A stretch of 64,000 nt of DNA from a bacterium (GTDB taxonomy: Bacteria; Bacteroidota; Ignavibacteria; SZUA-365): the NCBI GenBank assembly GCA_020444325.1, contig JAHLLD010000017.1:24689-88688 (forward strand). Reading direction: 5' to 3'. Below, one piece after another: positions 1 to 64,000 of the stretch. Both the position numbers and the translations under genes were made by a program. Below the pieces are notes generated by a model. The model was given only the letters and a program-made list of their open reading frames with translations, was not told where the DNA came from and made no database searches. How positions within the stretch are numbered: position 1 is the first letter of the stretch; each line of letters begins with the position of its first letter.

Positions 1-1389
1 TACAAGGGACTCAAGTACAGCATCCAGGTTGCACCGGAAGATTGCACGGGCTGCGCGCTCTGCGTCGAGGTGTGTCCCGCCAAGAACAAGTCGGAAGTGC
101 GCCTGAAAGCCATCAACATGGTTCCGCAACCGCCGATCCGCGAGCAGGAACGCGAGAACTGGGACTTCTTCCTGAACATCCCGGAATTCGACCGCACCAC
201 CTGCCGCGTCGATACCATCAAGGGTTCACAGCTGCTGCAGCCGCTGTTTGAATTCTCGGGTGCCTGCTCGGGCTGCGGCGAGACTCCGTATGTCAAGCTC
301 ACCAGCCAGCTTTTCGGCGACCGCATGATCGTCGCCAACGCCACGGGCTGTTCTTCGATTTATGGCGGCAACCTTCCAACCACCCCGTGGGCCGTCAATG
401 CCGACGGTCAGGGTCCCGCCTGGTCGAACTCCCTGTTTGAAGACAACGCCGAATTCGGCTTCGGCTTCCGCCTCACCATCGACAAGCAGAATCAGTTCGC
501 ACGCGAACTGCTGATGCGCATGGCAGGCGATGTCGGTGAAGATCTTGCGCGCGGACTCCTCGACGCTGACCAGTCCACCGAGGCAGGCATTCTCGAACAG
601 CGCAAGCGCGTCACCGCACTGAAAGACAAGCTGGCCGGACTCAGCACGCCGGAAGCCAAGCGCCTTCTCTCCGTGGCCGACTTCCTGATCAAGCGCAGTG
701 TGTGGATCATGGGCGGTGACGGCTGGGCGTATGACATTGGTTATGGCGGACTCGATCACGTGCTCGCCTCCGGTAAGAATGTCAACGTGCTGGTCATGGA
801 TACCGAAGTGTACTCAAACACCGGTGGACAGATGTCGAAGGCCACACCGATCGGTGCCGTTGCAAAATTCGCCGCCGGCGGCAAGCCCATTGCGAAAAAG
901 GACCTCGGACTGATGGCCATGAGCTACGGTACGGTGTATGTCGCACAGGTCGCCATGGGCGCCAATGATGCCCAGACCCTTCGCGCCTTCCTCGAAGCCG
1001 AAGCCTACGACGGTCCTTCCCTCATCATCGCCTACAGCCACTGCATCGCGCACGGTATTGACATGTCCAAGGGCATGGAGCATCAGAAAACCCTTGTCGA
1101 ATCGGGTCTCTGGCCGCTGTACCGCTACAATCCGGATCTCGTCGCCGAAGGCAAAAATCCCTTCAAGCTCGACTCCAAGCCGCCGAAAATTTCGGTCAAG
1201 GACTTCATCACGACCGAAACGCGTTTCAATATGCTCTTCAAGAGCAAGCCTGACGAGGCAGCCCGCCTGCTCGGCATGGCGCAGGAGCATGTCAACAATC
1301 GGCAGAAATACTACCAGCAGCTCGAGACGCTGTATGAGAATATCAGCGTCCCTGCACAGGAAGCAGCCGAAGACACGGCAGCGGAATAA
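1..1389 (+). CDS. nifJ: Pyruvate:ferredoxin (flavodoxin) oxidoreductase, C-terminal part (cut by window start)
   Basis: This is the last 462 residues of a single-chain pyruvate:ferredoxin oxidoreductase, which cleaves pyruvate with CoA to acetyl-CoA and CO2 and passes the electrons to ferredoxin. The reading frame is open from base 1. Residues 15-25 hold a 4Fe-4S ferredoxin motif (C15, C18, C21, C25, then P). The TPP-binding domain follows, with GCGETPY, then [18 protein letters not shown] and [16 protein letters not shown], and the [11 protein letters not shown] signature further on. Full-length enzymes have about 1200 residues, so roughly the first 60 percent lies outside the window. The stop is TAA. 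A DHODH-like flavoprotein follows after 83 bp on the same strand, a pairing I remember as common in Bacteroidota/Chlorobi genomes. The family is certain; the direction of use (pyruvate oxidation or synthesis) cannot be read from sequence. Confidence 0.95.
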
Positions 1390-1472
1390 CATTCGAGACG
1401 GCGTGCGGAGTGAAAAATCACTTCGCACGCCACTATCACGGAAGATCATTACAGAAACCTGAGGATAGAAGC

Positions 1473-2471
1473 ATGGATCTTACCACCACCTACATGGGAC
1501 TGCAGCTGAAAAACCCGCTGGTCCCTTCGGCTTCGCCGCTGTCGCGCGACCTCGACAATATCAAACGTCTGGAAGACGCCGGCGCATCGGCCATCGTGAT
1601 GTACTCACTTTTCGAAGAACAGATCGAGCACGAGCAGCTCGAGCTTGACCACTTCCTCGCCCAGGGCGCGGAAAGTTACCAGGAAGCAATCAGCTACTTC
1701 CCGGAAGCAGAAGACTATAACCTCGGTCCCGACGAGTACCTCGAGCATATTCGCTCGGCAAAAGCCGCGACGAATATCCCCATCATCGGCAGCCTCAACG
1801 GCGTATCCGCCGGTGGCTGGCTTGAGTACGCGAAGAAAATTCAGGACGCAGGTGCTGATGGACTCGAACTGAACGTCTACTATATCCCAACCGATACACG
1901 TTTCAGCGCCGAAGAAATTGAAAACATCTACGTCGAAGACCTCACCCGCATCAAGGCGGCTGTGAATATTCCCGTCGCCATGAAACTCAGTCCCTACTTC
2001 ACGACCATGGCGAGCATGGCGAAAAAACTGGATGGAGCCGGAGCTGACGCACTCGTCATGTTCAATCGCTTCTACCAGCCCGACTTCGATCTCGAAGAGC
2101 TGGAAGTCGTTCCGACGGTCAATCTCAGCAACTCGACCGAGAACCGCCTCCCGCTACGGTGGATCGCCATCCTCCACGGACATATCCGTGCAAGCATGGC
2201 TGCCACCACCGGCATCCACACTGCGCAGGATGCGCTGAAAATGCTCATGGCAGGCGCCGACGTCACCATGCTCTGCTCCGCCCTGCTCGAAAAGGGTCCT
2301 GAGCATCTCGGTACCGTCCTCAACGACCTCCAGCAGTGGATGGAAGAAAAGGAATACGACTCCGTCACCCAGATGAAAGGCAGCATGAGCCAGCGCTCCG
2401 TCGCCGAACCCGCCGCTTTTGAACGCGCAAACTACATGAAAGCGCTCAATAGCTGGAAAGTCACCATCTGA
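1473..2471 (+). CDS. Dihydroorotate dehydrogenase-like FMN flavoprotein
   Basis: This 332-residue TIM-barrel protein belongs to the dihydroorotate dehydrogenase/PreA superfamily. It starts [17 protein letters not shown] and runs through barrel strands such as [41 protein letters not shown] and [20 protein letters not shown], the last resembling the phosphate-binding end of the FMN site. I chose the ATG at 1473 because GAGGAT lies about 8 bp upstream; an earlier in-frame ATG at 1410 would add 21 non-conserved residues. It is probably not the pyrimidine enzyme pyrD itself: such DHODH-like proteins are usually found next to pyruvate:ferredoxin oxidoreductase, as here. A ferredoxin-linked redox role is an inference from this context. 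A strong terminator follows at 2529. Confidence 0.85.
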
Positions 2472-2528
2472 GACGAAATGACTCAGCAGTCAGAATACTG
2501 ACTAATGAGTTCTGGAAATGACTGATCG

Positions 2529-2560
2529 GTCACCCCGCTTCCCGGCGGGGTGACTTTTAT
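2529..2560. terminator. Rho-independent terminator between convergent genes
   Basis: GTCACCCCGC, a six-base loop and GCGGGGTGAC form a perfect 10-bp GC-rich stem, followed by TTTTAT on the plus strand. It ends the nifJ/DHODH-like unit and could also serve the convergent SET-domain gene. Confidence 0.8.
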
Positions 2561-2584
2561 TCTGGAGGGGCTGCGCGTTCCTTT

Positions 2585-3118
2585 TTATCCCTTTTTCCTG
2601 CTCTGTTTCTTCTTCCCGGCCTTTCCGCTGCTTTTCTTCTTGCCTTTTTTCCCGCGTTTCTTTTCCGGTGGTGGCTCGAGCATCGTCCCACGGCAGTTCG
2701 GTGCACCGCAACGGCAGGCAAATTTCGCCTTCACCTCTTTGGTCTGTTTCCCGTCGTAGTCGAGGTGATAGTCGTAATTCAACTCCTCCCCTTCTTTGAT
2801 GGAACGGAGCGCGATGATGAATGCGCGTCCGTCGATAATCTCCGATTCACAGTTCGGATCGCAGCTGTGGTTGATATACTGCGCATCGCTTCCACCCACG
2901 GCGGCGTCGAGCACGACATCGTCTTCTATGGAGAACAGCAGGACATGCGGCTTATCCCCACTGTCGTTGTAGCGTCTGGTCGCTTCGTCATCCGAAATGC
3001 GTTCACCGAGATACTCGGCCACGCGTGTACCCTTGCGTATTTTTTTTGCGGCAAAGGCGCCGTAGCCGTGAACGGGAGATTTGCGTACGATGAAAAACGA
3101 TTTGGGTTTCTTTCCCAT
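2585..3118 (-). CDS. SET-domain protein-lysine methyltransferase with lysine-rich tail
   Basis: This is a 177-residue S-adenosylmethionine-dependent methyltransferase of the SET family, expected to methylate lysine on a protein. Visible motifs are HGYGAFAAKKIRKG near residue 17, YINHSCDPNCE at 81-91 (the SET knot NHSC), NYDYHLDYDG at 114-123, and a post-SET zinc cluster C-x-C-x4-C at 135-142. Residues 152-177 are almost all Lys, Gly, Ser and Arg, resembling a histone-like or nucleic-acid-binding tail. The start is the ATG at 3118 because AGGAG precedes it; the longer open frame to 3214 adds 32 unlikely residues. The gene is alone on its strand. Bacterial SET proteins are often considered acquired from eukaryotes, but a compact SET plus post-SET form also occurs widely in bacteria. 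The substrate is unknown. Confidence 0.85.
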   Translation of the reverse strand: MGKKPKSFFIVRKSPVHGYGAFAAKKIRKGTRVAEYLGERISDDEATRRYNDSGDKPHVLLFSIEDDVVLDAAVGGSDAQYINHSCDPNCESEIIDGRAFIIALRSIKEGEELNYDYHLDYDGKQTKEVKAKFACRCGAPNCRGTMLEPPPEKKRGKKGKKKSSGKAGKKKQSRKKG

Positions 3119-3325
3119 GGCTCCTGGACCTGCATGATCTGACAAGCTGGCGTCCCTTCGGGACAGCAGGCCGTCCCGTGGGACAGCACTTCCCCATATT
3201 ACTTCATCGCACAATAATTCTCACGCTCTTCTCACATTTTTTCTCCCACGAAAGCGCCTTTTTTTCTTATTTTATCGCATTAGTGTGGCAAATCGTCTGA
3301 AAAGAACACAACGCAGAGGAACATG

Positions 3326-6300
3326 ATGAGATCTCTACAGCACGTCATGTTGACGGTGGTATTGCTTGCGGCTCTCTCGCTGCCGCTTTCAGCGCAGGTG
3401 TCGCTCACGACACTGAGTACTGCCTCAACGCAGGATTTCAACACGCTGATCAACAGCGGAAGCGGAACGTGGACCGACAACAGCACAATTACAGGCTGGT
3501 ATCACGCCCGTACCGGTTCCGGAAACACCATCGTCGCCAATGACGGCGGCAGCAACGCAGGCAATCTCTACAGTTATGGCACCGGAACTTCAACCGACCG
3601 CGCACTCGGATCCGTCGGATCCGGAAACAGCGCTGCCGGTGATTTCTGGTGGGGGGTGCGCCTGGTCAACAACACGGGCAGCACGATTACCTCGCTGGAC
3701 ATTTCCTACTACGGTGAGCAGTGGCGATACAGCGGTACCGCCGCGGTGCAGACGGTCGAATTCAGTTATCAGACAGGCAGCAGCCTGACGAGCCTTACCA
3801 GCGGCAGTTGGACGGCAGTTACTGCTCTGGATTTCAATTCCCCGATTTCCAGCGGCAGCACCGGATCGCTCGACGGCAATGCATCCGCGAACAGAACCCT
3901 TGTCAGCACCGTGCTTTCCGTCACCCTGAATCCGGGTGATGAAATCATGCTCCGCTGGTTCGACGACAATCACAGCGGTTCGGATCATGGACTCGCGGTC
4001 GACGATTTCAGCGTGACCCCGTACGGTTCGGCATCCGCCCCGACGACAGTGGAATTCAGTACCGCAAGCAGCGCCTTCAGCGAAGGCGCAGGCACCGTCA
4101 ACGTCACGGTGAGTATCACCAACCCTGATGCGTCCAATGCGACAACGGTGGATGTAGCGATGACCGGAAACGGCACGGCGACGAATGGGAATGACTGCAT
4201 ACCTGCCTACGCGACGCAGACGCTGACATTCCCCGCAGGAAGCAGTGCCGATCAGTCCATCAGCCTCACGCTCAATGACGACGTCATTTTCGAAGGCGAT
4301 GAAACATTCGAATTCGAATTGAAGAACGTCAGTGGCGGCAACAATGCTGCTGCCGGTGCACAGTCGATGCATACACTGACCATCCAGGAAAACGATCCTC
4401 CGCCCTCGCCTGACGTACTCGTCAACGAGTATTACAATGCCTATCAGAATATCGCAACGGATGAAGCCGTCGAGCTGTATGTCGCTGCCGACGGCGTCGA
4501 CATGCGCGGCTGGTCCATTTCCGACGCGACCAGTGGTGGCAGCTTCCCGTACGCAACCATCACATTTTCAAACGATGCGCTCTGGAGCAACCTGCCTGCC
4601 GGTACCATTATCGTGCTCGGCGGCATCTACAGTGTTCCCATTGAGGACACGGATGTTTCTGACGGACTCATCCAGGTGCAGGTGCCTGCATCCGGAAACA
4701 GCAACCAGTATTTCACCGGTCATACCGGTGGAACGTTTGCATTCGCCGGCTCCTCCGATGCATGCGCAATCATGGATGCTTCAAGTACTTTCGTTCATGG
4801 ACTCGCACACGGCAGCAACAATCAGAACACGCTGCCGCCGGGACTCCATGGCTGGCTGAACTCCTCGCTTTCCAGCGGTACGAGCTGCTACTTCGCACGC
4901 AGCGGCGCTCCGATGGTGATGAGTGATTTCCTCGAGAACACCTACGTCGATGAAGGCGCGGCATCTCTCGCCGCGGCGAACGACGCCGATGGAAACCGCG
5001 ACTTCCTCCGCTTCCTGCGCAGCCGCGACATCACATTGAATTACAATCTCGCCGGGACGTTCTACTGGAATATCACGGTGCAGAATGGCGCGACCGCCGC
5101 GCAGACGGGCGCCGTGTCCATCAGCAACATGCTGACCATTGAGAATGGGACATGGAACACGAGCGGAATGGCGCTCGCACTGCATTCCGCCGCAAATGCC
5201 GAGAACGGCAACGGCAGCGGAAATCTCACCGTCGGCGACGATGTGGCTGGCGACGCCGTGCTGCGTCTCGGTCCCACCTTCAGCGTGACGGGCAGCTTCG
5301 ACGCCAATCACGACGATGCGACGGTGGTGTATGAATCCGATGCCGTTACGGTATATCCCGCGACGTACTTCAATCTCACCATGCGATCCGGGCAGCAGAA
5401 AACCATTGATGGCGCTGTTACGGTGGTCGGCACGCTGACCATTGACGCCGGTGCCGAACTGCTGGTCAACGACCCGCAGGTTATCACGCTCGGGGCAAGC
5501 GGACTGTACGCAAACAACGGCAGCTTCCTCGGAAAAATCCGGAGCACCCGGATCTTTACCGGTGGAACCGAAGCCTTCGGTGGCATCGGTATCACACTGT
5601 TTGCACAGATCATAAATGCGCCGCAATCGCTCGTCCCGGGCACCGTCACGGTAACCATGACCAGCGGTGAATACATCTGGGTCGACAACACGCCTTCGAT
5701 TCTGCGCTACTACGAGATCGAAGACAGCAATCCGAATCTTTTCCCGGCAACCATGACCGTCGATTACGCACCGCAGGACTTGAATGGACAGACCGAATCG
5801 AATCTCGGGCTGTACAAGTCGACAAATAGCGGCAGCAGCTGGACGTCACGCACGGCAACGCTGAACACCTCGGCGAATACGCTTGAGCTCGACCTCGATG
5901 ACATCGACGGACTGTGGACCATGCACGCGAGTCCCCCGCAGGCTGTCATTATGACCGATCCCACATCCCTGTATTTCGAGACCGTGGAAAACGGTCCCTT
6001 GCCCGTCTCCCAACTGGTAGACGTATGGAATGACAGCGGCAGCGGTTCGATTCTCGATTGGGATGCCATCGCCGCAACGATGGAAACGCCGTCCTGGCTC
6101 TCCCTCACCCCTTCACCGGCTGAGGGACACAATTCCGGCAACTTCCTCGCAAACATCACGCGTTCCGATCTCGCACCCGGGTTCTACTCCGGTACGATCA
6201 CCGTGACTGATCCGCATGCCGCGAATGACCCCGTAGTCATTCCCGTGACGTATCGCGTGTTCGAGGAGCGGAAGCTGAGCATTGGTGTCGACACCTTGCG

Positions 6301-7600
6301 CATCAAGGTCTCGTACAAGCGTGTCAGCGTGGCCGCGAATATTCCCGTCGTCAACGGCGGTGAAAGTTTTGGTCCCGGTGAGATCGCGTGGACGGCGTCG
6401 AGCAGCACATCATGGATGACGCTGTCGAACACCTCCGGGCTCGAGGGCGACAAGCTCGGGATTGCCATCAGCGCCCTGACGATGATGCCCGGCACCTATT
6501 ACGGTGAAATCACGATTGAAGGCGTGAACAACGTCACCAACGTGCCCATCGTCAATTCGCCGCTTACCGTGCCGGTCGTGCTCGAGAACGAACCGCGCGA
6601 CCAGGTCGTGCACACTGTCAGCAGTCTGCCGATGGGAAGCGGAATGTCCTTCTACAACGCTGAAGGACATATCATCGCACGCATCGACGTCAACAGCGGT
6701 ACGGTGCAGAATCTCAGCCTGCGTCTCGTCCCCTACGCCCTGCCGCGCAACATTCAACGCCTGCGTTACGCCTACCGTCATTACATCCTCGACGCCGAGG
6801 GCAGCTACTCGGCTGACATGACACTGTATTACACGCTGAGTGAGCTCGGGCAGACCGGTATCGACCAGCCCGAACTGCTCCGCATCTGGCGTCAGATTCC
6901 CGCGCAGTACAGCTGGGTTCCCTACGCCGGATACTCCACACCTCTGATGCAAAGTGTGACAGCGTTCGGATTGACGGATCTCGATGGTATCTGGGCGATG
7001 GCCTACCCGTACTTCCCCGAAGAGTGGGAAGTTGAAGTCAACGCCGCCTGGAAAAACGACCACGAAGCGCGCATTTCCTTCAACACGACAATGGAAGGCA
7101 GCGGCATCGGTTTCATACTCGAGCGCAGCGAAACCGGCAGTGGAGAATGGCGCACCGCCGCCGTGCTTCCGCCCTCCACCTCGGGGCGCTATGCATTCGA
7201 GGAAGAGCTGCCGCAGGGACATTACACCTACCGTGTGATCACCTTCGACAGCGAGGGTACCGCACTTCAGTCGCCTGACACCGAACTGCTGCCCATGAGC
7301 ATTCTCGGCACCGGGCAACTCGATGCCGGCAGCTTCGCACTCGGCGTCGCTTCCCCGCATCCGGCACCGCTCACACGCGGAAGTGCACAGCTGCAGTTCT
7401 CCCTTCCGCAGGCAGGCGAACTCATGCTGGCATTGTACGACGCCGCTGGCCGCGAAGTCGCGACCATCGCCTCCGGGCAGTTCTCAGCAGGTGCGCATAC
7501 GGTTGACATTCCTCTCCAGGGACTCTCCGCCGGAACGTACTTCTACCGTCTCGCAACACGGAACGGTACGCTGACCCGCGCCCTGGTCGTCACCCGCTGA
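3326..7600 (+). CDS. Large secreted protein with Calx-beta, lamin-tail and T9SS type A sorting domains
   Basis: This protein of about 1424 residues begins with a signal peptide ending at LSAQ. An N-terminal beta-rich domain covers about residues 20-235. A Calx-beta-like domain follows near 240-355 (TTVEFSTASSAFSEGAGTV) and a lamin-tail-like domain near 363-510 (DVLVNEYYNAYQN, DEAVELYV). BACON/Ig-like modules lie around 880-1070 (TDPTSLYFETVENGPLPVSQ). The last 85 residues are a T9SS type A sorting domain (LMLALYDAAGREV, LSAGTYFYRLATRNG, ending ALVVTR). It should cross the outer membrane by T9SS and be released or anchored at the surface. Two ATGs stand in tandem at 3323 and 3326; I prefer 3326 because GAGGA is then 5 bp away. 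No catalytic residues are recognisable. It is the sole gene of its transcription unit. Confidence 0.85.
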   Translation: MRSLQHVMLTVVLLAALSLPLSAQVSLTTLSTASTQDFNTLINSGSGTWTDNSTITGWYHARTGSGNTIVANDGGSNAGNLYSYGTGTSTDRALGSVGSGNSAAGDFWWGVRLVNNTGSTITSLDISYYGEQWRYSGTAAVQTVEFSYQTGSSLTSLTSGSWTAVTALDFNSPISSGSTGSLDGNASANRTLVSTVLSVTLNPGDEIMLRWFDDNHSGSDHGLAVDDFSVTPYGSASAPTTVEFSTASSAFSEGAGTVNVTVSITNPDASNATTVDVAMTGNGTATNGNDCIPAYATQTLTFPAGSSADQSISLTLNDDVIFEGDETFEFELKNVSGGNNAAAGAQSMHTLTIQENDPPPSPDVLVNEYYNAYQNIATDEAVELYVAADGVDMRGWSISDATSGGSFPYATITFSNDALWSNLPAGTIIVLGGIYSVPIEDTDVSDGLIQVQVPASGNSNQYFTGHTGGTFAFAGSSDACAIMDASSTFVHGLAHGSNNQNTLPPGLHGWLNSSLSSGTSCYFARSGAPMVMSDFLENTYVDEGAASLAAANDADGNRDFLRFLRSRDITLNYNLAGTFYWNITVQNGATAAQTGAVSISNMLTIENGTWNTSGMALALHSAANAENGNGSGNLTVGDDVAGDAVLRLGPTFSVTGSFDANHDDATVVYESDAVTVYPATYFNLTMRSGQQKTIDGAVTVVGTLTIDAGAELLVNDPQVITLGASGLYANNGSFLGKIRSTRIFTGGTEAFGGIGITLFAQIINAPQSLVPGTVTVTMTSGEYIWVDNTPSILRYYEIEDSNPNLFPATMTVDYAPQDLNGQTESNLGLYKSTNSGSSWTSRTATLNTSANTLELDLDDIDGLWTMHASPPQAVIMTDPTSLYFETVENGPLPVSQLVDVWNDSGSGSILDWDAIAATMETPSWLSLTPSPAEGHNSGNFLANITRSDLAPGFYSGTITVTDPHAANDPVVIPVTYRVFEERKLSIGVDTLRIKVSYKRVSVAANIPVVNGGESFGPGEIAWTASSSTSWMTLSNTSGLEGDKLGIAISALTMMPGTYYGEITIEGVNNVTNVPIVNSPLTVPVVLENEPRDQVVHTVSSLPMGSGMSFYNAEGHIIARIDVNSGTVQNLSLRLVPYALPRNIQRLRYAYRHYILDAEGSYSADMTLYYTLSELGQTGIDQPELLRIWRQIPAQYSWVPYAGYSTPLMQSVTAFGLTDLDGIWAMAYPYFPEEWEVEVNAAWKNDHEARISFNTTMEGSGIGFILERSETGSGEWRTAAVLPPSTSGRYAFEEELPQGHYTYRVITFDSEGTALQSPDTELLPMSILGTGQLDAGSFALGVASPHPAPLTRGSAQLQFSLPQAGELMLALYDAAGREVATIASGQFSAGAHTVDIPLQGLSAGTYFYRLATRNGTLTRALVVTR

Positions 7601-7637
7601 TAGCGCGTCCGCTCCGCGGCCGCGATTGAACGATCGA

Positions 7638-7705
7638 ACGATGGAAGAATGGAAATATGGCCCCTGCGGTCATATTTCCATTTTTTCATTATTCCATCTT
7701 TCGGC
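7638..7705. repeat. Long hairpin repeat, copy 1 (intergenic, terminator-like)
   Basis: ATGGAAATATG and CATATTTCCAT form an 11-bp stem around a short GC-rich loop, extended outward by GATGGAAGAA against TTATTCCATC and followed by T-rich sequence. A second copy with nearly the same bases stands at 39454-39520, again between convergent gene ends. The hairpin could terminate transcription from the T9SS gene at 3326. Together with the following repeats it fills the 270-bp gap 7601-7870. Confidence 0.6.
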
Positions 7706-7723
7706 TTTGCATGGTTCGCCTCA

Positions 7724-7830
7724 TCAGGGATTGCTTCCACGAACACCACAAACATCCGGGAACACTTCACGGCAAGCAATCCCCGCTCCTACCGGGTTTG
7801 CAATCTGCAATCTGTCATCTGTAATCTGGA
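7724..7830. repeat. Dispersed hairpin repeat with CAATCTG array, copy 1
   Basis: AGGGATTGCTTCC at 7726 is matched about 35 bp later by the inverted GGCAAGCAATCCCC, and is followed by CGCTCC and a short run of CAATCTG/TCATCTG heptads to about 7828. The same arrangement recurs at 8471-8638 and 9340-9495. The inner part (ACATCCGGGAACACTTCAC) is also conserved between copies. Confidence 0.7.
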
Positions 7831-7838
7831 TTCCGCCG

Positions 7839-7884
7839 TCAGGCGGAGGATGCATCAGGCGGAGGATGCGTCAGGCGGAGGATG
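7839..7884. repeat. 16-bp tandem repeat overlapping the mntP stop codon
   Basis: TCAGGCGGAGGATGCA recurs with a period of 16 bp starting at 7839, 7855 and 7871, the last copy partial. The third copy provides the mntP stop codon (TCA on the plus strand), so the end of mntP has been locally duplicated outward. Confidence 0.75.
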
Positions 7885-8440
7885 TGAGGTGTTCGACGAG
7901 GATGCGGACGCCGATGAGGATGAGGATGATGCCGCCGATGAACTCCATGTGCGTACCGAAGCGTGCGGCGACGCGTTCACCGAGACGGATACCGATGAGG
8001 GACATGATTCCCGCGACAATCCCTATCACAATGGAGGGAAAAATAATCTCGACGCTGACGAGGGAGAGACTGAGTCCTACCGCCAGCGCATCGATGCTCG
8101 TAGCAACGGAGAGTGAAACAAGCGACCATCCACGGGTCACATCGCGCAGGATTTCCTTGTCCTCTCCCACCCCGAATGAATTCCACAGCATATGTCCCCC
8201 GACCACAGCGAGCAGCGTAAACGCAATCCAGTGATCGTATGCGGCAATGGCATCCGCGAAGCCGGAACCGGCGAGCCAGCCGAGAATCGGCATCAGTGCC
8301 TGGAAGAGTCCGAAATGAAAACTGAGGCGAAACGTCTGCCGCGCATCCGGCCGAAGCAGGTATGCCCCGGCAGACACCGATACTGCGAACGCATCGATAC
8401 CCAGCGCGAATGCAATGAACAACAGTGTCAGTGTATCCAA
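7871..8440 (-). CDS. mntP: Manganese efflux pump MntP
   Basis: This 189-residue membrane protein exports Mn2+ from the cytoplasm. It shows the two-fold repeat of the family: GIDAFAVSVSAGA in the first helix and SIDALAVGLSLSL in the fourth, each with the conserved acidic residue needed for metal passage. Six hydrophobic segments fit the known topology, and the length is typical. The start at 8440 is the only ATG that gives a complete first helix. The gene is isolated: dispersed hairpin repeats lie on both sides, and mtgA follows in the same orientation across a 195-bp repeat-filled gap. I see no mntP-type riboswitch upstream, where the sequence is taken up by heptad repeats. Confidence 0.92.
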   Translation of the reverse strand: MDTLTLLFIAFALGIDAFAVSVSAGAYLLRPDARQTFRLSFHFGLFQALMPILGWLAGSGFADAIAAYDHWIAFTLLAVVGGHMLWNSFGVGEDKEILRDVTRGWSLVSLSVATSIDALAVGLSLSLVSVEIIFPSIVIGIVAGIMSLIGIRLGERVAARFGTHMEFIGGIILILIGVRILVEHLTSSA

Positions 8441-8470
8441 ATATCACCCTTCCCAACGGGCAATAATCCG

Positions 8471-8638
8471 TCTGAAATCTGCAATCTGCCATCTGTCATC
8501 TGAAATCTACCATCTGTCATCTGTGTTCAGGGATTGCTTTCTGCATAACGGCAGACATCCGGGTACACCTCATGGGAAGCAAACCCTGCTCCAATTCCAT
8601 TTGCAATCTGTCATCTGAAATCTGCAATCTGCAATCTA
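8471..8638. repeat. Dispersed hairpin repeat with flanking CAATCTG arrays, copy 2
   Basis: An array of heptads (CTGAAAT, CTGCAAT, CTGCCAT, CTGTCAT) runs from 8471 to 8525. Next come CAGGGATTGCTTTC and, after about 35 bp, GGGAAGCAAACCCTGCTCC, an imperfect inverted match, then a second heptad array up to 8637. The last heptad merges with the mtgA stop codon. This fills the gap between mntP and mtgA. Confidence 0.7.
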
Positions 8639-9334
8639 TTTGGGTATTGCAACACCGCCCATGCGGGACATGATCCAGTTCGCGCGGCGATTTATGTAGG
8701 CGGTGGGATGCGCGGGTGACCAGCGGCGGGGATTGGGAAGGACGGCAGCCATCAGAGCAGCCTCCCGGCGGGTGAGTTCGGCAGCGGATTTGTGGAAATA
8801 TCGTCGTGCCGCGGCTTCCATGCCGTAAACCCCGTCTCCCGTTTCCACGACATTGGCATACATTTCGAGAATACGATGTTTCGTCCACAAATGCTCAATC
8901 GCCAGCGTAAACCATGCTTCCATGCCTTTTCGCAGATAATTTCGTCCCTGCCAGAGAAAAACATTCCGGGCGGTCTGCATTGTGATCGTACTGGCCCCCC
9001 GCACCTTTTTCCCGCGATGTGCACGATTGTAACGCATGGCGGCATCAAGCGCACGCCAGTCGATGCCGTCGTGCCGCATGAAGCGCGCGTCTTCCGCCGC
9101 CACCATGGCGCGAAAGACTTGCGGTGAGATACTCTCATACGGTACCCAGATGCGATCTACCCCCACGACGCGTCCCTCCCCGATGGCCTCATACACGCGC
9201 AAAAACATCAGCGGCGTCCATTCCGCCGGCAGCACCCGCAGCGCTGCAATAGCCATGACCAGTAGAAAAACAGTCACCGCCACCGTCCGGAACCCGGCCC
9301 GTATTGCTGTCCATATTTTTCGGATTGTTATCAT
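8636..9334 (-). CDS. mtgA: Monofunctional biosynthetic peptidoglycan transglycosylase
   Basis: This 232-residue GT51 enzyme polymerises lipid II into glycan strands at the outer face of the inner membrane. A single N-terminal membrane anchor (VAVTVFLLVMAIAALRVL) is followed by the GT51 motifs: VAAEDARFMRHDGIDW with the catalytic Glu, KVRGASTITMQTARNVFLW, RKGMEAWFTLAIEHLWTKHRILEMYANV, and Y-GMEAAARRYFHKSA. There is no transpeptidase domain, which separates it from class A penicillin-binding proteins. The length is usual for MtgA. It reads in the same direction as mntP, but repeats lie between and downstream, so the two are probably separate units. Confidence 0.93.
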   Translation of the reverse strand: MITIRKIWTAIRAGFRTVAVTVFLLVMAIAALRVLPAEWTPLMFLRVYEAIGEGRVVGVDRIWVPYESISPQVFRAMVAAEDARFMRHDGIDWRALDAAMRYNRAHRGKKVRGASTITMQTARNVFLWQGRNYLRKGMEAWFTLAIEHLWTKHRILEMYANVVETGDGVYGMEAAARRYFHKSAAELTRREAALMAAVLPNPRRWSPAHPTAYINRRANWIMSRMGGVAIPK

Positions 9335-9339
9335 TTTAC

Positions 9340-9495
9340 TTGCAATCTGTTATCAGGGATTGCTTCCGCAATGATCACAAGCATCCCGGGACACCTCACA
9401 GGAAGCAATCCCCGCTCCAATTCGATTTGCAATCTGCAATCTGCAATCTGCCATCTGCCATCTGCAATCTGCAATTTGAAATCTGCAATCTCACA
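9340..9495. repeat. Dispersed hairpin repeat with CAATCTG array, copy 3
   Basis: This is the best-preserved copy. AGGGATTGCTTCC at 9356 is perfectly inverted by GGAAGCAATCCCC at about 9402. One heptad unit precedes it (TTGCAATCTG) and a long array of about ten CAATCTG/CCATCTG units follows, to 9493. It occupies the 5' side of mtgA and the first half of the 338-bp gap 9335-9672. Confidence 0.75.
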
Positions 9496-9553
9496 ACAAT
9501 ATAAGGGATTTCCCGAATGTGGTGGGGCGCCGGAGCAGGACAACCGTATCGGA

Positions 9554-9584
9554 TTTGCTTTTTTTCATTCAGCTTGTAACTTTG
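9554..9584 (+). promoter_or_regulatory. Bacteroidota-type promoter for the 9673 lipoprotein gene
   Basis: TTTG at 9554-9557 and TAACTTTG at 9577-9584 are separated by 19 bp. They match the TTTG / TAnnTTTG promoter of Bacteroidota primary sigma factors, with centres 25 bp apart. Transcription would start near 9590 and give a leader of about 80 nt before the ATG at 9673. Confidence 0.6.
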
Positions 9585-9672
9585 TGTATCCTCTGATTGT
9601 CATTTTCCATGGCCCACCACCCATGGAGGCCAGTCCACTGGTACTGATCATCCACATTCAACAGGTTTTTCC

Positions 9673-10788
9673 ATGAAATCACTCGTTTTTACCGTGCTTT
9701 TTGCCACACTGCTGCTGACCGCATGCAGTGACGATGCGCAGGTCAACGCACCTGTGGGCACACCGGATGCCCCGATGTCGTTCGCCGGTAATCTTGGCAA
9801 CCTCGACCTCTCCATGGAGCAATCCGCGCTGATTGACGAAATGTATTTCATGGATGAGGACCTGAGTCTTCTCCTGGATGCACCGCGTCTGTTGACATTT
9901 GACAGCATGATCGACGGTCGTCTCGACCGCAAGGCTTCTGTCGATATTGCTGCCATCATTTACTATCAGCTGATCGTCAAAGCCAATCCCGACATGAGCG
10001 AGGAACTGCTGGCGCAACTTCGCGAAATGATCGCGGCGAGCAACAAGCTGCGCGAACGCATTCTCAACAGCGACAAAAGCCGCGAAGAGAAAATGCGTCT
10101 GCTGAAGGCGGAACACGAAAAGCTCATGGCCGCCATGATGCGTCTGATCGGTGAGGAAGCTGTCGCGAACGTGCAGCGGTTGCAGGAACAGCTCAAGCAG
10201 GAGCGTGAAGAACGCCGTGATGAGTGGCAGTCGCTCCGCATCGACCGTCTCGTTGATCGCATGACCAGCGTCCTCGGGCTCAGCGAGGAAGAAGCTGCCA
10301 GCGTCAAGGAAATTCTGATGCTGCAGTACAAGGAAATCGCCCGCCTGCGTGAGCAGTACAAAGACAATCCCGAAGGCTTCCGTGAAGCACTTGCTGCCCT
10401 GCATGCCCGTATCGACGCCAGGATGAGCGAACTGCTCGGCAATCGCTGGGAGCGCTGGAAAGAACTGCAGCGGCGCCAGATCACACCCGGAGACCGTCAG
10501 CCGAATATCGACATGCATCTCAAGCAGCTGACGGAATTGCTCAATCTGACCGAACGTCAGCAGGCCGCAGTCAAGGAAATTCTCATCGAACAGCAGCGCC
10601 TGATCAAACAGCTGATGGAAAAGTACGAAGGTGACCGCGCAGGACTCGCCCAGGCGCTTCGCCAGCTGCAGGAGCGCATCAACGCGAAAATCGCCTCCCT
10701 TCTCAACGATCGCCAGCTTGAAATCTGGAAAAAACATCTCGCCGGGATGAATGATCGCAACGGAACAGGAACGGGACGCCGCGGCTGA
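9673..10788 (+). CDS. LTxxQ/Spy-like helical lipoprotein
   Basis: This 371-residue lipoprotein has a signal peptide with lipobox LLTAC (lipidated Cys 18). The mature protein is almost entirely charged alpha helix. Two internal repeats are visible: about residues 185-260 (MTSVLGLSEEEAASVKEIL...LLGNRWERWKEL) and about 280-360 (LTELLNLTERQQAAVKEIL...LLNDRQLEIWKKHL). The units LxLTxxQxxxVKxIL...LxxxQ resemble the LTxxQ motifs of the CpxP/Spy periplasmic chaperone family, but the protein is much larger and carries the motif more than once. A role in envelope stress or protection of periplasmic proteins is an inference from that resemblance. The gene has its own promoter at 9554 and terminator at 10838. 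Confidence 0.7.
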   Translation: MKSLVFTVLFATLLLTACSDDAQVNAPVGTPDAPMSFAGNLGNLDLSMEQSALIDEMYFMDEDLSLLLDAPRLLTFDSMIDGRLDRKASVDIAAIIYYQLIVKANPDMSEELLAQLREMIAASNKLRERILNSDKSREEKMRLLKAEHEKLMAAMMRLIGEEAVANVQRLQEQLKQEREERRDEWQSLRIDRLVDRMTSVLGLSEEEAASVKEILMLQYKEIARLREQYKDNPEGFREALAALHARIDARMSELLGNRWERWKELQRRQITPGDRQPNIDMHLKQLTELLNLTERQQAAVKEILIEQQRLIKQLMEKYEGDRAGLAQALRQLQERINAKIASLLNDRQLEIWKKHLAGMNDRNGTGTGRRG

Positions 10789-10837
10789 TTCAAACCAATT
10801 TCATCCACGGTCGTCCCCATGAGGACGGCCGTGTCTG

Positions 10838-10872
10838 CCCTCCTCCGATCACGGAGGAGGGTATTTTTTTTA
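10838..10872 (+). terminator. Rho-independent terminator after the LTxxQ lipoprotein gene
   Basis: CCCTCCTCCG-ATCA-CGGAGGAGGG is a perfect 10-bp stem followed by TATTTTTTTT. Just upstream, CACGGTCGTCC and GGACGGCCGTG (10806-10833) form a second, imperfect hairpin. The rest of the 291-bp gap before icd (10873-11079) has no recognisable site beyond a weak TATTTTG at 10949. Confidence 0.85.
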
Positions 10873-11079
10873 GTCCCTCTTTCAATCCATCCTGATTATT
10901 TCACGATACCGGCGGAGAGGGACCTGCTGGAGTTTCCCAATTCCCCTGTATTTTGTATGTTTAAGGACATTCTGAATCCCAATGCACCTTTGTGGCATCC
11001 TGTATTACATGCGCAGCATGGATTTTTCCAGGCACGCCAGATCAATTGAATCCTTCCCATTTATCAGTGGAGTACCGAC

Positions 11080-12324
11080 ATGGCCTATCAGCTGCTGACA
11101 CCCCCGACTGAGGGCAGCAAGATCACCGTTGAGAACGGCAAGCTCAATGTTCCCGATCATCCCATCATTCCCTTTATCGAAGGCGATGGCATTGGACCCG
11201 ATATCTGGGCCGCGGCCGTGCGCGTGTTCGACGCAGCTGTCGAAAAGGCTTATGGCGACGCAAGGAAAATCAACTGGTTTGAAATTTTCGCCGGCGAAAA
11301 GGCTGTCGCGAAGTACGGTGAAAACGTCTGGCTTCCCGAAGACACGCTCGAAGCCGTCAAAGAATACATCGTCGGCATCAAGGGTCCCCTCACCACCCCG
11401 GTTGGCGGCGGCATCCGTTCATTGAACGTGGCCCTGCGTCAAATCCTCGACCTTTACGTCTGCCTGCGTCCCGTGCAGTATTTCAACGGTGTTCCCTCCC
11501 CGGTCAAACGACCCGAGCAGATTGACATGGTCATCTTCCGTGAGAATTCGGAAGACATTTACGCCGGTGTGGAGTGGAAAGCCGGGACGCCGGAAGCTGA
11601 AAAAATCGTCTCCTGGCTGCAGTCGGAGATGGGTGTCGATAAGATTCGTTTCCCCGGAAGCTCCAGCATCGGCATCAAGCCGGTTTCCAGAGAAGGCACC
11701 GAACGCCTCGTTCGCGCGGCCATCAATTATGCCATCGAACAGAAGCGCGATTCGGTCACCATCGTGCACAAAGGCAATATCATGAAGTTCACCGAGGGTG
11801 GATTCCGCGACTGGGGCTATGATCTTGCAAAGAACGAGTTCGGCGCCGAGCTGCTTGACGGCGGTCCCTGGATGAAGCTTCCGAACGGAATCATCATCAA
11901 GGATGTTATTGCAGATGCCTTCCTGCAGCAGATTCTGACGCGTCCCGCAGAGTACGACGTGATCGCCACGATGAACCTCAACGGCGACTTTATCTCCGAT
12001 GCGCTCGCAGCACAGGTCGGCGGCATTGGCATCGCGCCGGGTGCGAACATCAATTATCAGAACGGTTTCGCCATTTTTGAAGCCACGCATGGAACCGCAC
12101 CGAAGTATACCGGGCAGGATAAGGTCAACCCGGGTTCGGTGATCCTGAGCGGCGAAATGATGTTCCGCTATCTCGGCTGGAATGAGGCGGCAGACCTCAT
12201 CATCGCAGCGATGGAAAAGACCATTGCGAAGAAAACCGTGACGTATGACTTTGCCCGGCTGATGGACGGAGCCACGGAAGTGAAATGCTCTGCCTTCGGT
12301 ACGGCCCTCATTGAGAACATGTAA
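11080..12324 (+). CDS. icd: NADP-dependent isocitrate dehydrogenase
   Basis: This 414-residue TCA-cycle enzyme oxidises isocitrate to 2-oxoglutarate and CO2. It is the homodimeric E. coli-like type: [14 protein letters not shown] at the N-terminus, [20 protein letters not shown] (substrate-binding Ser and Arg), [44 protein letters not shown] and [23 protein letters not shown]. The C-terminal NADP region contains [20 protein letters not shown]. The length equals the E. coli enzyme within a few residues. The substrate-site serine that AceK phosphorylates in E. coli is present (GGIRSLN), but no aceK is visible here. A hairpin at 12334 may end transcription, although the cytochrome gene follows after 65 bp. 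Confidence 0.96.
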
Positions 12325-12333
12325 TCCGCTTGC

Positions 12334-12370
12334 GCCGTCCCGGCATTCTCCGGGACGGCAGCCTTTCCCG
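12334..12370 (+). terminator. Hairpin after icd, possible attenuating terminator
   Basis: GCCGTCCCGG-CATTCT-CCGGGACGGC is a perfect 10-bp stem, but it is followed only by AGCCTTTCCC, a poor T tract. Partial termination or 3'-end protection of icd mRNA is more likely than full termination. Confidence 0.45.
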
Positions 12371-12389
12371 GAACGCAAAGGAGACAGTG

Positions 12390-12758
12390 ATGAAGACCTC
12401 CTTCTGGACCGCTGCCGCACTGGCAATCATTCTCCTTGTCGCAGCCGTGCCTGGCAGTGACTCCGACCTCATGCAACAGAAATCTGCCCATGCGGAACGT
12501 ATTTTCCGCTACCTCGCACTTGGGGATCTCGCCAAGGTGGAGGTTGAAGCTTCCGTACTTGGCAAACTCGCACGCGAAGTGGGTTTCCACGAACAGAGCG
12601 AGACCTTCCAGGCGTATGAAGAGGATTTCCTCAAAACCGTCGACGCACTGAAGAAGGAAGCGGGCAAGGGCAACATGGCAGGCAGCTATTATGAATTTTC
12701 CCGCATGGCGGGGATGTGTTTTTCCTGTCACGAACATGTACGTGACATCAAAGACTGA
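12390..12758 (+). CDS. Small periplasmic c-type cytochrome, C-terminal heme site
   Basis: This 122-residue protein has an N-terminal signal or anchor helix (TAAALAIILLVAAVPG). A helical body follows, with one CxxCH heme-attachment motif (CFSCH) about 12 residues from the C-terminus. A four-helix layout with a C-terminal CxxCH resembles the cytochrome c'/c556 class. The ATG at 12390 is preceded by AAAGGAG at good distance; an in-frame ATG at 12330 lies in the icd hairpin and is unlikely. The gene lies between icd and a bicupin oxygenase on the same strand. Its partner is unknown: electron transfer or ligand binding are both possible. Confidence 0.7.
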   Translation: MKTSFWTAAALAIILLVAAVPGSDSDLMQQKSAHAERIFRYLALGDLAKVEVEASVLGKLAREVGFHEQSETFQAYEEDFLKTVDALKKEAGKGNMAGSYYEFSRMAGMCFSCHEHVRDIKD

Positions 12759-12816
12759 CACCTCCCTCCCGGGACCCTTTTCCACCATACCCTAACGACA
12801 GGAGAGGCAGGAACTC

Positions 12817-13932
12817 ATGTATCTGTATCATCAAGGTAAACATACACGGCAGGCGCACGTTGGTCTGCCCGAAGGCACCTACGAAGAAGAACACGGCAGA
12901 GACGGCTTTTTCGGCCCCGTCTCACACCTCTATCACCGTCGGCCTCCTACCGACTGGATTCGCTTTGAAGGCGCCCTTCGTCCGCATGCATACGACTTCA
13001 ACCAGGCTGCACCCGCAGATCAGACCGCGGCAGACGGCGAACGGCTGCGGTTGTTTTACAATAGCGATGTCGTGGTCAGCATTTCCCGGCGCAGCACCAT
13101 AATGCCCTTCTACTACCGCAACGGTGACGGTGACGAGATTTATTTCGTTCACGAGGGCGAAGGCAGCATCGAAACCGACTATGGTACGCTGGAATACGAG
13201 AAGGGCGATTATATCATCATCCCGCGTGTGACCACGTATCGTATTCATCCACGGAGTGAAAACAATTTCTTTCTCATTATCGAGGCGCTTCCGCAGGTCA
13301 GCACGCCCACGCGCGAACAGAAAGGACTGATCGGCGTGCATGCCCTTTTCGATATGTCGGCGATTACGCTTCCGGTGCTCCCGGAAGTGTACGATGCGCG
13401 TGACGGACATGAGCATGAAATCCGCATACAGCGCGATGGAGAAATGTCCAGCGTGGTCTATCCCTTCAATCCCCTCGATGCCGCAGGATGGAAAGGCGAC
13501 TGTTATCCCTGGAAAATCAACGTGCGTGACATTCGTCCCGTGATGAGCCACCGTGTCCATCTCCCGCCCCCGGCACACACGACCTTTGTGATGAACAATG
13601 CCGTGGTGTGCACCTTCCTGCCGCGTCCCCTCGAAGAAGACGACGACGCTCTGAAGGTGCCGTTCTACCACCGCAACGCGGATTATGACGAAGTGCTATT
13701 CTACCACGCAGGTGATTTCTTCAGCCGGGACAACATCAAGCCGGGTATGGTGACGCTGCATCCGACCGGCTTCCCTCACGGACCCCATCCCAAAGCCCTG
13801 GCGAATATGCATAAGCTGAAACGCACGGACGAAATTGCTGTCATGCTTGATACGGTGAATACGCTGCATGTCAGCGCGGATGCGGAAAGTGTGGAATGGA
13901 AAGAGTACTGGCAGAGCTGGATGAAAAAATAA
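12817..13932 (+). CDS. hmgA: Homogentisate 1,2-dioxygenase-like bicupin
   Basis: This 371-residue two-cupin protein resembles homogentisate 1,2-dioxygenase, the Fe(II) enzyme that opens the ring of homogentisate to maleylacetoacetate in tyrosine breakdown. The first cupin carries RNGDGDEIYFVHEGEG. The second carries PFYHRNADYDEVLFYH (His 285, with Glu 292 or Asp 291 as the acidic ligand) and PTGFPHGPHP, matching the His-Glu-His iron site. The protein is shorter than the roughly 430-440-residue human/Pseudomonas enzyme, and the acidic residue sits one position later than in the human HRNxxxE motif, so another related ring-cleaving role is possible. No other tyrosine-catabolism gene is nearby. 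A bidirectional terminator follows. Confidence 0.75.
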   Translation: MYLYHQGKHTRQAHVGLPEGTYEEEHGRDGFFGPVSHLYHRRPPTDWIRFEGALRPHAYDFNQAAPADQTAADGERLRLFYNSDVVVSISRRSTIMPFYYRNGDGDEIYFVHEGEGSIETDYGTLEYEKGDYIIIPRVTTYRIHPRSENNFFLIIEALPQVSTPTREQKGLIGVHALFDMSAITLPVLPEVYDARDGHEHEIRIQRDGEMSSVVYPFNPLDAAGWKGDCYPWKINVRDIRPVMSHRVHLPPPAHTTFVMNNAVVCTFLPRPLEEDDDALKVPFYHRNADYDEVLFYHAGDFFSRDNIKPGMVTLHPTGFPHGPHPKALANMHKLKRTDEIAVMLDTVNTLHVSADAESVEWKEYWQSWMKK

Positions 13933-13956
13933 GCTCGAACCGCCGTTCCCCCTCTT

Positions 13957-13988
13957 AAAAAAATCCCCCTATCTGGGGGATTTTTTTG
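13957..13988. terminator. Bidirectional terminator shared by hmgA-like and ricT
   Basis: AAAAAAATCCCCC-TATCT-GGGGGATTTTTTT is a symmetrical stem with A and T tracts on the two sides, so it works in both directions. The ricT stop codon (13969-13971) lies inside it. Confidence 0.88.
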
Positions 13989-15039
13989 CGCCGTCATTCG
14001 ACGGCTGCTGTATGATGGCGTTCACCTCGTCGAGTGTTAGCCTGTCCCAGGCGTTTTCCCTGGGATAGTGCACATAAATGGCGTCCTGGAAAATATCGAC
14101 CTTCTCGATCTTACCTTCGCCTTTACTGGTTTTGAGCCGGTAATCGAGGGGCGGGAAACGCTTGAGAAGCTCTTCGTACAACTGGGCCTCGTAACTGAGG
14201 CAGCACTTCAATCGCCCGCACTGTCCGGCCAGCTTGAACGGATTGATGGTCAGGTTCTGCAGCCGGGCCATGTCTGTCGAGATCGGCTCGAACATCCCCA
14301 GCCATGAGCTGCAGCAGAGCTCTCTGCCGCAGACACCAAAGCCTCCCATACGCTTTGCCTCGTCACGCGGACCGATCTGGCGGAGCTCAATGCGGGTTCG
14401 ATATTCAGCGGCGAGTTCACGCACGAGCTGACGAAAATCCACGCGTCCATCGGCAGTGAAATAAAACGTAATACGATTGCGATCGAACTGATACTCGACA
14501 TCCACGAGCTTCATCGGCAGATTCAGCTTGGCGATGCGATCGAGACAGATCTGAAATGCCGTCTGTTCCTGTTCGCGGTGATAGAACATCACCTTCATGT
14601 CGGCGTCCGTCGCCTCGCGCACGATCTTCTTCGGTGTTTCCTTGCAGGGGCGCATACGAAGCCGGCTTTTCATGTAGGCCGTATCACCGATCGCTCCGAC
14701 GATGCCGACATCGACGCCCTTTTCCGCTTCCACCACGACGTACGTCCCCTCTTCAATGCCGAGCCCGGCCGCGTTCATGTAGTAACCGCGGCGTTCACCC
14801 TTGAAAACCACTTCGACATATGGCGATGTATCTATTTTCTCGCCTTCCGCGGTCGTCCCGTGACAGTCAGACCCATCATGTCCGATAGTCTGTTCGTCCT
14901 TATCCGCATCCACGGCGCCTTCCTCACTGGAATACACCAGAACGGAATCGTCGAGCTTATGCAGTTCGAGAGGAACGTCCTTACGTTCAGTTTTCTCTTC
15001 TTTATTCTGTTCTGTATGGGGAGTTTCCTGTGAGGCCAT
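13969..15039 (-). CDS. ricT: PSP1/RicT-family protein (YaaT homologue)
   Basis: This 356-residue cytoplasmic protein has a PSP1 domain. Its diagnostic cysteines are seen in GVCGRELCCSSWLG and AGQCGRLKCCLSYE, which in Bacillus YaaT/RicT help bind 4Fe-4S clusters in the RicA-RicF-RicT complex that supports RNase Y-dependent mRNA processing. The first 50 residues are charged and poorly conserved. No RicA or RicF homologue is seen nearby, so the partner in this phylum is unknown. The gene follows holB by 26 bp on the same strand; a PSP1 gene next to holB is a frequent arrangement across bacteria. Confidence 0.88.
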   Translation of the reverse strand: MASQETPHTEQNKEEKTERKDVPLELHKLDDSVLVYSSEEGAVDADKDEQTIGHDGSDCHGTTAEGEKIDTSPYVEVVFKGERRGYYMNAAGLGIEEGTYVVVEAEKGVDVGIVGAIGDTAYMKSRLRMRPCKETPKKIVREATDADMKVMFYHREQEQTAFQICLDRIAKLNLPMKLVDVEYQFDRNRITFYFTADGRVDFRQLVRELAAEYRTRIELRQIGPRDEAKRMGGFGVCGRELCCSSWLGMFEPISTDMARLQNLTINPFKLAGQCGRLKCCLSYEAQLYEELLKRFPPLDYRLKTSKGEGKIEKVDIFQDAIYVHYPRENAWDRLTLDEVNAIIQQPSNDGAKKSPR

Positions 15040-15065
15040 CTAATCTCTACCTAGTTTCCTTTCGG

Positions 15066-16178
15066 TCAGGAGGGCGGGATGATGCAGCTGCGCAGGCGAT
15101 GGGAGAGCACGATCATCACAGTTGCAAGATGCACATTTTTCCGAAGCAGGGCAATGACATGTTCTATCTCGTCGACGGCACGGGAGCAATCCGCGTCAGG
15201 ATAGTGGGCAGCGAATTTCTCGAGCGGGTCCCGCAAATCCGTATTGATGATGTTCTGCGCCCCGGCCTGCAACGCTTCTACATCACGAAACCAGCTGCCG
15301 ACGGAAATGAGAAAACGTGAAAGCGTCTGTCTGTCTTCCCGTCCGAGAATACCCTGTATCCTGTCAAACAGCTTGATCGGATTGTTCAGTACGACATCAC
15401 GTACATACTGCAGAACTTCCTCACGGGAAATCAGTCCCCCCTCACGCGCCATCTCGAGTGCAGCAGCATAATTCCCGCCCGAGAGATGCGCCGCGGCATC
15501 CACCTGCTCGCGCTGCACATCCTGTTCGCGCTGGAGGGCTTCGCGGATCAGTTCTTCCGGCAGCGTGTCGAAGCGGATGGACTGACAGCGCGATACGATG
15601 GTCGGCAGCAGTGCGTCTTTTCGCGACGTGCAGAGAATGAGCAGGAGGTCACCGCCCGGTTCTTCCAGCGTCTTGAGCAGTGCGTTCGCAGCACTGCTGT
15701 TCATCAGATCCGCTTCGCAGATCACAACGACGGTGCGCCCACCTTTCCCGGCGCGGAATGCCGCCTCACGGCGAATGTCGCGCACACTGCTGACCTTGAT
15801 GACGCTCGCTTTGCTCATCCGTATGCGATGATACAGGTTCTCCGCTTTCTCGGCGATCTGCTGATGCATTTCCTCAAGCTCGTCCGATGAGAGCTTGTCG
15901 ACGGCGCTCGATTCGTCGTCTTTCGACGGCAGCGCAAAGATCAGCTTGAGATTGGGATGATGCAGCTCAGCCATGCCACGGCAGGACGCACAGGTCCCGC
16001 AGGGTTCCCAGCCCCCTTGCTCGCAATTCAGCGCACGGGCAAAGGTGATGGCCGCGGCTTCCTTGCCGACGCCTTCCGGTCCGTAAAACAGCAGGGCATG
16101 TGGAATGCGCTCGCTCTCCAGCATGCGCTGAAGGAGTTGCTTGACACGTTGCTGACCTATGATGCGATCCCAGGACAT
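15066..16178 (-). CDS. holB: DNA polymerase III subunit delta'
   Basis: This 370-residue clamp-loader AAA+ protein begins MSWDRIIGQQRVKQLL. It has a Walker A-like GPEGVGKEAAA, the zinc-module cysteines CGTCASCRGM with an upstream Cys (LNCEQ), VVVICEADLMNSSAANALLKTLEEPGGDLLLIL (Walker B and sensor region) and TIVSRCQSIRF. The length and order fit delta'. It loads the beta clamp together with the tau/gamma and delta subunits encoded elsewhere. It is followed by ricT and preceded by an Omp85 gene with 18 bp between, so it is probably co-transcribed with both. Confidence 0.93.
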   Translation of the reverse strand: MSWDRIIGQQRVKQLLQRMLESERIPHALLFYGPEGVGKEAAAITFARALNCEQGGWEPCGTCASCRGMAELHHPNLKLIFALPSKDDESSAVDKLSSDELEEMHQQIAEKAENLYHRIRMSKASVIKVSSVRDIRREAAFRAGKGGRTVVVICEADLMNSSAANALLKTLEEPGGDLLLILCTSRKDALLPTIVSRCQSIRFDTLPEELIREALQREQDVQREQVDAAAHLSGGNYAAALEMAREGGLISREEVLQYVRDVVLNNPIKLFDRIQGILGREDRQTLSRFLISVGSWFRDVEALQAGAQNIINTDLRDPLEKFAAHYPDADCSRAVDEIEHVIALLRKNVHLATVMIVLSHRLRSCIIPPS

Positions 16179-16196
16179 GAACTCTCCGCTGTGAAA

Positions 16197-18338
16197 TCAG
16201 AATGCGTGGCCGATACCGAATTGAAACACCCCTTTCCGTACCACGTCACCCCAGAGACGTTTTTCGTAGAACCATTGATACCCCGGCAGCGAAGGATCGT
16301 AGACTTTCATACCGAAATCCACGCGAATGGGACCGATAAACATGTTGTAGCGTATTCCGAAACCCACTGCAAGGGCAATTTCGCGCACAGCGATCTGGTT
16401 GAACTCCTCCCACAGATTGCCTGCGTCTCCGAAGGTCACCAGCCAGAATCCATCCAGCCAGTTCCCGGCGTCCGGCCAGAGATGCCAGCGGAACTCACTG
16501 CTCAGCTCGAGCAGGGCATTACTCCCGATATTGATCAGTTCGGGATTCGAAGCGAGCTGCCGCGAGGTCCATCCGCGCACACTCGATGCGCCTCCGGCAT
16601 AATAGCGGCGGTTCGGTGGTACCGGGAGATCTTCCTCCTTGCTTCTTCCGTATCGGAAAATGCCGCCGAGACGGAATTTGAAACCGTAAATCGTCGTCTC
16701 ATTCGCCGACATGTCCGCGAAGTAGCGGAACAGTCCCTCGAGCTTTACGTACTCGGTGGAGCGTATTCCCTTCGCGGCATCGTTCTGCGGGAGGGGACTG
16801 ATACCGAGGTCTTCGAGATACCCGGCTTCCTCGAATAGGCCTTTCAGCGAATAGCCGCCTGTGGGATTGAACAGATCGTCGGTAACGTCGTATTGGAGTG
16901 AGAGTCCACGAATACTGTTACGGAAATTGATGGTTTCCGTCGTATCGATATTGATCAGGCCCCTGCCCAGCAGCGCCTTCGCGTCGCCGGTGAATTCCGA
17001 GATTTCATACGTCCATGTCACATCACCGATCAGCGATGGACTGAAGTAGCGCTTGGCACCGACAGCGAACTGAATGATGCTGCCGCGCGCGAGATTTTGT
17101 TCTGCGACCAGGCTGTATGAAGATGTAAAAATTGCAGAATTCTTGTTTGAAAACAGGTACGGCTGTTCAAATGTCAGCTGCGAGGTGCTCAGGTAGGTTT
17201 TCGTAAAGTCCCGTCCAAAGTCTCCAATCCTGCCGAGGTAGTTGACACGTGTGGTCAGCGACTGTGCCCCGCCAAACACATTGCGCATGAGAAAGGACAC
17301 TTCAGCACCCGTCGTCAGACCACGCAGCTGATTGTTCAGGATCACGGCGGGGGCCAGTTCGAATCGCTTGCGTGGAGCCAACTCCAGCTGGATGCGAACA
17401 AGTGAATCCTGTCGGTTCTCGATCGGGGGCAAATCAGGCGTGAGCGAGACGTAGGAAAAAACTCCCAGGCGATTGAGGCTCACCTGTCCTTCATACAGCG
17501 CGGCCTTGGAATACACATCGCCCGTCCTGAAATCCAGGCGGTCATAAATGATCTGCCGCGCGAGGTTGAGTTCATTCACTCCGATAATTTTTTCCGAGAT
17601 GCCATCGAAGTAGAGGCGGCGACCGTGATGGAAGCCCAGCTTAATCACGACGTTGTTGTTTGAAAGTTTCCGCTCGACGAGAATGCTGTCTGAAAACGCA
17701 CGTGGATACCCCGTATTCCCGAGAATGGAGAGAACGCGGCCGCGTTCCGATGCGACATCAGCCGCGTTGTATCGGCGTCCCGGAACAAGCAGGCGGTCCG
17801 AAAGGACCTCATCCTGCACCCCGGCAGGAAGGCTGTCGAGGTTGCGATAGGCAATCGAATCGATCATCGAAGGCGCGCCCTCATCAATGATGAATTTCAC
17901 GAATATGCCGTCATCATCCTCGAGTCGTGTATAGCTGCCTTCAACCTTCGCGTTGAAAAACCCGTGGTTCCGGTAAAACGTGAGGAGGGTTTTCTGATCG
18001 TCCTGAAATGCCGGGTAGTCAAAAAACTGCGGTTCCTTCGCCAGCGGGAAGCGTGCGCCGATATTGTTGTACAGGCAGCTGAAAAATCCCCACGGTGTTT
18101 CCTGTGTCTGCAGGTTGATCAGCAGTTCACTGTCATCGAAGCTCTCATTTCCTTCGATGAGTACTTCATCGACGAGGATGGAATCGTAGCGTGTGGGATC
18201 TGGCTGTGCGAAGGAGGATGCGGGGAGCAGCAGGAAGGCAGGAAGGAACAGACACAATGAGCGCAACAGCCCAGCGAAATGCCGGGCTGCAATACTATTC
18301 GGGTTACTCCAGAGTGTGCTCGCTGTGGGTGGCTGCAA
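16197..18338 (-). CDS. BamA/TamA-family outer membrane protein (Omp85)
   Basis: This 713-residue protein has a signal peptide ending near SSFAQ. POTRA-like repeats follow (VDEVLIEGNESFDDSELL, TLLTFYRNHGFFNAKVEGSY, RRLYFDGISEKIIGVNELNL) and then a C-terminal 16-strand-type barrel (surface antigen D15). Barrel landmarks are RYYAGGASSVRGWTSRQL, which matches the VRG/F motif of Omp85 loop 6, and a final strand ending GVFQFGIGHAF with aromatic C-terminus. With only about three POTRA domains it is closer to TamA than to a five-POTRA BamA. It should insert or translocate proteins at the outer membrane. It sits between DUF2795 (5 bp upstream) and holB. The N-terminus before the hydrophobic stretch is long, so the start could be further in. 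Confidence 0.85.
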   Translation of the reverse strand: MQPPTASTLWSNPNSIAARHFAGLLRSLCLFLPAFLLLPASSFAQPDPTRYDSILVDEVLIEGNESFDDSELLINLQTQETPWGFFSCLYNNIGARFPLAKEPQFFDYPAFQDDQKTLLTFYRNHGFFNAKVEGSYTRLEDDDGIFVKFIIDEGAPSMIDSIAYRNLDSLPAGVQDEVLSDRLLVPGRRYNAADVASERGRVLSILGNTGYPRAFSDSILVERKLSNNNVVIKLGFHHGRRLYFDGISEKIIGVNELNLARQIIYDRLDFRTGDVYSKAALYEGQVSLNRLGVFSYVSLTPDLPPIENRQDSLVRIQLELAPRKRFELAPAVILNNQLRGLTTGAEVSFLMRNVFGGAQSLTTRVNYLGRIGDFGRDFTKTYLSTSQLTFEQPYLFSNKNSAIFTSSYSLVAEQNLARGSIIQFAVGAKRYFSPSLIGDVTWTYEISEFTGDAKALLGRGLINIDTTETINFRNSIRGLSLQYDVTDDLFNPTGGYSLKGLFEEAGYLEDLGISPLPQNDAAKGIRSTEYVKLEGLFRYFADMSANETTIYGFKFRLGGIFRYGRSKEEDLPVPPNRRYYAGGASSVRGWTSRQLASNPELINIGSNALLELSSEFRWHLWPDAGNWLDGFWLVTFGDAGNLWEEFNQIAVREIALAVGFGIRYNMFIGPIRVDFGMKVYDPSLPGYQWFYEKRLWGDVVRKGVFQFGIGHAF

Positions 18339-18343
18339 AACAA

Positions 18344-18571
18344 TTAATAGTCGTTTTCCTCGTCACCGTAAAAATAGTCTTCATCCACCGGATAGTCAGG
18401 CCAGATGTCTTCGATGGACTCATAAGTTTCATCAGGATCTTCGAGTTCCTGAAGGTTCTCGATCACCTGCAATGGGGCACCAATGCGCGTTGCGTAATCA
18501 ATCAATTCATCTCGTGTTGCGGGGAAAGGTGCATCGTCGAGCCAGGAAGCGAGTTCCATGGTCCATATCAT
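18344..18571 (-). CDS. DUF2795-like small acidic protein
   Basis: This 75-residue protein with WTMELASWLDDAPFPATRDELIDYATRIG followed by a strongly acidic tail (DPDETYESIEDIWPDYP, then EDYFYGDEENDY) matches the short DUF2795-type proteins I know from Chlorobi and Ignavibacteria. AGGAG stands upstream of the ATG at 18571. An alternative start at the second Met (MELAS) would remove four residues. It precedes the Omp85 gene by 5 bp and so belongs to the same message. The function is unknown. Confidence 0.75.
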   Translation of the reverse strand: MIWTMELASWLDDAPFPATRDELIDYATRIGAPLQVIENLQELEDPDETYESIEDIWPDYPVDEDYFYGDEENDY

Positions 18572-18695
18572 TGTGTAATTCTCCTGGTGCTAGAGTAAAA
18601 AAAATATTGACTCATGAGATTCGTCGGTGCAACGATTACATGAGACACCGCGCCAATTATAGCGAATGGGCCAAGCTTTGTCAAGGGCGATTTTC

Positions 18696-18920
18696 TCACG
18701 GAGTGCCTGCGCTTTCGCGATCGCCACGGTGAAAGAGGCATCGGGTGTTTTTGTTATGCAGGCGGCCCGCCTTGCGGCACCAGACGCCGATATCGCGTCG
18801 GCACGCACCGACCGCACTCGGGTCACTGAAATCCGCATGGGGACAGCTGAAGTCACAGAACTGCGGATACGTCTCACCACCGCAATTTTGCTCAGAGCCG
18901 ATGTGTTTTCGAGTTGCCAT
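18696..18920 (-). CDS. Small cysteine-rich protein translationally coupled to the O-antigen ligase
   Basis: This 74-residue protein has eight cysteines in the order NCG...FCDFSCPHADF...GACRR...VWCRKAG...KNTRCLF. That spacing suggests a metal or iron-sulfur site. It resembles short conserved hypothetical proteins of the FCB group with the pattern CPHA...CR...C...KN..C, although I cannot name a family. The start ATG at 18920 follows the stop of the ligase gene as TGAcATG with GAGAGGTGA just before it, which indicates coupled translation. A GTG at 18938 would add six residues. The 124 bp between it and the DUF2795 gene show nothing recognisable. Confidence 0.6.
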   Translation of the reverse strand: MATRKHIGSEQNCGGETYPQFCDFSCPHADFSDPSAVGACRRDIGVWCRKAGRLHNKNTRCLFHRGDRESAGTP

Positions 18921-18921
18921 G

Positions 18922-20127
18922 TCACCTCTCAGTTGCACTCAGCAACGGTTTCGCCGCATAGAGGACGGCAATCAGGGCCAACAAGGTACGAAACAGAATC
19001 GAAAGCAGCGAATCAAGCGTGCCTCCGCCGATCGCGAAGCCGAGCAGCCCGATTATCGCAGCGGTATTGAGATCGTGCTGCAAACTGCCCTGTGGCCAGG
19101 CTTTCCAGTTTCGCCAACCCATCCAGGTCGCTGTTCCGAATACAGCGAGGAAGGGCACGAGGGCCATCAATCCGCTGTCCATATACACCTGGAGGTAGTC
19201 GTTGTGCCAGCTGCCCACTCCTTTATCTATCAACTGATCAAAGAGCGGAAAGATTTCATGAAAAGTGCGAAGACCGAATCCCGTCACGGGATGCTCACCG
19301 ATCAGCATGAAGGCACCGCGCCAGATGACGTCCCTTCCCGACAGATTCGAACCGGCGTTGAGCAGCTGGAGGAAACGGTGCTGCAGCGGTTCAACGGTAA
19401 TGAGAAGCAGCAGCGCCAGCGCGGTAAGAACCAGCACGATACGCCGCTCCCTGCGCAGTCCGATCACGAGCGTGGCCACCGCCGCTACCACCCAGTGCAG
19501 ACGGTTGAACGTGAACAGCAGTCCCACAAGAAGGATGGCACAGATGACAAGCCATATCACGCGTGACGGGAAAATATCTTTCCGCCTCCCCAGCGAGAAA
19601 CTCATGGCATAGATGATTGCCAGAAAACCACCCAGCGTATAATAGCCCGCAGTCGTCGAGGTAAGCCGCGCGTCCATACCGAGTCCCATGCGGATAAATC
19701 CCGCCACGGTAGCCAGCAGTCCGGCAAGGACGAGCAGATAAAGAATCACACGCAGTTGGTCCTCTCGCCGGGCATCCAGCGCACAGAGGAGGACGAAGAA
19801 GAAAACGTAGAAGAAAATTTCCGTCCTCAACGCATCGACGCTGATCGAGGGGTCGATGCTGAAAGGGATGGCTGCAATCCGGGCAAGGACGAACAGCGCG
19901 TAAGGATACAGCAGCGGCGAACGTCGCGCGGTACAGCTCCCCCCGCGCAGCTGATGATATCCCCAGAAAAGCCCGGCGAGCAGCACGGCCGCCTGTGCGA
20001 TGGCGATGGAAAACATCAGCGTGCCGATGGCTGCGAGCGATGTGATCCATATCGCCCGTTCACGCCAACTGCCACGAAACGCATGACGCAGATCCTGTGC
20101 GGCGCTGCGCCGCCATGCTTCGATCAT
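18922..20127 (-). CDS. O-antigen ligase / Wzy-family membrane protein
   Basis: This 401-residue protein has about ten to twelve hydrophobic helices and a large periplasmic loop. The loop holds the family hallmark GRDVIWRGAFMLIGEHPVTGFGLRTFHEIFP and VGSWHNDYLQVYMDSGLMALVPF, with the conserved Arg and His of the Wzy_C/WaaL domain. It either polymerises glycan repeats or transfers an undecaprenyl-linked glycan to lipid A-core; the sequence alone does not decide. Its start overlaps the upstream ABC transporter stop by 4 bp (ATGA), and a small Cys-rich gene is coupled downstream. Confidence 0.87.
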   Translation of the reverse strand: MIEAWRRSAAQDLRHAFRGSWRERAIWITSLAAIGTLMFSIAIAQAAVLLAGLFWGYHQLRGGSCTARRSPLLYPYALFVLARIAAIPFSIDPSISVDALRTEIFFYVFFFVLLCALDARREDQLRVILYLLVLAGLLATVAGFIRMGLGMDARLTSTTAGYYTLGGFLAIIYAMSFSLGRRKDIFPSRVIWLVICAILLVGLLFTFNRLHWVVAAVATLVIGLRRERRIVLVLTALALLLLITVEPLQHRFLQLLNAGSNLSGRDVIWRGAFMLIGEHPVTGFGLRTFHEIFPLFDQLIDKGVGSWHNDYLQVYMDSGLMALVPFLAVFGTATWMGWRNWKAWPQGSLQHDLNTAAIIGLLGFAIGGGTLDSLLSILFRTLLALIAVLYAAKPLLSATER

Positions 20128-21947
20128 AATTGGAACTGCATCTGATAGAGACGCGCGTACAAACCGTCCTCATTGCGCAGCAATTCCTCATGCTTCCCTG
20201 TTTCCACCACGCGGCCGGCGTCGAGCACATAGATGCGATCCGCCTTCTGTATGGTGGACAGGCGATGCGCGATAACGATGGATGTGCGTCCGCGCATCAG
20301 GTTTTCGATAGCCTTCTGCACAAGCACTTCCGACTCGGTGTCGAGAGAGGATGTCGCTTCGTCAAGAATGAGAATGGGGGGATTTTTGTATATGGCCCGT
20401 GCGATGGACAACCGCTGCCGCTGACCACCCGAGAGCTTGACCCCGCGGTCACCGATCGTGGTATCGTATCCGTCCGGGGTCTCAAGGATGAAGTCATGTG
20501 CATTGGCCGCGCGCGCAGATTCGATCACGCGATCCATATCGATTTCATCCTCCCCGTAGGCGATGTTCTCACGAATGGTGGTATTGAACAGGAAGGTTTC
20601 CTGCGTAACGATACCCATCAGCTTCCGCAGTGAATGCACACGGATATCCCGCACATCCTTCCCGTCAAGTTCTATCGAGCCACCGGTGACATCGTAGAAA
20701 CGCGGGACGAGATCGACCATCGTACTTTTCCCGGTCCCACTCGGTCCAACAATGGCGACGACTTCCCCGGCGCGAATTTCCGCATCAATACCATTCAGAA
20801 TCTGGTCACCTGTATCATACCGGAAACGCACGTCGCGGAAGTTGATACTGTCATGAAAACCGTTGACATCCTGCGCGTTCTCGCTGTCGACAATGCGCGG
20901 GTCGATATCGAGCACACCGAACACCCGCTTCGCTCCCGCCACGCCCTGTGCGACATGGTTGATGGTCTGTCCGAAATACTTGAGAGGCTGCATCATCTGC
21001 AGCATGGCGAAAATGTAGGCAACGAAAATGCCGCTGCTCATGTCGCTGCGTCCCGTCAAAATGGCATCACCCATGAACCAGAGAATCACCACGACGACAA
21101 GCACGGAGAGAATTTCCGTAATGGGTGTGGCCAGCTCCCTGCGCCGCTTGATGTTCACGAAGGTCTGGAAATACTGATCGTTCTCTTTGCGGAAACGGGC
21201 GACCTCAAAACGCTCGGTACGAAACGCCTTGATGATGCGCATGCTCGAGAGTGCTTCGTCGAGTACGGTGGTGATGCGCGCGATGGACTCCTGCAGGCGG
21301 TCGCTCTCGCGATGTACCCAGTTGCCGATTTTCGCAAGGACGAAGCCCGTGACTGGGAGCAGCACGAAAACAATGAGCGTGAGCTGCCAGTCGATGATGA
21401 ACAGGGTAAGGGTGTACACAAAGATCTGTGGTGGATCGCGGAACATGCTGTTGACCACCGCAATGGCGCTGTCGTTCACAAGCTGCACGTCACTGATGAT
21501 GCGCGACATGAGCATTCCCTTCTTTTCCTCGGAGAAATAGCTGAGGGAAAGACGGTTCATGTGCTCGAACAGGAACTGCCGCAAATCACGGATAATGCCC
21601 TGCTCTGCCGGCGCCATGAACCAGGTCTGCGCATAGGAAAAGAGATTTTTGAAAACAAAGGCACCAACAATCATGAGGCACAGCGCCTTGAGCGCGGTGA
21701 GCGCATCGGTGGACGCCATGAGATTATTCATCTGCGTCAGCGCCCACGGCTTTATGGTCTCGAGCGAGAACGCAGGGACAGGCTCCGTGACAGGGTAGGT
21801 GTCTTCGAACAGAATGTTGATGAACGGAATGATCAGCACCACGGTCGCCATGTTGAAGACGACGGAGAAGAACATGGAAACGGAAGCAATCCCGAGGTTC
21901 TTCTTGTAGGGAAGGATGTGGCGAAGTATGCGAAGAATGATTTTCAA
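20124..21947 (-). CDS. MsbA-like ABC exporter, fused permease and ATPase
   Basis: This 607-residue half-transporter has six N-terminal transmembrane helices (for example NLGIASVSMFFSVVFNMATV) and then a nucleotide-binding domain. The domain shows Walker A GPSGTGKST, Q-loop VTQETFLFN, signature LSGGQRQRLSIARAI, Walker B LILDEATSSLD and an H-loop IAHRLST. The layout is that of MsbA and lipid-linked glycan flippases. Its position among LPS-type glycosyltransferase genes and an O-antigen ligase points to export of lipid A-core or another lipid-linked glycan. It overlaps the GT2 gene upstream and the ligase gene downstream by 4 bp each. Confidence 0.9.
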   Translation of the reverse strand: MKIILRILRHILPYKKNLGIASVSMFFSVVFNMATVVLIIPFINILFEDTYPVTEPVPAFSLETIKPWALTQMNNLMASTDALTALKALCLMIVGAFVFKNLFSYAQTWFMAPAEQGIIRDLRQFLFEHMNRLSLSYFSEEKKGMLMSRIISDVQLVNDSAIAVVNSMFRDPPQIFVYTLTLFIIDWQLTLIVFVLLPVTGFVLAKIGNWVHRESDRLQESIARITTVLDEALSSMRIIKAFRTERFEVARFRKENDQYFQTFVNIKRRRELATPITEILSVLVVVVILWFMGDAILTGRSDMSSGIFVAYIFAMLQMMQPLKYFGQTINHVAQGVAGAKRVFGVLDIDPRIVDSENAQDVNGFHDSINFRDVRFRYDTGDQILNGIDAEIRAGEVVAIVGPSGTGKSTMVDLVPRFYDVTGGSIELDGKDVRDIRVHSLRKLMGIVTQETFLFNTTIRENIAYGEDEIDMDRVIESARAANAHDFILETPDGYDTTIGDRGVKLSGGQRQRLSIARAIYKNPPILILDEATSSLDTESEVLVQKAIENLMRGRTSIVIAHRLSTIQKADRIYVLDAGRVVETGKHEELLRNEDGLYARLYQMQFQL

Positions 21948-22780
21948 GGATGTTGTCCGTCGGATGAAGGATCTTCATGCCGCAGTCCACGGCTGCAGCG
22001 TATGGAATTCCCCGCCTGAACCTGAGCGAAACGATCGAGGCAGCGCTGCGGGACGCGCGTCGCGGGATGATACATGTGATACTGTATTGCCAGGTGCCGC
22101 AGTGATTTGCAGGTGTACCCTGCGCGGTCAAGCCGCAGCTGAACATCACTGTCCTCCCCGCAACCTGGTCCGTCATATACCTCGTCAAACCCGTTGACGC
22201 GTTCAAGCGCCTGGCGGTGTACGGAGAAATTGCTGCCGAGCATGCCGCGCGGTGCAGCATGCAATATGTTCCTGAGGCGGGGACTTTCAAAACGCAGTCC
22301 GTCTTCCACACGCTGCGCCCGTCCGGTGATGCCATCCCACCACTCCGACAGTCCGATACGCTGATACATCCCTTCTCGCACCCGCTCCAGCGTCAGCCGG
22401 GCGGTCCATCGTGCGCTCATTTCCGCGCGTCTGCCGCAGCAGTAACGTCCCTCTTCACTGTATCGGACGTGGTCTTCGACAAAGCGGCGATGCGGCAGGC
22501 AGTCGCCATCGGTAAATATCATATACGGGGTGCGCGCCGCACGCACGGCGTTGTTGAGCATGACATTTTTCCTCCACCCGTCATCCTCATGCCAGAGATG
22601 CTGAAGCTCCAGCGCGTGCTGTGCCCTTGCCTCTGCTACAACGCGTTCGATTTCGGGACCAGAGCCGTCGTCGGCGACGATGATCTCGAACTCCCGCATG
22701 CTCTGCTGCGCATAAGCCTCCAGCAGGAACTGCAGCGATTCCGGCTTGTTGTACACGGCGATAACGACGGATGCCTGCAT
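21944..22780 (-). CDS. Family 2 glycosyltransferase
   Basis: This 278-residue GT-A enzyme opens with VVIAVYNKPESLQFLLEAY. It contains IIVADDGSG, the DxD-type FTDGDCLPH, and a C-terminal galactosyltransferase-like part (NFSVHRQALERVNGFDEVYDGPGCGEDSDVQLRL) with the catalytic acidic cluster near GEDSD. It transfers a sugar from a nucleotide donor in the cytoplasm, most likely during LPS core or O-glycan assembly given its neighbours. The start lies 2 bp after the stop of the GT9 gene, and its 3' end overlaps the ABC exporter. Confidence 0.88.
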   Translation of the reverse strand: MQASVVIAVYNKPESLQFLLEAYAQQSMREFEIIVADDGSGPEIERVVAEARAQHALELQHLWHEDDGWRKNVMLNNAVRAARTPYMIFTDGDCLPHRRFVEDHVRYSEEGRYCCGRRAEMSARWTARLTLERVREGMYQRIGLSEWWDGITGRAQRVEDGLRFESPRLRNILHAAPRGMLGSNFSVHRQALERVNGFDEVYDGPGCGEDSDVQLRLDRAGYTCKSLRHLAIQYHMYHPATRVPQRCLDRFAQVQAGNSIRCSRGLRHEDPSSDGQHP

Positions 22781-22782
22781 GA

Positions 22783-23811
22783 TTACGCTCCCACCGCACT
22801 GTGCTCAGCTTCCAGGGCACGCAGCGTTGCCGCGGTGCGCTGCACCGTGATGCCGTACATGCAGACAGGATCCGCGCATTCAAGCTTTCGGCAGCATCGC
22901 GTTTCAACGTCGTCGATTTGCAGCACGCGCGCTTTCTTGCTCCATGGACCCTGGCTTCGGGGGTCGGAAGGACCATAGAAGGCAACGACGGGTTTCTGCA
23001 ATGCGGTTGCGATATGCGTGGGACCGCTGTCGTTGCCGACGATGGATGCGCATCGCTGCATGAGGGCCGCGGCGTTGCGCAGCGTGCCTTTCGGTGCGGC
23101 AACAGCGCGTCCCTTGCTCTCACGCGCGATAGCCTCTGCATCCCGGCGCTCCGCATCGCTCCCCCAGAACACGAGGAAACGGCGGTCCTTCAATTCCATG
23201 TGCTGCGTGAGTTCGATCCAGTGGTCCAGCGGCCATTTTTTCGATGGGTAGCCGCCTGTCGGAATCAATCCGATCACGCGCGAATCACCTCGCAGAGCGC
23301 TCTCTTCCCACCACTCTCCTGCCCGCGCAGCTTCGTCATCGGACACCCTCCAGACAAGATCTGTGGTCACTTCGGGTATCCCCATGTAGCGAAGCACGAA
23401 GAGATTGAACTCCACTTCATGTCCCGCATTGGCTTCACGCGCAGAAAGCCGGTGGTTATAAAGTTTTTCCCGCACGCGAAAATCAAAACCGATGCGTGTG
23501 CGTGCTCCGCTGACAACAGATTGAATAGCCGTGGCGGGAGAACAGATAAGATCAATGGAGAGATCGTAGTGTCTGCGGCGCAGACGGCGCAAAAATCCCA
23601 GCTGCCAGCGAATGCGCTCGTCTTCAAACAGCAGGAGCTCATCCACATCGGGATTGTTCTCGAGTACGAGAGCGCTGGCAGTGCGTACTACGTAGGCGAT
23701 ATGCGCATCCGGGTATGCGCGACGCAGGTTTGCGAGCAGCGGCGTCGTCCACAACACGTCGCCGATGCCGCTCATGCGAATCACCAGTATGGATTTCGCG
23801 GGAAATTTCAT
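22783..23811 (-). CDS. Family 9 glycosyltransferase (heptosyltransferase-like)
   Basis: This protein of about 342 residues has the ADP-heptose:LPS heptosyltransferase fold. Visible elements are ILVIRMSGIGDVLWTTPLLANLRRAYP, RVIGLIPTGGYPSKKWPLDHWIEL and the donor-binding IVGNDSGPTHIATALQKPVVAFYGPSDPRSQGPW, followed by a Cys-rich stretch (TRCCRKLECADPVCMYGI). I take the ATG at 23811 as start because the protein fold begins there; the open frame extends 39 residues further through an 18-bp tandem repeat that encodes AQNHRR/AQDHRR units and looks non-coding. It heads the LPS-type cluster. Confidence 0.87.
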   Translation of the reverse strand: MKFPAKSILVIRMSGIGDVLWTTPLLANLRRAYPDAHIAYVVRTASALVLENNPDVDELLLFEDERIRWQLGFLRRLRRRHYDLSIDLICSPATAIQSVVSGARTRIGFDFRVREKLYNHRLSAREANAGHEVEFNLFVLRYMGIPEVTTDLVWRVSDDEAARAGEWWEESALRGDSRVIGLIPTGGYPSKKWPLDHWIELTQHMELKDRRFLVFWGSDAERRDAEAIARESKGRAVAAPKGTLRNAAALMQRCASIVGNDSGPTHIATALQKPVVAFYGPSDPRSQGPWSKKARVLQIDDVETRCCRKLECADPVCMYGITVQRTAATLRALEAEHSAVGA

Positions 23812-23820
23812 GTGGTCATG

Positions 23821-23905
23821 GTCCTGTGCGCGTCTGTGGTTCTGTGCGCGTCTGTGGTCCTGTGCGCGTCTGTGGTTCTGTGCGCGTCTGTGGTTCTGTG
23901 CGTCT
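23821..23905. repeat. 18-bp tandem repeat, about 4.7 copies, upstream of the GT9 gene
   Basis: Units of GTCCTGTGCGCGTCTGTG or GTTCTGTGCGCGTCTGTG run head to tail from 23821, differing only at the third base; the last unit is incomplete. The unit length is a multiple of three, so the minus strand stays open through it. It fills the gap between the GT9 start and the T9SS gene stop at 23915. Confidence 0.85.
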
Positions 23906-23914
23906 CCAATGGGA

Positions 23915-25876
23915 TCACCGCAGCACACGCAACTGCCGTGTCAGCTGACCTTTCGGCGTCTGCAGATAGAGTGTATATGCGCCCGGGGAAAGATCGTCCA
24001 GTGGCAGGGATTGCGTCTGTCCCGACCGAAGCGTGATGCTGTGCTGCACACGTCCCAGCAAATCGACGACGGTAAGCGTTGCCCGATCGGCACCCCCGAG
24101 TTCCAGCTGCAGCGGGGCGCCGGTGACAAGCGGATTGGGCCATGCATCGAGTTGCAGAATGCGTGGCGATGCCGGGAAATCAATTCCGACAGTGGATTCG
24201 GTGAGCATTATGGTCGCGGGCAGACTGATGGTATCGCCGGTGCTGATCCTCATGTGCAGTGTTACGTAATGACTGCCCGGAACATGTTCACGCGTATCCC
24301 ACACACCCAGCGTATCGCGGAAGCGCTCACGTATGGAGGGCTGGGAGACGTAGGTCAGTTCGTCCGGTGTATCGACGCGTGCCGCATCGAACCAGAAGGA
24401 CACAAAATGGATAGGCAGAGCGTCGCCAGGCAGAAAACGTACGCTGCCACGAAGCGGTACGTCTGCATCAACCTCGGCCTGCGAGGGATCGTCAATGCCC
24501 ATCACCAAGGCAGCGGCTTCGGGATCGACAATGGGAAGATCCGAGAAATTTGAATGGAAGAGCGCGATCACACCGTTGTCCGCGGCGCGGGGAATACTGC
24601 CCTGCACAGAGGAAAAGAGCAGTGTCAGCTGACTCTGATCTCTTGCGATGACCGGCGCCGTAACCGAAGACTGTATCAGTGTCATCCTCGCCTGGTCCTG
24701 CGTCCCGAGATAGCCGCCGGTCCCGTCGCAGATCGTGGTCTGCAATGCGACATCGGAATTCCCCATGGCGAGCACCTCGCCAATGATGCTGTTGCGGATG
24801 GAAAGCTGGTAGGAATCGAGCGCATAGAGATTCCAGATCTGCACCGAGCAACCTTCAAACTGCACATTGCGGTCCTGCACGGGATAATGATAGCTGCTGG
24901 AGATGCCATGGTTGACGAGTCCGTTCACCACCCCTGAACCGCTGCCGCGAAACAATGCGCCCACGGCAAGCAGATCGGAGTCGCGCAGCGTAGCCTCGCA
25001 GCCGGGTTCGAGCATCAATCCCCAGAGCAGGTTTGTGCAGCCATTGTAGGAAAGGCTGAAGTCGAATCCGGAATGACTCCCGGCATCTCCGGGGAAACTC
25101 CAGCTGTCGAGCACCTGGGTTCCGGGGAACTGCGCATCGAGTGTGCAGCCTTCAGGCAGCGTGACCCAGGTCAGGAGTCCGTCGCATCCGTTGAACACAC
25201 CGGTGGTCGAATCGAAGAACAAAAGTTCCCCAACGCGTTCACTGCCTGTTGCATCCACGCGTGCGTGACCGCTCACGGTCGTCGTCATGATGCCGCCCCC
25301 GAAACTGCTGCCGTCAATACGCAGGGCAGCAGTATCGATGAGAGCGCAGCTGATGTTATACCCGCCGGTCTGCACCGTGGCGTCATTGAACCAGACGCTC
25401 GCAGTGTTCGTGACCACGAAACCGAACTGGTATACGTACTCCTGCTGGAATTCAAGGAGTCCGCTCTGCACTTCAAAGCCTCCATTCCCCACGACCTGCA
25501 CGTTGCCGCGCACGCGGAGCCGTGCCTCTTTGACACGTAATTTCCCGTTGTTGACGATGATGACATTGCCATCGACATCGAGGTCGGAGGTAATTTCCCG
25601 CACCTCGTTCGGATTGGGGAAACCCACGACCAGGTCTTCTGCCTGAATATCCACCGGGAGGCCCTGAATATCCACCGGGAGGCCCTGCGGGAGGCCCTGT
25701 GGGAGGCCCTGTATGCGAGCAAAGGCCGGAGCATCAAAAACGAATCTGCCCGTCGACGGATACTGCCGATGTGGAGTGTCCGGTGTATTCTGTATCATCT
25801 CTCGCAGTTGCGGCACCTGGGCTGCAAGCGGCGAGCCAAGCAGCAACAGCACTGCGAAAAGGAATGCAACTCTCAT
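23915..25876 (-). CDS. Secreted T9SS type A protein, probably beta-helical
   Basis: This 653-residue protein has a signal peptide (VAFLFAVLLLLGSPLAAQ). A middle region carries many short beta-strand units of the polymorphic, right-handed beta-helix sort (LRVRGNVQVVGNGGFEVQSG, VNGLVNHGISSSYHY, IWNLYALDSYQLSIRNSIIG). It ends in a T9SS type A domain (LDAWPNPLVTGAPLQLEL, VVDLLGRVQ, LSPGAYTLYLQTPKGQLTRQLRVLR). I use the ATG at 25876; a further in-frame start at 25954 would place 26 residues before the signal peptide. Residues 75-100 hold a short QGLP/VDIQGLP repeat. Its function is unknown. Two FN3 lipoprotein genes are divergent to it. Confidence 0.8.
   Translation of the reverse strand: MRVAFLFAVLLLLGSPLAAQVPQLREMIQNTPDTPHRQYPSTGRFVFDAPAFARIQGLPQGLPQGLPVDIQGLPVDIQAEDLVVGFPNPNEVREITSDLDVDGNVIIVNNGKLRVKEARLRVRGNVQVVGNGGFEVQSGLLEFQQEYVYQFGFVVTNTASVWFNDATVQTGGYNISCALIDTAALRIDGSSFGGGIMTTTVSGHARVDATGSERVGELLFFDSTTGVFNGCDGLLTWVTLPEGCTLDAQFPGTQVLDSWSFPGDAGSHSGFDFSLSYNGCTNLLWGLMLEPGCEATLRDSDLLAVGALFRGSGSGVVNGLVNHGISSSYHYPVQDRNVQFEGCSVQIWNLYALDSYQLSIRNSIIGEVLAMGNSDVALQTTICDGTGGYLGTQDQARMTLIQSSVTAPVIARDQSQLTLLFSSVQGSIPRAADNGVIALFHSNFSDLPIVDPEAAALVMGIDDPSQAEVDADVPLRGSVRFLPGDALPIHFVSFWFDAARVDTPDELTYVSQPSIRERFRDTLGVWDTREHVPGSHYVTLHMRISTGDTISLPATIMLTESTVGIDFPASPRILQLDAWPNPLVTGAPLQLELGGADRATLTVVDLLGRVQHSITLRSGQTQSLPLDDLSPGAYTLYLQTPKGQLTRQLRVLR
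25643..25708. repeat. Nested in-frame 21-bp and 12-bp repeats in the T9SS gene
   Basis: CTGAATATCCACCGGGAGGC (plus one base) occurs twice from 25643, and its 3' part with CTG(C/T)GGGAGGCC occurs twice more to 25708. It encodes two VDIQGLP units and extra QGLP units shortly after the signal peptide, in frame. Confidence 0.75.
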
Positions 25877-26071
25877 GGAAAATTCCGTATATTTAAAAAT
25901 AATCTGCATTGCAACGGGACAGAGGAAAGTACGGTTTTCAACCGTGTGCTTCAATCTGATTCACCGCCGGACACGGGAACAATCGTCCGTGGCGATCTGT
26001 TGAAGCAGATACGAGCCTGATAACGAAATACGATCACACAAATCCACATCAATTATCACAGAGGATAATCA

Positions 26072-26989
26072 ATGAAGCATTTCAATGTTCTCAAGATGTT
26101 CGCGCTCGCGATCCTGGTTGCCGTGGCATTCACCGCCTGCGACGAGAACAGCGATAACCCGGTCGACACCGACCCTGCAGTCGCCGCACCGACCAATCTG
26201 ATGGCCGCCTCCGATGATGGTGCCGTGTTCCTGAGCTGGACACCGTCCATCGACGAATCCGCTACCAATTTCGGAAGCTACAGCATCACCATCCTGAACA
26301 CCTCGACCAACCAGACCGGTACGCCGATCACGGCTGGTGCGGGAATCAGCAGCGTTCGTATCGACGGACTCACCAATGGCGTGATCTATACCTTCACCAT
26401 CCGTTCCCTCACCGATCAGGGTAAGGAGAGCACCGGTTTCGCACAGATTGACTGGTCCCCTGCTGTCCGCAATGCCGTCGACAACGGTGGGAACCTCATC
26501 CGCGTGTATGCCACCACCTCCGCCACCGAGCCCAGCGCCATCGATCTTTACAATGACAACGGTATGACTGAAGTCATTTCGCAGGCGGGACAGGAATTCC
26601 AGGATCGTGGTGACCTGTACGTCTATGCCGCAAGCGACACCGACGTCCTGAAGCTCATGAGTCCTGCCGAAGCCAACAACCAGGGCATGGAGACGCAGTT
26701 CTCCTCGCAGGCATCAGTAGCGACCGATGATCTCGACGACCAGCTCGCAACTGAAGCCCCTGCAGCCAGCAGCTACACGCTCAGTGAGATTATGCCGGAC
26801 AACGGCCAGGTGAGCGCGGGACAGGTCTACTGGGGCCGCCTCGTTCGTGGCAGCGACTATTTCTACTTCCGTCTGCTGGTCAAAAAGGGCAGCAACGGAC
26901 GCCTCGTGCAGGGCACCGGCAACGACCGCTACTTCGAGATGGTCGTTTCCTTCCAGAATGCACCGAACAACAAGTTCGCCAAGCACTGA
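26072..26989 (+). CDS. FN3-domain lipoprotein, first of a tandem pair
   Basis: This 305-residue lipoprotein has lipobox AFTAC (Cys 23). A fibronectin type III-like domain covers about residues 38-135 (AAPTNLMAASDDGAVFLSWTPS, YSITIL, IDGLTNGVIYTFTIRSLTDQGKES). A second, unnamed domain to the end carries RVYATTSATEPSAIDLYNDNG, SQAGQEFQDRGDLYVYA, VSAGQVYWGRLVRGSDYFYFRLLVKKG and GTGNDRYFEMVVSFQ. The next gene is a paralogue with the same layout. A role at the cell surface is inferred from the lipid anchor and FN3 domain. GAGGA precedes the ATG. A strong terminator separates it from its paralogue. Confidence 0.78.
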   Translation: MKHFNVLKMFALAILVAVAFTACDENSDNPVDTDPAVAAPTNLMAASDDGAVFLSWTPSIDESATNFGSYSITILNTSTNQTGTPITAGAGISSVRIDGLTNGVIYTFTIRSLTDQGKESTGFAQIDWSPAVRNAVDNGGNLIRVYATTSATEPSAIDLYNDNGMTEVISQAGQEFQDRGDLYVYAASDTDVLKLMSPAEANNQGMETQFSSQASVATDDLDDQLATEAPAASSYTLSEIMPDNGQVSAGQVYWGRLVRGSDYFYFRLLVKKGSNGRLVQGTGNDRYFEMVVSFQNAPNNKFAKH

Positions 26990-27006
26990 TCTTCCCGTCA
27001 GGGATG

Positions 27007-27043
27007 AAAAAAGGCCGTTCCGCTTCGGAACGGCCTTTTTTCT
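27007..27043. terminator. Strong terminator between the two FN3 lipoprotein genes
   Basis: AAAAAAGGCCGTTCCG, a three-base loop and CGGAACGGCCTTTTTT form a 10-bp GC-rich stem with A and T tracts, so it should work in either direction. Confidence 0.9.
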
Positions 27044-27145
27044 TACTGTCCATTTGCCATGAAATTCTCTATCTTTCCGCATTAATCACTGTAGCCGCCC
27101 CTCTTCCCACGCGGAATGAGTGGGCATTCACCAGCAACGGAGAAT

Positions 27146-28051
27146 ATGACGATGGAAAAGCGTTTCCGCATTCTGATGATTGTCGCACTGCTTGTCGTTT
27201 TCAGTGCATGTGATGAAGAATCGACGAATGAACCGGTCGACCCTGATGTTGCGGCCCCGACAAATGTCCGCGCCTCCTCATCCGATGAAGCCGTGATCCT
27301 GCACTGGGATCCTTCCTCGAGCGAGGGACAGGAGAATTTCGGCGGGTACAAGATTAACGTCAAGAATGAAGACGACAACACATCAACAGTCGTCAATGCA
27401 CCCCGTGGTGATGGTCATACGGTCACCGGACTGCTCAACGGCACGCGCTATGTGTTTACCATCTGGGCCGTCACAACGCAGGACAAGGAGAGTCCGACCT
27501 CCGTCGCCATCGAATGGGCACCGGCCATCCGCCGCTATGTGAATCAGACCGGCGATCCAATTCGCGTATATGCCACGACGTCGAGCACGTTCAACAGTGC
27601 TGTTGACCTTTTCAACGCCAGCGGTATCGCGGAAGTCATTCCCCAGGCGGGACAGGAGTTCCGTGATCGCGGAGATCTCTATGTCGATGCGCCGAATACG
27701 ACATCCAACTTCCTCCGCATCGTCAGTCCCGACGCCGCGAACAATGAGGGACTCGAGACGCAGTTTTCCACCGTTTCCTATGACGCGGACGATCTCGACG
27801 AACAGTTCGCTACCACCGCACCGAGTACGGCAACGTACAGCAAGCACGATATCAGCATCACCAGCGCCCAGGTCAGCGCGGGCAAGGTCATTTACGGCCG
27901 TCTGAGCCGCAACAACAAGTACCTGTACTTCCGTCTGCTGGTCAAACGCGGTGCCGCGGGAAGTATGGTGCAGGGTTCGGGTGCGGATCGTTACCTCGAG
28001 TTCGACGTGTCGTATCAGCATGTCGCGGATGTGCCCTTTGCAAAGAAATAG
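27146..28051 (+). CDS. FN3-domain lipoprotein, second of a tandem pair
   Basis: This protein of about 301 residues has lipobox VFSAC and the same two-domain plan as its neighbour at 26072: an FN3-like domain (AAPTNVRASSSDEAVILHWDPS, VTGLLNGTRYVFTIWAVTTQDKES), then the shared C-terminal domain (RVYATTSSTFNSAVDLFNASG, PQAGQEFRDRGDLYVDA, VSAGKVIYGRLSRNNKYLYFRLLVKRG). The pair clearly arose by tandem duplication. GGAGA precedes the ATG at 27146; a second ATG at 27152 is also possible. The alpha/beta hydrolase gene begins 25 bp after its stop and could share its message. Confidence 0.78.
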   Translation: MTMEKRFRILMIVALLVVFSACDEESTNEPVDPDVAAPTNVRASSSDEAVILHWDPSSSEGQENFGGYKINVKNEDDNTSTVVNAPRGDGHTVTGLLNGTRYVFTIWAVTTQDKESPTSVAIEWAPAIRRYVNQTGDPIRVYATTSSTFNSAVDLFNASGIAEVIPQAGQEFRDRGDLYVDAPNTTSNFLRIVSPDAANNEGLETQFSTVSYDADDLDEQFATTAPSTATYSKHDISITSAQVSAGKVIYGRLSRNNKYLYFRLLVKRGAAGSMVQGSGADRYLEFDVSYQHVADVPFAKK

Positions 28052-28076
28052 CATTCAGTAACAGGTCATTGTTTCC

Positions 28077-28856
28077 ATGTTACCAGCATTTTACACGGAT
28101 GACGGCAGCGGGCTCCCGCTGCTGTTCATCCATGCTTTCCCGCTCAATTCAAGCATGTGGCGCGCACAGCGCCGGGATCTGAGTACCTTTTACCGCGTCC
28201 TCACCTACGATCTTCCGGGTTTCGGCAGAGGTGGGGAATTTCCCGATGCATTCTCACTCGATGACGCGGCGGATATGGCTGTCGAACTTCTCGACGACCG
28301 TGGCATAGACCGCGCCGTCGCCTGCGGATGTTCCATGGGTGGGTACATTGCGCTTTCCCTCCTCCGGCGGCATCCGGACCGGCTTGCAGGATTGATACTT
28401 GCCAACACTCGCGCCACTGCTGATACGCCAGCAGCGAAACTGAATCGATCCACGCAGGCTGCGGCCATTCGTGAAGGCGGTATGCAGGATCTGCGCGATG
28501 AGATGCTCGGGAAACTGCTCGGAGAAACCACCGTTTCCTCCGCACCGGACGTTGTGCGCTGCGTTGAGGAAATCCTTCAGCACGCCACCCCCGAAGGCAG
28601 TGCTGGCATGCTGGAAGCCATGGCGGCTCGGCCCGACTCATTCAATGCGCTTTCCGAGACTGTCCTGCCCGTCTGTGTCATCTCAGGCGGAGAGGACACA
28701 CTCATCCCTCCGGTCGAATCCGAAGGGATGAAGGAAGTGCTGAGGAACGGGGAATTACAGCTGCTCCCGCATGCGGGACATCTCAGCTGCCTCGAAAGGC
28801 CGGTGCGCTTCAATGCCGCGGTGCGGGATTTCATTCAGCGATATGTCCTGATGTAA
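28077..28856 (+). CDS. Alpha/beta hydrolase
   Basis: This 259-residue serine hydrolase of the alpha/beta fold has an oxyanion region LLFIHAFPLNSSMWRAQ, YDLPGFGRG, a nucleophile elbow GCSMGGY, a Asp-containing strand VISGGEDTLIPP and catalytic His in LLPHAGHLSCLERP. It belongs to the broad 3-oxoadipate enol-lactonase/BioH-like group, but the substrate cannot be told. It follows the second FN3 lipoprotein gene by 25 bp and precedes the DASS transporter gene by 20 bp, so the three may be co-transcribed. Confidence 0.85.
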   Translation: MLPAFYTDDGSGLPLLFIHAFPLNSSMWRAQRRDLSTFYRVLTYDLPGFGRGGEFPDAFSLDDAADMAVELLDDRGIDRAVACGCSMGGYIALSLLRRHPDRLAGLILANTRATADTPAAKLNRSTQAAAIREGGMQDLRDEMLGKLLGETTVSSAPDVVRCVEEILQHATPEGSAGMLEAMAARPDSFNALSETVLPVCVISGGEDTLIPPVESEGMKEVLRNGELQLLPHAGHLSCLERPVRFNAAVRDFIQRYVLM

Positions 28857-28876
28857 CGAACGTTACGTGATTTGCC

Positions 28877-30406
28877 ATGCCCCAGGCGCAGAGTCTTCAG
28901 TCCCCTGCAGTGCTGCGCGGAACCGGACTCCTCCTCGGCGCTGCACTGTTCGCCGTCATCCTGCTGCTTCCCATGCCGGAGGCGCTCGGAATCCACGGAC
29001 AGCAGGTGCTCGCCACTGCCACACTCATGGCAGTCTGGTGGATGACTGAAGCCCTGCCCATTCCCGTCACCGCGCTGCTCCCACTCCTTCTTTTTCCCGC
29101 CTTCGGCATGATGTCCGTCACTGATGCCGCGGCTCCGTACGCACATCCTCTTGTCTTTCTTTTTCTTGGCGGATTCGTGCTCGCCCTCGCCGTCGAACGC
29201 AGCGGGTTGCACCGCCGCATCGCGCTCCGCGTCATCCTGATCGTGGGATCTGGTCCCGCACGTCTCGTCCTCGGCTTCATGCTCGCCACGGCTTTTCTCT
29301 CGATGTGGATTTCCAATACCGCGACCGTCATGCTCATGCTCCCCATCGCCCTCGCTGTGATCGAGCAGGTCCGCCCCGACGATGCAGACACCTCTTTCCC
29401 CCGCTTCGCCGTCGCCATCCTTCTCGGCGTCGCTTACGCGGCGAGCATCGGCGGCGTGGGTACGCTTATCGGAACGCCACCGAACATCGTTTTGGCGGGC
29501 GTGCTTTCTCAGCTGTATCCCCAGGCTCCTCCCATCGGCTTCGTGCAGTGGATGCTCTTCGGCATCCCCATCGTCCTGATTTTCCTGCCACTCACCTGGC
29601 TGCTTCTGATACGTGTACTCCCGACCACGAGACTGCAGCACGTACGCATCGCAGGCGAGAAACGAACAGGCATCAGAGCTGCTCTGCTCGAGATGGGAAC
29701 AATGAAACGCAGTGAGCGCCTGGTTCTCGCAGTATTCCTGCTGACAGCTGCGGGCTGGATATTCCGCGTTCCTCTGCAGATCGGCAGCTTGCGCATTCCC
29801 GGACTCACCGACGTGCTGCCCGACATCACCGACACTTCCATTGCGATGGCAGCAGCCGTGCTGCTCTTCCTCCTTCCCGGGGAGAAACGTCGTCCGCTGT
29901 TCACCTGGCATGAAATCCAGCGCGGCATTCCCTGGGGCATCCTCCTGCTTTTCGGTGGCGGCTTCGCCCTCGCGCAGGGCATGCAGCAGGGCGGTGTCAC
30001 CGGGTACTTCGGCAGCGCGCTGACACAACTGCAGGACATACCGATATGGGGAATGATACTGCTCACCTGCCTGCTGTTGACGTTTCTGACAGAGCTGACC
30101 TCGAATACCGCGACAGCCAGTATTCTGATCCCGGTCATGGCCGCCGCCGCCGTGAGCCTGGGCGAGCACCCCATGCTGCTCATGCTGCCCGCCGCGCTCA
30201 ATGCTTCCTTCGCCTTCATGCTCCCTGTGGCCACCCCTCCCAATGCCATCGTGTTTTCCTCGCCATGGATCGGTATCAGGACGATGGCGAAGACTGGTAT
30301 CGTTCTCAACCTGATCGGTGTCGCACTCGTCACCGTCATGATGTATCTGCTCGGGACAGCCGTGTTCTCCATCAGCTTCGACAGTCTGCCGGCCTGGGTG
30401 CGTTGA
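28877..30406 (+). CDS. SLC13/DASS family anion transporter
   Basis: This 509-residue inner-membrane protein has 11-12 hydrophobic helices and the divalent anion:Na+ symporter pattern. Landmarks are LMAVWWMTEALPIPVTALLPLLLFP, the first SNT motif WISNTATVMLMLPIAL, IGTPPNIVLAGVL, and the second repeat LTSNTATASILIPVMAA with LPVATPPNAIVF. It would import dicarboxylates or sulfate-like anions with sodium. The SNT motifs and the dicarboxylate-type ATPPNAIVF favour C4-dicarboxylates, which is an inference. No clear Shine-Dalgarno site is seen before the ATG. Confidence 0.9.
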   Translation: MPQAQSLQSPAVLRGTGLLLGAALFAVILLLPMPEALGIHGQQVLATATLMAVWWMTEALPIPVTALLPLLLFPAFGMMSVTDAAAPYAHPLVFLFLGGFVLALAVERSGLHRRIALRVILIVGSGPARLVLGFMLATAFLSMWISNTATVMLMLPIALAVIEQVRPDDADTSFPRFAVAILLGVAYAASIGGVGTLIGTPPNIVLAGVLSQLYPQAPPIGFVQWMLFGIPIVLIFLPLTWLLLIRVLPTTRLQHVRIAGEKRTGIRAALLEMGTMKRSERLVLAVFLLTAAGWIFRVPLQIGSLRIPGLTDVLPDITDTSIAMAAAVLLFLLPGEKRRPLFTWHEIQRGIPWGILLLFGGGFALAQGMQQGGVTGYFGSALTQLQDIPIWGMILLTCLLLTFLTELTSNTATASILIPVMAAAAVSLGEHPMLLMLPAALNASFAFMLPVATPPNAIVFSSPWIGIRTMAKTGIVLNLIGVALVTVMMYLLGTAVFSISFDSLPAWVR

Positions 30407-30470
30407 TTGCAGTCAGGTTCCCCTCAGCGGGAATTGCAGTGGAATGTTCCATGGCGAGGAGGGACCTGTT

Positions 30471-30500
30471 TTTGAACTCCCGTGGTCTTGGATATTGTTG
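30471..30500 (+). promoter_or_regulatory. Candidate Bacteroidota-type promoter for the outer-membrane protein gene
   Basis: TTTG (30471-30474) and TATTGTTG (30493-30500) are 18 bp apart. The second box differs from TAnnTTTG at one base. The distance to the ATG at 30555 is about 55 bp. Confidence 0.4.
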
Positions 30501-30554
30501 CAGCAAGGCTCAAATTGAGTCCAGAACCGCATTGTCTCATCAAAGCGATCAGCA

Positions 30555-31235
30555 ATGAACGCGCGACAGAACGTCACCAGCCTTTTACTCCTGACCCTTC
30601 TCTTCCTTTTCGGCAGCATCACGAACGTGTTTGCGCAGGAGGACGGCTTCCGTCTGAAGCGCACCAAGAAAGAAAACGTCCCCATCAACGTGCAGGTGCT
30701 TGCCGGGTACAACTCCATGAATAATCCCGCGGATGTGCTGCAGGACATGTACGACGGCACCAACCTGACATCGGCAGGCGGCTTCGCCACAGGTTTACAG
30801 GGGATGGTAGAACTCGACACGCTCGGCTTGCGGGTCTGGCTCGGAGCGGAAGTCACGTATTACCGTGTCTACAAGCGCTGGCTGGCGGAGGACCCGGAGG
30901 TGTACTATCCAGGTGAGGATACGGATGTCGATGCGGTTGAGACGTTATGGGGTCTCGGAGCGAACGCCATTCTCGCTGTTGGTCCCTTCAGTCGTTTCAC
31001 CCTGATTTTCGGTCCCGGTGTACAGTACCTGTATGGACGCATAGACAAGGAATTGACTATCGAGGGAAATATTTTCGAAGCGCAGATCGTCCCCACCATG
31101 CTGGGTTCGGTGAACTTCCAGCTGCTTCGCTACGAGCATGGCAGTATCGATGCAAATTTCCGGGGACTGTGGGGATTCGGGGAGTACGGAAGCTTCCAGT
31201 TCCAATCATTGATCGGTTTCACCTTCAACTTCTGA
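30555..31235 (+). CDS. Outer-membrane beta-barrel protein, unknown function
   Basis: This 226-residue protein has a signal peptide (LLLLTLLFLFGSITNVFAQ). The rest alternates hydrophobic and polar residues as in a small beta-barrel (VQVLAGYNSM, GLRVWLGAEVTYYRVY, FTLIFGPGVQYLYGRI, EAQIVPTMLGSVNFQLLRYE, GSFQFQSLIGFTFNF) and ends in a C-terminal Phe, a usual sign for outer-membrane insertion. I do not recognise a named family. It stands alone between the transporter gene and a convergent heme lipoprotein gene. Confidence 0.65.
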   Translation: MNARQNVTSLLLLTLLFLFGSITNVFAQEDGFRLKRTKKENVPINVQVLAGYNSMNNPADVLQDMYDGTNLTSAGGFATGLQGMVELDTLGLRVWLGAEVTYYRVYKRWLAEDPEVYYPGEDTDVDAVETLWGLGANAILAVGPFSRFTLIFGPGVQYLYGRIDKELTIEGNIFEAQIVPTMLGSVNFQLLRYEHGSIDANFRGLWGFGEYGSFQFQSLIGFTFNF

Positions 31236-31258
31236 CCGGATACTTGTCTTTGAGCGAC

Positions 31259-31843
31259 TTACTGCAGCGGCACGGTGACACTGATGGCGCCGCGCAGGTC
31301 GCCTGCGGAGTAGCCTGTTGCCTGATCATCAGGATAACGGTCGGCCAGGGCCTGGCGTACGTTCGCATCCAGCTCTTCGGCTGCAGCGTGACAGGCAAGG
31401 CAGGGTTTCTTGATCGTGAGGGGTTTCATGAAACGCAGTACCTGGATACCATTTTCCGTGACAGTTTCACTATGTGTGGTCTTGAAGTCCAACGTCCCCT
31501 TTTCCTGCATCGATGCGAAGTGCGCCAGGATGTTCTGTTCGTAGTCATCCGGAGCATCGAGAGGGTTGCGGGGTTTGGTTGTGACGCGCCGGAGCGTGAC
31601 ACCGTACCTGTCAGCAATTTCATTTGTAAGCGGTTGCGCTTTTTCTGCGCACACGAGAACTGCTCCCGAAGGACCGTTCTCCTTCATCGCCTTCTGCACT
31701 TCCCCCATTAACGTTCCAGCAAGTTCCTGAGCAGCATCACGAGCTTTCGCCTCCGCCTGCTGCTGCTTTCCTTCATCCAATGCAGTATTGCCACTGCAGC
31801 CGGCGAGCAGCATCGTGGCTGCCAGGATTGTCAGAATACGCAT
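31259..31843 (-). CDS. DUF3365 / Tll0287-like heme lipoprotein
   Basis: This 194-residue lipoprotein has lipobox LLAGC (Cys 16). Its domain matches the DUF3365/Tll0287-like sensor fold: GPSGAVLVCAEKAQPLTNEIADRYGVTLRRVTTKPRNPLDAPDDYE, then one covalent heme site CLACH, followed by the typical YPDDQATGYSAGDLRGAISVTVPL ending. Related proteins are PAS-like heme-binding periplasmic domains, often beside redox genes. Here it lies 600 bp from a large multiheme operon on the other strand. Redox or ligand sensing is an inference. Confidence 0.85.
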   Translation of the reverse strand: MRILTILAATMLLAGCSGNTALDEGKQQQAEAKARDAAQELAGTLMGEVQKAMKENGPSGAVLVCAEKAQPLTNEIADRYGVTLRRVTTKPRNPLDAPDDYEQNILAHFASMQEKGTLDFKTTHSETVTENGIQVLRFMKPLTIKKPCLACHAAAEELDANVRQALADRYPDDQATGYSAGDLRGAISVTVPLQ

Positions 31844-31847
31844 GATC

Positions 31848-32360
31848 TCAATCCTTTTGTTGTAAATCCATATCGGGATTCTCTTCCCGGCTTATCCAGA
31901 GATGGAAGAGTTCGGTAAGAAACTGACTGGCCCTCTGCTGTATCCCCGGATGCGAGCTTTCGCGGGGACCCGCGACGTTGAGCACACGTGTCCTGTTTCT
32001 TCGCAGCCATTCTGCCGTCATCGAAAGTGAGGTCGCATCATCGAGAATGACTGTCATATGCGGCTTCTGCATACCCTCGGCGACGGATTGTGTAAAGAGT
32101 GTGCCTCCGGTAAGTGGAGCACTGACCGCGAGCAGCAGCGTGGCATCGGCATCACGCACATTCCACATTGTCCTCTGCTCGTAGGCATCGGAAGGCGTTT
32201 CCTCCAGAGGATATGCGGCGGGCACCTGTCCATCTTCCGCAAGCCGTCCTCTGGGACACCAGCCACCGGTCGGGAGACCCAGCTGTGCGCCAACATCGAG
32301 CGCGGCACGATCAACCCCCGTCTGTCCCCCGGAAATAATGCGGTAACTATCAGGCTGCAT
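31848..32360 (-). CDS. Putative molybdenum carrier family protein (Rossmann/SLOG-like)
   Basis: This protein of about 170 residues carries YRIISGGQTGVDRAALDVGAQLGLPTGGWCPRGRLAEDG, the hallmark of the putative molybdenum carrier family (PF12694-like), a Rossmann nucleotide-binding fold related to LOG/DprA. RTMWNVRDADATLLLA and LNVAGPRES complete the nucleotide site. The ATG at 32360 is preferred over an upstream TTG at 32369. It ends 4 bp before the DUF3365 gene, so the two are probably one transcript. The molybdenum role is historical for the family and not proven by sequence. Confidence 0.82.
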   Translation of the reverse strand: MQPDSYRIISGGQTGVDRAALDVGAQLGLPTGGWCPRGRLAEDGQVPAAYPLEETPSDAYEQRTMWNVRDADATLLLAVSAPLTGGTLFTQSVAEGMQKPHMTVILDDATSLSMTAEWLRRNRTRVLNVAGPRESSHPGIQQRASQFLTELFHLWISREENPDMDLQQKD

Positions 32361-32447
32361 GATATGCAATACTACAAAAGAGCATGAACGATTGCAACGG
32401 AAACAGGATACAGGGAATTCTTGACGCGAATATCATAAAATCATATT

Positions 32448-33971
32448 ATGAGCAAGTCCACCAAAAATAAGAGCCTATCAATGCCCAAACTTCCCTCCTC
32501 CGTTTATAATCCCATAAGTCTCACCGGCGTCGGTATCGCACTCGTCTCTTTCGGTACCATACTCGTGTTCTTCGTCATGGATGTCATGGGTTACACGAGT
32601 TCGCCGTACCTGGGGATTTTCACCTACATGATAATCCCGGGCATCCTGATCCTTGGACTGCTGCTGGTGCCGTTCGGTGTATGGATGGAAAAACGGAGAC
32701 TGCGCAAGCATGGGGGGAAGACGCGCAAATACATGCTTATCGACCTCAACGAGCCCACGCATCGCGCCGCGGTGATGGTCTTTGTTGTTGGCACCATGCT
32801 GCTTATCGTCGTGTCTGCCGCCGGGACATATCAGGCGTACAATTACTCGGAATCGGTGGAATTCTGCGGCGAGGTCTGTCACGAGGTGATGCATCCGGAA
32901 TACATGGCCTATCAGCATTCCCCTCACGCGCGTGTGCTCTGCGCCGAATGCCATATCGGTGAGGGCGCGGACTGGTTCGTCAAGGCCAAGATATCCGGCG
33001 CCTACCAGGTATACTCCGTGATCTTCAACAAGTTCAGCCGTCCGATCGAGACCCCCATTGCGAATCTGCGTCCCGCACGCGAGACCTGTGAGCATTGCCA
33101 CTGGCCGAGCAAGTTCAGCAGTGACAAGAAGCTGGAGAAAATTTATTTCCCGATCGACACAGTCGATGCGCAGCCCTGGCGCATCACCATGATGCTCAAA
33201 ATCGGTGGTGGACAGAGTGAACTGGGTCCCACCGAAGGTATTCACTGGCATATGAACACCGAGAACAAGGTCCGCTACATCGCCGTCGACGAAAAGAGGC
33301 AGGAAATCCCCTGGGTGGAATCCACAGACCTCGATGGTGTCACCCGGGTATTCCGCGCCGAGGACAGCGAGTATGGAGACACGGACCTCGAAAAATTTGA
33401 AACCCGCAAAATGGATTGCATCGACTGCCACAATCGTCCATCGCACATCTATTATCCTCCCTTCCGTACCATCAACGATGCCATGGCCGGCGAGCGCATT
33501 GCGAGCACCCTCCCCAACATCCGCGCCATCGCCTCTCATGCACTGACGCGCGAATACGCATCGCTGGAAGAAGCGCTTACCACCATACCAGACATTGTAA
33601 AGGATGAGTATCGCACGCATGCACCTGAGGTGCTTCGCGAGCGCGGCGCCGAGGTCGACAGCGGTATCGTGGAAATCCAGCGCATCTTTGAACGAAACTT
33701 CTTTCCTTCCATGCGCGTCAGCTGGAAGGGATATCCCAACAATATCGGTCACATGTATGACGTCGGCTGTTTCCGCTGTCACGACAACAAACATGTCACC
33801 GAAGACGGCGAAGTCATTTCCAATGACTGCAACCTGTGTCATACCATCGTCACTCAGGGTCCTCCGGGCGCAACCGTGAGCGATCAAAACGGCATGCCAT
33901 TTACGCATCCGGCAAATATTGACGAGGCATGGAAAGAAGTACCCTGCTCGGATTGCCATCTCGGGATCTGA
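32448..33971 (+). CDS. NapC/NirT-like membrane multiheme cytochrome c
   Basis: This 507-residue cytochrome has three N-terminal transmembrane helices, the third (MVFVVGTMLLIVVSAAG) leading into the heme part. Heme sites in order are CGEVCH (a CxxxCH variant), CAECH, CEHCH, CIDCH, CFRCH, CNLCH and CSDCH, giving seven. The pattern CGEVCHEVMHPEY...SPHARVLCAECHIG is that of NapC/NirT-type quinol dehydrogenases, here with a longer C-terminal part. It probably oxidises menaquinol and passes electrons to the large cytochromes downstream. TTGACG-17 bp-TATTAT overlaps the annotated ATG, so the real start may be the Met at 32481. The 34198 cytochrome gene follows after 226 bp containing a palindrome. 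Confidence 0.88.
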   Translation: MSKSTKNKSLSMPKLPSSVYNPISLTGVGIALVSFGTILVFFVMDVMGYTSSPYLGIFTYMIIPGILILGLLLVPFGVWMEKRRLRKHGGKTRKYMLIDLNEPTHRAAVMVFVVGTMLLIVVSAAGTYQAYNYSESVEFCGEVCHEVMHPEYMAYQHSPHARVLCAECHIGEGADWFVKAKISGAYQVYSVIFNKFSRPIETPIANLRPARETCEHCHWPSKFSSDKKLEKIYFPIDTVDAQPWRITMMLKIGGGQSELGPTEGIHWHMNTENKVRYIAVDEKRQEIPWVESTDLDGVTRVFRAEDSEYGDTDLEKFETRKMDCIDCHNRPSHIYYPPFRTINDAMAGERIASTLPNIRAIASHALTREYASLEEALTTIPDIVKDEYRTHAPEVLRERGAEVDSGIVEIQRIFERNFFPSMRVSWKGYPNNIGHMYDVGCFRCHDNKHVTEDGEVISNDCNLCHTIVTQGPPGATVSDQNGMPFTHPANIDEAWKEVPCSDCHLGI

Positions 33972-34093
33972 GAAATCCGGCGATGGCAGGCCCTGGCCTA
34001 TTCCGTATTCCGGTCTTGATCTCCTGAAATCCGTGGATAAAAAAAACCCTGTTTTTCTATGGATTTATATGTGGATTTTTGCCAATTTGGGAT

Positions 34094-34122
34094 GGCAATA
34101 GTTTCCCTTACCAACTATTGCC
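34094..34122. promoter_or_regulatory. Perfect 10-bp palindrome upstream of the large cytochrome genes
   Basis: GGCAATAGTT-TCCCTTACC-AACTATTGCC is a perfect inverted repeat with a 9-nt spacer, about 75 bp before the ATG at 34198. A half site CAATAG recurs at 34136. There is no T tract on either strand, so a regulator-binding site is more likely than a terminator. Confidence 0.5.
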
Positions 34123-34197
34123 ACTCGTGAAAAAACAATAGTATATCGCACATCTGACCAGGCAACACACATGCACCTCCCACCCAAGGCCCATTCG

Positions 34198-36378
34198 ATG
34201 CCTGCAAAAAAGACTTTGATCCCCGCATCTCTCCTTCTCCTCATGATTTTCCTCTTTCCGGCCACCGTGTTCGCACAGTCGGCGGAGGAATGCCTCATGT
34301 GTCACAACGACCCCGAGTTCGAGATGGAGAAGAACGGACGGACCGTCTCCATCTACGCGAATCCTGCCGTGCTGAAAAAATCACCGCACGCGGATCTCGA
34401 TTGCGTTTCCTGTCACACCGGTTTTGATCCGGAGGAACTGCCGCATAAGGAAAATATCACCCCGGTGCGCTGCACCAGCTGTCACCAGGACGCCGTCATG
34501 GACCATCAGTTCCATGCCGTGCAGCTGAGTCTTGCGAGTTCGCAGGGCAAGCTCGATGCCTCCTGCAAGCAATGCCACGGCAAGCACAACGTGCTGCCGC
34601 TCGACAGCGAAGAAAACCCCTTCCACGCCACGAACATGGCGGAAGCCTGTGGCAAGTGTCACCCCGACGTCGTCGCGACATTCAGCAAGTCCGAACACGG
34701 CAAGGCCCTGGCAGCTGACGTGAAGGGTGCGCCGACCTGCATCAACTGTCACTCCCGCGACGTGACCGGTCACAAGGGCAAGCTCAGCAAGCTCGAGACG
34801 AAGCGTATCCAGGAAGAACTCTGCCTCGAATGTCATCATGACAACGAGGACGTGCGCAGCCGCATGGCGCCCACCGCCAGTTTCATCATGGCGTATGAAA
34901 AGAGTGTGCACGGCATGGCGCTGGCACGCGGCAACGGCGACGCGGCGAACTGCGTCGATTGCCACGGCAGCCATGAAATGAAGCGTTCGTACGATCCGGA
35001 TTCCCGCACGCACAAGATGCATGTGGCCGAGGACTGCGGGCAGTGCCACACGGAAATCGCCGCCGAGTACAAGAAGAGTATTCACGGGCAGGCGGTCGCG
35101 AAGGGAAATCTTGATTCCCCGACCTGCATCAACTGTCATGGTGAGCACAACATCCTTCCGACCAACGATCCGAATTCCCCGGTTGCCGCGCAGAACGTTT
35201 CAAAGCAGGTGTGCAGTCCCTGTCACAGTTCGCTGCAGTTCTCCGAGAAATACGGCTTCAACACCAAGCAGACGCGGAGTTACGAAGACAGCTATCACGG
35301 ACTCGCCCTCAAGGGCGGAAGCACCCAGGTGGCAAACTGTGCATCATGCCACGGAGTGCATAACATCCTGCCCTCGAGTGATCCGAACAGCCGCATCAAC
35401 AAGGCCAATCTCGTCGCGACATGCGGCAGCTGTCATCCCAATGCCAACGTCCGTTTTGCCACGGGCAAGATTCACGTGACGGAGGATGATGAGGAAGACA
35501 GTCCGATCGTGTTCTGGATCACCAATATCTACATCATCCTCATCGTGGTGGTCATCGGCGGCATGCTTGCGCACAACCTGCTCGATTTCCGGCGCAAGGC
35601 CACGCACAAGCTGAAAACCCGTCGCGGACATTATCCGCATCACAGTGCCGGTGGCGCGCGCATGCACGTTCGCATGACGCTCAATGAACGATTGCAGCAC
35701 GGTTCATTGCTGGTCAGTTTCATCCTGCTCGTCATCACCGGGTTCATGCTGCGCTTCCCCGATGCGTGGTGGGTTTCATGGATTCGTGAAGTGAGCTCCG
35801 GCGCCTTCGACGCGCGCTCGGTGATTCACCGCATCGCCGGTGTTGTCATTATCGCAGCCAGCCTCTATCATATTTTCTACCTGGCCGGGACGAAGCGCGG
35901 ACGACAACTCTTCAAAGACCTGCTTCCGAAATGGAAAGACGCCACCGATGCCGTCGGTATTCTCAAATACAACCTCGGTTTCTCGGATGAAAAGCCGAAG
36001 TTTGACCGCTTCAGCTATATCGAGAAGTCTGAGTACTGGGCTCTTGTCTGGGGAAACATCGTCATGGGCGCCACTGGCATCATCATGTGGTTCGACGAGT
36101 TCTTCCTCGGTATTTTCACGAAGCTCGGTTATGACATCTCCCGTACGATTCACTATTACGAAGCCTGGCTTGCGATGCTTGCCATCCTGGTCTGGCATAT
36201 CTACTTCGTCATCTTCAATCCTGACGTCTACCCGATGAACCTCGCATGGATCAAGGGCACACTGACGGAAGAGGAAATGGAAGATGAACATCCTCTCGAA
36301 CTTGAACGCATCCGTGCAAAACGAAAGGAGGAAGGTGCGCAGGACGACATGATCGACATCCCGGTAGATCCGGAATAA
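34198..36378 (+). CDS. 13-heme cytochrome c fused to cytochrome b (b561-like) domain
   Basis: This protein of about 726 residues has a signal peptide ending TVFAQ. Thirteen CxxCH motifs lie within the first 430 residues: CLMCH, CVSCH, CTSCH, CKQCH, CGKCH, CINCH, CLECH, CVDCH, CGQCH, CINCH, CSPCH, CASCH and CGSCH. A transmembrane helix (YIILIVVVIGGMLAHNLL) and a four-helix cytochrome b-like part with paired His residues follow (NERLQHGSLLVSF, IHRIAGVVIIAASLYH, YEAWLAMLAILVWHIYF). Periplasmic c hemes fused to a membrane b module suggest quinone-linked electron exchange across the inner membrane. I prefer the ATG at 34198 over 34171 because it sits directly before the signal peptide. It belongs with the next two genes. 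Confidence 0.88.
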   Translation: MPAKKTLIPASLLLLMIFLFPATVFAQSAEECLMCHNDPEFEMEKNGRTVSIYANPAVLKKSPHADLDCVSCHTGFDPEELPHKENITPVRCTSCHQDAVMDHQFHAVQLSLASSQGKLDASCKQCHGKHNVLPLDSEENPFHATNMAEACGKCHPDVVATFSKSEHGKALAADVKGAPTCINCHSRDVTGHKGKLSKLETKRIQEELCLECHHDNEDVRSRMAPTASFIMAYEKSVHGMALARGNGDAANCVDCHGSHEMKRSYDPDSRTHKMHVAEDCGQCHTEIAAEYKKSIHGQAVAKGNLDSPTCINCHGEHNILPTNDPNSPVAAQNVSKQVCSPCHSSLQFSEKYGFNTKQTRSYEDSYHGLALKGGSTQVANCASCHGVHNILPSSDPNSRINKANLVATCGSCHPNANVRFATGKIHVTEDDEEDSPIVFWITNIYIILIVVVIGGMLAHNLLDFRRKATHKLKTRRGHYPHHSAGGARMHVRMTLNERLQHGSLLVSFILLVITGFMLRFPDAWWVSWIREVSSGAFDARSVIHRIAGVVIIAASLYHIFYLAGTKRGRQLFKDLLPKWKDATDAVGILKYNLGFSDEKPKFDRFSYIEKSEYWALVWGNIVMGATGIIMWFDEFFLGIFTKLGYDISRTIHYYEAWLAMLAILVWHIYFVIFNPDVYPMNLAWIKGTLTEEEMEDEHPLELERIRAKRKEEGAQDDMIDIPVDPE

Positions 36379-36417
36379 ATCCGTCGTTCCCCTGTCCCGC
36401 AGCACCGGATTATCCGC

Positions 36418-38559
36418 ATGCTGAAAAATTTCATCATCCCTTCTCTGCGCGAGGTCTCGCGGGCCGCATTTGCGGCCTGCGCGATCCTCGCGTTTTTTGC
36501 TGTTCCAACACAGCTCCAGGCACAGGACAACGACAACTGTTACATGTGCCATGAAGACCGTGATCTCAAGGGCGAGGTCAACGGCAGAACCCGTTCGGTT
36601 TTCGTCGACGAAAAAATAATCACCAATTCCGTACACGGAGAATTCGAGTGCACGATCTGTCATCTCGACGTCGACCCTGACGATCTACCGCATGACGAAG
36701 ACCTCGAACCCGTGGATTGCGGCACCTGTCACGGTGAAGTGCAGGAGAAGCACGCGATTTCCCTTCACGGGAAGGCCATCAAGCGTGGCGACCCGCTCGC
36801 TCCCCGCTGCACCACCTGCCACGGTACACATAACATCATGCATGTCAAGGATCCTGCTTCCCCCGTCCGCGCAGCGAACATCCCCTTCCTCTGCGGCAGC
36901 TGTCACAGTGAAGGTTCGCCGGTGCAGCGACAGCGGAAAATTCACCAGGATCACATCCTCGAGAACTACTCTGAGAGTATTCACGGAGAAGGGTTGCTGA
37001 AGAAAGGACTCACTGTTGCGGCCACCTGTATCTCCTGCCATACCGCGCATGAGATTCTCCCGCATACGGATCCCAACTCCAGTATCGCCCGCCGCAACAT
37101 CGCGAAGACCTGCTCGAATTGTCACGCACAGATCGAGGAGGTACATGTCAAGGTGATCAAGGGCGAATTGTGGGAAAAGCAGCCACATCTGCTCCCGGCC
37201 TGCGTAGACTGCCACCAGCCGCATAAGATCCGCAACGTGTTCTATGATCAGGGGACCGCGGACGCGCAGTGTCTCGAATGTCACCAGCAGCCGAATCTCC
37301 GCGCTGCTGACGGACGCTCGATGTTCGTCAACTACCAGGATCTTGGACACTCACGCCACGTCAGCGTCGCCTGCAGCCAGTGTCACTCAGGTGTGAACAA
37401 CTCGCATACGCGTCCCTGTGACAACATTACGAGCAAGGTCGACTGTGCTGCATGTCATGCGGAGACGGTAGACCACTACAACCAGAGCATCCATGGTGTG
37501 ATGGCGGCGAAAAACGACCCGGACGCCCCCTCCTGCCTCGACTGCCACGGAACGCACAGCATACTCGGGAAAAATAATCCGAACTCCCGTACCTTCCCCA
37601 CGCGTGTCCCCATGCTCTGTGGCGAATGTCACCGAGCGGGACAAAAGGGCGCGATCCGGACGAAGGATGGCGAGGATGTCGTCAGCCACTATATTGAAAG
37701 TATACACGGCAAGGGTCTGTTGCAGAGCGGTCTCGTCGTCACCGCGCAGTGTACGGACTGCCACACTGCACACGACACACAGCCGAGTTCCGACCCGAGG
37801 TCAAGCGTAAATCACGCAAACGTCAGCACCACCTGCGGCAAATGCCATCACGGCATTGAGGAGCAGTTCGCACAGAGCATCCACAGCCGTCTCGTCAACG
37901 ATACAGACAAGGAGCTGCCGACCTGCAACGACTGCCACAGTGCGCATACCATACGCCGATCCGACGAAAGCGGCTTCAAACTGGAAATCATGGATCAGTG
38001 CGGCCGCTGCCACGAACACATTGCCGAAACCTACTTCGACACATATCACGGCAAGGTTTCGCAGCTGGGATATACCAAGACGGCAAAATGCTACGACTGC
38101 CACGGTGCGCATGATATCCTGCCGCCATCCAATCCAAAGTCGCATTTGAGCCATCAAAACGTGGTCGAAACCTGCAAGAAATGCCATCCATCGGCCAACA
38201 GACAGTTCGCCGGCTATCTCTCGCATGCCACGCATCATGATCCGGACAAGTATCCCTATCTGTACTGGGCATTCTGGGGCATGACCATTCTGCTTATCGT
38301 TACCTTTATCCTCGGCGGAACACATACTATTCTCTGGTTGCCACGCGCGTTTCGCTGGCGTAAGGAGTTACAGAAAATGGAGCGCGAAGCGGAAGAGTCC
38401 GTCGAAGACATCGCATGGAGCGAAACCATCGCGCCCACACCACCGAGCGAGAGAAGAAAAGCTGAGGAAGAAGCTGCCAGGAAGAAGGATGCAACCGCGG
38501 ACAACGAAACAGACAACGAAGACGAACATACAGATGAAAGAAAGGAGGACGACCAGTAA
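36418..38559 (+). CDS. 19-heme membrane-anchored cytochrome c
   Basis: This 713-residue protein has a signal peptide (AACAILAFFAVPTQLQAQ). I count nineteen CxxCH motifs, from CYMCH near residue 41 to CKKCH near residue 586. Several are followed by HGTHNI, HTAHEI or HGAHDI, so extra His residues are placed for bis-His ligation. A C-terminal transmembrane helix (MTILLIVTFILGGTHTILW) is followed by a charged, Glu/Lys-rich cytoplasmic tail. The heme repeats resemble those of the 34198 protein, indicating a common origin. The stop codon overlaps the start of the cytochrome b gene by one base (TAATG), so the two are translated together. It could be an electron wire between the membrane b subunit and outer partners; the terminal acceptor is unknown. 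Confidence 0.87.
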   Translation: MLKNFIIPSLREVSRAAFAACAILAFFAVPTQLQAQDNDNCYMCHEDRDLKGEVNGRTRSVFVDEKIITNSVHGEFECTICHLDVDPDDLPHDEDLEPVDCGTCHGEVQEKHAISLHGKAIKRGDPLAPRCTTCHGTHNIMHVKDPASPVRAANIPFLCGSCHSEGSPVQRQRKIHQDHILENYSESIHGEGLLKKGLTVAATCISCHTAHEILPHTDPNSSIARRNIAKTCSNCHAQIEEVHVKVIKGELWEKQPHLLPACVDCHQPHKIRNVFYDQGTADAQCLECHQQPNLRAADGRSMFVNYQDLGHSRHVSVACSQCHSGVNNSHTRPCDNITSKVDCAACHAETVDHYNQSIHGVMAAKNDPDAPSCLDCHGTHSILGKNNPNSRTFPTRVPMLCGECHRAGQKGAIRTKDGEDVVSHYIESIHGKGLLQSGLVVTAQCTDCHTAHDTQPSSDPRSSVNHANVSTTCGKCHHGIEEQFAQSIHSRLVNDTDKELPTCNDCHSAHTIRRSDESGFKLEIMDQCGRCHEHIAETYFDTYHGKVSQLGYTKTAKCYDCHGAHDILPPSNPKSHLSHQNVVETCKKCHPSANRQFAGYLSHATHHDPDKYPYLYWAFWGMTILLIVTFILGGTHTILWLPRAFRWRKELQKMEREAEESVEDIAWSETIAPTPPSERRKAEEEAARKKDATADNETDNEDEHTDERKEDDQ

Positions 38560-39410
38560 TGGCCCAGACTCCCACCTTTAGAACCGAGAAACATTTCCGC
38601 CGATTCACACGTCTCGAGCGCCTGCTGCATATCCTGATGATCATCAGCTTCATCAGCCTGGCGCTCACGGGTATGACGCTGAAGTTTTCCTACACTGGAT
38701 GGGCGGTGCTCCTCTCTCATCTTTTCGGCGGCTTCCAGTTCGCCGGTTATATCCACCGTGCCGCTGCCGTGATCATGTTCATCATATTCACAACGCATGT
38801 CTACGATCTCACGGTCAACAAGCGCCGCGAATACGGAAGTTGGAAGGGGTTACTTTTCGGTCCCAACAGCATGCTGCCCAAGCGCAAGGATCTTGACGAC
38901 TTCATCGGATCGATGAAGTGGTTTCTCGGACGCGGCGAGCGTCCCCAGTACGGCCGCTGGACCTACTGGGAGAAGTTCGATTACTTCGCTGTGTTCTGGG
39001 GAATATTCGTGATCGGATCTACCGGACTCACCCTCTGGTTCCCCGAGTTCTTCACGAACTTCATGCCGGGCTGGATGCTGAACGTCGCGACGATTATCCA
39101 CAGCGACGAAGCCCTGCTCGCCACCGGTTTCATTTTCACGGTGCATTTTTTCAACACGCATCTGCGTCCCGAGAAATTCCCGATGGATCTCGTGGTCTTC
39201 ACTGGCCGCATGCCCGTGCACGAACTCAAGCTCGACAAGCCCGAAGAATTCGAAAAACTGAAAGCCGAGGGCAAGCTCGCCGACCATCTCGTCGAACCCT
39301 ATCCCCCCGTCGTCATTCGCGCCATCCGCGTTTTCGCCTGGGCCGCCCTGGCCACGGGCTTCATGGCGGTCATCTGGATTGTGTACGCCATGATTTTCGC
39401 GTACCGTTAG
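38559..39410 (+). CDS. Cytochrome b subunit (b561/FdnI-like)
   Basis: This 283-residue membrane protein starts with RLERLLHILMIISFISLALTGMTLKF and has five hydrophobic segments: the first at that start, then IHRAAAVIMFIIFTTHVYDL, KFDYFAVFWGIFVIGSTGLTLWF, HSDEALLATGFIFTVHFFNTHLRP and a C-terminal helix (AWAALATGFMAVIWIVYAMIF). His residues in the first, second and fourth helices fit a di-heme cytochrome b like formate-dehydrogenase gamma or Ni/Fe-hydrogenase b subunits. It overlaps the 19-heme gene by one base and should be its quinone-reactive partner. A long hairpin follows at 39454. Confidence 0.87.
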   Translation: MAQTPTFRTEKHFRRFTRLERLLHILMIISFISLALTGMTLKFSYTGWAVLLSHLFGGFQFAGYIHRAAAVIMFIIFTTHVYDLTVNKRREYGSWKGLLFGPNSMLPKRKDLDDFIGSMKWFLGRGERPQYGRWTYWEKFDYFAVFWGIFVIGSTGLTLWFPEFFTNFMPGWMLNVATIIHSDEALLATGFIFTVHFFNTHLRPEKFPMDLVVFTGRMPVHELKLDKPEEFEKLKAEGKLADHLVEPYPPVVIRAIRVFAWAALATGFMAVIWIVYAMIFAYR

Positions 39411-39453
39411 GGCCGCGGAAGCCGTTTCGCCGCCTCAGAGGTGGCTGACAATA

Positions 39454-39520
39454 GAAAAATGGAAGAATGGAAATATGACTGTGATGGTCATGTTTCCATT
39501 TTTTCTATTCTTCCATCTTT
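39454..39520. repeat. Long hairpin repeat, copy 2 (terminator-like)
   Basis: ATGGAAATATGAC and GTCATGTTTCCAT form the inner stem, with outer arms GAAAAATGGAAGA and TCTTCCATCTTTC. The bases are nearly the same as at 7638-7705. It lies between the cytochrome b gene and the convergent DUF1634 gene, whose stop codon begins at its edge. Confidence 0.65.
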
Positions 39521-39876
39521 CAATGCACGATGCTGAACGTGATGCTGATTCCGATGACCACCAGCACGATGAGGGAGATCCAGACGTACCGGGTATCCCC
39601 TTCGCACCAGAAGGTCCATGCCGTGATAATGATGCGGATGATGGGAGTAGTCATGAGGGCGAGGATGCCGGCGTAGAGAAAGATGAACGGGTTGGAGAGG
39701 AACGCGCCCGTGCCACCGGAGGCAACGGACCTCATCCATTCCCATGAAGCCATGGGTACATCGTCAGCGTGATAGGACGGCTGAAACGCGTACAGCAGAA
39801 AGCCCACCAGCATGAGCGTCCCGCTCACCACTATCCCCCCCATCAGCGTCCTGCTAACAATCCTCTCCTGCTTCAC
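39520..39876 (-). CDS. DUF1634-like membrane protein
   Basis: This 118-residue protein has three transmembrane helices (MGGIVVSGTLMLVGFLLYAF, FIFLYAGILALMTTPIIRIII, WISLIVLVVIGISITFSI). The pattern TPIIRIIITAWTFWCEGDTRYVWISLIVL is typical of DUF1634. Such genes are often beside TauE/SafE permeases, as here: the TSUP gene lies 65 bp upstream on the same strand. It is probably a small accessory subunit of that transporter; this is inferred from context only. Confidence 0.75.
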   Translation of the reverse strand: MKQERIVSRTLMGGIVVSGTLMLVGFLLYAFQPSYHADDVPMASWEWMRSVASGGTGAFLSNPFIFLYAGILALMTTPIIRIIITAWTFWCEGDTRYVWISLIVLVVIGISITFSIVH

Positions 39877-39903
39877 TTCAAAAGCATCCTTCTAACTATT
39901 GAT

Positions 39904-39943
39904 CTTTCCATTCTTCCATTTTCCATTTTTCCATTCTTCAATC
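39904..39943. repeat. Pyrimidine-rich short repeats between DUF1634 and TauE/SafE
   Basis: CTTTCCATTCTTCCATTTTCC continued by CATTTTTCCATTCTTCAATC repeats the CCATT(C/T)TT element about five times. It uses the same words as the two long hairpin repeats (7638, 39454) but without an inverted partner. It reaches the TSUP stop codon. Confidence 0.55.
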
Positions 39944-40757
39944 ATCCGAAATACATCCGTATCGCGACGACAAAGATCAGCACGATAAAAACCGCGACCA
40001 CGGTACGGCTTTTAATCTTTGCGCCGATGATAGTGCCGAGGCGAGAGCCGCCAAGGACGCCGAGGACGGCAGCCGCAGTATAGAGCGGATTGACATGTCC
40101 GTAGGAGAAATAAATGAAGGCACTGGCCACGCCGGTGACACCGATCATGAAATTGCTGGTAGCGGTGGCGGCCTTTATGGGGACGCCTGAGACGAGATTC
40201 ATGATGGGCACCTTGATCAGTCCCCCGCCGATACCAAGCAGTCCGCTCAAGTTCCCCGCGATGATTGAGGAAAGCATGGACGCGGGCAGTCGGCGCACGC
40301 TGTAGTGCACTTCCTTCTTTTCCGCTTCGTCGTAGAATCTGCCCTGGATGGAGGCTTCGGGATTGACATAGACGGCGGACTGATTCTTCTTGCGGGTTTT
40401 ATTCCACATGAGCAGTCCCATCGCGAGCAGAAAAAGCGAGAAGATTTTCTGCAGCGCATCCCCCGAGAGATAGTTCGCCGTGAGTCCCCCGAGCACAGCC
40501 CCGATCGTTGTCATCACTTCAAGCGACATCCCGAGGCGGATGTTGCTGATCCCTTTATCCACATACACCGACGCCGTGGCGCTCGACGTCGCGATGATGG
40601 TCACCACGCTGGCGGCCACGGCCTCATGCATGGGCAGTCCGAATCCCAGCACCAGCACCGGGATGAGAAACACTCCCCCACCGATGCCCAGCAGCGCACC
40701 CAGCACTCCGGTGACCACACCGGAGAGCACGACGAGCAGAAAAAGCAGTGGTGACAT
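39942..40757 (-). CDS. TauE/SafE (TSUP) family permease
   Basis: This 271-residue membrane protein has about eight helices arranged as two repeats: VLGALLGIGGGVFLIPVLVLGFGLPMHEAVAAS and LSGLLGIGGGLIKVPIMNLVSGVPIKAATATSNFMIGVTG. The GIGGG(x)(I/L)xxPxL signature in both halves defines the sulfite/organosulfonate exporter family. A soluble loop with charged residues (YVNPEASIQGRFYDEAEKKEV) lies in the middle. The substrate may be sulfite or a sulfur compound; the sequence does not fix it. It is followed by DUF1634, the usual partner. It is the last chromosomal gene before tRNA-Arg. Confidence 0.88.
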   Translation of the reverse strand: MSPLLFLLVVLSGVVTGVLGALLGIGGGVFLIPVLVLGFGLPMHEAVAASVVTIIATSSATASVYVDKGISNIRLGMSLEVMTTIGAVLGGLTANYLSGDALQKIFSLFLLAMGLLMWNKTRKKNQSAVYVNPEASIQGRFYDEAEKKEVHYSVRRLPASMLSSIIAGNLSGLLGIGGGLIKVPIMNLVSGVPIKAATATSNFMIGVTGVASAFIYFSYGHVNPLYTAAAVLGVLGGSRLGTIIGAKIKSRTVVAVFIVLIFVVAIRMYFG

Positions 40758-40775
40758 GACGTTGAGGCTGATGAG

Positions 40776-40800
40776 AAAACGGCCGCATTCAACGGCCGCA
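40776..40800 (-). terminator. Terminator of the tRNA-Arg gene
   Basis: Read on the minus strand just after the tRNA, two CGGCCG hexamers pair across TTGAATG and are followed by TTTTCTC. It is a short but GC-rich stem with a T run. Confidence 0.55.
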
Positions 40801-40804
40801 GGTG

Positions 40805-40878
40805 CACTCCCGGCAGGACTCGAACCTGCGACCCTCTGCTTAGAAGGCAGATGCTCTATCCACCTGAGCTACGGGAGC
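40805..40878 (-). tRNA. tRNA-Arg (anticodon TCT)
   Basis: The minus strand folds into a full cloverleaf. The acceptor stem is GCTCCCG with CGGGAGT (one G-U pair). The D arm is AGCTCAGGTGGATAGAGC. The anticodon stem-loop has loop CTTCTAA (anticodon TCT), and the T arm contains GGTTCGAGTCC. The 74-nt length excludes CCA, which is not encoded. Its right (5') half is the source of the repeated 47-bp core that marks the cassette array to the right. Confidence 0.95.
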
Positions 40879-40993
40879 GTAATAAAATCAATGACTTAGC
40901 GAAGCCGCAGCCACTGTTCAGAAAAATATTCTGAACACTTCGCTCGTGTTTGAACTGTTCAGACTTCTGTGGAAAATACGGGATTTTCGGGTG
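40839..40993. other. Putative attachment junction A: tRNA-Arg core plus right arm
   Basis: The 47-bp core 40839-40885 spans the tRNA from anticodon loop to 5' end plus 7 bp and recurs exactly at 46909, 54472 and 60322. The 108 bp after it (40886-40993) are conserved at 54519-54626 and 60369-60476. They contain the palindrome GTTCAGAA-AAATA-TTCTGAAC (40916-40936, with overlap at the centre), then AACTGTTCAG (about 40953) and GAAAAT-ACGGG-ATTTTC. With the intact 3' tRNA half on the left, this has the form of an attL junction. The gap 40879-41082 is otherwise non-coding. Confidence 0.7.
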
Positions 40994-41024
40994 GAGACAA
41001 AGGAGAGAACCCATTCGTCTCCAC
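40991..41024 (-). terminator. Hairpin after giant T9SS gene A1
   Basis: GTGGAGAC and GTCTCCAC pair over an 18-nt loop, 59 bp beyond the A1 stop. The same hairpin lies beyond the A2 stop near 54624-54657. No strong T tract follows, so its role as a terminator is uncertain. Confidence 0.35.
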
Positions 41025-41082
41025 GCAATATCAGCCTCCCTTCTATCAGCATCTCTTTCCCCCCATCACGATGCGATTCAGC

Positions 41083-44000
41083 TCATCGCCCACCCGTAAC
41101 CGAAATCATCCGTGTCGCCTGCGCACCGTTATCAGCTATGGCTCGGAGCAGATACACACCGGTTGACAGCTGCAGCGCACCGAGGTCAAGCACCACCGGT
41201 GATGCAGTTTCTGCATATCGCGTCAGTCGCTCGCGTCCCAGCAGGTCATGCAAGGTGACGCGGCAGCTTCCGCCCGCTTCGCCGCCGATATGAACATACA
41301 ACCGCGCTCCCGCTGGAACCGGCTGCGGCCAGGCATCGAGGGTAAGTGCTCCCGGTGTGGCTGGCGACTCGATACCCGTGCTCTTGCGAATGACATACGT
41401 GATAGCCACGTGACGATCCGTCGGTGTTGCGGCGAACAGCAGATCTGCGCCATGCGCTCCTACATCGAGCAGCGTGCTGTTCGGCTGCACGGAGATCTGT
41501 GTGGACTGGCTGCCGCTTGTCGGTTGCGCATCCAGCCACCACTCTGATGGCTGTGCCGTCCATGGCATGGCGAGTCCTCCACCCGTCCACAGCTGAACCT
41601 GCTGTTCCACCGGCAGTGCACCGCCCCGTTCGGCTTCGAAGTACAGATGCAGCGGTGTGAGCACGAGCCCCGGTGGATTGTCGGGGATGATGTAGACGAT
41701 ATGCGTGCACCCGCTCTCCGTTCCCTGTTCATTGCTTTTCCAGATCCATGTGATGAGTCTCGGATCAGTATCCGCAATGTTCTGTGCCGGGGTTATCTTC
41801 CACCAGCGCGAGCAGCTTGCTCCGGGGAGAAGTGTCCCTTCCGGTGCGGGACCTCCCGGCTGATTGGCGTATTCCGGTGAAGTGAAGCTCTGCGTGCTAT
41901 CTGATCCAGCGAGGGAGAACTCCGGAGGCAGAATGATTGATGCCTCACAACCCGTAAGCGCAACCGTGCCGGTATTGGTCACGGTGTAGGACAGATGCAG
42001 TGGATTGGGGATGAAGCGTTCTTCGTGCCAGTCGGCAAACAGCGAATCGTGTCCGCCTGTCTCACATGTGATGCCGGGTTCCTCCGGCCAGGCTTCGATG
42101 TGAATCGTCGCCGTGCATTCCTTCCACTCGGTCATCTGATCGCTGCGGTAGCGGACGGTGACCTGCTGATCCTCCGCGACCGGCGCAGCCTGCGGAAGGA
42201 GTTTCCACATGAGCGAGGCAGTGGCATGGCTGTCTATTGCCGCGATGGTTTTTGATGCGGGTTCGGTTGCAGGCAGCACGAGCCTCGATGCCTGCGTGAG
42301 GTCGATAACGGCTTCGATGTTGGTCTCTTCGGTATCGAGCAGATTCTCCAGATCGAATTGCACCATTACTGTATCGGGTTCATAGTTGATCATGGCGCGA
42401 TTGAAGCACACCGTGTCTATGGCGGGCATCGAGCAGATGAGTCCGTCCATACCTTCGATGAATACGGCATGCGTGCAGACCGACACGAGGCTGTCCATCC
42501 CGGTCGACGTTCCCTTCTCATAAGCATGGACTTCGAAAACCGGTATGCGGCTCGGACGCAACGCCTGCGCGCGCAACTGCCACTGCCGCTGGAGATTACC
42601 GCCCGGTGAAAGCGCGCCGCCGGATTGCCGTGCCGCATCCAGCAATGTCACCCCGGCCGTGCCCGGAACCTGAAGTTCCACACCGCTGATCGTACGAGAC
42701 ACGCTGCCGTCGTTTCGCAACTGGCACTGAATCAGCATTTCCTGCGGCACCGGCACACCGCCCACCGTGCGCACACTGTCGGTGCCCCACAGGTCGCATG
42801 CCAGCTCCGTGCGTCGGGGATACGCCGTCAATTGGTGGGTGCAGAACTTCCACACCGTGTCCGCCGCGTGCCGGTACATCAATCGGATATCAACGGCTGT
42901 TGTATCTATCGGCATCCCCGTCGCTTCCATGCGCCACTCCGTCTCCCACTTCGCCCGCGCTGCCAGTTGTACCCATGTTTGCCGGACCGGACGGCCCGAC
43001 GCGATGCGAAGCCACGGGGCGTTCGTCCACTGCAGGGACGCTTCCAACCCTGTCACATCCGCGTCGGTGATATTCGTCAGCGCCCCGAACAGCGTGAAGT
43101 ACCGCGGCTGTGGAGCGCCGGTGCTGCTGTCGGCGGTGAGCTGAGCGAGCCCCGTAAGCGCACACGACAATCCCGGTGCCGCCTCTATAAAGACATCCGC
43201 ACCGCACGCCAGCGGCAAGCGGCCGTAGTCATCATACACATCTACATGCACATGCACCTGTCGTGACCAGGCCCGGCGATCGGCGCGCAGCAGCCAGTCC
43301 TCTTCATGCCGGGCACCCGAACCCACACCCAGCGTACGCGTGCTGTCTCCCGTCGGCTCCACGGTCACGCCCTCGCCGGTGATGCCTACGGTGGCGCGGA
43401 GCATGCCGCTGTGTTCGGTGCCGACATTCTCCAGAACCAGCCGCAGGGGCAGCAGGCGTTCCTCATTGCTCAGCGTATCCCGCATCTCCACCGTGCAGCG
43501 CAGTTCGGGCACGGGCAGACTGCCGCGTGTGATCTCCATGTCCAAGGCGCAGGCGCTATAGGAGCGCAGGCAGTTGACCGGCAGTCCCGCGATGCGATAC
43601 CACTGTTCCACCTCGATGCGCGAGAGATCGGGAAGTCCCTGTCCGGTATCCACTACCACATTCCACACGGTGGTGCTGCTGTCGCCCGGTCCTATCACTC
43701 CTGGCAGATAGCGCACCGCCCCCTGATCGGCGGAATCGAGTCGCAGCCCCGCGGGCAGAGACAGGCGCAGTTCCGTCCCGGTCGCGATGTAGCTCTCATG
43801 CGGATTGTACGTCGTCAGCCGAACGGGAAAGCGCGCCGGCACGATGCTCCGCCGCACGGTATCGATCACCACCCGCCCCGGCGCCCGCAGATCGCAACCG
43901 AGAAAGTCCTCGTCGCACAGAGGGAAGTAGTAGCGGGAGATGGGAATTCTTGAAAAAAGTGACCCCAAACTATCCGGTTCAAACCAGAAGGAATTGCATG

Positions 44001-46218
44001 GAGTGAGCAGAAAGGAGCCAAGATTGCCTGTAGCATTTAAATTATCGGCGAGAAACACGTACCCGCCAGACATGTAGGAGGGGGCTTGATCAAGTTCAAA
44101 ATTTATAAGCATCGCATCGCCCCACAGGGTCGAGAGATGCAAACCGCCATCAAGATTGAACACGGTCAGGAACAACGCGTTGTTTATCCAAACACCATCG
44201 GGGAGCAAGGTATCCCGCGATGCGGCCGAGTTCTTTAAGGGAAAATCCTCCGACCTCGTCTCTCCACCCAGTAGAATCCTCCCGCAATCGAGCATCTGCA
44301 GTTGATGGAGCATTTCCTTGTCGGATCCTCCATACAGAGTGGAGAACAGCACATCCCCGGATCGGTCGAATCGCGTGATGAAAAGCGTGCCGTCGAAACT
44401 CGAACTCAACGGATCGATTTTCACCTCCGACTGCACCGGATGCAGCAGTGGAAAATCCGCCGAGCGCGTCAGGCCCGCGACGATAGCACCTCCCGTACCA
44501 TCCGGAATGATCCGCGGTTGAAATCGGGTATGGCTGATTGTGAAGTGATTGCTGTTAAACACGAAGAAGCCAAGGCTATCATGATCTACAAGACCACACC
44601 CAACGGACGCATCCTCGCTACGTGAACCTCCCAGATAGCTGCAATATTCGATACGATCGAGATCCGTAGAAAGCCTCGTGATGAAATTATCCCGCCTGTT
44701 CATGTACAAGTGATAAGAGGGATTCGGATCGGGCACGGGGCGGACCGGTTGAAAGGCGTTGGCCGTGACCGGCAGTTCACCGAGATCGAGTTGCCCCGCC
44801 AGCAGGATGCTCCCGTCGATATCGATTGCGATGTCGGTGGTGAAGCAGCCGTAATTTCCTGGAACAAAGAACGTGCCTGCAAGCACGGTATCGCAATCGC
44901 GCCCCAGGCGAAGAATATACGATCCCCATTCATCGGTGGGCGGATACAGCGCCGAAGACAGTACATACGGGAAATGCTCATCCTTTGCCATACCCAACAG
45001 ATACAGACTGCCGTCATCTGCACGCTCGATATCCGTAAGGAAAATGAGCGATCGTCCCGTTTCCCAGCGATGGCCGAAGGTACTTCCGAAAAGCACGTGC
45101 CCCGTGCGGGAGAAGCGCCCCAGGTAGCTCGTCCACAGTGTATCGTATTCCTGCAGAGCATTCGACGATACGGGCGGATATCCACCGGAAGGTCGATGGT
45201 GTATGTAGTCGCTTTCCGTTGGCATCCAGTTGACCAGATAGAAAAACGACGTATCCGTATCGCGTGCAAGCCGTTTCCCGTGTTCGTAATTTCTGCAATC
45301 CCAAGTAGGTAGAAGCATCAGATACGTACTGAATAGTAGATCCTGACCGTCACACGTAAAACGCACGATGCAGTTAAATCTGGGGCGGTCAATCGGCAAG
45401 GAATTCTTCATTGGCAATCCTTGTCTCGCCCAGCCCGAAATCGTCATCTCTCCTGAGTCATCCGTGATCTCGGAGTGCGTTCCTTCCAGTCCGCGCACGA
45501 ACGTCGTGAACTCCGTTTCCAGGCAGTAGCCGTTGTACACCATTCCACGTTCAAGACGATACCCCACCGTATCCCCGGACCATACGAGCTGTACATCACT
45601 CATCTGCGCTTCTTCACCTATCCCGCCTCGGTTAATCGCGGTTTTCATGGCCATCTGCATGTGCGCTCCGGTCACGAGAAAACATGCAGCGGAGAGATCC
45701 GCTCCCGGCCGGTATCGGATGCGCTGCAGCAGGCGATTTTCCTTCGCTTCGTACTCGACATCGATATACGGCCAGACATCCTTGTACACTACACGGCCGT
45801 GATTCGCCACTGATTCGTACCAGCTGTCCGAATGACTGCCGAAGTAGAAATTCGACACGACCTGCAGACTGTCCATGCCCAGAACGCTACGGGGATTGCC
45901 GCCAATGAAGCTTAACGACGAGGAGCGGTCCACAAGCATCCTGCCATGCTCAATCGGGTGCATTTCTCCTCCCCCCGCTTCGTCCGGCATGGGTGCTTCG
46001 ACGTACAAGCCATTCAGCCTGAGCGAAAGCGTTTCTTTCCCGTTCAGAATACCGAAGAGGATATCCTCCTGCCATTGACCCGCGTTCACGGTGAACTGCA
46101 GCGGCACGGAGTACTGTATTCCTGCCGGTGGATCGCCGGCTAACAATGGATGCAGGAAGAATAAAAACAGGGCGAAATTCATGAGCATCATGCGAAAATG
46201 CAATGCATGAACTCTCAT
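41083..46218 (-). CDS. Giant T9SS-exported beta-propeller/repeat protein (A1)
   Basis: This surface or secreted protein has about 1711 residues. A signal peptide (MNFALFLFFLHPLLAG) leads into a DUF7948-like start (FTVNAGQWQEDILFGILN). SBBP-type beta-propeller blades follow (RIEYCSYLGGSRSED, DVLFSTLYGGSDKE). Next come four or five Ig-like repeats of about 120-130 residues marked by paired Cys (LRCTVEM, LSCALTG, LACDLWG, LICSMP, ITCETGG), then a BACON-like module (LYFEAERGGALPVEQQ) and a T9SS type A domain (LDAWPQPVPAGARLYVHI, LHDLLGRERL, STGVYLLRAIADNGAQATRMISVTGGR). I use the ATG at 46218, which gives a normal signal peptide and nearly the length of paralogue A2 (1708); the frame is open to an ATG at 46272. 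The last 340 codons are almost identical to A2, while the N-terminal two thirds diverge. It is the only gene of cassette unit 1. Confidence 0.83.
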   Translation of the reverse strand: MRVHALHFRMMLMNFALFLFFLHPLLAGDPPAGIQYSVPLQFTVNAGQWQEDILFGILNGKETLSLRLNGLYVEAPMPDEAGGGEMHPIEHGRMLVDRSSSLSFIGGNPRSVLGMDSLQVVSNFYFGSHSDSWYESVANHGRVVYKDVWPYIDVEYEAKENRLLQRIRYRPGADLSAACFLVTGAHMQMAMKTAINRGGIGEEAQMSDVQLVWSGDTVGYRLERGMVYNGYCLETEFTTFVRGLEGTHSEITDDSGEMTISGWARQGLPMKNSLPIDRPRFNCIVRFTCDGQDLLFSTYLMLLPTWDCRNYEHGKRLARDTDTSFFYLVNWMPTESDYIHHRPSGGYPPVSSNALQEYDTLWTSYLGRFSRTGHVLFGSTFGHRWETGRSLIFLTDIERADDGSLYLLGMAKDEHFPYVLSSALYPPTDEWGSYILRLGRDCDTVLAGTFFVPGNYGCFTTDIAIDIDGSILLAGQLDLGELPVTANAFQPVRPVPDPNPSYHLYMNRRDNFITRLSTDLDRIEYCSYLGGSRSEDASVGCGLVDHDSLGFFVFNSNHFTISHTRFQPRIIPDGTGGAIVAGLTRSADFPLLHPVQSEVKIDPLSSSFDGTLFITRFDRSGDVLFSTLYGGSDKEMLHQLQMLDCGRILLGGETRSEDFPLKNSAASRDTLLPDGVWINNALFLTVFNLDGGLHLSTLWGDAMLINFELDQAPSYMSGGYVFLADNLNATGNLGSFLLTPCNSFWFEPDSLGSLFSRIPISRYYFPLCDEDFLGCDLRAPGRVVIDTVRRSIVPARFPVRLTTYNPHESYIATGTELRLSLPAGLRLDSADQGAVRYLPGVIGPGDSSTTVWNVVVDTGQGLPDLSRIEVEQWYRIAGLPVNCLRSYSACALDMEITRGSLPVPELRCTVEMRDTLSNEERLLPLRLVLENVGTEHSGMLRATVGITGEGVTVEPTGDSTRTLGVGSGARHEEDWLLRADRRAWSRQVHVHVDVYDDYGRLPLACGADVFIEAAPGLSCALTGLAQLTADSSTGAPQPRYFTLFGALTNITDADVTGLEASLQWTNAPWLRIASGRPVRQTWVQLAARAKWETEWRMEATGMPIDTTAVDIRLMYRHAADTVWKFCTHQLTAYPRRTELACDLWGTDSVRTVGGVPVPQEMLIQCQLRNDGSVSRTISGVELQVPGTAGVTLLDAARQSGGALSPGGNLQRQWQLRAQALRPSRIPVFEVHAYEKGTSTGMDSLVSVCTHAVFIEGMDGLICSMPAIDTVCFNRAMINYEPDTVMVQFDLENLLDTEETNIEAVIDLTQASRLVLPATEPASKTIAAIDSHATASLMWKLLPQAAPVAEDQQVTVRYRSDQMTEWKECTATIHIEAWPEEPGITCETGGHDSLFADWHEERFIPNPLHLSYTVTNTGTVALTGCEASIILPPEFSLAGSDSTQSFTSPEYANQPGGPAPEGTLLPGASCSRWWKITPAQNIADTDPRLITWIWKSNEQGTESGCTHIVYIIPDNPPGLVLTPLHLYFEAERGGALPVEQQVQLWTGGGLAMPWTAQPSEWWLDAQPTSGSQSTQISVQPNSTLLDVGAHGADLLFAATPTDRHVAITYVIRKSTGIESPATPGALTLDAWPQPVPAGARLYVHIGGEAGGSCRVTLHDLLGRERLTRYAETASPVVLDLGALQLSTGVYLLRAIADNGAQATRMISVTGGR

Positions 46219-46764
46219 TCCTATCCGCGAAAAACGTGTTCCAGCGGCCAGTATCGAACTATCCAATCTCATAGCATGATCCTGTCTTGAATCCGTGGTT
46301 TCATCTCTCGAACAGGGTAATCCTTACGATGCAATAAAATATACCATACGGGGACACAGAACGCGCCCCCGTATGGATGTGTTGACAAAATCACTTGAGA
46401 ATGAGAAGTGATAGAATTGTGTGTGCGTGTGGCGAAAATCGTGCCACACAGGTGCGAACATTTCATTGTGTTTCCTCTCGTAACAGATATTAAATATCGT
46501 GAACAACTATCCGCATATCAGAGAGGGAATGATACGCGGTCATTTCACGGGTAGCCCTTCCTCCGGAATGAACGGCTCCCCTCGTGTACGCCCCATCGCA
46601 ACCGTATGCCTGGTCGTCGTCCGGCGCACGGGAGCGTACGTACATAATCTAATGATATATTTCACGATGTCAATATCCCTTTGATTCAGACGGATTTCCG
46701 AGACCGATCGCGGTCGACATGCATGACCTCCTTCAGCAGGAGCAACTGCTTGACCTCCCTACTG
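46219..46764. other. Non-coding gap upstream of A1
   Basis: No convincing gene is seen. CCATACGGGG (46344-46353) and CCCCGTATGG (46367-46376) form a perfect 10-bp hairpin in the probable A1 leader. The remainder is AT-richer than its neighbours and leads into the left arm of junction B. Confidence 0.5.
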
Positions 46765-46955
46765 CCACAAAATTCCATAATCTGTTCAGAATTTCCGGAA
46801 CAAATCTCCCAATAATTATTCAGAAATCATCCCCTGATTGCACGCTCAACTGTTCAGAATCCCCGTAAATCCCTGCAGGCAGATCGATTAGTTTAACTGT
46901 TCGTTCCACTTAGAAGGCAGATGCTCTATCCACCTGAGCTACGGGAGCGTAATAA
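46765..46955. other. Putative attachment junction B: left arm plus tRNA-Arg core, no right arm
   Basis: GTTCAGAATTTCCGGAAC (46784), ATTCAGAAAT (46818), ACTGTTCAGAATC (46849) and ACTGTTCGTTCC (46897) precede the exact 47-bp core 46909-46955. The right arm seen at the other three cores is absent; unrelated AT-rich sequence follows immediately. This makes B look like an attR junction: left arm, core, foreign flank. The 5' part of the arm (GCTTGACCTCCCTACTGCCACAAAATTCC) is shared with junction D. Confidence 0.65.
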
Positions 46956-47040
46956 TTCATCAATAAATATCTGCAGATTTGGTGTGGATTACAAGGATAA
47001 CCCAATCCTACGGGCATTGGTGTCCTGAATGAAATGCGGT

Positions 47041-47829
47041 TCAGATCCTACTGATCAATTCCGTCTCCACAAGGCGATGCGCTTCAACAGAATCATAATG
47101 AATACCTGGCCGTAACAGCGGTGGCAAATCACTTTGGAATCCTGCGTGTGTCATTTTCTGCGCCAGGTTCCGTGAAAACTCCCTCTGCGAGACAACCTGT
47201 CCTTCCATACTCATGTATGATTGAAAAATGTCGGCGATACGCGCAGGATCCGCAAGACCTTGCCTCAGTCCATGCCAAAGGTCAAACAGGTCACGGCCCT
47301 TTCGACGCTGAAACAACGCGCGTAATTTCGTCCCGAGCAATTCTTCGATCGTGAATGTCGGTATCGTGTTCCGCCCTTCGTACCAGCGCGAGGTCACGCT
47401 ATGAGATTGTTCCATCCACCCTTCCACCGCAGTGTGTTCACGCGTGTTGATCTCGATTTTTATCCTTATCGGCACTATGGGTGCTATTTCCGAATCCACC
47501 CTATAGATCAACTTGACATCGTTCTCCTTCTGTATTCTCCGTGGTGTACCCAACCACGGATCGAGCGTCTCGTGGATGCCGTCCATTACTTGACCGATCG
47601 GGACCGCTTGCGTTTGCACCAGATCGATATCCTCCGAATATCGCGAAGCAGGCGTCAGATACAGCTTGTGCAGCGCTGTACCTCCGCGCATGGCCAGCTG
47701 ATCCCGCAACGATGGAAGAGCGAACATATCCAGCATCGCACGCGCTATGATCAAATCCTGCTCGACCTGGGCATTGGAAACCCAAGGATGGTCAGCGCGC
47801 CATGCAATGATATCGGCAGTCGGAATCAT
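47041..47829 (-). CDS. AbiEii/AbiGii-type nucleotidyltransferase toxin
   Basis: This 262-residue protein has the polymerase-beta-like nucleotidyltransferase fold of type IV toxin AbiEii. It shows MRGGTALHKLYLTPASRYSEDIDLVQTQ (the GGTAL motif and the Asp-x-Asp of EDIDLV), then IRIKIEINTRE, TFTIEELLGTKLRALFQRRKGRDLFDLWHGL and a helical C-terminus. AbiEii enzymes modify a cellular target with nucleotides and are held in check by AbiEi. Its start overlaps the stop of the AbiEi gene by 4 bp (ATGA), the standard antitoxin-toxin order. It lies 85 bp from the tRNA fragment of junction B, at the left end of cassette unit 2. Confidence 0.87.
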   Translation of the reverse strand: MIPTADIIAWRADHPWVSNAQVEQDLIIARAMLDMFALPSLRDQLAMRGGTALHKLYLTPASRYSEDIDLVQTQAVPIGQVMDGIHETLDPWLGTPRRIQKENDVKLIYRVDSEIAPIVPIRIKIEINTREHTAVEGWMEQSHSVTSRWYEGRNTIPTFTIEELLGTKLRALFQRRKGRDLFDLWHGLRQGLADPARIADIFQSYMSMEGQVVSQREFSRNLAQKMTHAGFQSDLPPLLRPGIHYDSVEAHRLVETELISRI

Positions 47830-48620
47830 ACGTCGCTCTGCGGATCAGCGTTCACGATAACCTGCCAGCGAGGATCCTTCTTACTTCCAATCAACGGAGC
47901 TCGCACGTCCAACCGCGTCTTGGAGGGATGTTTTTCTGAAAGCCACTCTGCAAGATCGACCGTAACAGGGCGACGCTTCGTCTGCTCCAGCAACCAGCCC
48001 GCGCGCTGAACGATGCTGAGATCGGGTTCGCGATCTGCGGCATGTACCAGATCCTCTGGAATAATCTCATCAACAAGTTCATCCAGAACAGTCAGTACCG
48101 TGTCGAGCCCACCGATGTCATGCGCAAAGCGAACAAGATCCAATGCGGTCGCAGCTGCAGTTGAAACGGGGAAACTTCCAGTATAACCTTTGATGGAAGT
48201 TGTCGGCGTGTCTGTCGCACTCCGTTTCAGGAAAAAACGAACATTCATATTCACCAGTCGTATTGCACGCAGCGGGCGTGTCGTTATGATGTGGTACTCC
48301 TGCGCTTGCTGATGGCTCGCACCAAATAGTGCTGCCGCCGAAAGGATCCCCACGTAGTACTGGCACCCAAGATACTTCATCAGGTCATCCACGAACCAAT
48401 CAGGCGGTACCATACCTCCTGTCCGATACTCGATTGGGACAATCACATAAAATCCACGACGGATTTTCTGGATCCTGCCTGCGTGCTGAAGCCGTTGCAG
48501 CCCTTTCGTAAGCGCTGCACGGTTCGTCTCGATCGATCGTTCTGCTTCTTCACGGGTAAACGAATATCTCGCCCGCTGCTGCAGCTGATCCACAAATTCC
48601 GTGATCGTTTTGTGTGCCAT
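47826..48620 (-). CDS. AbiEi-type antitoxin / transcriptional regulator
   Basis: This 264-residue protein begins with a winged-helix-like domain (TITEFVDQLQQRARYSFTREEAERSIETNRAALTKGLQRLQHAGRIQKIRRGFYVIVP). The AbiEi C-terminal part follows (PPDWFVDDLMKYLGCQYYVGILSAAALFGASHQQAQEYHIIT). It should neutralise the adjacent AbiEii toxin and repress the operon. I choose the ATG at 48620: the longer open frame to 48680 would run through an inverted repeat (48642-48664) that looks like the operator. The pair is complete and appears intact. Confidence 0.87.
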   Translation of the reverse strand: MAHKTITEFVDQLQQRARYSFTREEAERSIETNRAALTKGLQRLQHAGRIQKIRRGFYVIVPIEYRTGGMVPPDWFVDDLMKYLGCQYYVGILSAAALFGASHQQAQEYHIITTRPLRAIRLVNMNVRFFLKRSATDTPTTSIKGYTGSFPVSTAAATALDLVRFAHDIGGLDTVLTVLDELVDEIIPEDLVHAADREPDLSIVQRAGWLLEQTKRRPVTVDLAEWLSEKHPSKTRLDVRAPLIGSKKDPRWQVIVNADPQSDV

Positions 48621-48641
48621 ATCTGGTTTGCAATATAACAC

Positions 48642-48664
48642 AAGTGGACGCAATGTGTCCACTT
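48642..48664 (-). promoter_or_regulatory. Probable AbiEi operator
   Basis: AAGTGGAC-GCAATGT-GTCCACTT is a perfect 8-bp inverted repeat with a 7-nt spacer, 22 bp upstream of the abiEi ATG. AbiEi proteins are known to bind inverted repeats near their own promoter, so autorepression is likely. The remaining gap to 48855 shows nothing else. Confidence 0.6.
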
Positions 48665-48855
48665 CTGATTGATTTAACACCCAATTATCGTATCTACGTC
48701 GAATCTTGCGATGTTCCGGTCAATCGTATGCGAAAAGCTGCGCTTCCATCTTTCCGATCCGTCGGCTTATGCGTGCATCTTATTTCTTTGTTATTTCCTG
48801 TGCGGCGAGTTGAAGGGTTAGCAGGCATAAGCCGATGGCACGGAAAAAACTGAAA

Positions 48856-49050
48856 CTACAACCGCAGCAGATGCTTTACATATATACGATCACCGATGGA
48901 GATGACAGCCGTGTAGCTCCCCGGCAGCACAGAGGAAATATCCAGGCTCTCGGAAATGCTTCCGTCAGCGCGGACTGTGACCGCCTTCTCCGTGACAAAC
49001 GTGCCGTCTGAGGCATACAGTCTAAGTCTGCCTCGTGTTGCGCTGCGGGA
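48856..49050 (-). pseudogene. Frameshifted end of VWA protein V1: remnant of the T9SS sorting domain
   Basis: Out of frame with V1, this stretch encodes almost the same last residues as V2 (GRLRLYASDGT, VRADGSISESLD, ISIGDRIYVKHLLRL, stop at 48856). One extra base in CTGCGGGAGGTTCTGCAG (about 49045-49062), compared with CTGCGGATGCTCTGCAG in V2, causes the shift. The sequence is otherwise well preserved, so the change is recent or a sequencing error. Confidence 0.75.
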
Positions 49051-50830
49051 GGTTCTGCAGCTGACCGGTGAGCTGAACGTGTTGCGCTGCGGGCTGCGGA
49101 AAGAGATTCACGTTATCACGCCTGCGAAGCAGAGGATTGCAGATGCCATCCACGTACACCCTCGAGGAAAGAGAATCGGCATCCTCGCAGCACCGGGCGT
49201 ACGCGGTGAGTTTCGGCACGCTCACGTGGTCGCGAAGCACGTCCCTGGTGATCGGTGTACGGAAGCGCAGCACCATGCAGGGGGTCCCGCTCGGATTCAC
49301 CGGCACGCCCTCCACCAGCAGCTTCCCCTGCTCCGGCAGTTCGACGCGGAAATCCCACCCGGCATCGCTCGAGATGACGTCGCTGAACACGAGTACGCTG
49401 CTGTCATAGCGCACTTCGCCGCGCAGCTGTGACGGCTGACCGCCGAAGAATTCCCAGCACACGTTCACGTCCAATTCCTCTCCGCTCGGCGCTATTGCAA
49501 CCGAATCGATGTGCGCGATGAGCGTCTCCTCGCATTGACAGATTTCCATCACGAATCCTTCCTGTGTCACGGTGTTCGGACACCCGCTCGTGAGGGTTAA
49601 GCTGTCGATCTCGATATGCACCGCACGACTGCTTGCTGCTGCCAGGGCGCGCATGGAGATGCCGACCAGGTGTCCGGTCTCAAGCCCGGGGTATACGTAT
49701 TCGGCACGGAAGCGGTATGTGCCCGGCCGCAGCTCGACGAGCTGGACGGCAGTGTTCTGTGTGATGGTTCCCAGCGTGACCGGCGTCAGCGCTGTGTGTT
49801 CGAGCAGCTCCGGATCGGCACGCAAGAGGAATTCGAATGAAAGCGGGAGTTCTCGCGGGACGCGGGGATAGAGATCCACGTAAACAATACCGCGCTGGCC
49901 TGGAGTGAGACGCGCAGGACCGGACACGCGCAGGTGCAGCTGATCCGGACGCCAGGGCGATGTGAACAACGTATCCGCCTCAGCCACTTCCCCTCGATAC
50001 TGGGCAGTGACATGCAGGGCACGAAGACTATCCGTGCAGTTCGTTTCCCAGGTGATCACGCAGTTCTGTGTGAGTATCTCCTCGCCTATCTCGCGCAGCA
50101 GTGCTGCGAGCTGCGCCGGAGCGTAGACGCGCTGATAATAGCCGCCTGATCGCCGCGCCACGTCCTCCATGACTCCCTGGCTCATCATGTTGCTGCCGTA
50201 CCCGATCATGAACAGTGTGATGTTCTGCACCAGGATCGCATCCGCCACATCTTCAGGCCGTTCCGACGAACCATTGTCCACTCCATCGGTAAACACCAGC
50301 AGAAATTTTCTCGCAGCGGGATGTGCGGCGAGATCCTGCAGGGCGATGCTCATGGTGTGATAGATGGGAGTATTGGCTCCTATCGCGAGATTCCCGATCG
50401 CTGTTTCCAGTGATGGGATATCCCCGGTGAAGTCAATCACGCGCTCCCCGCCATTCGAAAAATGATAGATGGCGGCTTCGTCGCCGATGCCGAGCATGCG
50501 CACGACGGAGAGGGCACCAGTTTTCAGGCTATCGAAATCCACTCCCGTCATCGAACCGGAATTATCCAGCACCAGCGCCACCGCTGTTCCTGTCGCCGTG
50601 TCGGGACACCAGATATCGGCGGGGATGGACTGCCCGTTCTCAATCACGGAAAGCGTGAGTCCCTGCGTCGACAGCAGCTGCGCACCGTTCCACCGCACCG
50701 CTGTTTCCATCTTCAAACGTGGGAGCCGTGAGGCATCGATGGATTCTATCGATACGCTCAGGGGCTGGGAGGCAGCGGGGATGGTTGCCAGGAGAAGCAC
50801 CAGGGACGCTATTGCAGCTTTGAGTCTCAC
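49022..50830 (-). CDS. VWA-domain secreted protein V1, sorting domain lost by frameshift
   Basis: This 602-residue protein has a signal peptide (AIASLVLLLATIPAASQ). A von Willebrand factor A domain covers about residues 80-265, with MIDAS residues in VLDNSGSMTG, a Thr/Ser in NTPIYHTMSIAL, and FTDGVDNGSSERPEDVADAIL. Beta-rich domains follow (VSGPARLTPGQRGIVYVDL; CVITWETNC; CQCEETLIAHIDS). It starts with GTG at 50830, overlapping the stop of S1 by 4 bp (GTGA), so the two are coupled. Paralogue V2 continues for about 55 more residues that form the T9SS type A end; here a one-base indel replaces them with QRNTRQT and a stop. Unless the shift is an error, V1 would not be sorted like V2. Confidence 0.8.
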   Translation of the reverse strand: MRLKAAIASLVLLLATIPAASQPLSVSIESIDASRLPRLKMETAVRWNGAQLLSTQGLTLSVIENGQSIPADIWCPDTATGTAVALVLDNSGSMTGVDFDSLKTGALSVVRMLGIGDEAAIYHFSNGGERVIDFTGDIPSLETAIGNLAIGANTPIYHTMSIALQDLAAHPAARKFLLVFTDGVDNGSSERPEDVADAILVQNITLFMIGYGSNMMSQGVMEDVARRSGGYYQRVYAPAQLAALLREIGEEILTQNCVITWETNCTDSLRALHVTAQYRGEVAEADTLFTSPWRPDQLHLRVSGPARLTPGQRGIVYVDLYPRVPRELPLSFEFLLRADPELLEHTALTPVTLGTITQNTAVQLVELRPGTYRFRAEYVYPGLETGHLVGISMRALAAASSRAVHIEIDSLTLTSGCPNTVTQEGFVMEICQCEETLIAHIDSVAIAPSGEELDVNVCWEFFGGQPSQLRGEVRYDSSVLVFSDVISSDAGWDFRVELPEQGKLLVEGVPVNPSGTPCMVLRFRTPITRDVLRDHVSVPKLTAYARCCEDADSLSSRVYVDGICNPLLRRRDNVNLFPQPAAQHVQLTGQLQNLPQRNTRQT

Positions 50831-53094
50831 TTCACCATTACCTTCGTGTTTGCAGCGCCGCTTCCCGTCACCAACCGCAGCACGTACACACCGCGTTCGA
50901 GTCCAGCGGTGGACCACTGCACGGTTCGCCGGGTGGCAGCGACCTCAGCATCCCACACTACCGCCCTCCTGCGGCCCAAAAGATCGTACAGCTCGATACG
51001 CACGAATCCCGGACGTGTGAGTTCGACCTCCGTACTCATCATTCCACCCTGCGACACCGGCTGCGGCCACGTTGAGATGATGCGCGGGGATTGTGGCAAA
51101 GACGGTGTGACCTTCGTCCAGTTGATGCCGCCGTTGGTGGTTTTTATGATCGATCCCCCAAGTGCGGCATAGGATATGTTGTAACTACGAGAGTAGATGC
51201 CCCCAACAGTTCTTCCATAAAGTTCTCCCTCTACAGTAGTATTCCTCCATTCATCGGTTGTGGATAGAAATGCCTGCGAGGAGATAGTGCTCATGCCATA
51301 GCTATTGCCGCCCGCATCTATATTCCCGATATACACTTGTTGCTGAATGACATCAATGGAATCCCATGATATCCCGGCATTTGTGCTTTTCAAAAGGTTC
51401 CAACGCCACGTTCCCTTCTCCCTGAAATGCAGATACGCTGTCTTATTCGCCGAGATCAGGATCCTGGGATTGTACAGATCCCCGCCATTCTCGAAATACC
51501 GCCATGTAGTACCTGCATCCGAACTCACCGCGACCTTGTTCCCGGAAAGCATGTAGCAATGCGGGTAATCGGAAATATCCAGAGCACCATGAGCTGTGTT
51601 TCCCATATCAACCTCGAGATGAGCCCAGGTCTCTCCCCCATCGTGTGTGGCGAAAAGACCATCGCTGCAGGGAAACCAGAGAGTGTCCTCACCGACGGAA
51701 AATGTCCCCTGCCATAGGTTGATCAGCGGATAATTGATTGTCCGGGCGAACACGGGTTTCCATAAGACTCCGGCATCGCTTGTTCGCAATAATACTGTGC
51801 TGTCATTTTGATCGGGTTTCCTTACAGCATACCACACGGAAGGCGTAGCAATATGAATGTACAGCCAGTCCTTTCCCGCTTGATCGATGTCGTAAGCAGT
51901 TTTCCATGATTCGCCACCGTTGTCCGTGACCAGATACAGACCGTTATTCATCACACGATCCGTAGGGAACAGGTGAACGTATGCAGTCTGGTCTGATAAC
52001 AGTTGGAGATCTTTCGGAAAGTACAAGGACTGGAATTTCTCATCGATCCATGTCAGACCTCCGTCCCTCGAGTAAAAGGACCCACCATATCGATTAACAC
52101 AGATAATTCTATCCGGTTCCGGACTGCACAACTCTATTCTCTGCGGCAATTCCGTGTAGCTTTTGTCCCGTACCCGAAGGCTGCTGCGTCCATACTCTTC
52201 CACTCTATAAACAGCCCCATCCTCGCAGCTATAATAGCCAACCCCAGTGTGGTCCATGGTCAAACAATCAATGATCGGAAGCGTCGTGTTGTCGGATTGT
52301 ACTGACCAGTGCAAGCCGCCATCGGTCGACAGAAGCGTTGCATTCGATTCATCAATCAGGAAGACCGTGTCTTTTGAGAGCCATGTGAGCGGTGGCACTC
52401 TGGACAAGTAACCGGTTGATGGAAGCGCTGTGTGAATCCCGGGGTTATTCCATGTAGCGCCCGCATCGTGTGTCACGTAGACTGCAGCCGTCCGACCATC
52501 ACCGGGAATCGCGGAGACCAATATCCCTCGATCCCTGTCGATAAAGTATGGGAAATGTCGATCTCCCAGACTATCAGGGATGGGAATCGGTTGCCATGAC
52601 ACTCCCTCATCGGAGGAGCGCAGCAGTACCTGCTGCTCTCCAACCTGTGAGATGAACAACGCATCGCCTGTTGCATCGACATTCATTTTTCTGTCGAGGT
52701 CCTTCGGTTTAACGAACCATGGTACCTGCAGAAGTGTCGGCTCCAGACGGTCTTTACGAAAAAGCATGACAGAAGTGTGGGTCGAATCCTCCCAATCTTC
52801 CGGCGCGAAACGCATAGGATCCAACAAGCACAATGCGTAGTTCCCCGATGCCGCCACCTGGAGAATATTGAACTGCGGCCCCGATGGCGTTAACGAAGTC
52901 CAACTGTCGCCATTATCCGACGACGTTTCGATCACATGATGCAGACCGACACGATAGATTCTGTCACCGAGCTGGAATACTCCGGTATACGGGATCGGAT
53001 CATAGTCAGGATGCACGGTCATGTATGGCTGGGAAGTCAGTTCGTTTGGAACGAATAAAGCAGAAACAATGATTATCACATAGACTATATACAT
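50827..53094 (-). CDS. Asp-box (BNR/sialidase-like) propeller protein with T9SS domain (S1)
   Basis: This secreted protein of about 755 residues has a signal peptide (YIVYVIIIVSALFVP). At least ten Asp-box blades follow (SSDNGDSWTSL, SSDEGVSWQPI, THDAGATWNNP, STDGGLHWSVQ, SRDGGLTWIDE, TSDAGVLWKPV, THDGGETWAHL, SSDAGTTWRYF, STNAGISWDSI, TTNGGINWTKV). It ends in a T9SS type A domain (STWPQPVSQGGMMSTEVEL, LYDLLGRRRAVV, LERGVYVLRLVTGSGAANTKVMVK). Such propellers bind or cut glycans, or simply act as surface scaffolds; sialidase catalytic residues are not evident. Its stop overlaps the GTG start of V1. S2 at the right end of the window shares its C-terminal part. Confidence 0.82.
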   Translation of the reverse strand: MYIVYVIIIVSALFVPNELTSQPYMTVHPDYDPIPYTGVFQLGDRIYRVGLHHVIETSSDNGDSWTSLTPSGPQFNILQVAASGNYALCLLDPMRFAPEDWEDSTHTSVMLFRKDRLEPTLLQVPWFVKPKDLDRKMNVDATGDALFISQVGEQQVLLRSSDEGVSWQPIPIPDSLGDRHFPYFIDRDRGILVSAIPGDGRTAAVYVTHDAGATWNNPGIHTALPSTGYLSRVPPLTWLSKDTVFLIDESNATLLSTDGGLHWSVQSDNTTLPIIDCLTMDHTGVGYYSCEDGAVYRVEEYGRSSLRVRDKSYTELPQRIELCSPEPDRIICVNRYGGSFYSRDGGLTWIDEKFQSLYFPKDLQLLSDQTAYVHLFPTDRVMNNGLYLVTDNGGESWKTAYDIDQAGKDWLYIHIATPSVWYAVRKPDQNDSTVLLRTSDAGVLWKPVFARTINYPLINLWQGTFSVGEDTLWFPCSDGLFATHDGGETWAHLEVDMGNTAHGALDISDYPHCYMLSGNKVAVSSDAGTTWRYFENGGDLYNPRILISANKTAYLHFREKGTWRWNLLKSTNAGISWDSIDVIQQQVYIGNIDAGGNSYGMSTISSQAFLSTTDEWRNTTVEGELYGRTVGGIYSRSYNISYAALGGSIIKTTNGGINWTKVTPSLPQSPRIISTWPQPVSQGGMMSTEVELTRPGFVRIELYDLLGRRRAVVWDAEVAATRRTVQWSTAGLERGVYVLRLVTGSGAANTKVMVK

Positions 53095-53190
53095 GCTGCC
53101 GACCTCGAATTGCACTACACCTCGTAATAGGAACTGGTCTACGGAAAATATGTTCGGGAGAAGTGGCTACCTCCTCCCGAACATCCAAAA

Positions 53191-53646
53191 CTAACGGCCA
53201 CAACATGTTCCGCATTCGATCGATCCAGTCTCGCCTGGACATACATCGAGGGTGAATGTAAAATCGCCACCCTGGTCAAAATATATACAGAGACTGTATC
53301 CCGTCTTTGGTGTACCGTTATCACACCACCACAAATGAATCTCATTATTCTTTCCTGGCCCATCGATCGTCAGAGAACAGTCACATCCTGAACATTCCGG
53401 ACACGTGGTTGGAATAATTTCTATACAGGTTCCCGCAGTAACATAACGATAAGCCGTTGGGCTCCCAGTCATGTCTATCGGAACGGTGCAGATGTCATCG
53501 GTTAATAGTGCGGATTCCTCACCAGTTGAACCTTGAAGCTCAACAGTAGGTATCAGGTCTCCGACGTCTGCCATAGGCTGTGCTGACAAACTGTCAACCA
53601 GCAGGACCGTGAGAATGAACGTAAATGCGAGCTGTGATGTCCTCAT
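53191..53646 (-). CDS. Small secreted cysteine-rich protein
   Basis: This 151-residue protein has a signal peptide (LAFTFILTVLLVDSLSAQ). The mature part holds ten or more Cys (DDICTVPI, GTCIEIIPTTCPECSGCDCSLTI, WWCDNG, SLCIYF, DVCPGETGSIECGTCCGR), as in a disulfide-rich extracellular domain. The ATG at 53646 is preceded by AGAGGTG; the frame stays open to 53730 but without signal-peptide logic. No T9SS domain is visible. It precedes S1 on the same strand by 96 bp and may be the first gene of that operon. I do not recognise the family. Confidence 0.6.
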   Translation of the reverse strand: MRTSQLAFTFILTVLLVDSLSAQPMADVGDLIPTVELQGSTGEESALLTDDICTVPIDMTGSPTAYRYVTAGTCIEIIPTTCPECSGCDCSLTIDGPGKNNEIHLWWCDNGTPKTGYSLCIYFDQGGDFTFTLDVCPGETGSIECGTCCGR

Positions 53647-54343
53647 GATAGCACCTCTGCTGAGAAGTTCGTGAATGATTGAATCTGATTCAACGGATTT
53701 TCTCGATTTTGTCTGAGCATTGCTCAGCACCCACCTTCATGGCGTCATCGTCGCGAAGATACCTTCAAATTGAACGTCAGACGGAGTCCCCAACAAAGTC
53801 CTGAGGGCGTGTAGGACGTTGATATGACCGTCCAGTCTATGAATCGTCGATACACATTCCTATCAACCTTGTGTCACGTCGACGACGATACGTACGTTGA
53901 GAAAGGTCTACTCATCCCTATCCATAGGCACCTCCACCACACATTCGACAACTGTATTCAGCGGACTCTCGGAGCCTGCCTCATCATCACAGAACAGAGT
54001 CTGAAAACAAGTGCGAAGTTCAGCTTTGGTAATGCAAAAACCGGGCCATTATAGGCATAAAGGGGGGGGGTACTCCTTAATTGTGGAGTTAATTGTGGAC
54101 TGCAGCAACATAGGTAAAGTATCGCTTCAACCAAGAAGCTCCCAGAAATCGTGAATAATTTTCACGTGCCGTGCGGCATGCTCACACCCCCAGGATTCCG
54201 CGCTCGGGTTATGCGCAACCGTTTCAGAGCCATCGCACGTCCGGCTCCTCAATGGTCTGGCTTGGACGACAGCATTTTCTCTACGACACCCACGGAGAGA
54301 GGGAGAATGCGCAGGACCATTCGATCCGTACGCAGTATCCGCT
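53647..54343. other. Gene-poor stretch at the right end of cassette unit 2
   Basis: About 700 bp without a convincing gene. It contains a run of nine G (54062-54070), a small inverted repeat CGTGAA-TAAT-TTCACG near 54150, and only short open frames of random-looking composition. It leads into the left arm of junction C. Confidence 0.5.
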
Positions 54344-54626
54344 TCTGTTCAGTATTTCCGGAACAAATCTCCCAGAATTTGTTCAGAAATCAGGCTCGAA
54401 TTGAGTGCTCAACTGTTCAGAATCGCCGTAAATCCCTGCAGGCAGATCGATTAGTTTAACTGTTCGTTCCACTTAGAAGGCAGATGCTCTATCCACCTGA
54501 GCTACGGGAGCGTAATAATATCAATGACTTAGCGAAGCCGCAAGAACTGTTCAGAAAAATATTCTGAACACTTCGCTCGTGTTTGAACTGTTCAGACTTC
54601 TGTGGAAAATACGGGATTTTCGGGTG
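54344..54626. other. Putative attachment junction C: left arm, tRNA-Arg core and right arm
   Basis: GTTCAGTATTTCCGGAAC (54347), TTGTTCAGAAATC, ACTGTTCAGAATC and ACTGTTCGTTCC precede the exact 47-bp core (54472-54518). The 108-bp right arm follows (54519-54626) with the GTTCAGAA/TTCTGAAC palindrome at 54549-54569. The left arm from about 54355 is identical to junction D. A left-arm/core/right-arm order is what a circular element or a tandem junction would show (attP-like). Confidence 0.7.
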
Positions 54627-54715
54627 GAGACAAAGGAGAGAACCCATTCGTCTCCACGCAATATCAGCCTCCCTTCTATCAGCATCTCTTTCCCTCGATC
54701 ACGATGCGATTCGAC

Positions 54716-57700
54716 TCATCTCCCTCCAGTCACCGAAATCATCCGTGTCGCCTGCGCACCGTCCTCGGCAATGGCTCGGAGCAGGTACACACCGGTTGGC
54801 AGTTGCAGCGCACCGAGGTCAATCACCACAGGTGATGCAGTTTCTGCATATCGCGTCAGTCGCTGCCGTCCCAGCAGGTCGTGCAGGGTCAGGCGGCAGC
54901 TTCCGCCCGCTTCGCCGCCTATGCGGACGTACAACCGCGCACCCGCTGCAACCGGCTGTGGCCAGGCATCGAGGGTGAGCACTCCCGGTGTGGCTGGCGA
55001 CTCGATACCCGTACTCTTGCGGATGACATACGTGATAGTGACGTGACGATCCGTCGGCGTTGCGGCGAACAGCAGATCCGCGTTATGTGCTCCTACTTCG
55101 AGCATCGTGCTGTTCGGCTGCACGGAGATCTGTGTGGACTGGCTGCCGCTTGTCGGTTGCGCATCCAGCCACCACTCTGATGGCTGTGCCGTCCATGGCA
55201 TGGCGAGTCCTCCACCCGTCCACAGCTGAACCTGCTGTTCCACCGGCAGTGCACCGCCCCGTTCGGCTTCGAAGTACAGATGCAGCGGTGTGAGCACGAG
55301 CCCCGGTGGATTGTCGGGGATGATGTAGACGATATGCGTGCACCCGCTCTCCGTTCCCTGTTCATTGCTTTTCCAGATCCATGTAGCAAGTCTCGGATCA
55401 ATATCCGCAATGTTCTTTGCCGGTGTAATCTTCCACCAGCGCGAGCAGCTTGCTCCGGGGAGCAGTGTCCCGTCCGGTACGGGACCTCCCGGCTGATTGG
55501 CGTATTCCGGTGAGGTAAAGCTTTGCGTGCCGTCTGAGCCAGCGAGGGAGAACTCCGGTGGCAGAATGATCGATGCCTCACATCCCGTGAGCGTAACCGT
55601 GCCGGTATTGGTCACGGTGTAGGATACATGCAGTGGATCGGGAATGAAGCGTTCTTCGTACCAGTCGGCAAACAGCGAATCGTGTCCGCCTGTCTCACAC
55701 GTGATGCCGGGCTCCTCCGGCCAGGCTTCGATGTGAATGATCACGCTGCACTGTTTCCACGCGGCCTGCTCATCGGAGCGGTAGCGCACGATGATTTCCT
55801 GATCTTCGGCCGTGGATGCAGGCTGCGGGATGAGAAGCCAGGTGAGATTCGCGGTGGAGTGACTCTCCATGACGGCAATGGTTTTGCTCGCGGTCTCTGA
55901 CGGATCGAGCGTCAAACGCGGCGACTGCGTGAGATTTATGATTGCTTCGATGTTGGTGTGGATTTCGTCGAGGACGTTGCGAAGGTCCAGTCGCAGATTC
56001 AGCGGAGATGGCTGGTAACCCGGCGGAGTTCGCACGAAGCGCACGGTATCCTCTGCCGTCAGCGTGCATCGCAGTCCGTCAATCGCCGGGATGTTGAGCA
56101 TGTGCATGCAGGTCGAGAGAACACTGTCCTGCAGGTCGCGCGCCTCCACCGTCAGCACCGCCGATCGTGCGGATTGCAGTGCCTTTGCCTGCACACGCCA
56201 CGTTCTGTTTGCCTCCGTGCCCGGAGCAAGCGTTCCCCCTGCCACGCTGAGCGGGTCGTGGGCGAGTAGTCCTTCAGGCGGCGCGAGGGACAGCACATAG
56301 CGTCCCACCTCCAGCGTTTCATTGCCGGTATTGCGCAGACGATAATCCAGCGTGAACGGGGATGGAAGCAGCAGACTGTCATCCACGTTGAGCACTGCCG
56401 GGGCAGTGATCGAACAGACCGACGATTGGATGACGGGAATAAGCTGTATGCGTATCTCACAGCTCCTCCGTGTGGAATCCTCCTGATACCAGTACCAGAC
56501 AGTGATCGTCTCCGTGCTGCTATCCTGCGGCGCGGGATCCACTGCGAGCTGCCACAATGACGTACGTATGGCCGAGGCCGCGGTCGGTCCCAGGTAATGA
56601 CGTGCCGTCTCCCCTGAGGACAATCTCAGATGCGGCGCCTGTGAGAGATCGACCTCGGCTTCAACGCGCCGCACGAGCGTATCGACGACGTTCTCGAGTT
56701 GCAGCTCCATGGCAAAATCTTCGAATCCCATGTCTGAGACCGGATACAGCGCATCCGGTGCGCTCAGGCTGCAGCGCAGCGCAGGAATGCCCGGCACATG
56801 CACCGTCGCGAGACAGGCAACGGGAAGCTGGCCGATCTCATCGCGCACGACGACCTCGAAGGTGACTTCACGATCGAAACCGCGCCGGTCGACATGCGCG
56901 ATCCACTGACTCTGCACCTCCGCATTCGGCTGCAGTCGATCGAGGTAGTGAATATGATCTCCCTCGGGAAGCAGTGACACTCCTGCCGTGCCCGGCTCGC
57001 CATCCACGCGCACCTGCAACGCAACCTCGCCTGGGAGAACAGCTTCCTCACCGAGATTGCGCAATGTGAGCGTGACGGGAATCGTATCGCTCACATAGCG
57101 TTCGCCGGTCGCATCGATCATGAGTAACATCGGCGCATCGAGATCGCAGGAGAGTTCCATGCGCTTGCTGTCCCTGCGCGCGTAGACGATCTCCGCCCTG
57201 CAGCCGCCGTGGGACTGCAGGCAATTGTCCAAATGATCCGCCCAGCGGTAATGGGTGACAACCGTGATGGGCAGCAGCGTATCAGCAATAAGGTCCGGTC
57301 GCACCTGCAGAACCCACTGCGCATACGCAGTATCACCCGGAGCGAGCATGGGTGCCGCATAGAGCAGCAGCGGCATCGTATCCGGAACAAGGACAAACCC
57401 CGGCGGAAGCCGCAGCTCCGCCTGCAGATCGAACACCGCGCGTGTCGGATCCGGGTTTGTGATCGTCACGTCGAGTGGTATGAACGAGTCACTCAGATAC
57501 CCGCGCGTACTGTCGCGCCGGATCGTATCCGGCACCGTAAACGCACAACTGATCGCATCCTCCCCGCAGAGTGGCAGGTACTGCCGGGTGAGTATGGCGT
57601 CGTAAGGACTGGGGCCAGGAGAGGCGAGTGCGGGTTGAAGCGCGTTGTAGGTGCGCATGAACGCCCAGTCGTCGCGATAATCCCATTCTGAAGATGTTGT

Positions 57701-59842
57701 CGCGAACTGATGATGAAATGCTGGGGGAGCGCCGACAAGATGACCGGAAGGATCGTAGCGCTGGGACAGCACCACGAACTCCGGGTACCAGGATGAAAAC
57801 AGCATGTTTCCATCGCGGTCGAACGATGCCAGGATATTGACATCGCATCTGTTGACCCCTTGCACACGTCTGTCCCAGGGCATGCCGCCCACCTCCTGAA
57901 AATCCACTGTCCTGCTCAGCCCGGTCACGAGACAATTCCCGCATGGGAGGATCTCCAGATTCAGCGCCCACTCATCACCCCCGCACGCACTCTCGGTCAG
58001 GCCGCCGAACGTCTTGACCATTGTCGGCTGCCCGTCGCGATCGAACCGGGCGAGCAGCATGTCCATCGCCCCCCGTGTGTTTCTCGGCGCGTTTCCCGGC
58101 ACCTCGCGCATCGAGCTCGACAGTGTGGTTCCGGTTACCCATATCCCATCATCCGCGTCGACCGCCAGGCAGTGATTCGTTGATGCACCGAAAGCCCCGT
58201 CCAGAATTCGCCAGCTCCGATGCAGGGTCGGCCCTCCCCCCCACCGGCAGTACCATTTCCCCGCGCCGGCCAGATACTCATCGCTCTCCCCGCCGAGAAA
58301 CGTCGCCCAGAGCACCGAGTCCATCCCCGGGGTCAACCGGGCGATATACAGGTCGATCATTCCTGCGTGCTGCGGCTGCCAGGCGTTTCGCGTCACCGGT
58401 GCCCGGTTTGTGACCCCGGCGATCACTACACTGCCGTCACTGAGTTCGTCCATCGAAACAACGTGGAGACTGTCGCCCAGAAAGTCGAGGTTCACGCCGA
58501 TCAGCACCGAATCGCAGCGCGCATTGAGTTTCACCAGCATCCCGCCGCTCTCATCCAACGGCTGTTTGGTATAATGCAGGAACGGTTGCGGCACGACTCC
58601 ATTCTGTTGGAAACCGCTGAGCAGAACTCCGCCGTCGCGCGCGCGGAGCACCCGCGTCGACAGGATTCCTGAGATGTAGGTACTGATAGTGAGATGCCCG
58701 TCTCGCGTTAGCTTGCCGAGCCATGTAGATTTCTCTCCGCTGCCCGGTCGCCCGTCGATAAGCGGTGGACGAAGTGGGAGGGCACATGTGGGATGTTCGC
58801 TCAGAGACTTGTCGTCATCCATCTGCGCCGTCTGGAGAAAATAACCGCTGGTATCGTCCACGAAGATCTGGATTGTATTTCGAATGAGCCCATCAGCCCT
58901 TGCATGACCGATCAGATTCGTGCAGAACCGAAGCGAGCGTCCGTCACAGGAGAATTCGGCAAAAAAGTTCTCCTGGATACTGTTGAAAGCACATGTACTG
59001 TCCTGCGGTGGTATGAACCCCGGTTTTGCATCGTACGAAACCAATCCGTAGCCATAAAGCAACACGGAACCACCGGGCATAACGTCGCATGCGAGCGATG
59101 TCTGACCGTGCGGGTCTCCAAAGAACGTGTTGAATTCCGTTTCCAGGACTATCGCGTCATGCAGGATTCCGGGCAGGAATGAAAACGAGACGACGTTCCC
59201 CTGCTGAAGCACCACCGGATCCGTCCCGGATCGCGGTGAATCCCCCAGCACGCGAGTACGGCGATAGTCTTCCGCAGTGCCTGGTGTCACCTCGAATTTG
59301 ACATCGGCCGGATCCGCACCGGGCCGCAATATGGTGCGCTGGATCAGTTTGTCTCCTTCCGAGACATAGACGACATCACACCCGGGCCAGACGTTTTCAT
59401 ACACAACCTGCTTGAATGTTGCAACGTTCTCCGTTGCCCCTTCACGCGACAGCCCATAGTAGAAATGCATCAGTGATTCGGTACGTTCACCCCCAACCAC
59501 CTCCATCGAAGGTCCCGACTGCACAAATCGCATGTATTCGCGATTGCGTGCGATGCCGACAGTTTCTTGCTCAGGCATCCGACGGGGACGACTATCCGGA
59601 AAGCTGATATCGATGCCATCGCCGCGCAGCGATACGCGGCTCGCCTGGTGCAATACCGCATAGCGAACCGAGGAATCCCATTGTCCGTCGTTGCGCGTGA
59701 ACAGGACGGGGAAAGTTACTGGAATCCGCTCCGCATTCTGAGACTGGGCCGGGGAAGTAATTGGGACAGAAATAAATACTATAAAAAAAATGCACGCAAG
59801 AATCGGGAGACTCCCGAGCGAGAGAATGATGCGAAGGTTCAT
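54716..59842 (-). CDS. Giant T9SS-exported beta-propeller/repeat protein (A2)
   Basis: This 1708-residue paralogue of A1 has a signal peptide (PILACIFFIVFISVPITSPAQ). The DUF7948-like start FPVLFTRNDGQWDSSVRYAV leads to SBBP-type blades (VLWATFLGGESDEYLAG). Cys-marked Ig-like repeats follow (LSCDLDAPM, LRCSLSAPD, CSITAPAVL, LRCTLTAEDT, ITCETGG), with a BACON-like module and a T9SS type A domain ending MISVTGGR. From EAWPEEPGITCETGG to the stop, about 340 codons, it is nearly identical to A1; upstream the two are only distantly alike. AAGAGG precedes the ATG. It is the only gene in cassette unit 3 and is framed by junctions C and D. The function is likely adhesion or surface display, inferred from domains. 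Confidence 0.85.
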   Translation of the reverse strand: MNLRIILSLGSLPILACIFFIVFISVPITSPAQSQNAERIPVTFPVLFTRNDGQWDSSVRYAVLHQASRVSLRGDGIDISFPDSRPRRMPEQETVGIARNREYMRFVQSGPSMEVVGGERTESLMHFYYGLSREGATENVATFKQVVYENVWPGCDVVYVSEGDKLIQRTILRPGADPADVKFEVTPGTAEDYRRTRVLGDSPRSGTDPVVLQQGNVVSFSFLPGILHDAIVLETEFNTFFGDPHGQTSLACDVMPGGSVLLYGYGLVSYDAKPGFIPPQDSTCAFNSIQENFFAEFSCDGRSLRFCTNLIGHARADGLIRNTIQIFVDDTSGYFLQTAQMDDDKSLSEHPTCALPLRPPLIDGRPGSGEKSTWLGKLTRDGHLTISTYISGILSTRVLRARDGGVLLSGFQQNGVVPQPFLHYTKQPLDESGGMLVKLNARCDSVLIGVNLDFLGDSLHVVSMDELSDGSVVIAGVTNRAPVTRNAWQPQHAGMIDLYIARLTPGMDSVLWATFLGGESDEYLAGAGKWYCRWGGGPTLHRSWRILDGAFGASTNHCLAVDADDGIWVTGTTLSSSMREVPGNAPRNTRGAMDMLLARFDRDGQPTMVKTFGGLTESACGGDEWALNLEILPCGNCLVTGLSRTVDFQEVGGMPWDRRVQGVNRCDVNILASFDRDGNMLFSSWYPEFVVLSQRYDPSGHLVGAPPAFHHQFATTSSEWDYRDDWAFMRTYNALQPALASPGPSPYDAILTRQYLPLCGEDAISCAFTVPDTIRRDSTRGYLSDSFIPLDVTITNPDPTRAVFDLQAELRLPPGFVLVPDTMPLLLYAAPMLAPGDTAYAQWVLQVRPDLIADTLLPITVVTHYRWADHLDNCLQSHGGCRAEIVYARRDSKRMELSCDLDAPMLLMIDATGERYVSDTIPVTLTLRNLGEEAVLPGEVALQVRVDGEPGTAGVSLLPEGDHIHYLDRLQPNAEVQSQWIAHVDRRGFDREVTFEVVVRDEIGQLPVACLATVHVPGIPALRCSLSAPDALYPVSDMGFEDFAMELQLENVVDTLVRRVEAEVDLSQAPHLRLSSGETARHYLGPTAASAIRTSLWQLAVDPAPQDSSTETITVWYWYQEDSTRRSCEIRIQLIPVIQSSVCSITAPAVLNVDDSLLLPSPFTLDYRLRNTGNETLEVGRYVLSLAPPEGLLAHDPLSVAGGTLAPGTEANRTWRVQAKALQSARSAVLTVEARDLQDSVLSTCMHMLNIPAIDGLRCTLTAEDTVRFVRTPPGYQPSPLNLRLDLRNVLDEIHTNIEAIINLTQSPRLTLDPSETASKTIAVMESHSTANLTWLLIPQPASTAEDQEIIVRYRSDEQAAWKQCSVIIHIEAWPEEPGITCETGGHDSLFADWYEERFIPDPLHVSYTVTNTGTVTLTGCEASIILPPEFSLAGSDGTQSFTSPEYANQPGGPVPDGTLLPGASCSRWWKITPAKNIADIDPRLATWIWKSNEQGTESGCTHIVYIIPDNPPGLVLTPLHLYFEAERGGALPVEQQVQLWTGGGLAMPWTAQPSEWWLDAQPTSGSQSTQISVQPNSTMLEVGAHNADLLFAATPTDRHVTITYVIRKSTGIESPATPGVLTLDAWPQPVAAGARLYVRIGGEAGGSCRLTLHDLLGRQRLTRYAETASPVVIDLGALQLPTGVYLLRAIAEDGAQATRMISVTGGR

Positions 59843-60164
59843 GGCGACCTCTTCTTCCCAGATTTCGTAAGCGTGATACGTCTGATCAGGCTGTGCTGCC
59901 GCAATATCATCGCCAGGTATCGTAGAAAAACGTCAGTACACGCCAATCAGGAACCTGGCTCATCCATAACGAAATACACCGGCGTTATTTCATGAATAGA
60001 AGGTACAGAGGTATATTTTGTTTGTCAAGATGCGCGCATCGAAGACCTCACCAGCCCATCTTGACTAACCATCTCCCTTTCGTCAGGTGCGCCGAAAAGC
60101 AGGCTGCTTTCCGATCTCCATCTCTGCCAAGCTGCATTGGCTCTTCCAGCAAGAGCAAGCGCTT
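59843..60164. other. Non-coding gap upstream of A2
   Basis: About 320 bp hold the A2 leader and probably its promoter; I find no exact TTTG/TAnnTTTG pair and no gene. Confidence 0.45.
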
Positions 60165-60476
60165 GACCTCCCTATTGCCACAAAATTCCATGATCTGTGC
60201 AGAATTTCCGGAACAAATCTCCCAGAATTTGTTCAGAAATCAGGCTCGAATTGAGTGCTCAACTGTTCAGAATCGCCGTAAATCCCTGCAGGCAGATCGA
60301 TTAGTTTAACTGTTCGTTCCACTTAGAAGGCAGATGCTCTATCCACCTGAGCTACGGGAGCGTAATAAAATCAATGACTTAGCGAAGCCGCAGCCACTGT
60401 TCAGAAAAATATTCTGAACACTTCGCTCGTGTTTGAACTGTTCAGACTTCCGTGGAAAATACGGGATTTTCGGGTG
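60165..60476. other. Putative attachment junction D: left arm, tRNA-Arg core and right arm
   Basis: The left arm includes GCAGAATTTCCGGAAC (60199), TTGTTCAGAAATC, ACTGTTCAGAATC and ACTGTTCGTTCC. The exact core is 60322-60368 and the 108-bp right arm 60369-60476, with the palindrome at 60399-60419. After CGGGTG (60476) the sequence differs completely from units 1 and 3, which fixes the right border of the conserved arm. Confidence 0.7.
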
Positions 60477-60526
60477 TGCGGCAAAACAGAGGGAATCGAA
60501 ATTCATCAACGATATCGATTGTGCTA

Positions 60527-60991
60527 TCAGATATCAGTCTGTGCATCCCTGATCGCTTCGAGGGCTTCGACGTCGGCCAGATCCCTTGTCCTTCCTGTGG
60601 ACCGTTTATTCGTAATCAAGTCTTCAACAGGAGGAACGTGCACGTCGATCCCATCGACATTCACGACAGTCGAGCGAGCGTACACTTCGTTGAATTCAAG
60701 GCCGGTTACCGATGTTAGAATGTCAATGCGCCGGGGGGCAATACCGATCTGGAAGACGGTCCCTTCTTCTTCGAAATCGCGGTGTGTGACCTCGTGCAGC
60801 GGTGCTCCAAAACGTTGAAGCGCAGTGAGCACCGCCTCTGCGTTCTGCGGGGATGGCATGACCCAGAGGTCAATATCCATCGTTGCACGCAGGTAACCGT
60901 GTACTGCAAGAGCATAGGCGCCGACGAGAAGGAATTCAACCTTCTCTTCGGACAAGATGCGTAACATGTCTCTGTAGTCTTCGTTCAGCAT
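60527..60991 (-). CDS. Nucleotidyltransferase (AbiEii/MNT-like)
   Basis: This 154-residue protein has a minimal nucleotidyltransferase core: VEFLLVGAYALAVHGYLRATMDIDLWV, with the G-x-x-A-L motif and the DIDL aspartates, followed by RRIDILTSV carrying a third acidic residue and VPPVEDLITNKRSTGRTRDLADVEAL. Such proteins, about 150-200 residues long, occur as toxins or antitoxins beside a small helical partner. Here the partner gene overlaps its start by 56 bp. It sits about 50 bp after junction D, in the same place within unit 4 as AbiEii holds in unit 2. Confidence 0.82.
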   Translation of the reverse strand: MLNEDYRDMLRILSEEKVEFLLVGAYALAVHGYLRATMDIDLWVMPSPQNAEAVLTALQRFGAPLHEVTHRDFEEEGTVFQIGIAPRRIDILTSVTGLEFNEVYARSTVVNVDGIDVHVPPVEDLITNKRSTGRTRDLADVEALEAIRDAQTDI

Positions 60992-61133
60992 CGAAGTCCT
61001 TGTTCAGAGATGCGAGTTCCAGCGTGAGCAGCCAGACCTGGTTGATACGCTCTTCCGCTGTGCCGCGTACGCGATCCTCGGGAGGGCTGTCTGACAGGCG
61101 TGACAATCTGGTACGTTTCCGATCCATGAACAT
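60936..61133 (-). CDS. Small helical partner of the nucleotidyltransferase
   Basis: This protein of about 65 residues is charged and helical (DRKRTRLSRLSDSPPEDRVRGTAEERINQVWLLTLELASLNKDFDAERRLQRHVTHLVRREG). It resembles the short proteins often encoded just before nucleotidyltransferases of this type (pattern PPEERV...W.LTLE..SL...DAE.RLQRHV). GGAG lies about 9 bp before the ATG at 61133; an alternative start is the Met at 61127. It overlaps the next gene by 56 bp. A toxin-antitoxin pairing is inferred from layout. Confidence 0.6.
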   Translation of the reverse strand: MFMDRKRTRLSRLSDSPPEDRVRGTAEERINQVWLLTLELASLNKDFDAERRLQRHVTHLVRREG

Positions 61134-61242
61134 AATGTACATCTCCGTTGACACAACGGCAATAACGATGGGCATCACCCTCGACTGCATCGTCTACCAG
61201 GACGTCCACGACCGCAACTGCCGGATCCGTGATCAGAGCGAT

Positions 61243-63216
61243 TCACAGACGCAGCAGATGCTTTACAAAAATACGATCACCGATGGAGATGACAGCCGTG
61301 TAGCTCCCCGGCAGCACAGTGGAAACATCAAGGCTCTCGGAGATGCTTCCGTCAGCGCGTACCGTGACCGCCTTCTCCGTGACAAGCGTGCCGTCGGAGG
61401 CATACAGTCTGAGTCTGCCTCGTGCTGCGCTGCGGATGCTCTGCAGCTGTCCGGTGAGCTGCACCTGTTGCGATGCGGGCTGCGGAAAGAGACTCACGAT
61501 ATCACGTCTGCGAAGCAGAGGATTGCAGATGCCGTCCACGTACACTCGCGAGAAAAGGGAATCGGCATCCTCGCAGCAGCGGGCGTACGCGGTGAGTTTC
61601 GGCACGGTCACGTGGTCGCGAAGCACATCCCTGGTGATCGGCGTACGGAAGCGCAGCACCATGCAGGGGGTCCCACTCGGATTCACTGGCACGCCCTCCA
61701 CCAGCAGTATCCCCTGCTCCGACAGTTCGGTGCGGAAATCCCACCCGGCATCGCTCGAAACGACGTCACTGAATACGAGTACACTGCTGTCATAACGCAC
61801 TTCGCCGCGCAGCTGCGACGGCTGTCCGCCGAAGAATTCCCAGCACACGTTCACGTCCAACTCCTCTCCGCTCGGCGCGATTACAACCGTGTCGATATGC
61901 GCGATGAGCGTCTCCTCGCACTGACAGATTTCCATCACGAATCCGTCCTGCGTCACCGTGTTGGGGCACCCGCTCGTGAGCGTTAAACTGTCGATCTGGA
62001 TATGCACCACACGACTGCTTGCCGCTGCAAGGGCACGCATGGAGATGCCGACGAGGTGTCCGGTCTCAAGTCCGGGATAGACGTATTCGGCACGGAAGCG
62101 GTATGTGCCCGGCCGCAGCTCGATGAGTTGGACAGCGGTGTTCTGCGTGATGGTTCCAAGCGTAACCGGCGTAAGCGCCGTGTGTTCGAGCAGCTCCGGA
62201 TCGGTACGCAGGAGGAACTCGAATGAGAGCGGGAGTTCTCGCGGGACGCGGGGTTCGAGATCCACGTAAACAATACCGCGCTGGCCGGGAGTGAGACGCG
62301 CAGGACCGGACACGCGCAGGTGCAGCTGATCCGGACGCCAGGGCGATGTGAACAACGTATCCGCCTCAGCCACTTCCCCTCGATACTGGGCAGTGACATG
62401 CAGGGCACGAAGACTATCCGTGCAGTTCGTTTCCCAGGTGATCACGCAGTTCTGTGTGAGTATCTCCTCGCCTATCTCGCGCAGCAGTGCTGCGAGCTGC
62501 GCCGGAGCGTAGACGCGCTGATAATAGCCGCCTGATCGCCGCGCCACGTCCTCCATGACTCCCTGGCTCATCATGTTGCTGCCGTACCCGATCATGAACA
62601 GTGTGATGTTCTGCACCAGGATCGCATCCGCCACATCTTCAGGCCGTTCCGACGAACCATTGTCCACTCCATCGGTAAACACCAGCAGAAATTTTCTCGC
62701 AGCGGGATGTGCGGCGAGATCCTGCAGGGCGATGCTCATGGTGTGATAGATGGGCGTATTGGCTCCAAGCGAGAGATTACCGATCGCTGTTTCCAGTGAT
62801 GGGATATCCCCGGTGAAATCAATCACGCGCTCCCCGCCATTCGAAAAGTGATAGATGGCGGCTTCGTCTCCGAGACCGAGCATGCGCACAACGGAGAGGG
62901 CACCCGTTTTCAGGCTGTCGAAATCCACTCCCGTCATCGAACCGGAGTTATCCAGCACCAGCGCCACCGCCGTGCCTGTCGCCGTGTCGGGACACCAGAT
63001 ATCAGCGGGGATGGACTGTCCGTTCTCGATCACGGAGAGCGAGAGTCCCTGCGTCGACAGTAGCTGCGCACCGTTCCACCGCACCGCCGCCTCCATTTTC
63101 ATGCGTGGGAGCCGTGAGGCATCGATGGATTCTATCGATACGCTCAGGGGCTGGGCGACAGCAGGGATGGCTACCAGTAGAAGCATCACGGACGCTATTG
63201 CCGTTTGGAGTCTCAT
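61243..63216 (-). CDS. VWA-domain T9SS protein V2
   Basis: This 657-residue protein is nearly identical to V1 but complete. It has a signal peptide (AIASVMLLLVAIPAVAQ) and a VWA domain with MIDAS motif DNSGSM at residues 89-94 and FTDGVDNGS. Beta-rich modules include CQCEETLIAHIDT, LDVNVCWEFFGGQPSQLRGEVRYDSSVLVF (cohesin-like) and TPITRDVLRDHVTV. A T9SS type A end follows (VSLFPQPASQQVQLTGQL, LRLYASDGTLVTEKAVTV, VLPGSYTAVISIGDRIFVKHLLRL). It starts with ATG at 63216, overlapping the stop of S2 by 4 bp (ATGA). A VWA domain suggests metal-dependent protein binding at the surface. Co-translation with an Asp-box propeller in both units suggests that the two act together. Confidence 0.85.
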   Translation of the reverse strand: MRLQTAIASVMLLLVAIPAVAQPLSVSIESIDASRLPRMKMEAAVRWNGAQLLSTQGLSLSVIENGQSIPADIWCPDTATGTAVALVLDNSGSMTGVDFDSLKTGALSVVRMLGLGDEAAIYHFSNGGERVIDFTGDIPSLETAIGNLSLGANTPIYHTMSIALQDLAAHPAARKFLLVFTDGVDNGSSERPEDVADAILVQNITLFMIGYGSNMMSQGVMEDVARRSGGYYQRVYAPAQLAALLREIGEEILTQNCVITWETNCTDSLRALHVTAQYRGEVAEADTLFTSPWRPDQLHLRVSGPARLTPGQRGIVYVDLEPRVPRELPLSFEFLLRTDPELLEHTALTPVTLGTITQNTAVQLIELRPGTYRFRAEYVYPGLETGHLVGISMRALAAASSRVVHIQIDSLTLTSGCPNTVTQDGFVMEICQCEETLIAHIDTVVIAPSGEELDVNVCWEFFGGQPSQLRGEVRYDSSVLVFSDVVSSDAGWDFRTELSEQGILLVEGVPVNPSGTPCMVLRFRTPITRDVLRDHVTVPKLTAYARCCEDADSLFSRVYVDGICNPLLRRRDIVSLFPQPASQQVQLTGQLQSIRSAARGRLRLYASDGTLVTEKAVTVRADGSISESLDVSTVLPGSYTAVISIGDRIFVKHLLRL

Positions 63217-64000
63217 TTCACCATTACCTTCGTGTTTGCAACGCCGCTTCCCGTCACCAAGCGCAGCATGTACACCCCGCGCTCGAGTCCGATGGTGGAC
63301 CATTGCACGGTTCGCCGGGTGACAGTGACCTCAGCATCCAACACCACCGCCCTCCTACGGCCAAGGAGATCATAGAGCTCGATGCGGACGGGTCCCGGCC
63401 GGGTGCATTCGAGCTCGGTATTCATCATCCCACCCTGCGACACCGGCTGTGGCCAAGTGGAGAGGATGCGTGGGGATTGCGGCAAGGACGGTGTGACGTT
63501 CGTCCAGTTGATGCCGCCGTTGGTGGTTTTAAGGATGGAGAATTGAGTTGTTACCCATGCGACGTCATAGTTATCTGAATAGATCCCGTAACCAGCATAA
63601 CCGTAGAGCTCACCCTCAACTGAGTAGGTTCTCCATTCGTCCGTCGATGATATAAAAAACTTATTCCCCAAGGAGCCCAATCCGAAACTGTTACCTGTTT
63701 GATCGATATTACCGATCATCATACCGTACTGGATCACATCTATAGAATCCCAGTGCGCACCGGCATCCGTACTTTTCAGCAATTTCCACCGCTGTGAATC
63801 TCTCTCCTGGTAATGCAGAAATACTGCCCCCTCGCCAGTGAGGATAATACCTTGCGCATCCAGTGTCTTAGGTGCCTCGACAACACTGCGCCAGGACATA
63901 CCCCCATCGTTACTGACTGCTATCTTGCTTTTGGTAATTGCGTAACAATCTGGATACCCTGATATATCAATGGCCCCGCGGCCGATCATTTCCAGACTCA
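63213..64000 (-). CDS. Asp-box propeller protein with T9SS domain (S2), N-terminal part outside the window
   Basis: The frame is open to the right edge, giving the last 262 or so residues. It carries Asp-box units (VSNDGGMSWRSV, STDAGAHWDSI, TTNGGINWTNV) and the same T9SS type A end as S1 (STWPQPVSQGGMMNTELEC, LYDLLGRRRAVV, LERGVYMLRLVTGSGVANTKVMVK). The last 90 residues are almost the same as in S1, while the blades before them differ at many positions. It is coupled to V2 by a 4-bp overlap. Confidence 0.82.
   Translation of the reverse strand, partial: SLEMIGRGAIDISGYPDCYAITKSKIAVSNDGGMSWRSVVEAPKTLDAQGIILTGEGAVFLHYQERDSQRWKLLKSTDAGAHWDSIDVIQYGMMIGNIDQTGNSFGLGSLGNKFFISSTDEWRTYSVEGELYGYAGYGIYSDNYDVAWVTTQFSILKTTNGGINWTNVTPSLPQSPRILSTWPQPVSQGGMMNTELECTRPGPVRIELYDLLGRRRAVVLDAEVTVTRRTVQWSTIGLERGVYMLRLVTGSGVANTKVMVK

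Follow-up and report, generated by a model that had tools for sequence, protein, structure and literature searches.

A tRNA-Arg fragment delimits a tandem array

How did the last 23 kb of the analysed window, a 64,000-nucleotide stretch from a bacterium of the Ignavibacteria (genome G000), come to be cut into four units by copies of one piece of a tRNA gene? The only full-length copy of this tRNA-Arg(TCT) sequence that we found is the gene at positions 40804..40878 on the minus strand (ARAGORN and Rfam), and its best match in the genome beyond the array junctions is 89% over 57 bases. An exact 47-mer, consisting of tRNA bases 1-40 (the 5' half through the anticodon) and 7 bases upstream, and referred to here as the core, overlaps the 5' end of this gene (core A, 40839..40885) and recurs, always in the plus orientation, as core B (46909..46955), core C (54472..54518) and core D (60322..60368), exactly where the initial annotation had placed it. 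No other 47-mer reaches four copies in the window. Furthermore, ACTGTTCAGA is present in 9 copies in the window, against 0.08 expected, and all 9 fall within the arms that flank the cores. Chance repeats are thereby ruled out as the source.

Two kinds of arms, both read on the plus strand, adjoin the cores. Right arms of 108 bp, 95-99% alike without gaps, follow cores A, C and D: that of unit 1 (40886..40993; 96-99% identical to right arms C and D) is located directly upstream of the tRNA, and those of unit 3 (54519..54626; 95-96% to right arms A and D) and unit 4 (60369..60476; 99% to right arm A and 97% over 111 bp to G001, a genome of the same genus) lie farther out. Left arms of about 128 bp, 89-98% alike, precede cores B, C and D, and belong to unit 1 (46781..46908; 89% to left arms C and D), unit 2 (54344..54471; 98% to left arm D) and unit 3 (60194..60321; 98% to left arm C and 92% to G006). 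At core B, the right arm is replaced by a native-like tRNA upstream flank (46956..47000, end approximate), which aligns with the tRNA-Arg flanks of G002, G003, G006 and other genomes. Such DNA resembles the tRNA upstream region of relatives that lack arms, and it amends the initial description of junction B as an attR-like end. The tail of the right arm has 4 occurrences in G000, all of them beside cores, and is thus not a dispersed genomic repeat. As a separate observation, diverged pieces of this tail flank a solitary Asp-box gene on contig C9.

The units span 6070, 7563, 5850 and more than 3678 bp, in agreement with the sizes initially estimated (about 6.1, 7.6, 5.9 and more than 3.7 kb). 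Contig C17 ends at position 64000, so that the array continues past the contig and its far side is not closed. A search of the genome and its relatives with core and arms, suggested in the initial annotation, revealed related junctions on two other G000 contigs, C24 and C4, as well as in G001, G006 and G011; one of the two off-contig junctions probably represents the far chromosomal end of the array. C4 also carries a 354-aa gene, up to which the array would presumably extend. In all eight left-arm/core junctions (B, C and D, C24, C4, G001, G006 and G011), the breakpoint is at the identical base in the anticodon stem-loop.

We consider it probable that the locus holds four or more integrase-free units in series, accreted site-specifically at the tRNA-Arg anticodon loop by a tyrosine integrase acting in trans. 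Units would arrive singly through recombination in the tRNA-Arg(UCU) anticodon loop, catalysed by an enzyme that G000 would no longer encode: each unit would circularise through its own core, the integrase would pair core with core, and insertion would yield a rebuilt tRNA that contains one core, with a second core at the far side. The right arm of the nearest unit, directly upstream of the tRNA, would then have to provide the tRNA promoter; a scan of the right arm with the sigma-70 consensus, which does not cover Bacteroidota promoters, found none. Two properties of the array speak against accretion, namely the missing right arm at junction B and the open end at which the array runs off the contig.

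Unit types alternate and carry surface-protein and toxin-antitoxin genes

All recognised genes of the units are encoded on the minus strand and point toward the tRNA, as initially noted. Unit 1 encodes a giant DUF7948 protein of 1729 aa with a weak T9SS tail (41083..46272; Pfam PF25778), and unit 3 a counterpart of 1708 aa (54716..59842) with 40% amino acid identity to it and a 3' end that is ~93% identical at the DNA level. Unit 2 carries genes for an AbiEii-type nucleotidyltransferase toxin (47041..47829; PF08843, PADLOC PDLC02294), an AbiEi-type antitoxin (47826..48680; PF09407, PADLOC PDLC02266; 85% nucleotide identity over 397 bp to G011), a VWA protein (49022..50917; PF00092) and an Asp-box (BNR) protein with a T9SS tail (50827..53115; PF02012/PF15902), as well as a small ORF of 179 aa that belongs to no family (53191..53730), where G001 has an ORF of 155 aa at the corresponding place. 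Unit 4 encodes a 154-aa nucleotidyltransferase (60527..60991; DUF6036/DUF2204/AbiEii-like), found at the same place in G001, a VWA protein (61243..63303; PF00092; 91.5% amino acid identity to G001) and the C-terminal part of an Asp-box protein cut by the contig end (63213..64000). The nucleotidyltransferase toxin genes may help to retain the array. The alternation of a giant T9SS protein with nucleotidyltransferase and VWA/Asp-box genes thus holds in gene content; as to secretion, the unit 2 Asp-box protein scored above the curated cut-off of the T9SS tail model TIGR04183 and both giants below it, in a scan that left out the truncated unit 4 Asp-box gene and the unit 2 VWA protein.

Units 1 and 3 share ends at 92.7% identity and units 2 and 4 at 92.8%, with divergent middles. 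Judging from the alternation of unit types and from the sharp borders between conserved and divergent segments inside their genes, homologous exchange or duplication seems to have shaped the array as well, and the mosaic unit genes would probably stem from later homologous exchange between units. The same pattern, including the similar divergence within both pairs, fits an old duplication of two units and to that extent counts against accretion. One or two old arrivals would then have been followed by tandem duplication and gene conversion within the lineage, with no more site-specific insertion, and the 98% identity of left arms C and D agrees with this. However, fourfold-site divergence within the array (0.134 and 0.164) is barely below that between species (0.17-0.20), the two giant proteins are only ~40% alike in their middle parts, and units 2 and 4 contain different nucleotidyltransferase genes, so that we regard this history as unlikely.

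Unit 2 looks like a compound of two fused units, because in G011, which belongs to another genus, AbiEi lies directly inside the left arm, and a left-arm remnant is located upstream of AbiEi on C24. AbiEii was also sought in G011 in order to locate the end that its unit lacks, and gave no match. In G006, the DNA adjoining the left arm encodes a putative alcohol dehydrogenase, a putative DUF362-type protein and a putative aldo-keto reductase. The cargo thus appears to be more than the secretion cassettes initially described.

Related genomes differ in the number of units

The comparison of relatives proposed at the outset showed that, within the same genus, G001 carries a single complete unit at the corresponding tRNA and G002 carries none, its arms being absent. 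The left arm and core of the window match those of other genera at 92% over 213 bp (G006) and 93% over 107 bp (G011); chromosomal DNA is ~69-72% alike between G000 and these genera. At fourfold sites, the divergence between G000 and G001 is 0.17-0.20 for unit genes versus 0.44-0.55 for four neighbouring chromosomal genes. Judging from this divergence, the units have moved laterally between species. Related VWA genes without arms in G003 and G004 show a divergence (0.58 and 0.47, respectively) like that of the chromosome. VWA/Asp-box pairs elsewhere in the family (loci L109-L127) were not accepted as units, the best arm match being 19 nt (E 0.023).

Contig pairs from G006 and G011 resemble empty and occupied states of one site (L050/L051, 253 bp at 98.8%; L052/L053, 113 bp at 99.1%). 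We did not count them as proof of both states within a sample, because an identical picture would arise if a unit brought along a copy of the native flank, as seen at junction B. In G003, the 46-bp overlap of a further contig pair (L057/L058) falls precisely on the core, which may be a mere assembly break.

Lateral movement could also have proceeded through linear DNA that entered cells either by natural transformation or by general transduction and recombined homologously at the tRNA and the conserved ends, the core being mere homology. Conserved ends with divergent middles would be expected, and native chromosomal DNA is indeed found at junction B and beside the left arms of G006 and G011. 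However, the low divergence of the units is not seen in the chromosomal genes on the left side of the tRNA, so that the incoming tracts must have ended near the unit border every time, and all eight junctions share one breakpoint base. We therefore consider this route improbable, somewhat more so than in-lineage duplication.

Candidate recombinases lie outside the units

No integrase was found in any unit read, and the tyrosine recombinase family PF00589 has no match on C17 or C24; its four matches in G000 are all on contigs other than C17. Of the accretion initially proposed, with a recombinase acting in trans, the gain and loss of units, their lateral spread and the lack of a recombinase within them were thus borne out; the insertion events and the enzyme are what we infer. 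A search for a tyrosine recombinase elsewhere had also been suggested, and in G010, from a sister genus, a broken PF00589 integrase gene starts ~250 bp from the corresponding tRNA, which fits action in trans. Three relatives of this integrase (P0002-P0004), which is of a 452-aa type, lack the break. Upstream of the G010 tRNA, the right arm of the units is matched at 19 of the initial 30 bases, a level that was reached by 8 of 200000 shuffles. Against accretion by such an enzyme, the arm-free tRNA flank of G011 still matches the right arm at 16 of 30 bases, and the integrase's own arms in G010 are unlike the unit arms except at their very start and in the word TTTGTTCC. Decayed C-terminal fragments of the G010-type integrase family are present in G000 and G001.

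A 370-aa phage-type integrase persists in G000 at C1:427k and may conceivably be the enzyme, which weighs against a model in which the integrase has been lost. It is not favoured in this role, since it occupies another locus with no core match or repeated arm words nearby. That this integrase or the chromosomal Xer recombinases act on the cores seems very unlikely to us. The left-arm carriers G006 and G011 have three PF00589 matches each, which we read from their sequences as XerD-like, XerC-like and a degenerate homolog, as expected if Xer recombinases sufficed. However, the G011 assembly is only 88% complete and may lack an integrase for that reason, and the core is tRNA sequence that presumably does not resemble dif. 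The serine recombinase family PF00239 has no match in G000; among the seven genomes searched, only the arm-free G002 has one.

Phage carriers did not emerge from three pattern scans across viral contigs, and the six stretches matched in one scan with the G010 integrase did not encode a relative. Among plasmids, 11 records matched at the core with at most 17% query coverage; given this coverage and position, we take them to be tRNA genes from other bacteria and not carriers.

Comparison with known tandem elements

According to the published account, the ssrA-specific islands of Dehalococcoides lie many in tandem on one side of the tmRNA gene, with short direct repeats of its 3' end and cargo common to strains; 16 of 31 have a serine recombinase module, and 15 have no integration module and were proposed to be cis-mobilizable (PMC3146451). 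Tandem arrangement on one side of the gene, gene-derived direct repeats and shared cargo recur here, whereas our repeat is the 5' half of a tRNA, none of the units read carries a recombinase and no serine recombinase was found in G000.

The CIMEs of Streptococcus, as characterised in PMC7563491, keep att sites, lack recombination genes, bear cargo, measure 1.2-13 kb and lie in tandem, having been detected solely alongside an ICE or IME and with 2-3 elements in total; the most decayed elements are farthest from the target gene. In the array, too, att sites are kept, with cores and arms at each border save for the one right arm missing at B, and own recombination genes are absent by PF00589 on C17 and C24 and by PF00239 in G000. 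Neither a relaxase nor a T4SS is named among the Pfam matches of the unit proteins scanned, and no remnants of ICE or IME genes were recognised in the units, the decayed integrase tails being at another locus. Unlike for the Streptococcus elements described there, four or more integrase-free units adjoin one another here, the target is a tRNA and no conjugation genes were recognised (PMC7563491). On balance, the array is best read as a set of CIME-like cassettes that a trans-acting integrase accreted and that homologous exchange later reshuffled.

Islander requires an integrase gene per island; of its 3919 islands, 2083 have their crossover centred on the anticodon and 159 have a 5' fragment, and four tandems have three or more members (PMC4383910). 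In these islands as in the array, part of a tRNA gene is directly repeated, but the units of the array have no integrase gene. At our locus, the tRNA and its cognate fragments flank the units in one orientation, and no integrase lies inside.

Integron arrays consist of recombinase-free cassettes of a few genes in one orientation at a fixed site, toxin-antitoxin genes among them, and the units are alike in all these respects. Unlike in integrons, no integron integrase is seen at the array (none of the four PF00589 matches of G000 is on C17, where the far side is unclosed), the cores are tRNA sequence and the units measure 6-8 kb. More tentatively than the accretion itself, we suggest that the tRNA could serve as an integron-like platform: the anticodon loop would be a fixed port, recombinase-free cassettes would each bring a new tRNA upstream region, an occasional family-wide integrase would act in trans, and surface-protein and toxin-antitoxin genes would be stored and swapped across genera.

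No published account of this array was found in the literature by title or the start of the abstract. Accretion at a tRNA gene would have left a stack in which every cassette, over the readable extent, is integrase-free. Fill levels across related genomes range from none through one to at least four units, making the spread and persistence of cassettes without their own recombinase directly testable and tying this question to surface-protein diversity in a little-studied Ignavibacteria lineage of the Bacteroidota.

Layout and cargo of the array

The assembly of the window's own genome (G000) comprises 25 contigs (4.65 Mb); the window covers the last portion of contig C17, its final base being the contig end. 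The tRNA-Arg(TCT) gene occupies 40804-40878 (minus strand), and a 47-bp core, consisting of the 5' half of the tRNA and 7 upstream bases, recurs exactly at 46909, 54472 and 60322, bearing out the fourfold repeat described in the initial annotation. Across the whole genome, the tRNA region occurs once as a full-length identical copy; array junctions aside, its next best match reaches 89% over 57 bases. A right arm of 108 bp follows cores A, C and D, and a left arm of ~128 bp precedes cores B, C and D. The initial annotation read the junctions as attL (A), attP-like (C and D) and attR-like (B); the B side shows native-like tRNA upstream DNA.

Units 1 and 3 each carry one giant DUF7948 gene. In unit 2, an AbiEi/AbiEii pair is accompanied by genes for a VWA protein and for an Asp-box protein with a T9SS tail, plus a small ORF. 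Unit 4 has a nucleotidyltransferase gene (154 aa) and a VWA gene, followed by an Asp-box gene that is cut off by the contig end. Different genes occupy the tRNA-side nucleotidyltransferase slot in unit 2, unit 4 and contig C24. A solitary Asp-box gene (758 aa; L147 6406-9727, contig C9), with a 3' end 82-85% like the array genes, is flanked on both sides by diverged pieces of the right-arm tail.

C24 (5026 bp) carries a second AbiE pair together with genes for an Asp-box protein and a shortened VWA protein. The Asp-box gene is cut at the identical base on C17 and C24, probably because a repeat interrupted the assembly. At the C24 junction (3130-3195), a core with two changes is accompanied by a full right arm and only ~19 bp of left arm; on the other side lies a gene with HYR-like domains in the opposite direction. 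At the end of contig C4, a left arm is joined to a core that has three changes in its 40-nt tRNA half, with native-like flank. A 354-aa gene is also present there; its relatives are found on the corresponding side of this tRNA in G001, G002 and G003, and on the opposite side in G009. By our inference, C4 represents the far, chromosomal end of the array.

Unit 2 appears to be compound. The AbiEi gene of G011, a member of another genus, is found immediately inside a left arm; therefore, AbiE is able to stand as a unit alone. A 45-bp left-arm remnant is located upstream of the second AbiEi gene on C24 (1150-1194), and unit 2 has neither such a remnant nor a right arm before the VWA gene. Its tRNA-side end carries DNA resembling the native tRNA upstream region; on one reading, a chromosome stretch adjoining the tRNA would have been caught between two cores and become a unit.

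Occupancy and divergence in relatives

Arms were searched in 100 genomes, including the window's own; among the matches listed, those of at least 100 bp fell in G000, G001, G006 and G011. Relatives differing by a single unit at the tRNA, a comparison proposed in the initial annotation, were found within the genus. In G001, a single contig carries one unit (right arm, nucleotidyltransferase, VWA, Asp-box, small ORF, left arm and core), with the two cores 6543 bp apart, and G002 has none: its tRNA is followed by native flank without arms, and the right-flank gene is ~0.9 kb farther away. G006 and G011 have overlapping contig pairs resembling empty and occupied sites, although a flank-carrying unit would look identical. 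The counterpart tRNA-Arg in G011 (L053 10980-11054) is of the CCT rather than TCT type; the G011 core adjoining a left arm (L052) is of the TCT type. A pattern scan across species, each represented by one genome, recovered the left-arm/core join in three records, QKAF01000086.1, JAGTUZ010000036.1 and CAJXVM010000003.1, all metagenome assemblies by title.

Between G000 and G001, fourfold-site differences in the unit VWA gene are 0.203 (unit 4) and 0.174 (unit 2), and that of the nucleotidyltransferase is 0.173. For four chromosomal genes left of the tRNA the differences are 0.436-0.551, and arm-free VWA relatives differ from unit 4 by 0.581 (G003) and 0.472 (G004). Because these are far more diverged, the low divergence is a trait of the unit rather than of the gene family. 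Within G000, the difference is 0.134 between units 2 and 4 and 0.164 between the shared ends of units 1 and 3, so that copies in the array are only slightly closer than those in two species. Across genera, the AbiEi fragment (48 sites) shows a difference of 0.333 from G011, versus 0.535 and 0.544 for two well-aligning chromosomal genes; two more (0.600 and 0.680) share ~35% protein identity and are probably not true counterparts. Arm DNA tells the same story of lateral movement: its identity is 92% to G006 (213 bp) and 93% to G011 (107 bp), versus ~69-72% for long chromosomal matches.

Candidate recombinases

G000 has four PF00589 matches, none of them on C17. Judging from their sequences, three would be a XerD-like protein, a XerC-like protein and a homolog without the usual catalytic residues, and the fourth appears to be a 370-aa phage-type integrase away from the array. 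G006 and G011 (88% complete) have three matches each, of the XerD-like, XerC-like and third-homolog kinds. The third homolog, kept across the compared genomes (L087 5357-6283; G006 C16:143k; G011 C278), has neither the usual HxxR histidine nor the tyrosine and is possibly a non-catalytic relative.

The initial annotation also suggested looking for a tyrosine recombinase elsewhere. In G010, of a sister genus, an integrase gene starts ~250 bp from the same tRNA, and the first 30 bases upstream of this tRNA match the unit right arm at 19/30, a score equaled in 8 of 200000 shuffles. None of ten other arm-free or distal flanks exceeds 7/30, but the arm-free G011 flank reaches 16/30, which counts against the G010 likeness. 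The G010 arms contain 4 and 2 copies of the motif TTTGTTCC, and the three left arms in the window contain one copy each. An early in-frame stop breaks the G010 gene itself, and its tail has been replaced; three 452-aa relatives in the protein collection (81-87% identity) are without that break. C-terminal fragments of this integrase type (54 and 38 aa; L127 5054-5215 and L155 ~7006-7119) persist in G000 and G001 at a common locus away from the tRNA. The G010-type family is our informed guess for the enzyme serving the units. An integrase-family ORF on G001 contig C29 (L090 4420-6454), ~1.1 kb from tRNA-Arg(CCT), probably belongs to a separate mobile element at another tRNA.

Known systems and mechanism

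The closest known systems in the literature compared are the ssrA islands of Dehalococcoides (PMC3146451) and the CIMEs of streptococci (PMC7563491). The present array is distinguished by the absence of a recombinase gene from every unit seen, by its 5'-half repeat and by its small cargo of surface-protein and TA genes.

The left-arm/core boundary falls inside the anticodon stem-loop at 8/8 junctions compared. In a survey of 3919 islands (PMC4383910), this subsite is common among tyrosine integrases (2083 islands), and a repeated 5' fragment is the rarer case (159 islands). With a 5' half as the repeat, the nearest unit replaces the tRNA's own upstream region. The giant genes are ~90-96% identical over the 1.25 kb closest to the core and ~50% farther in; this sharp drop in identity inside them indicates that homologous exchange or unequal replacement has acted as well. 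Site-specific insertion and homologous exchange jointly explain more of the array than either one alone.
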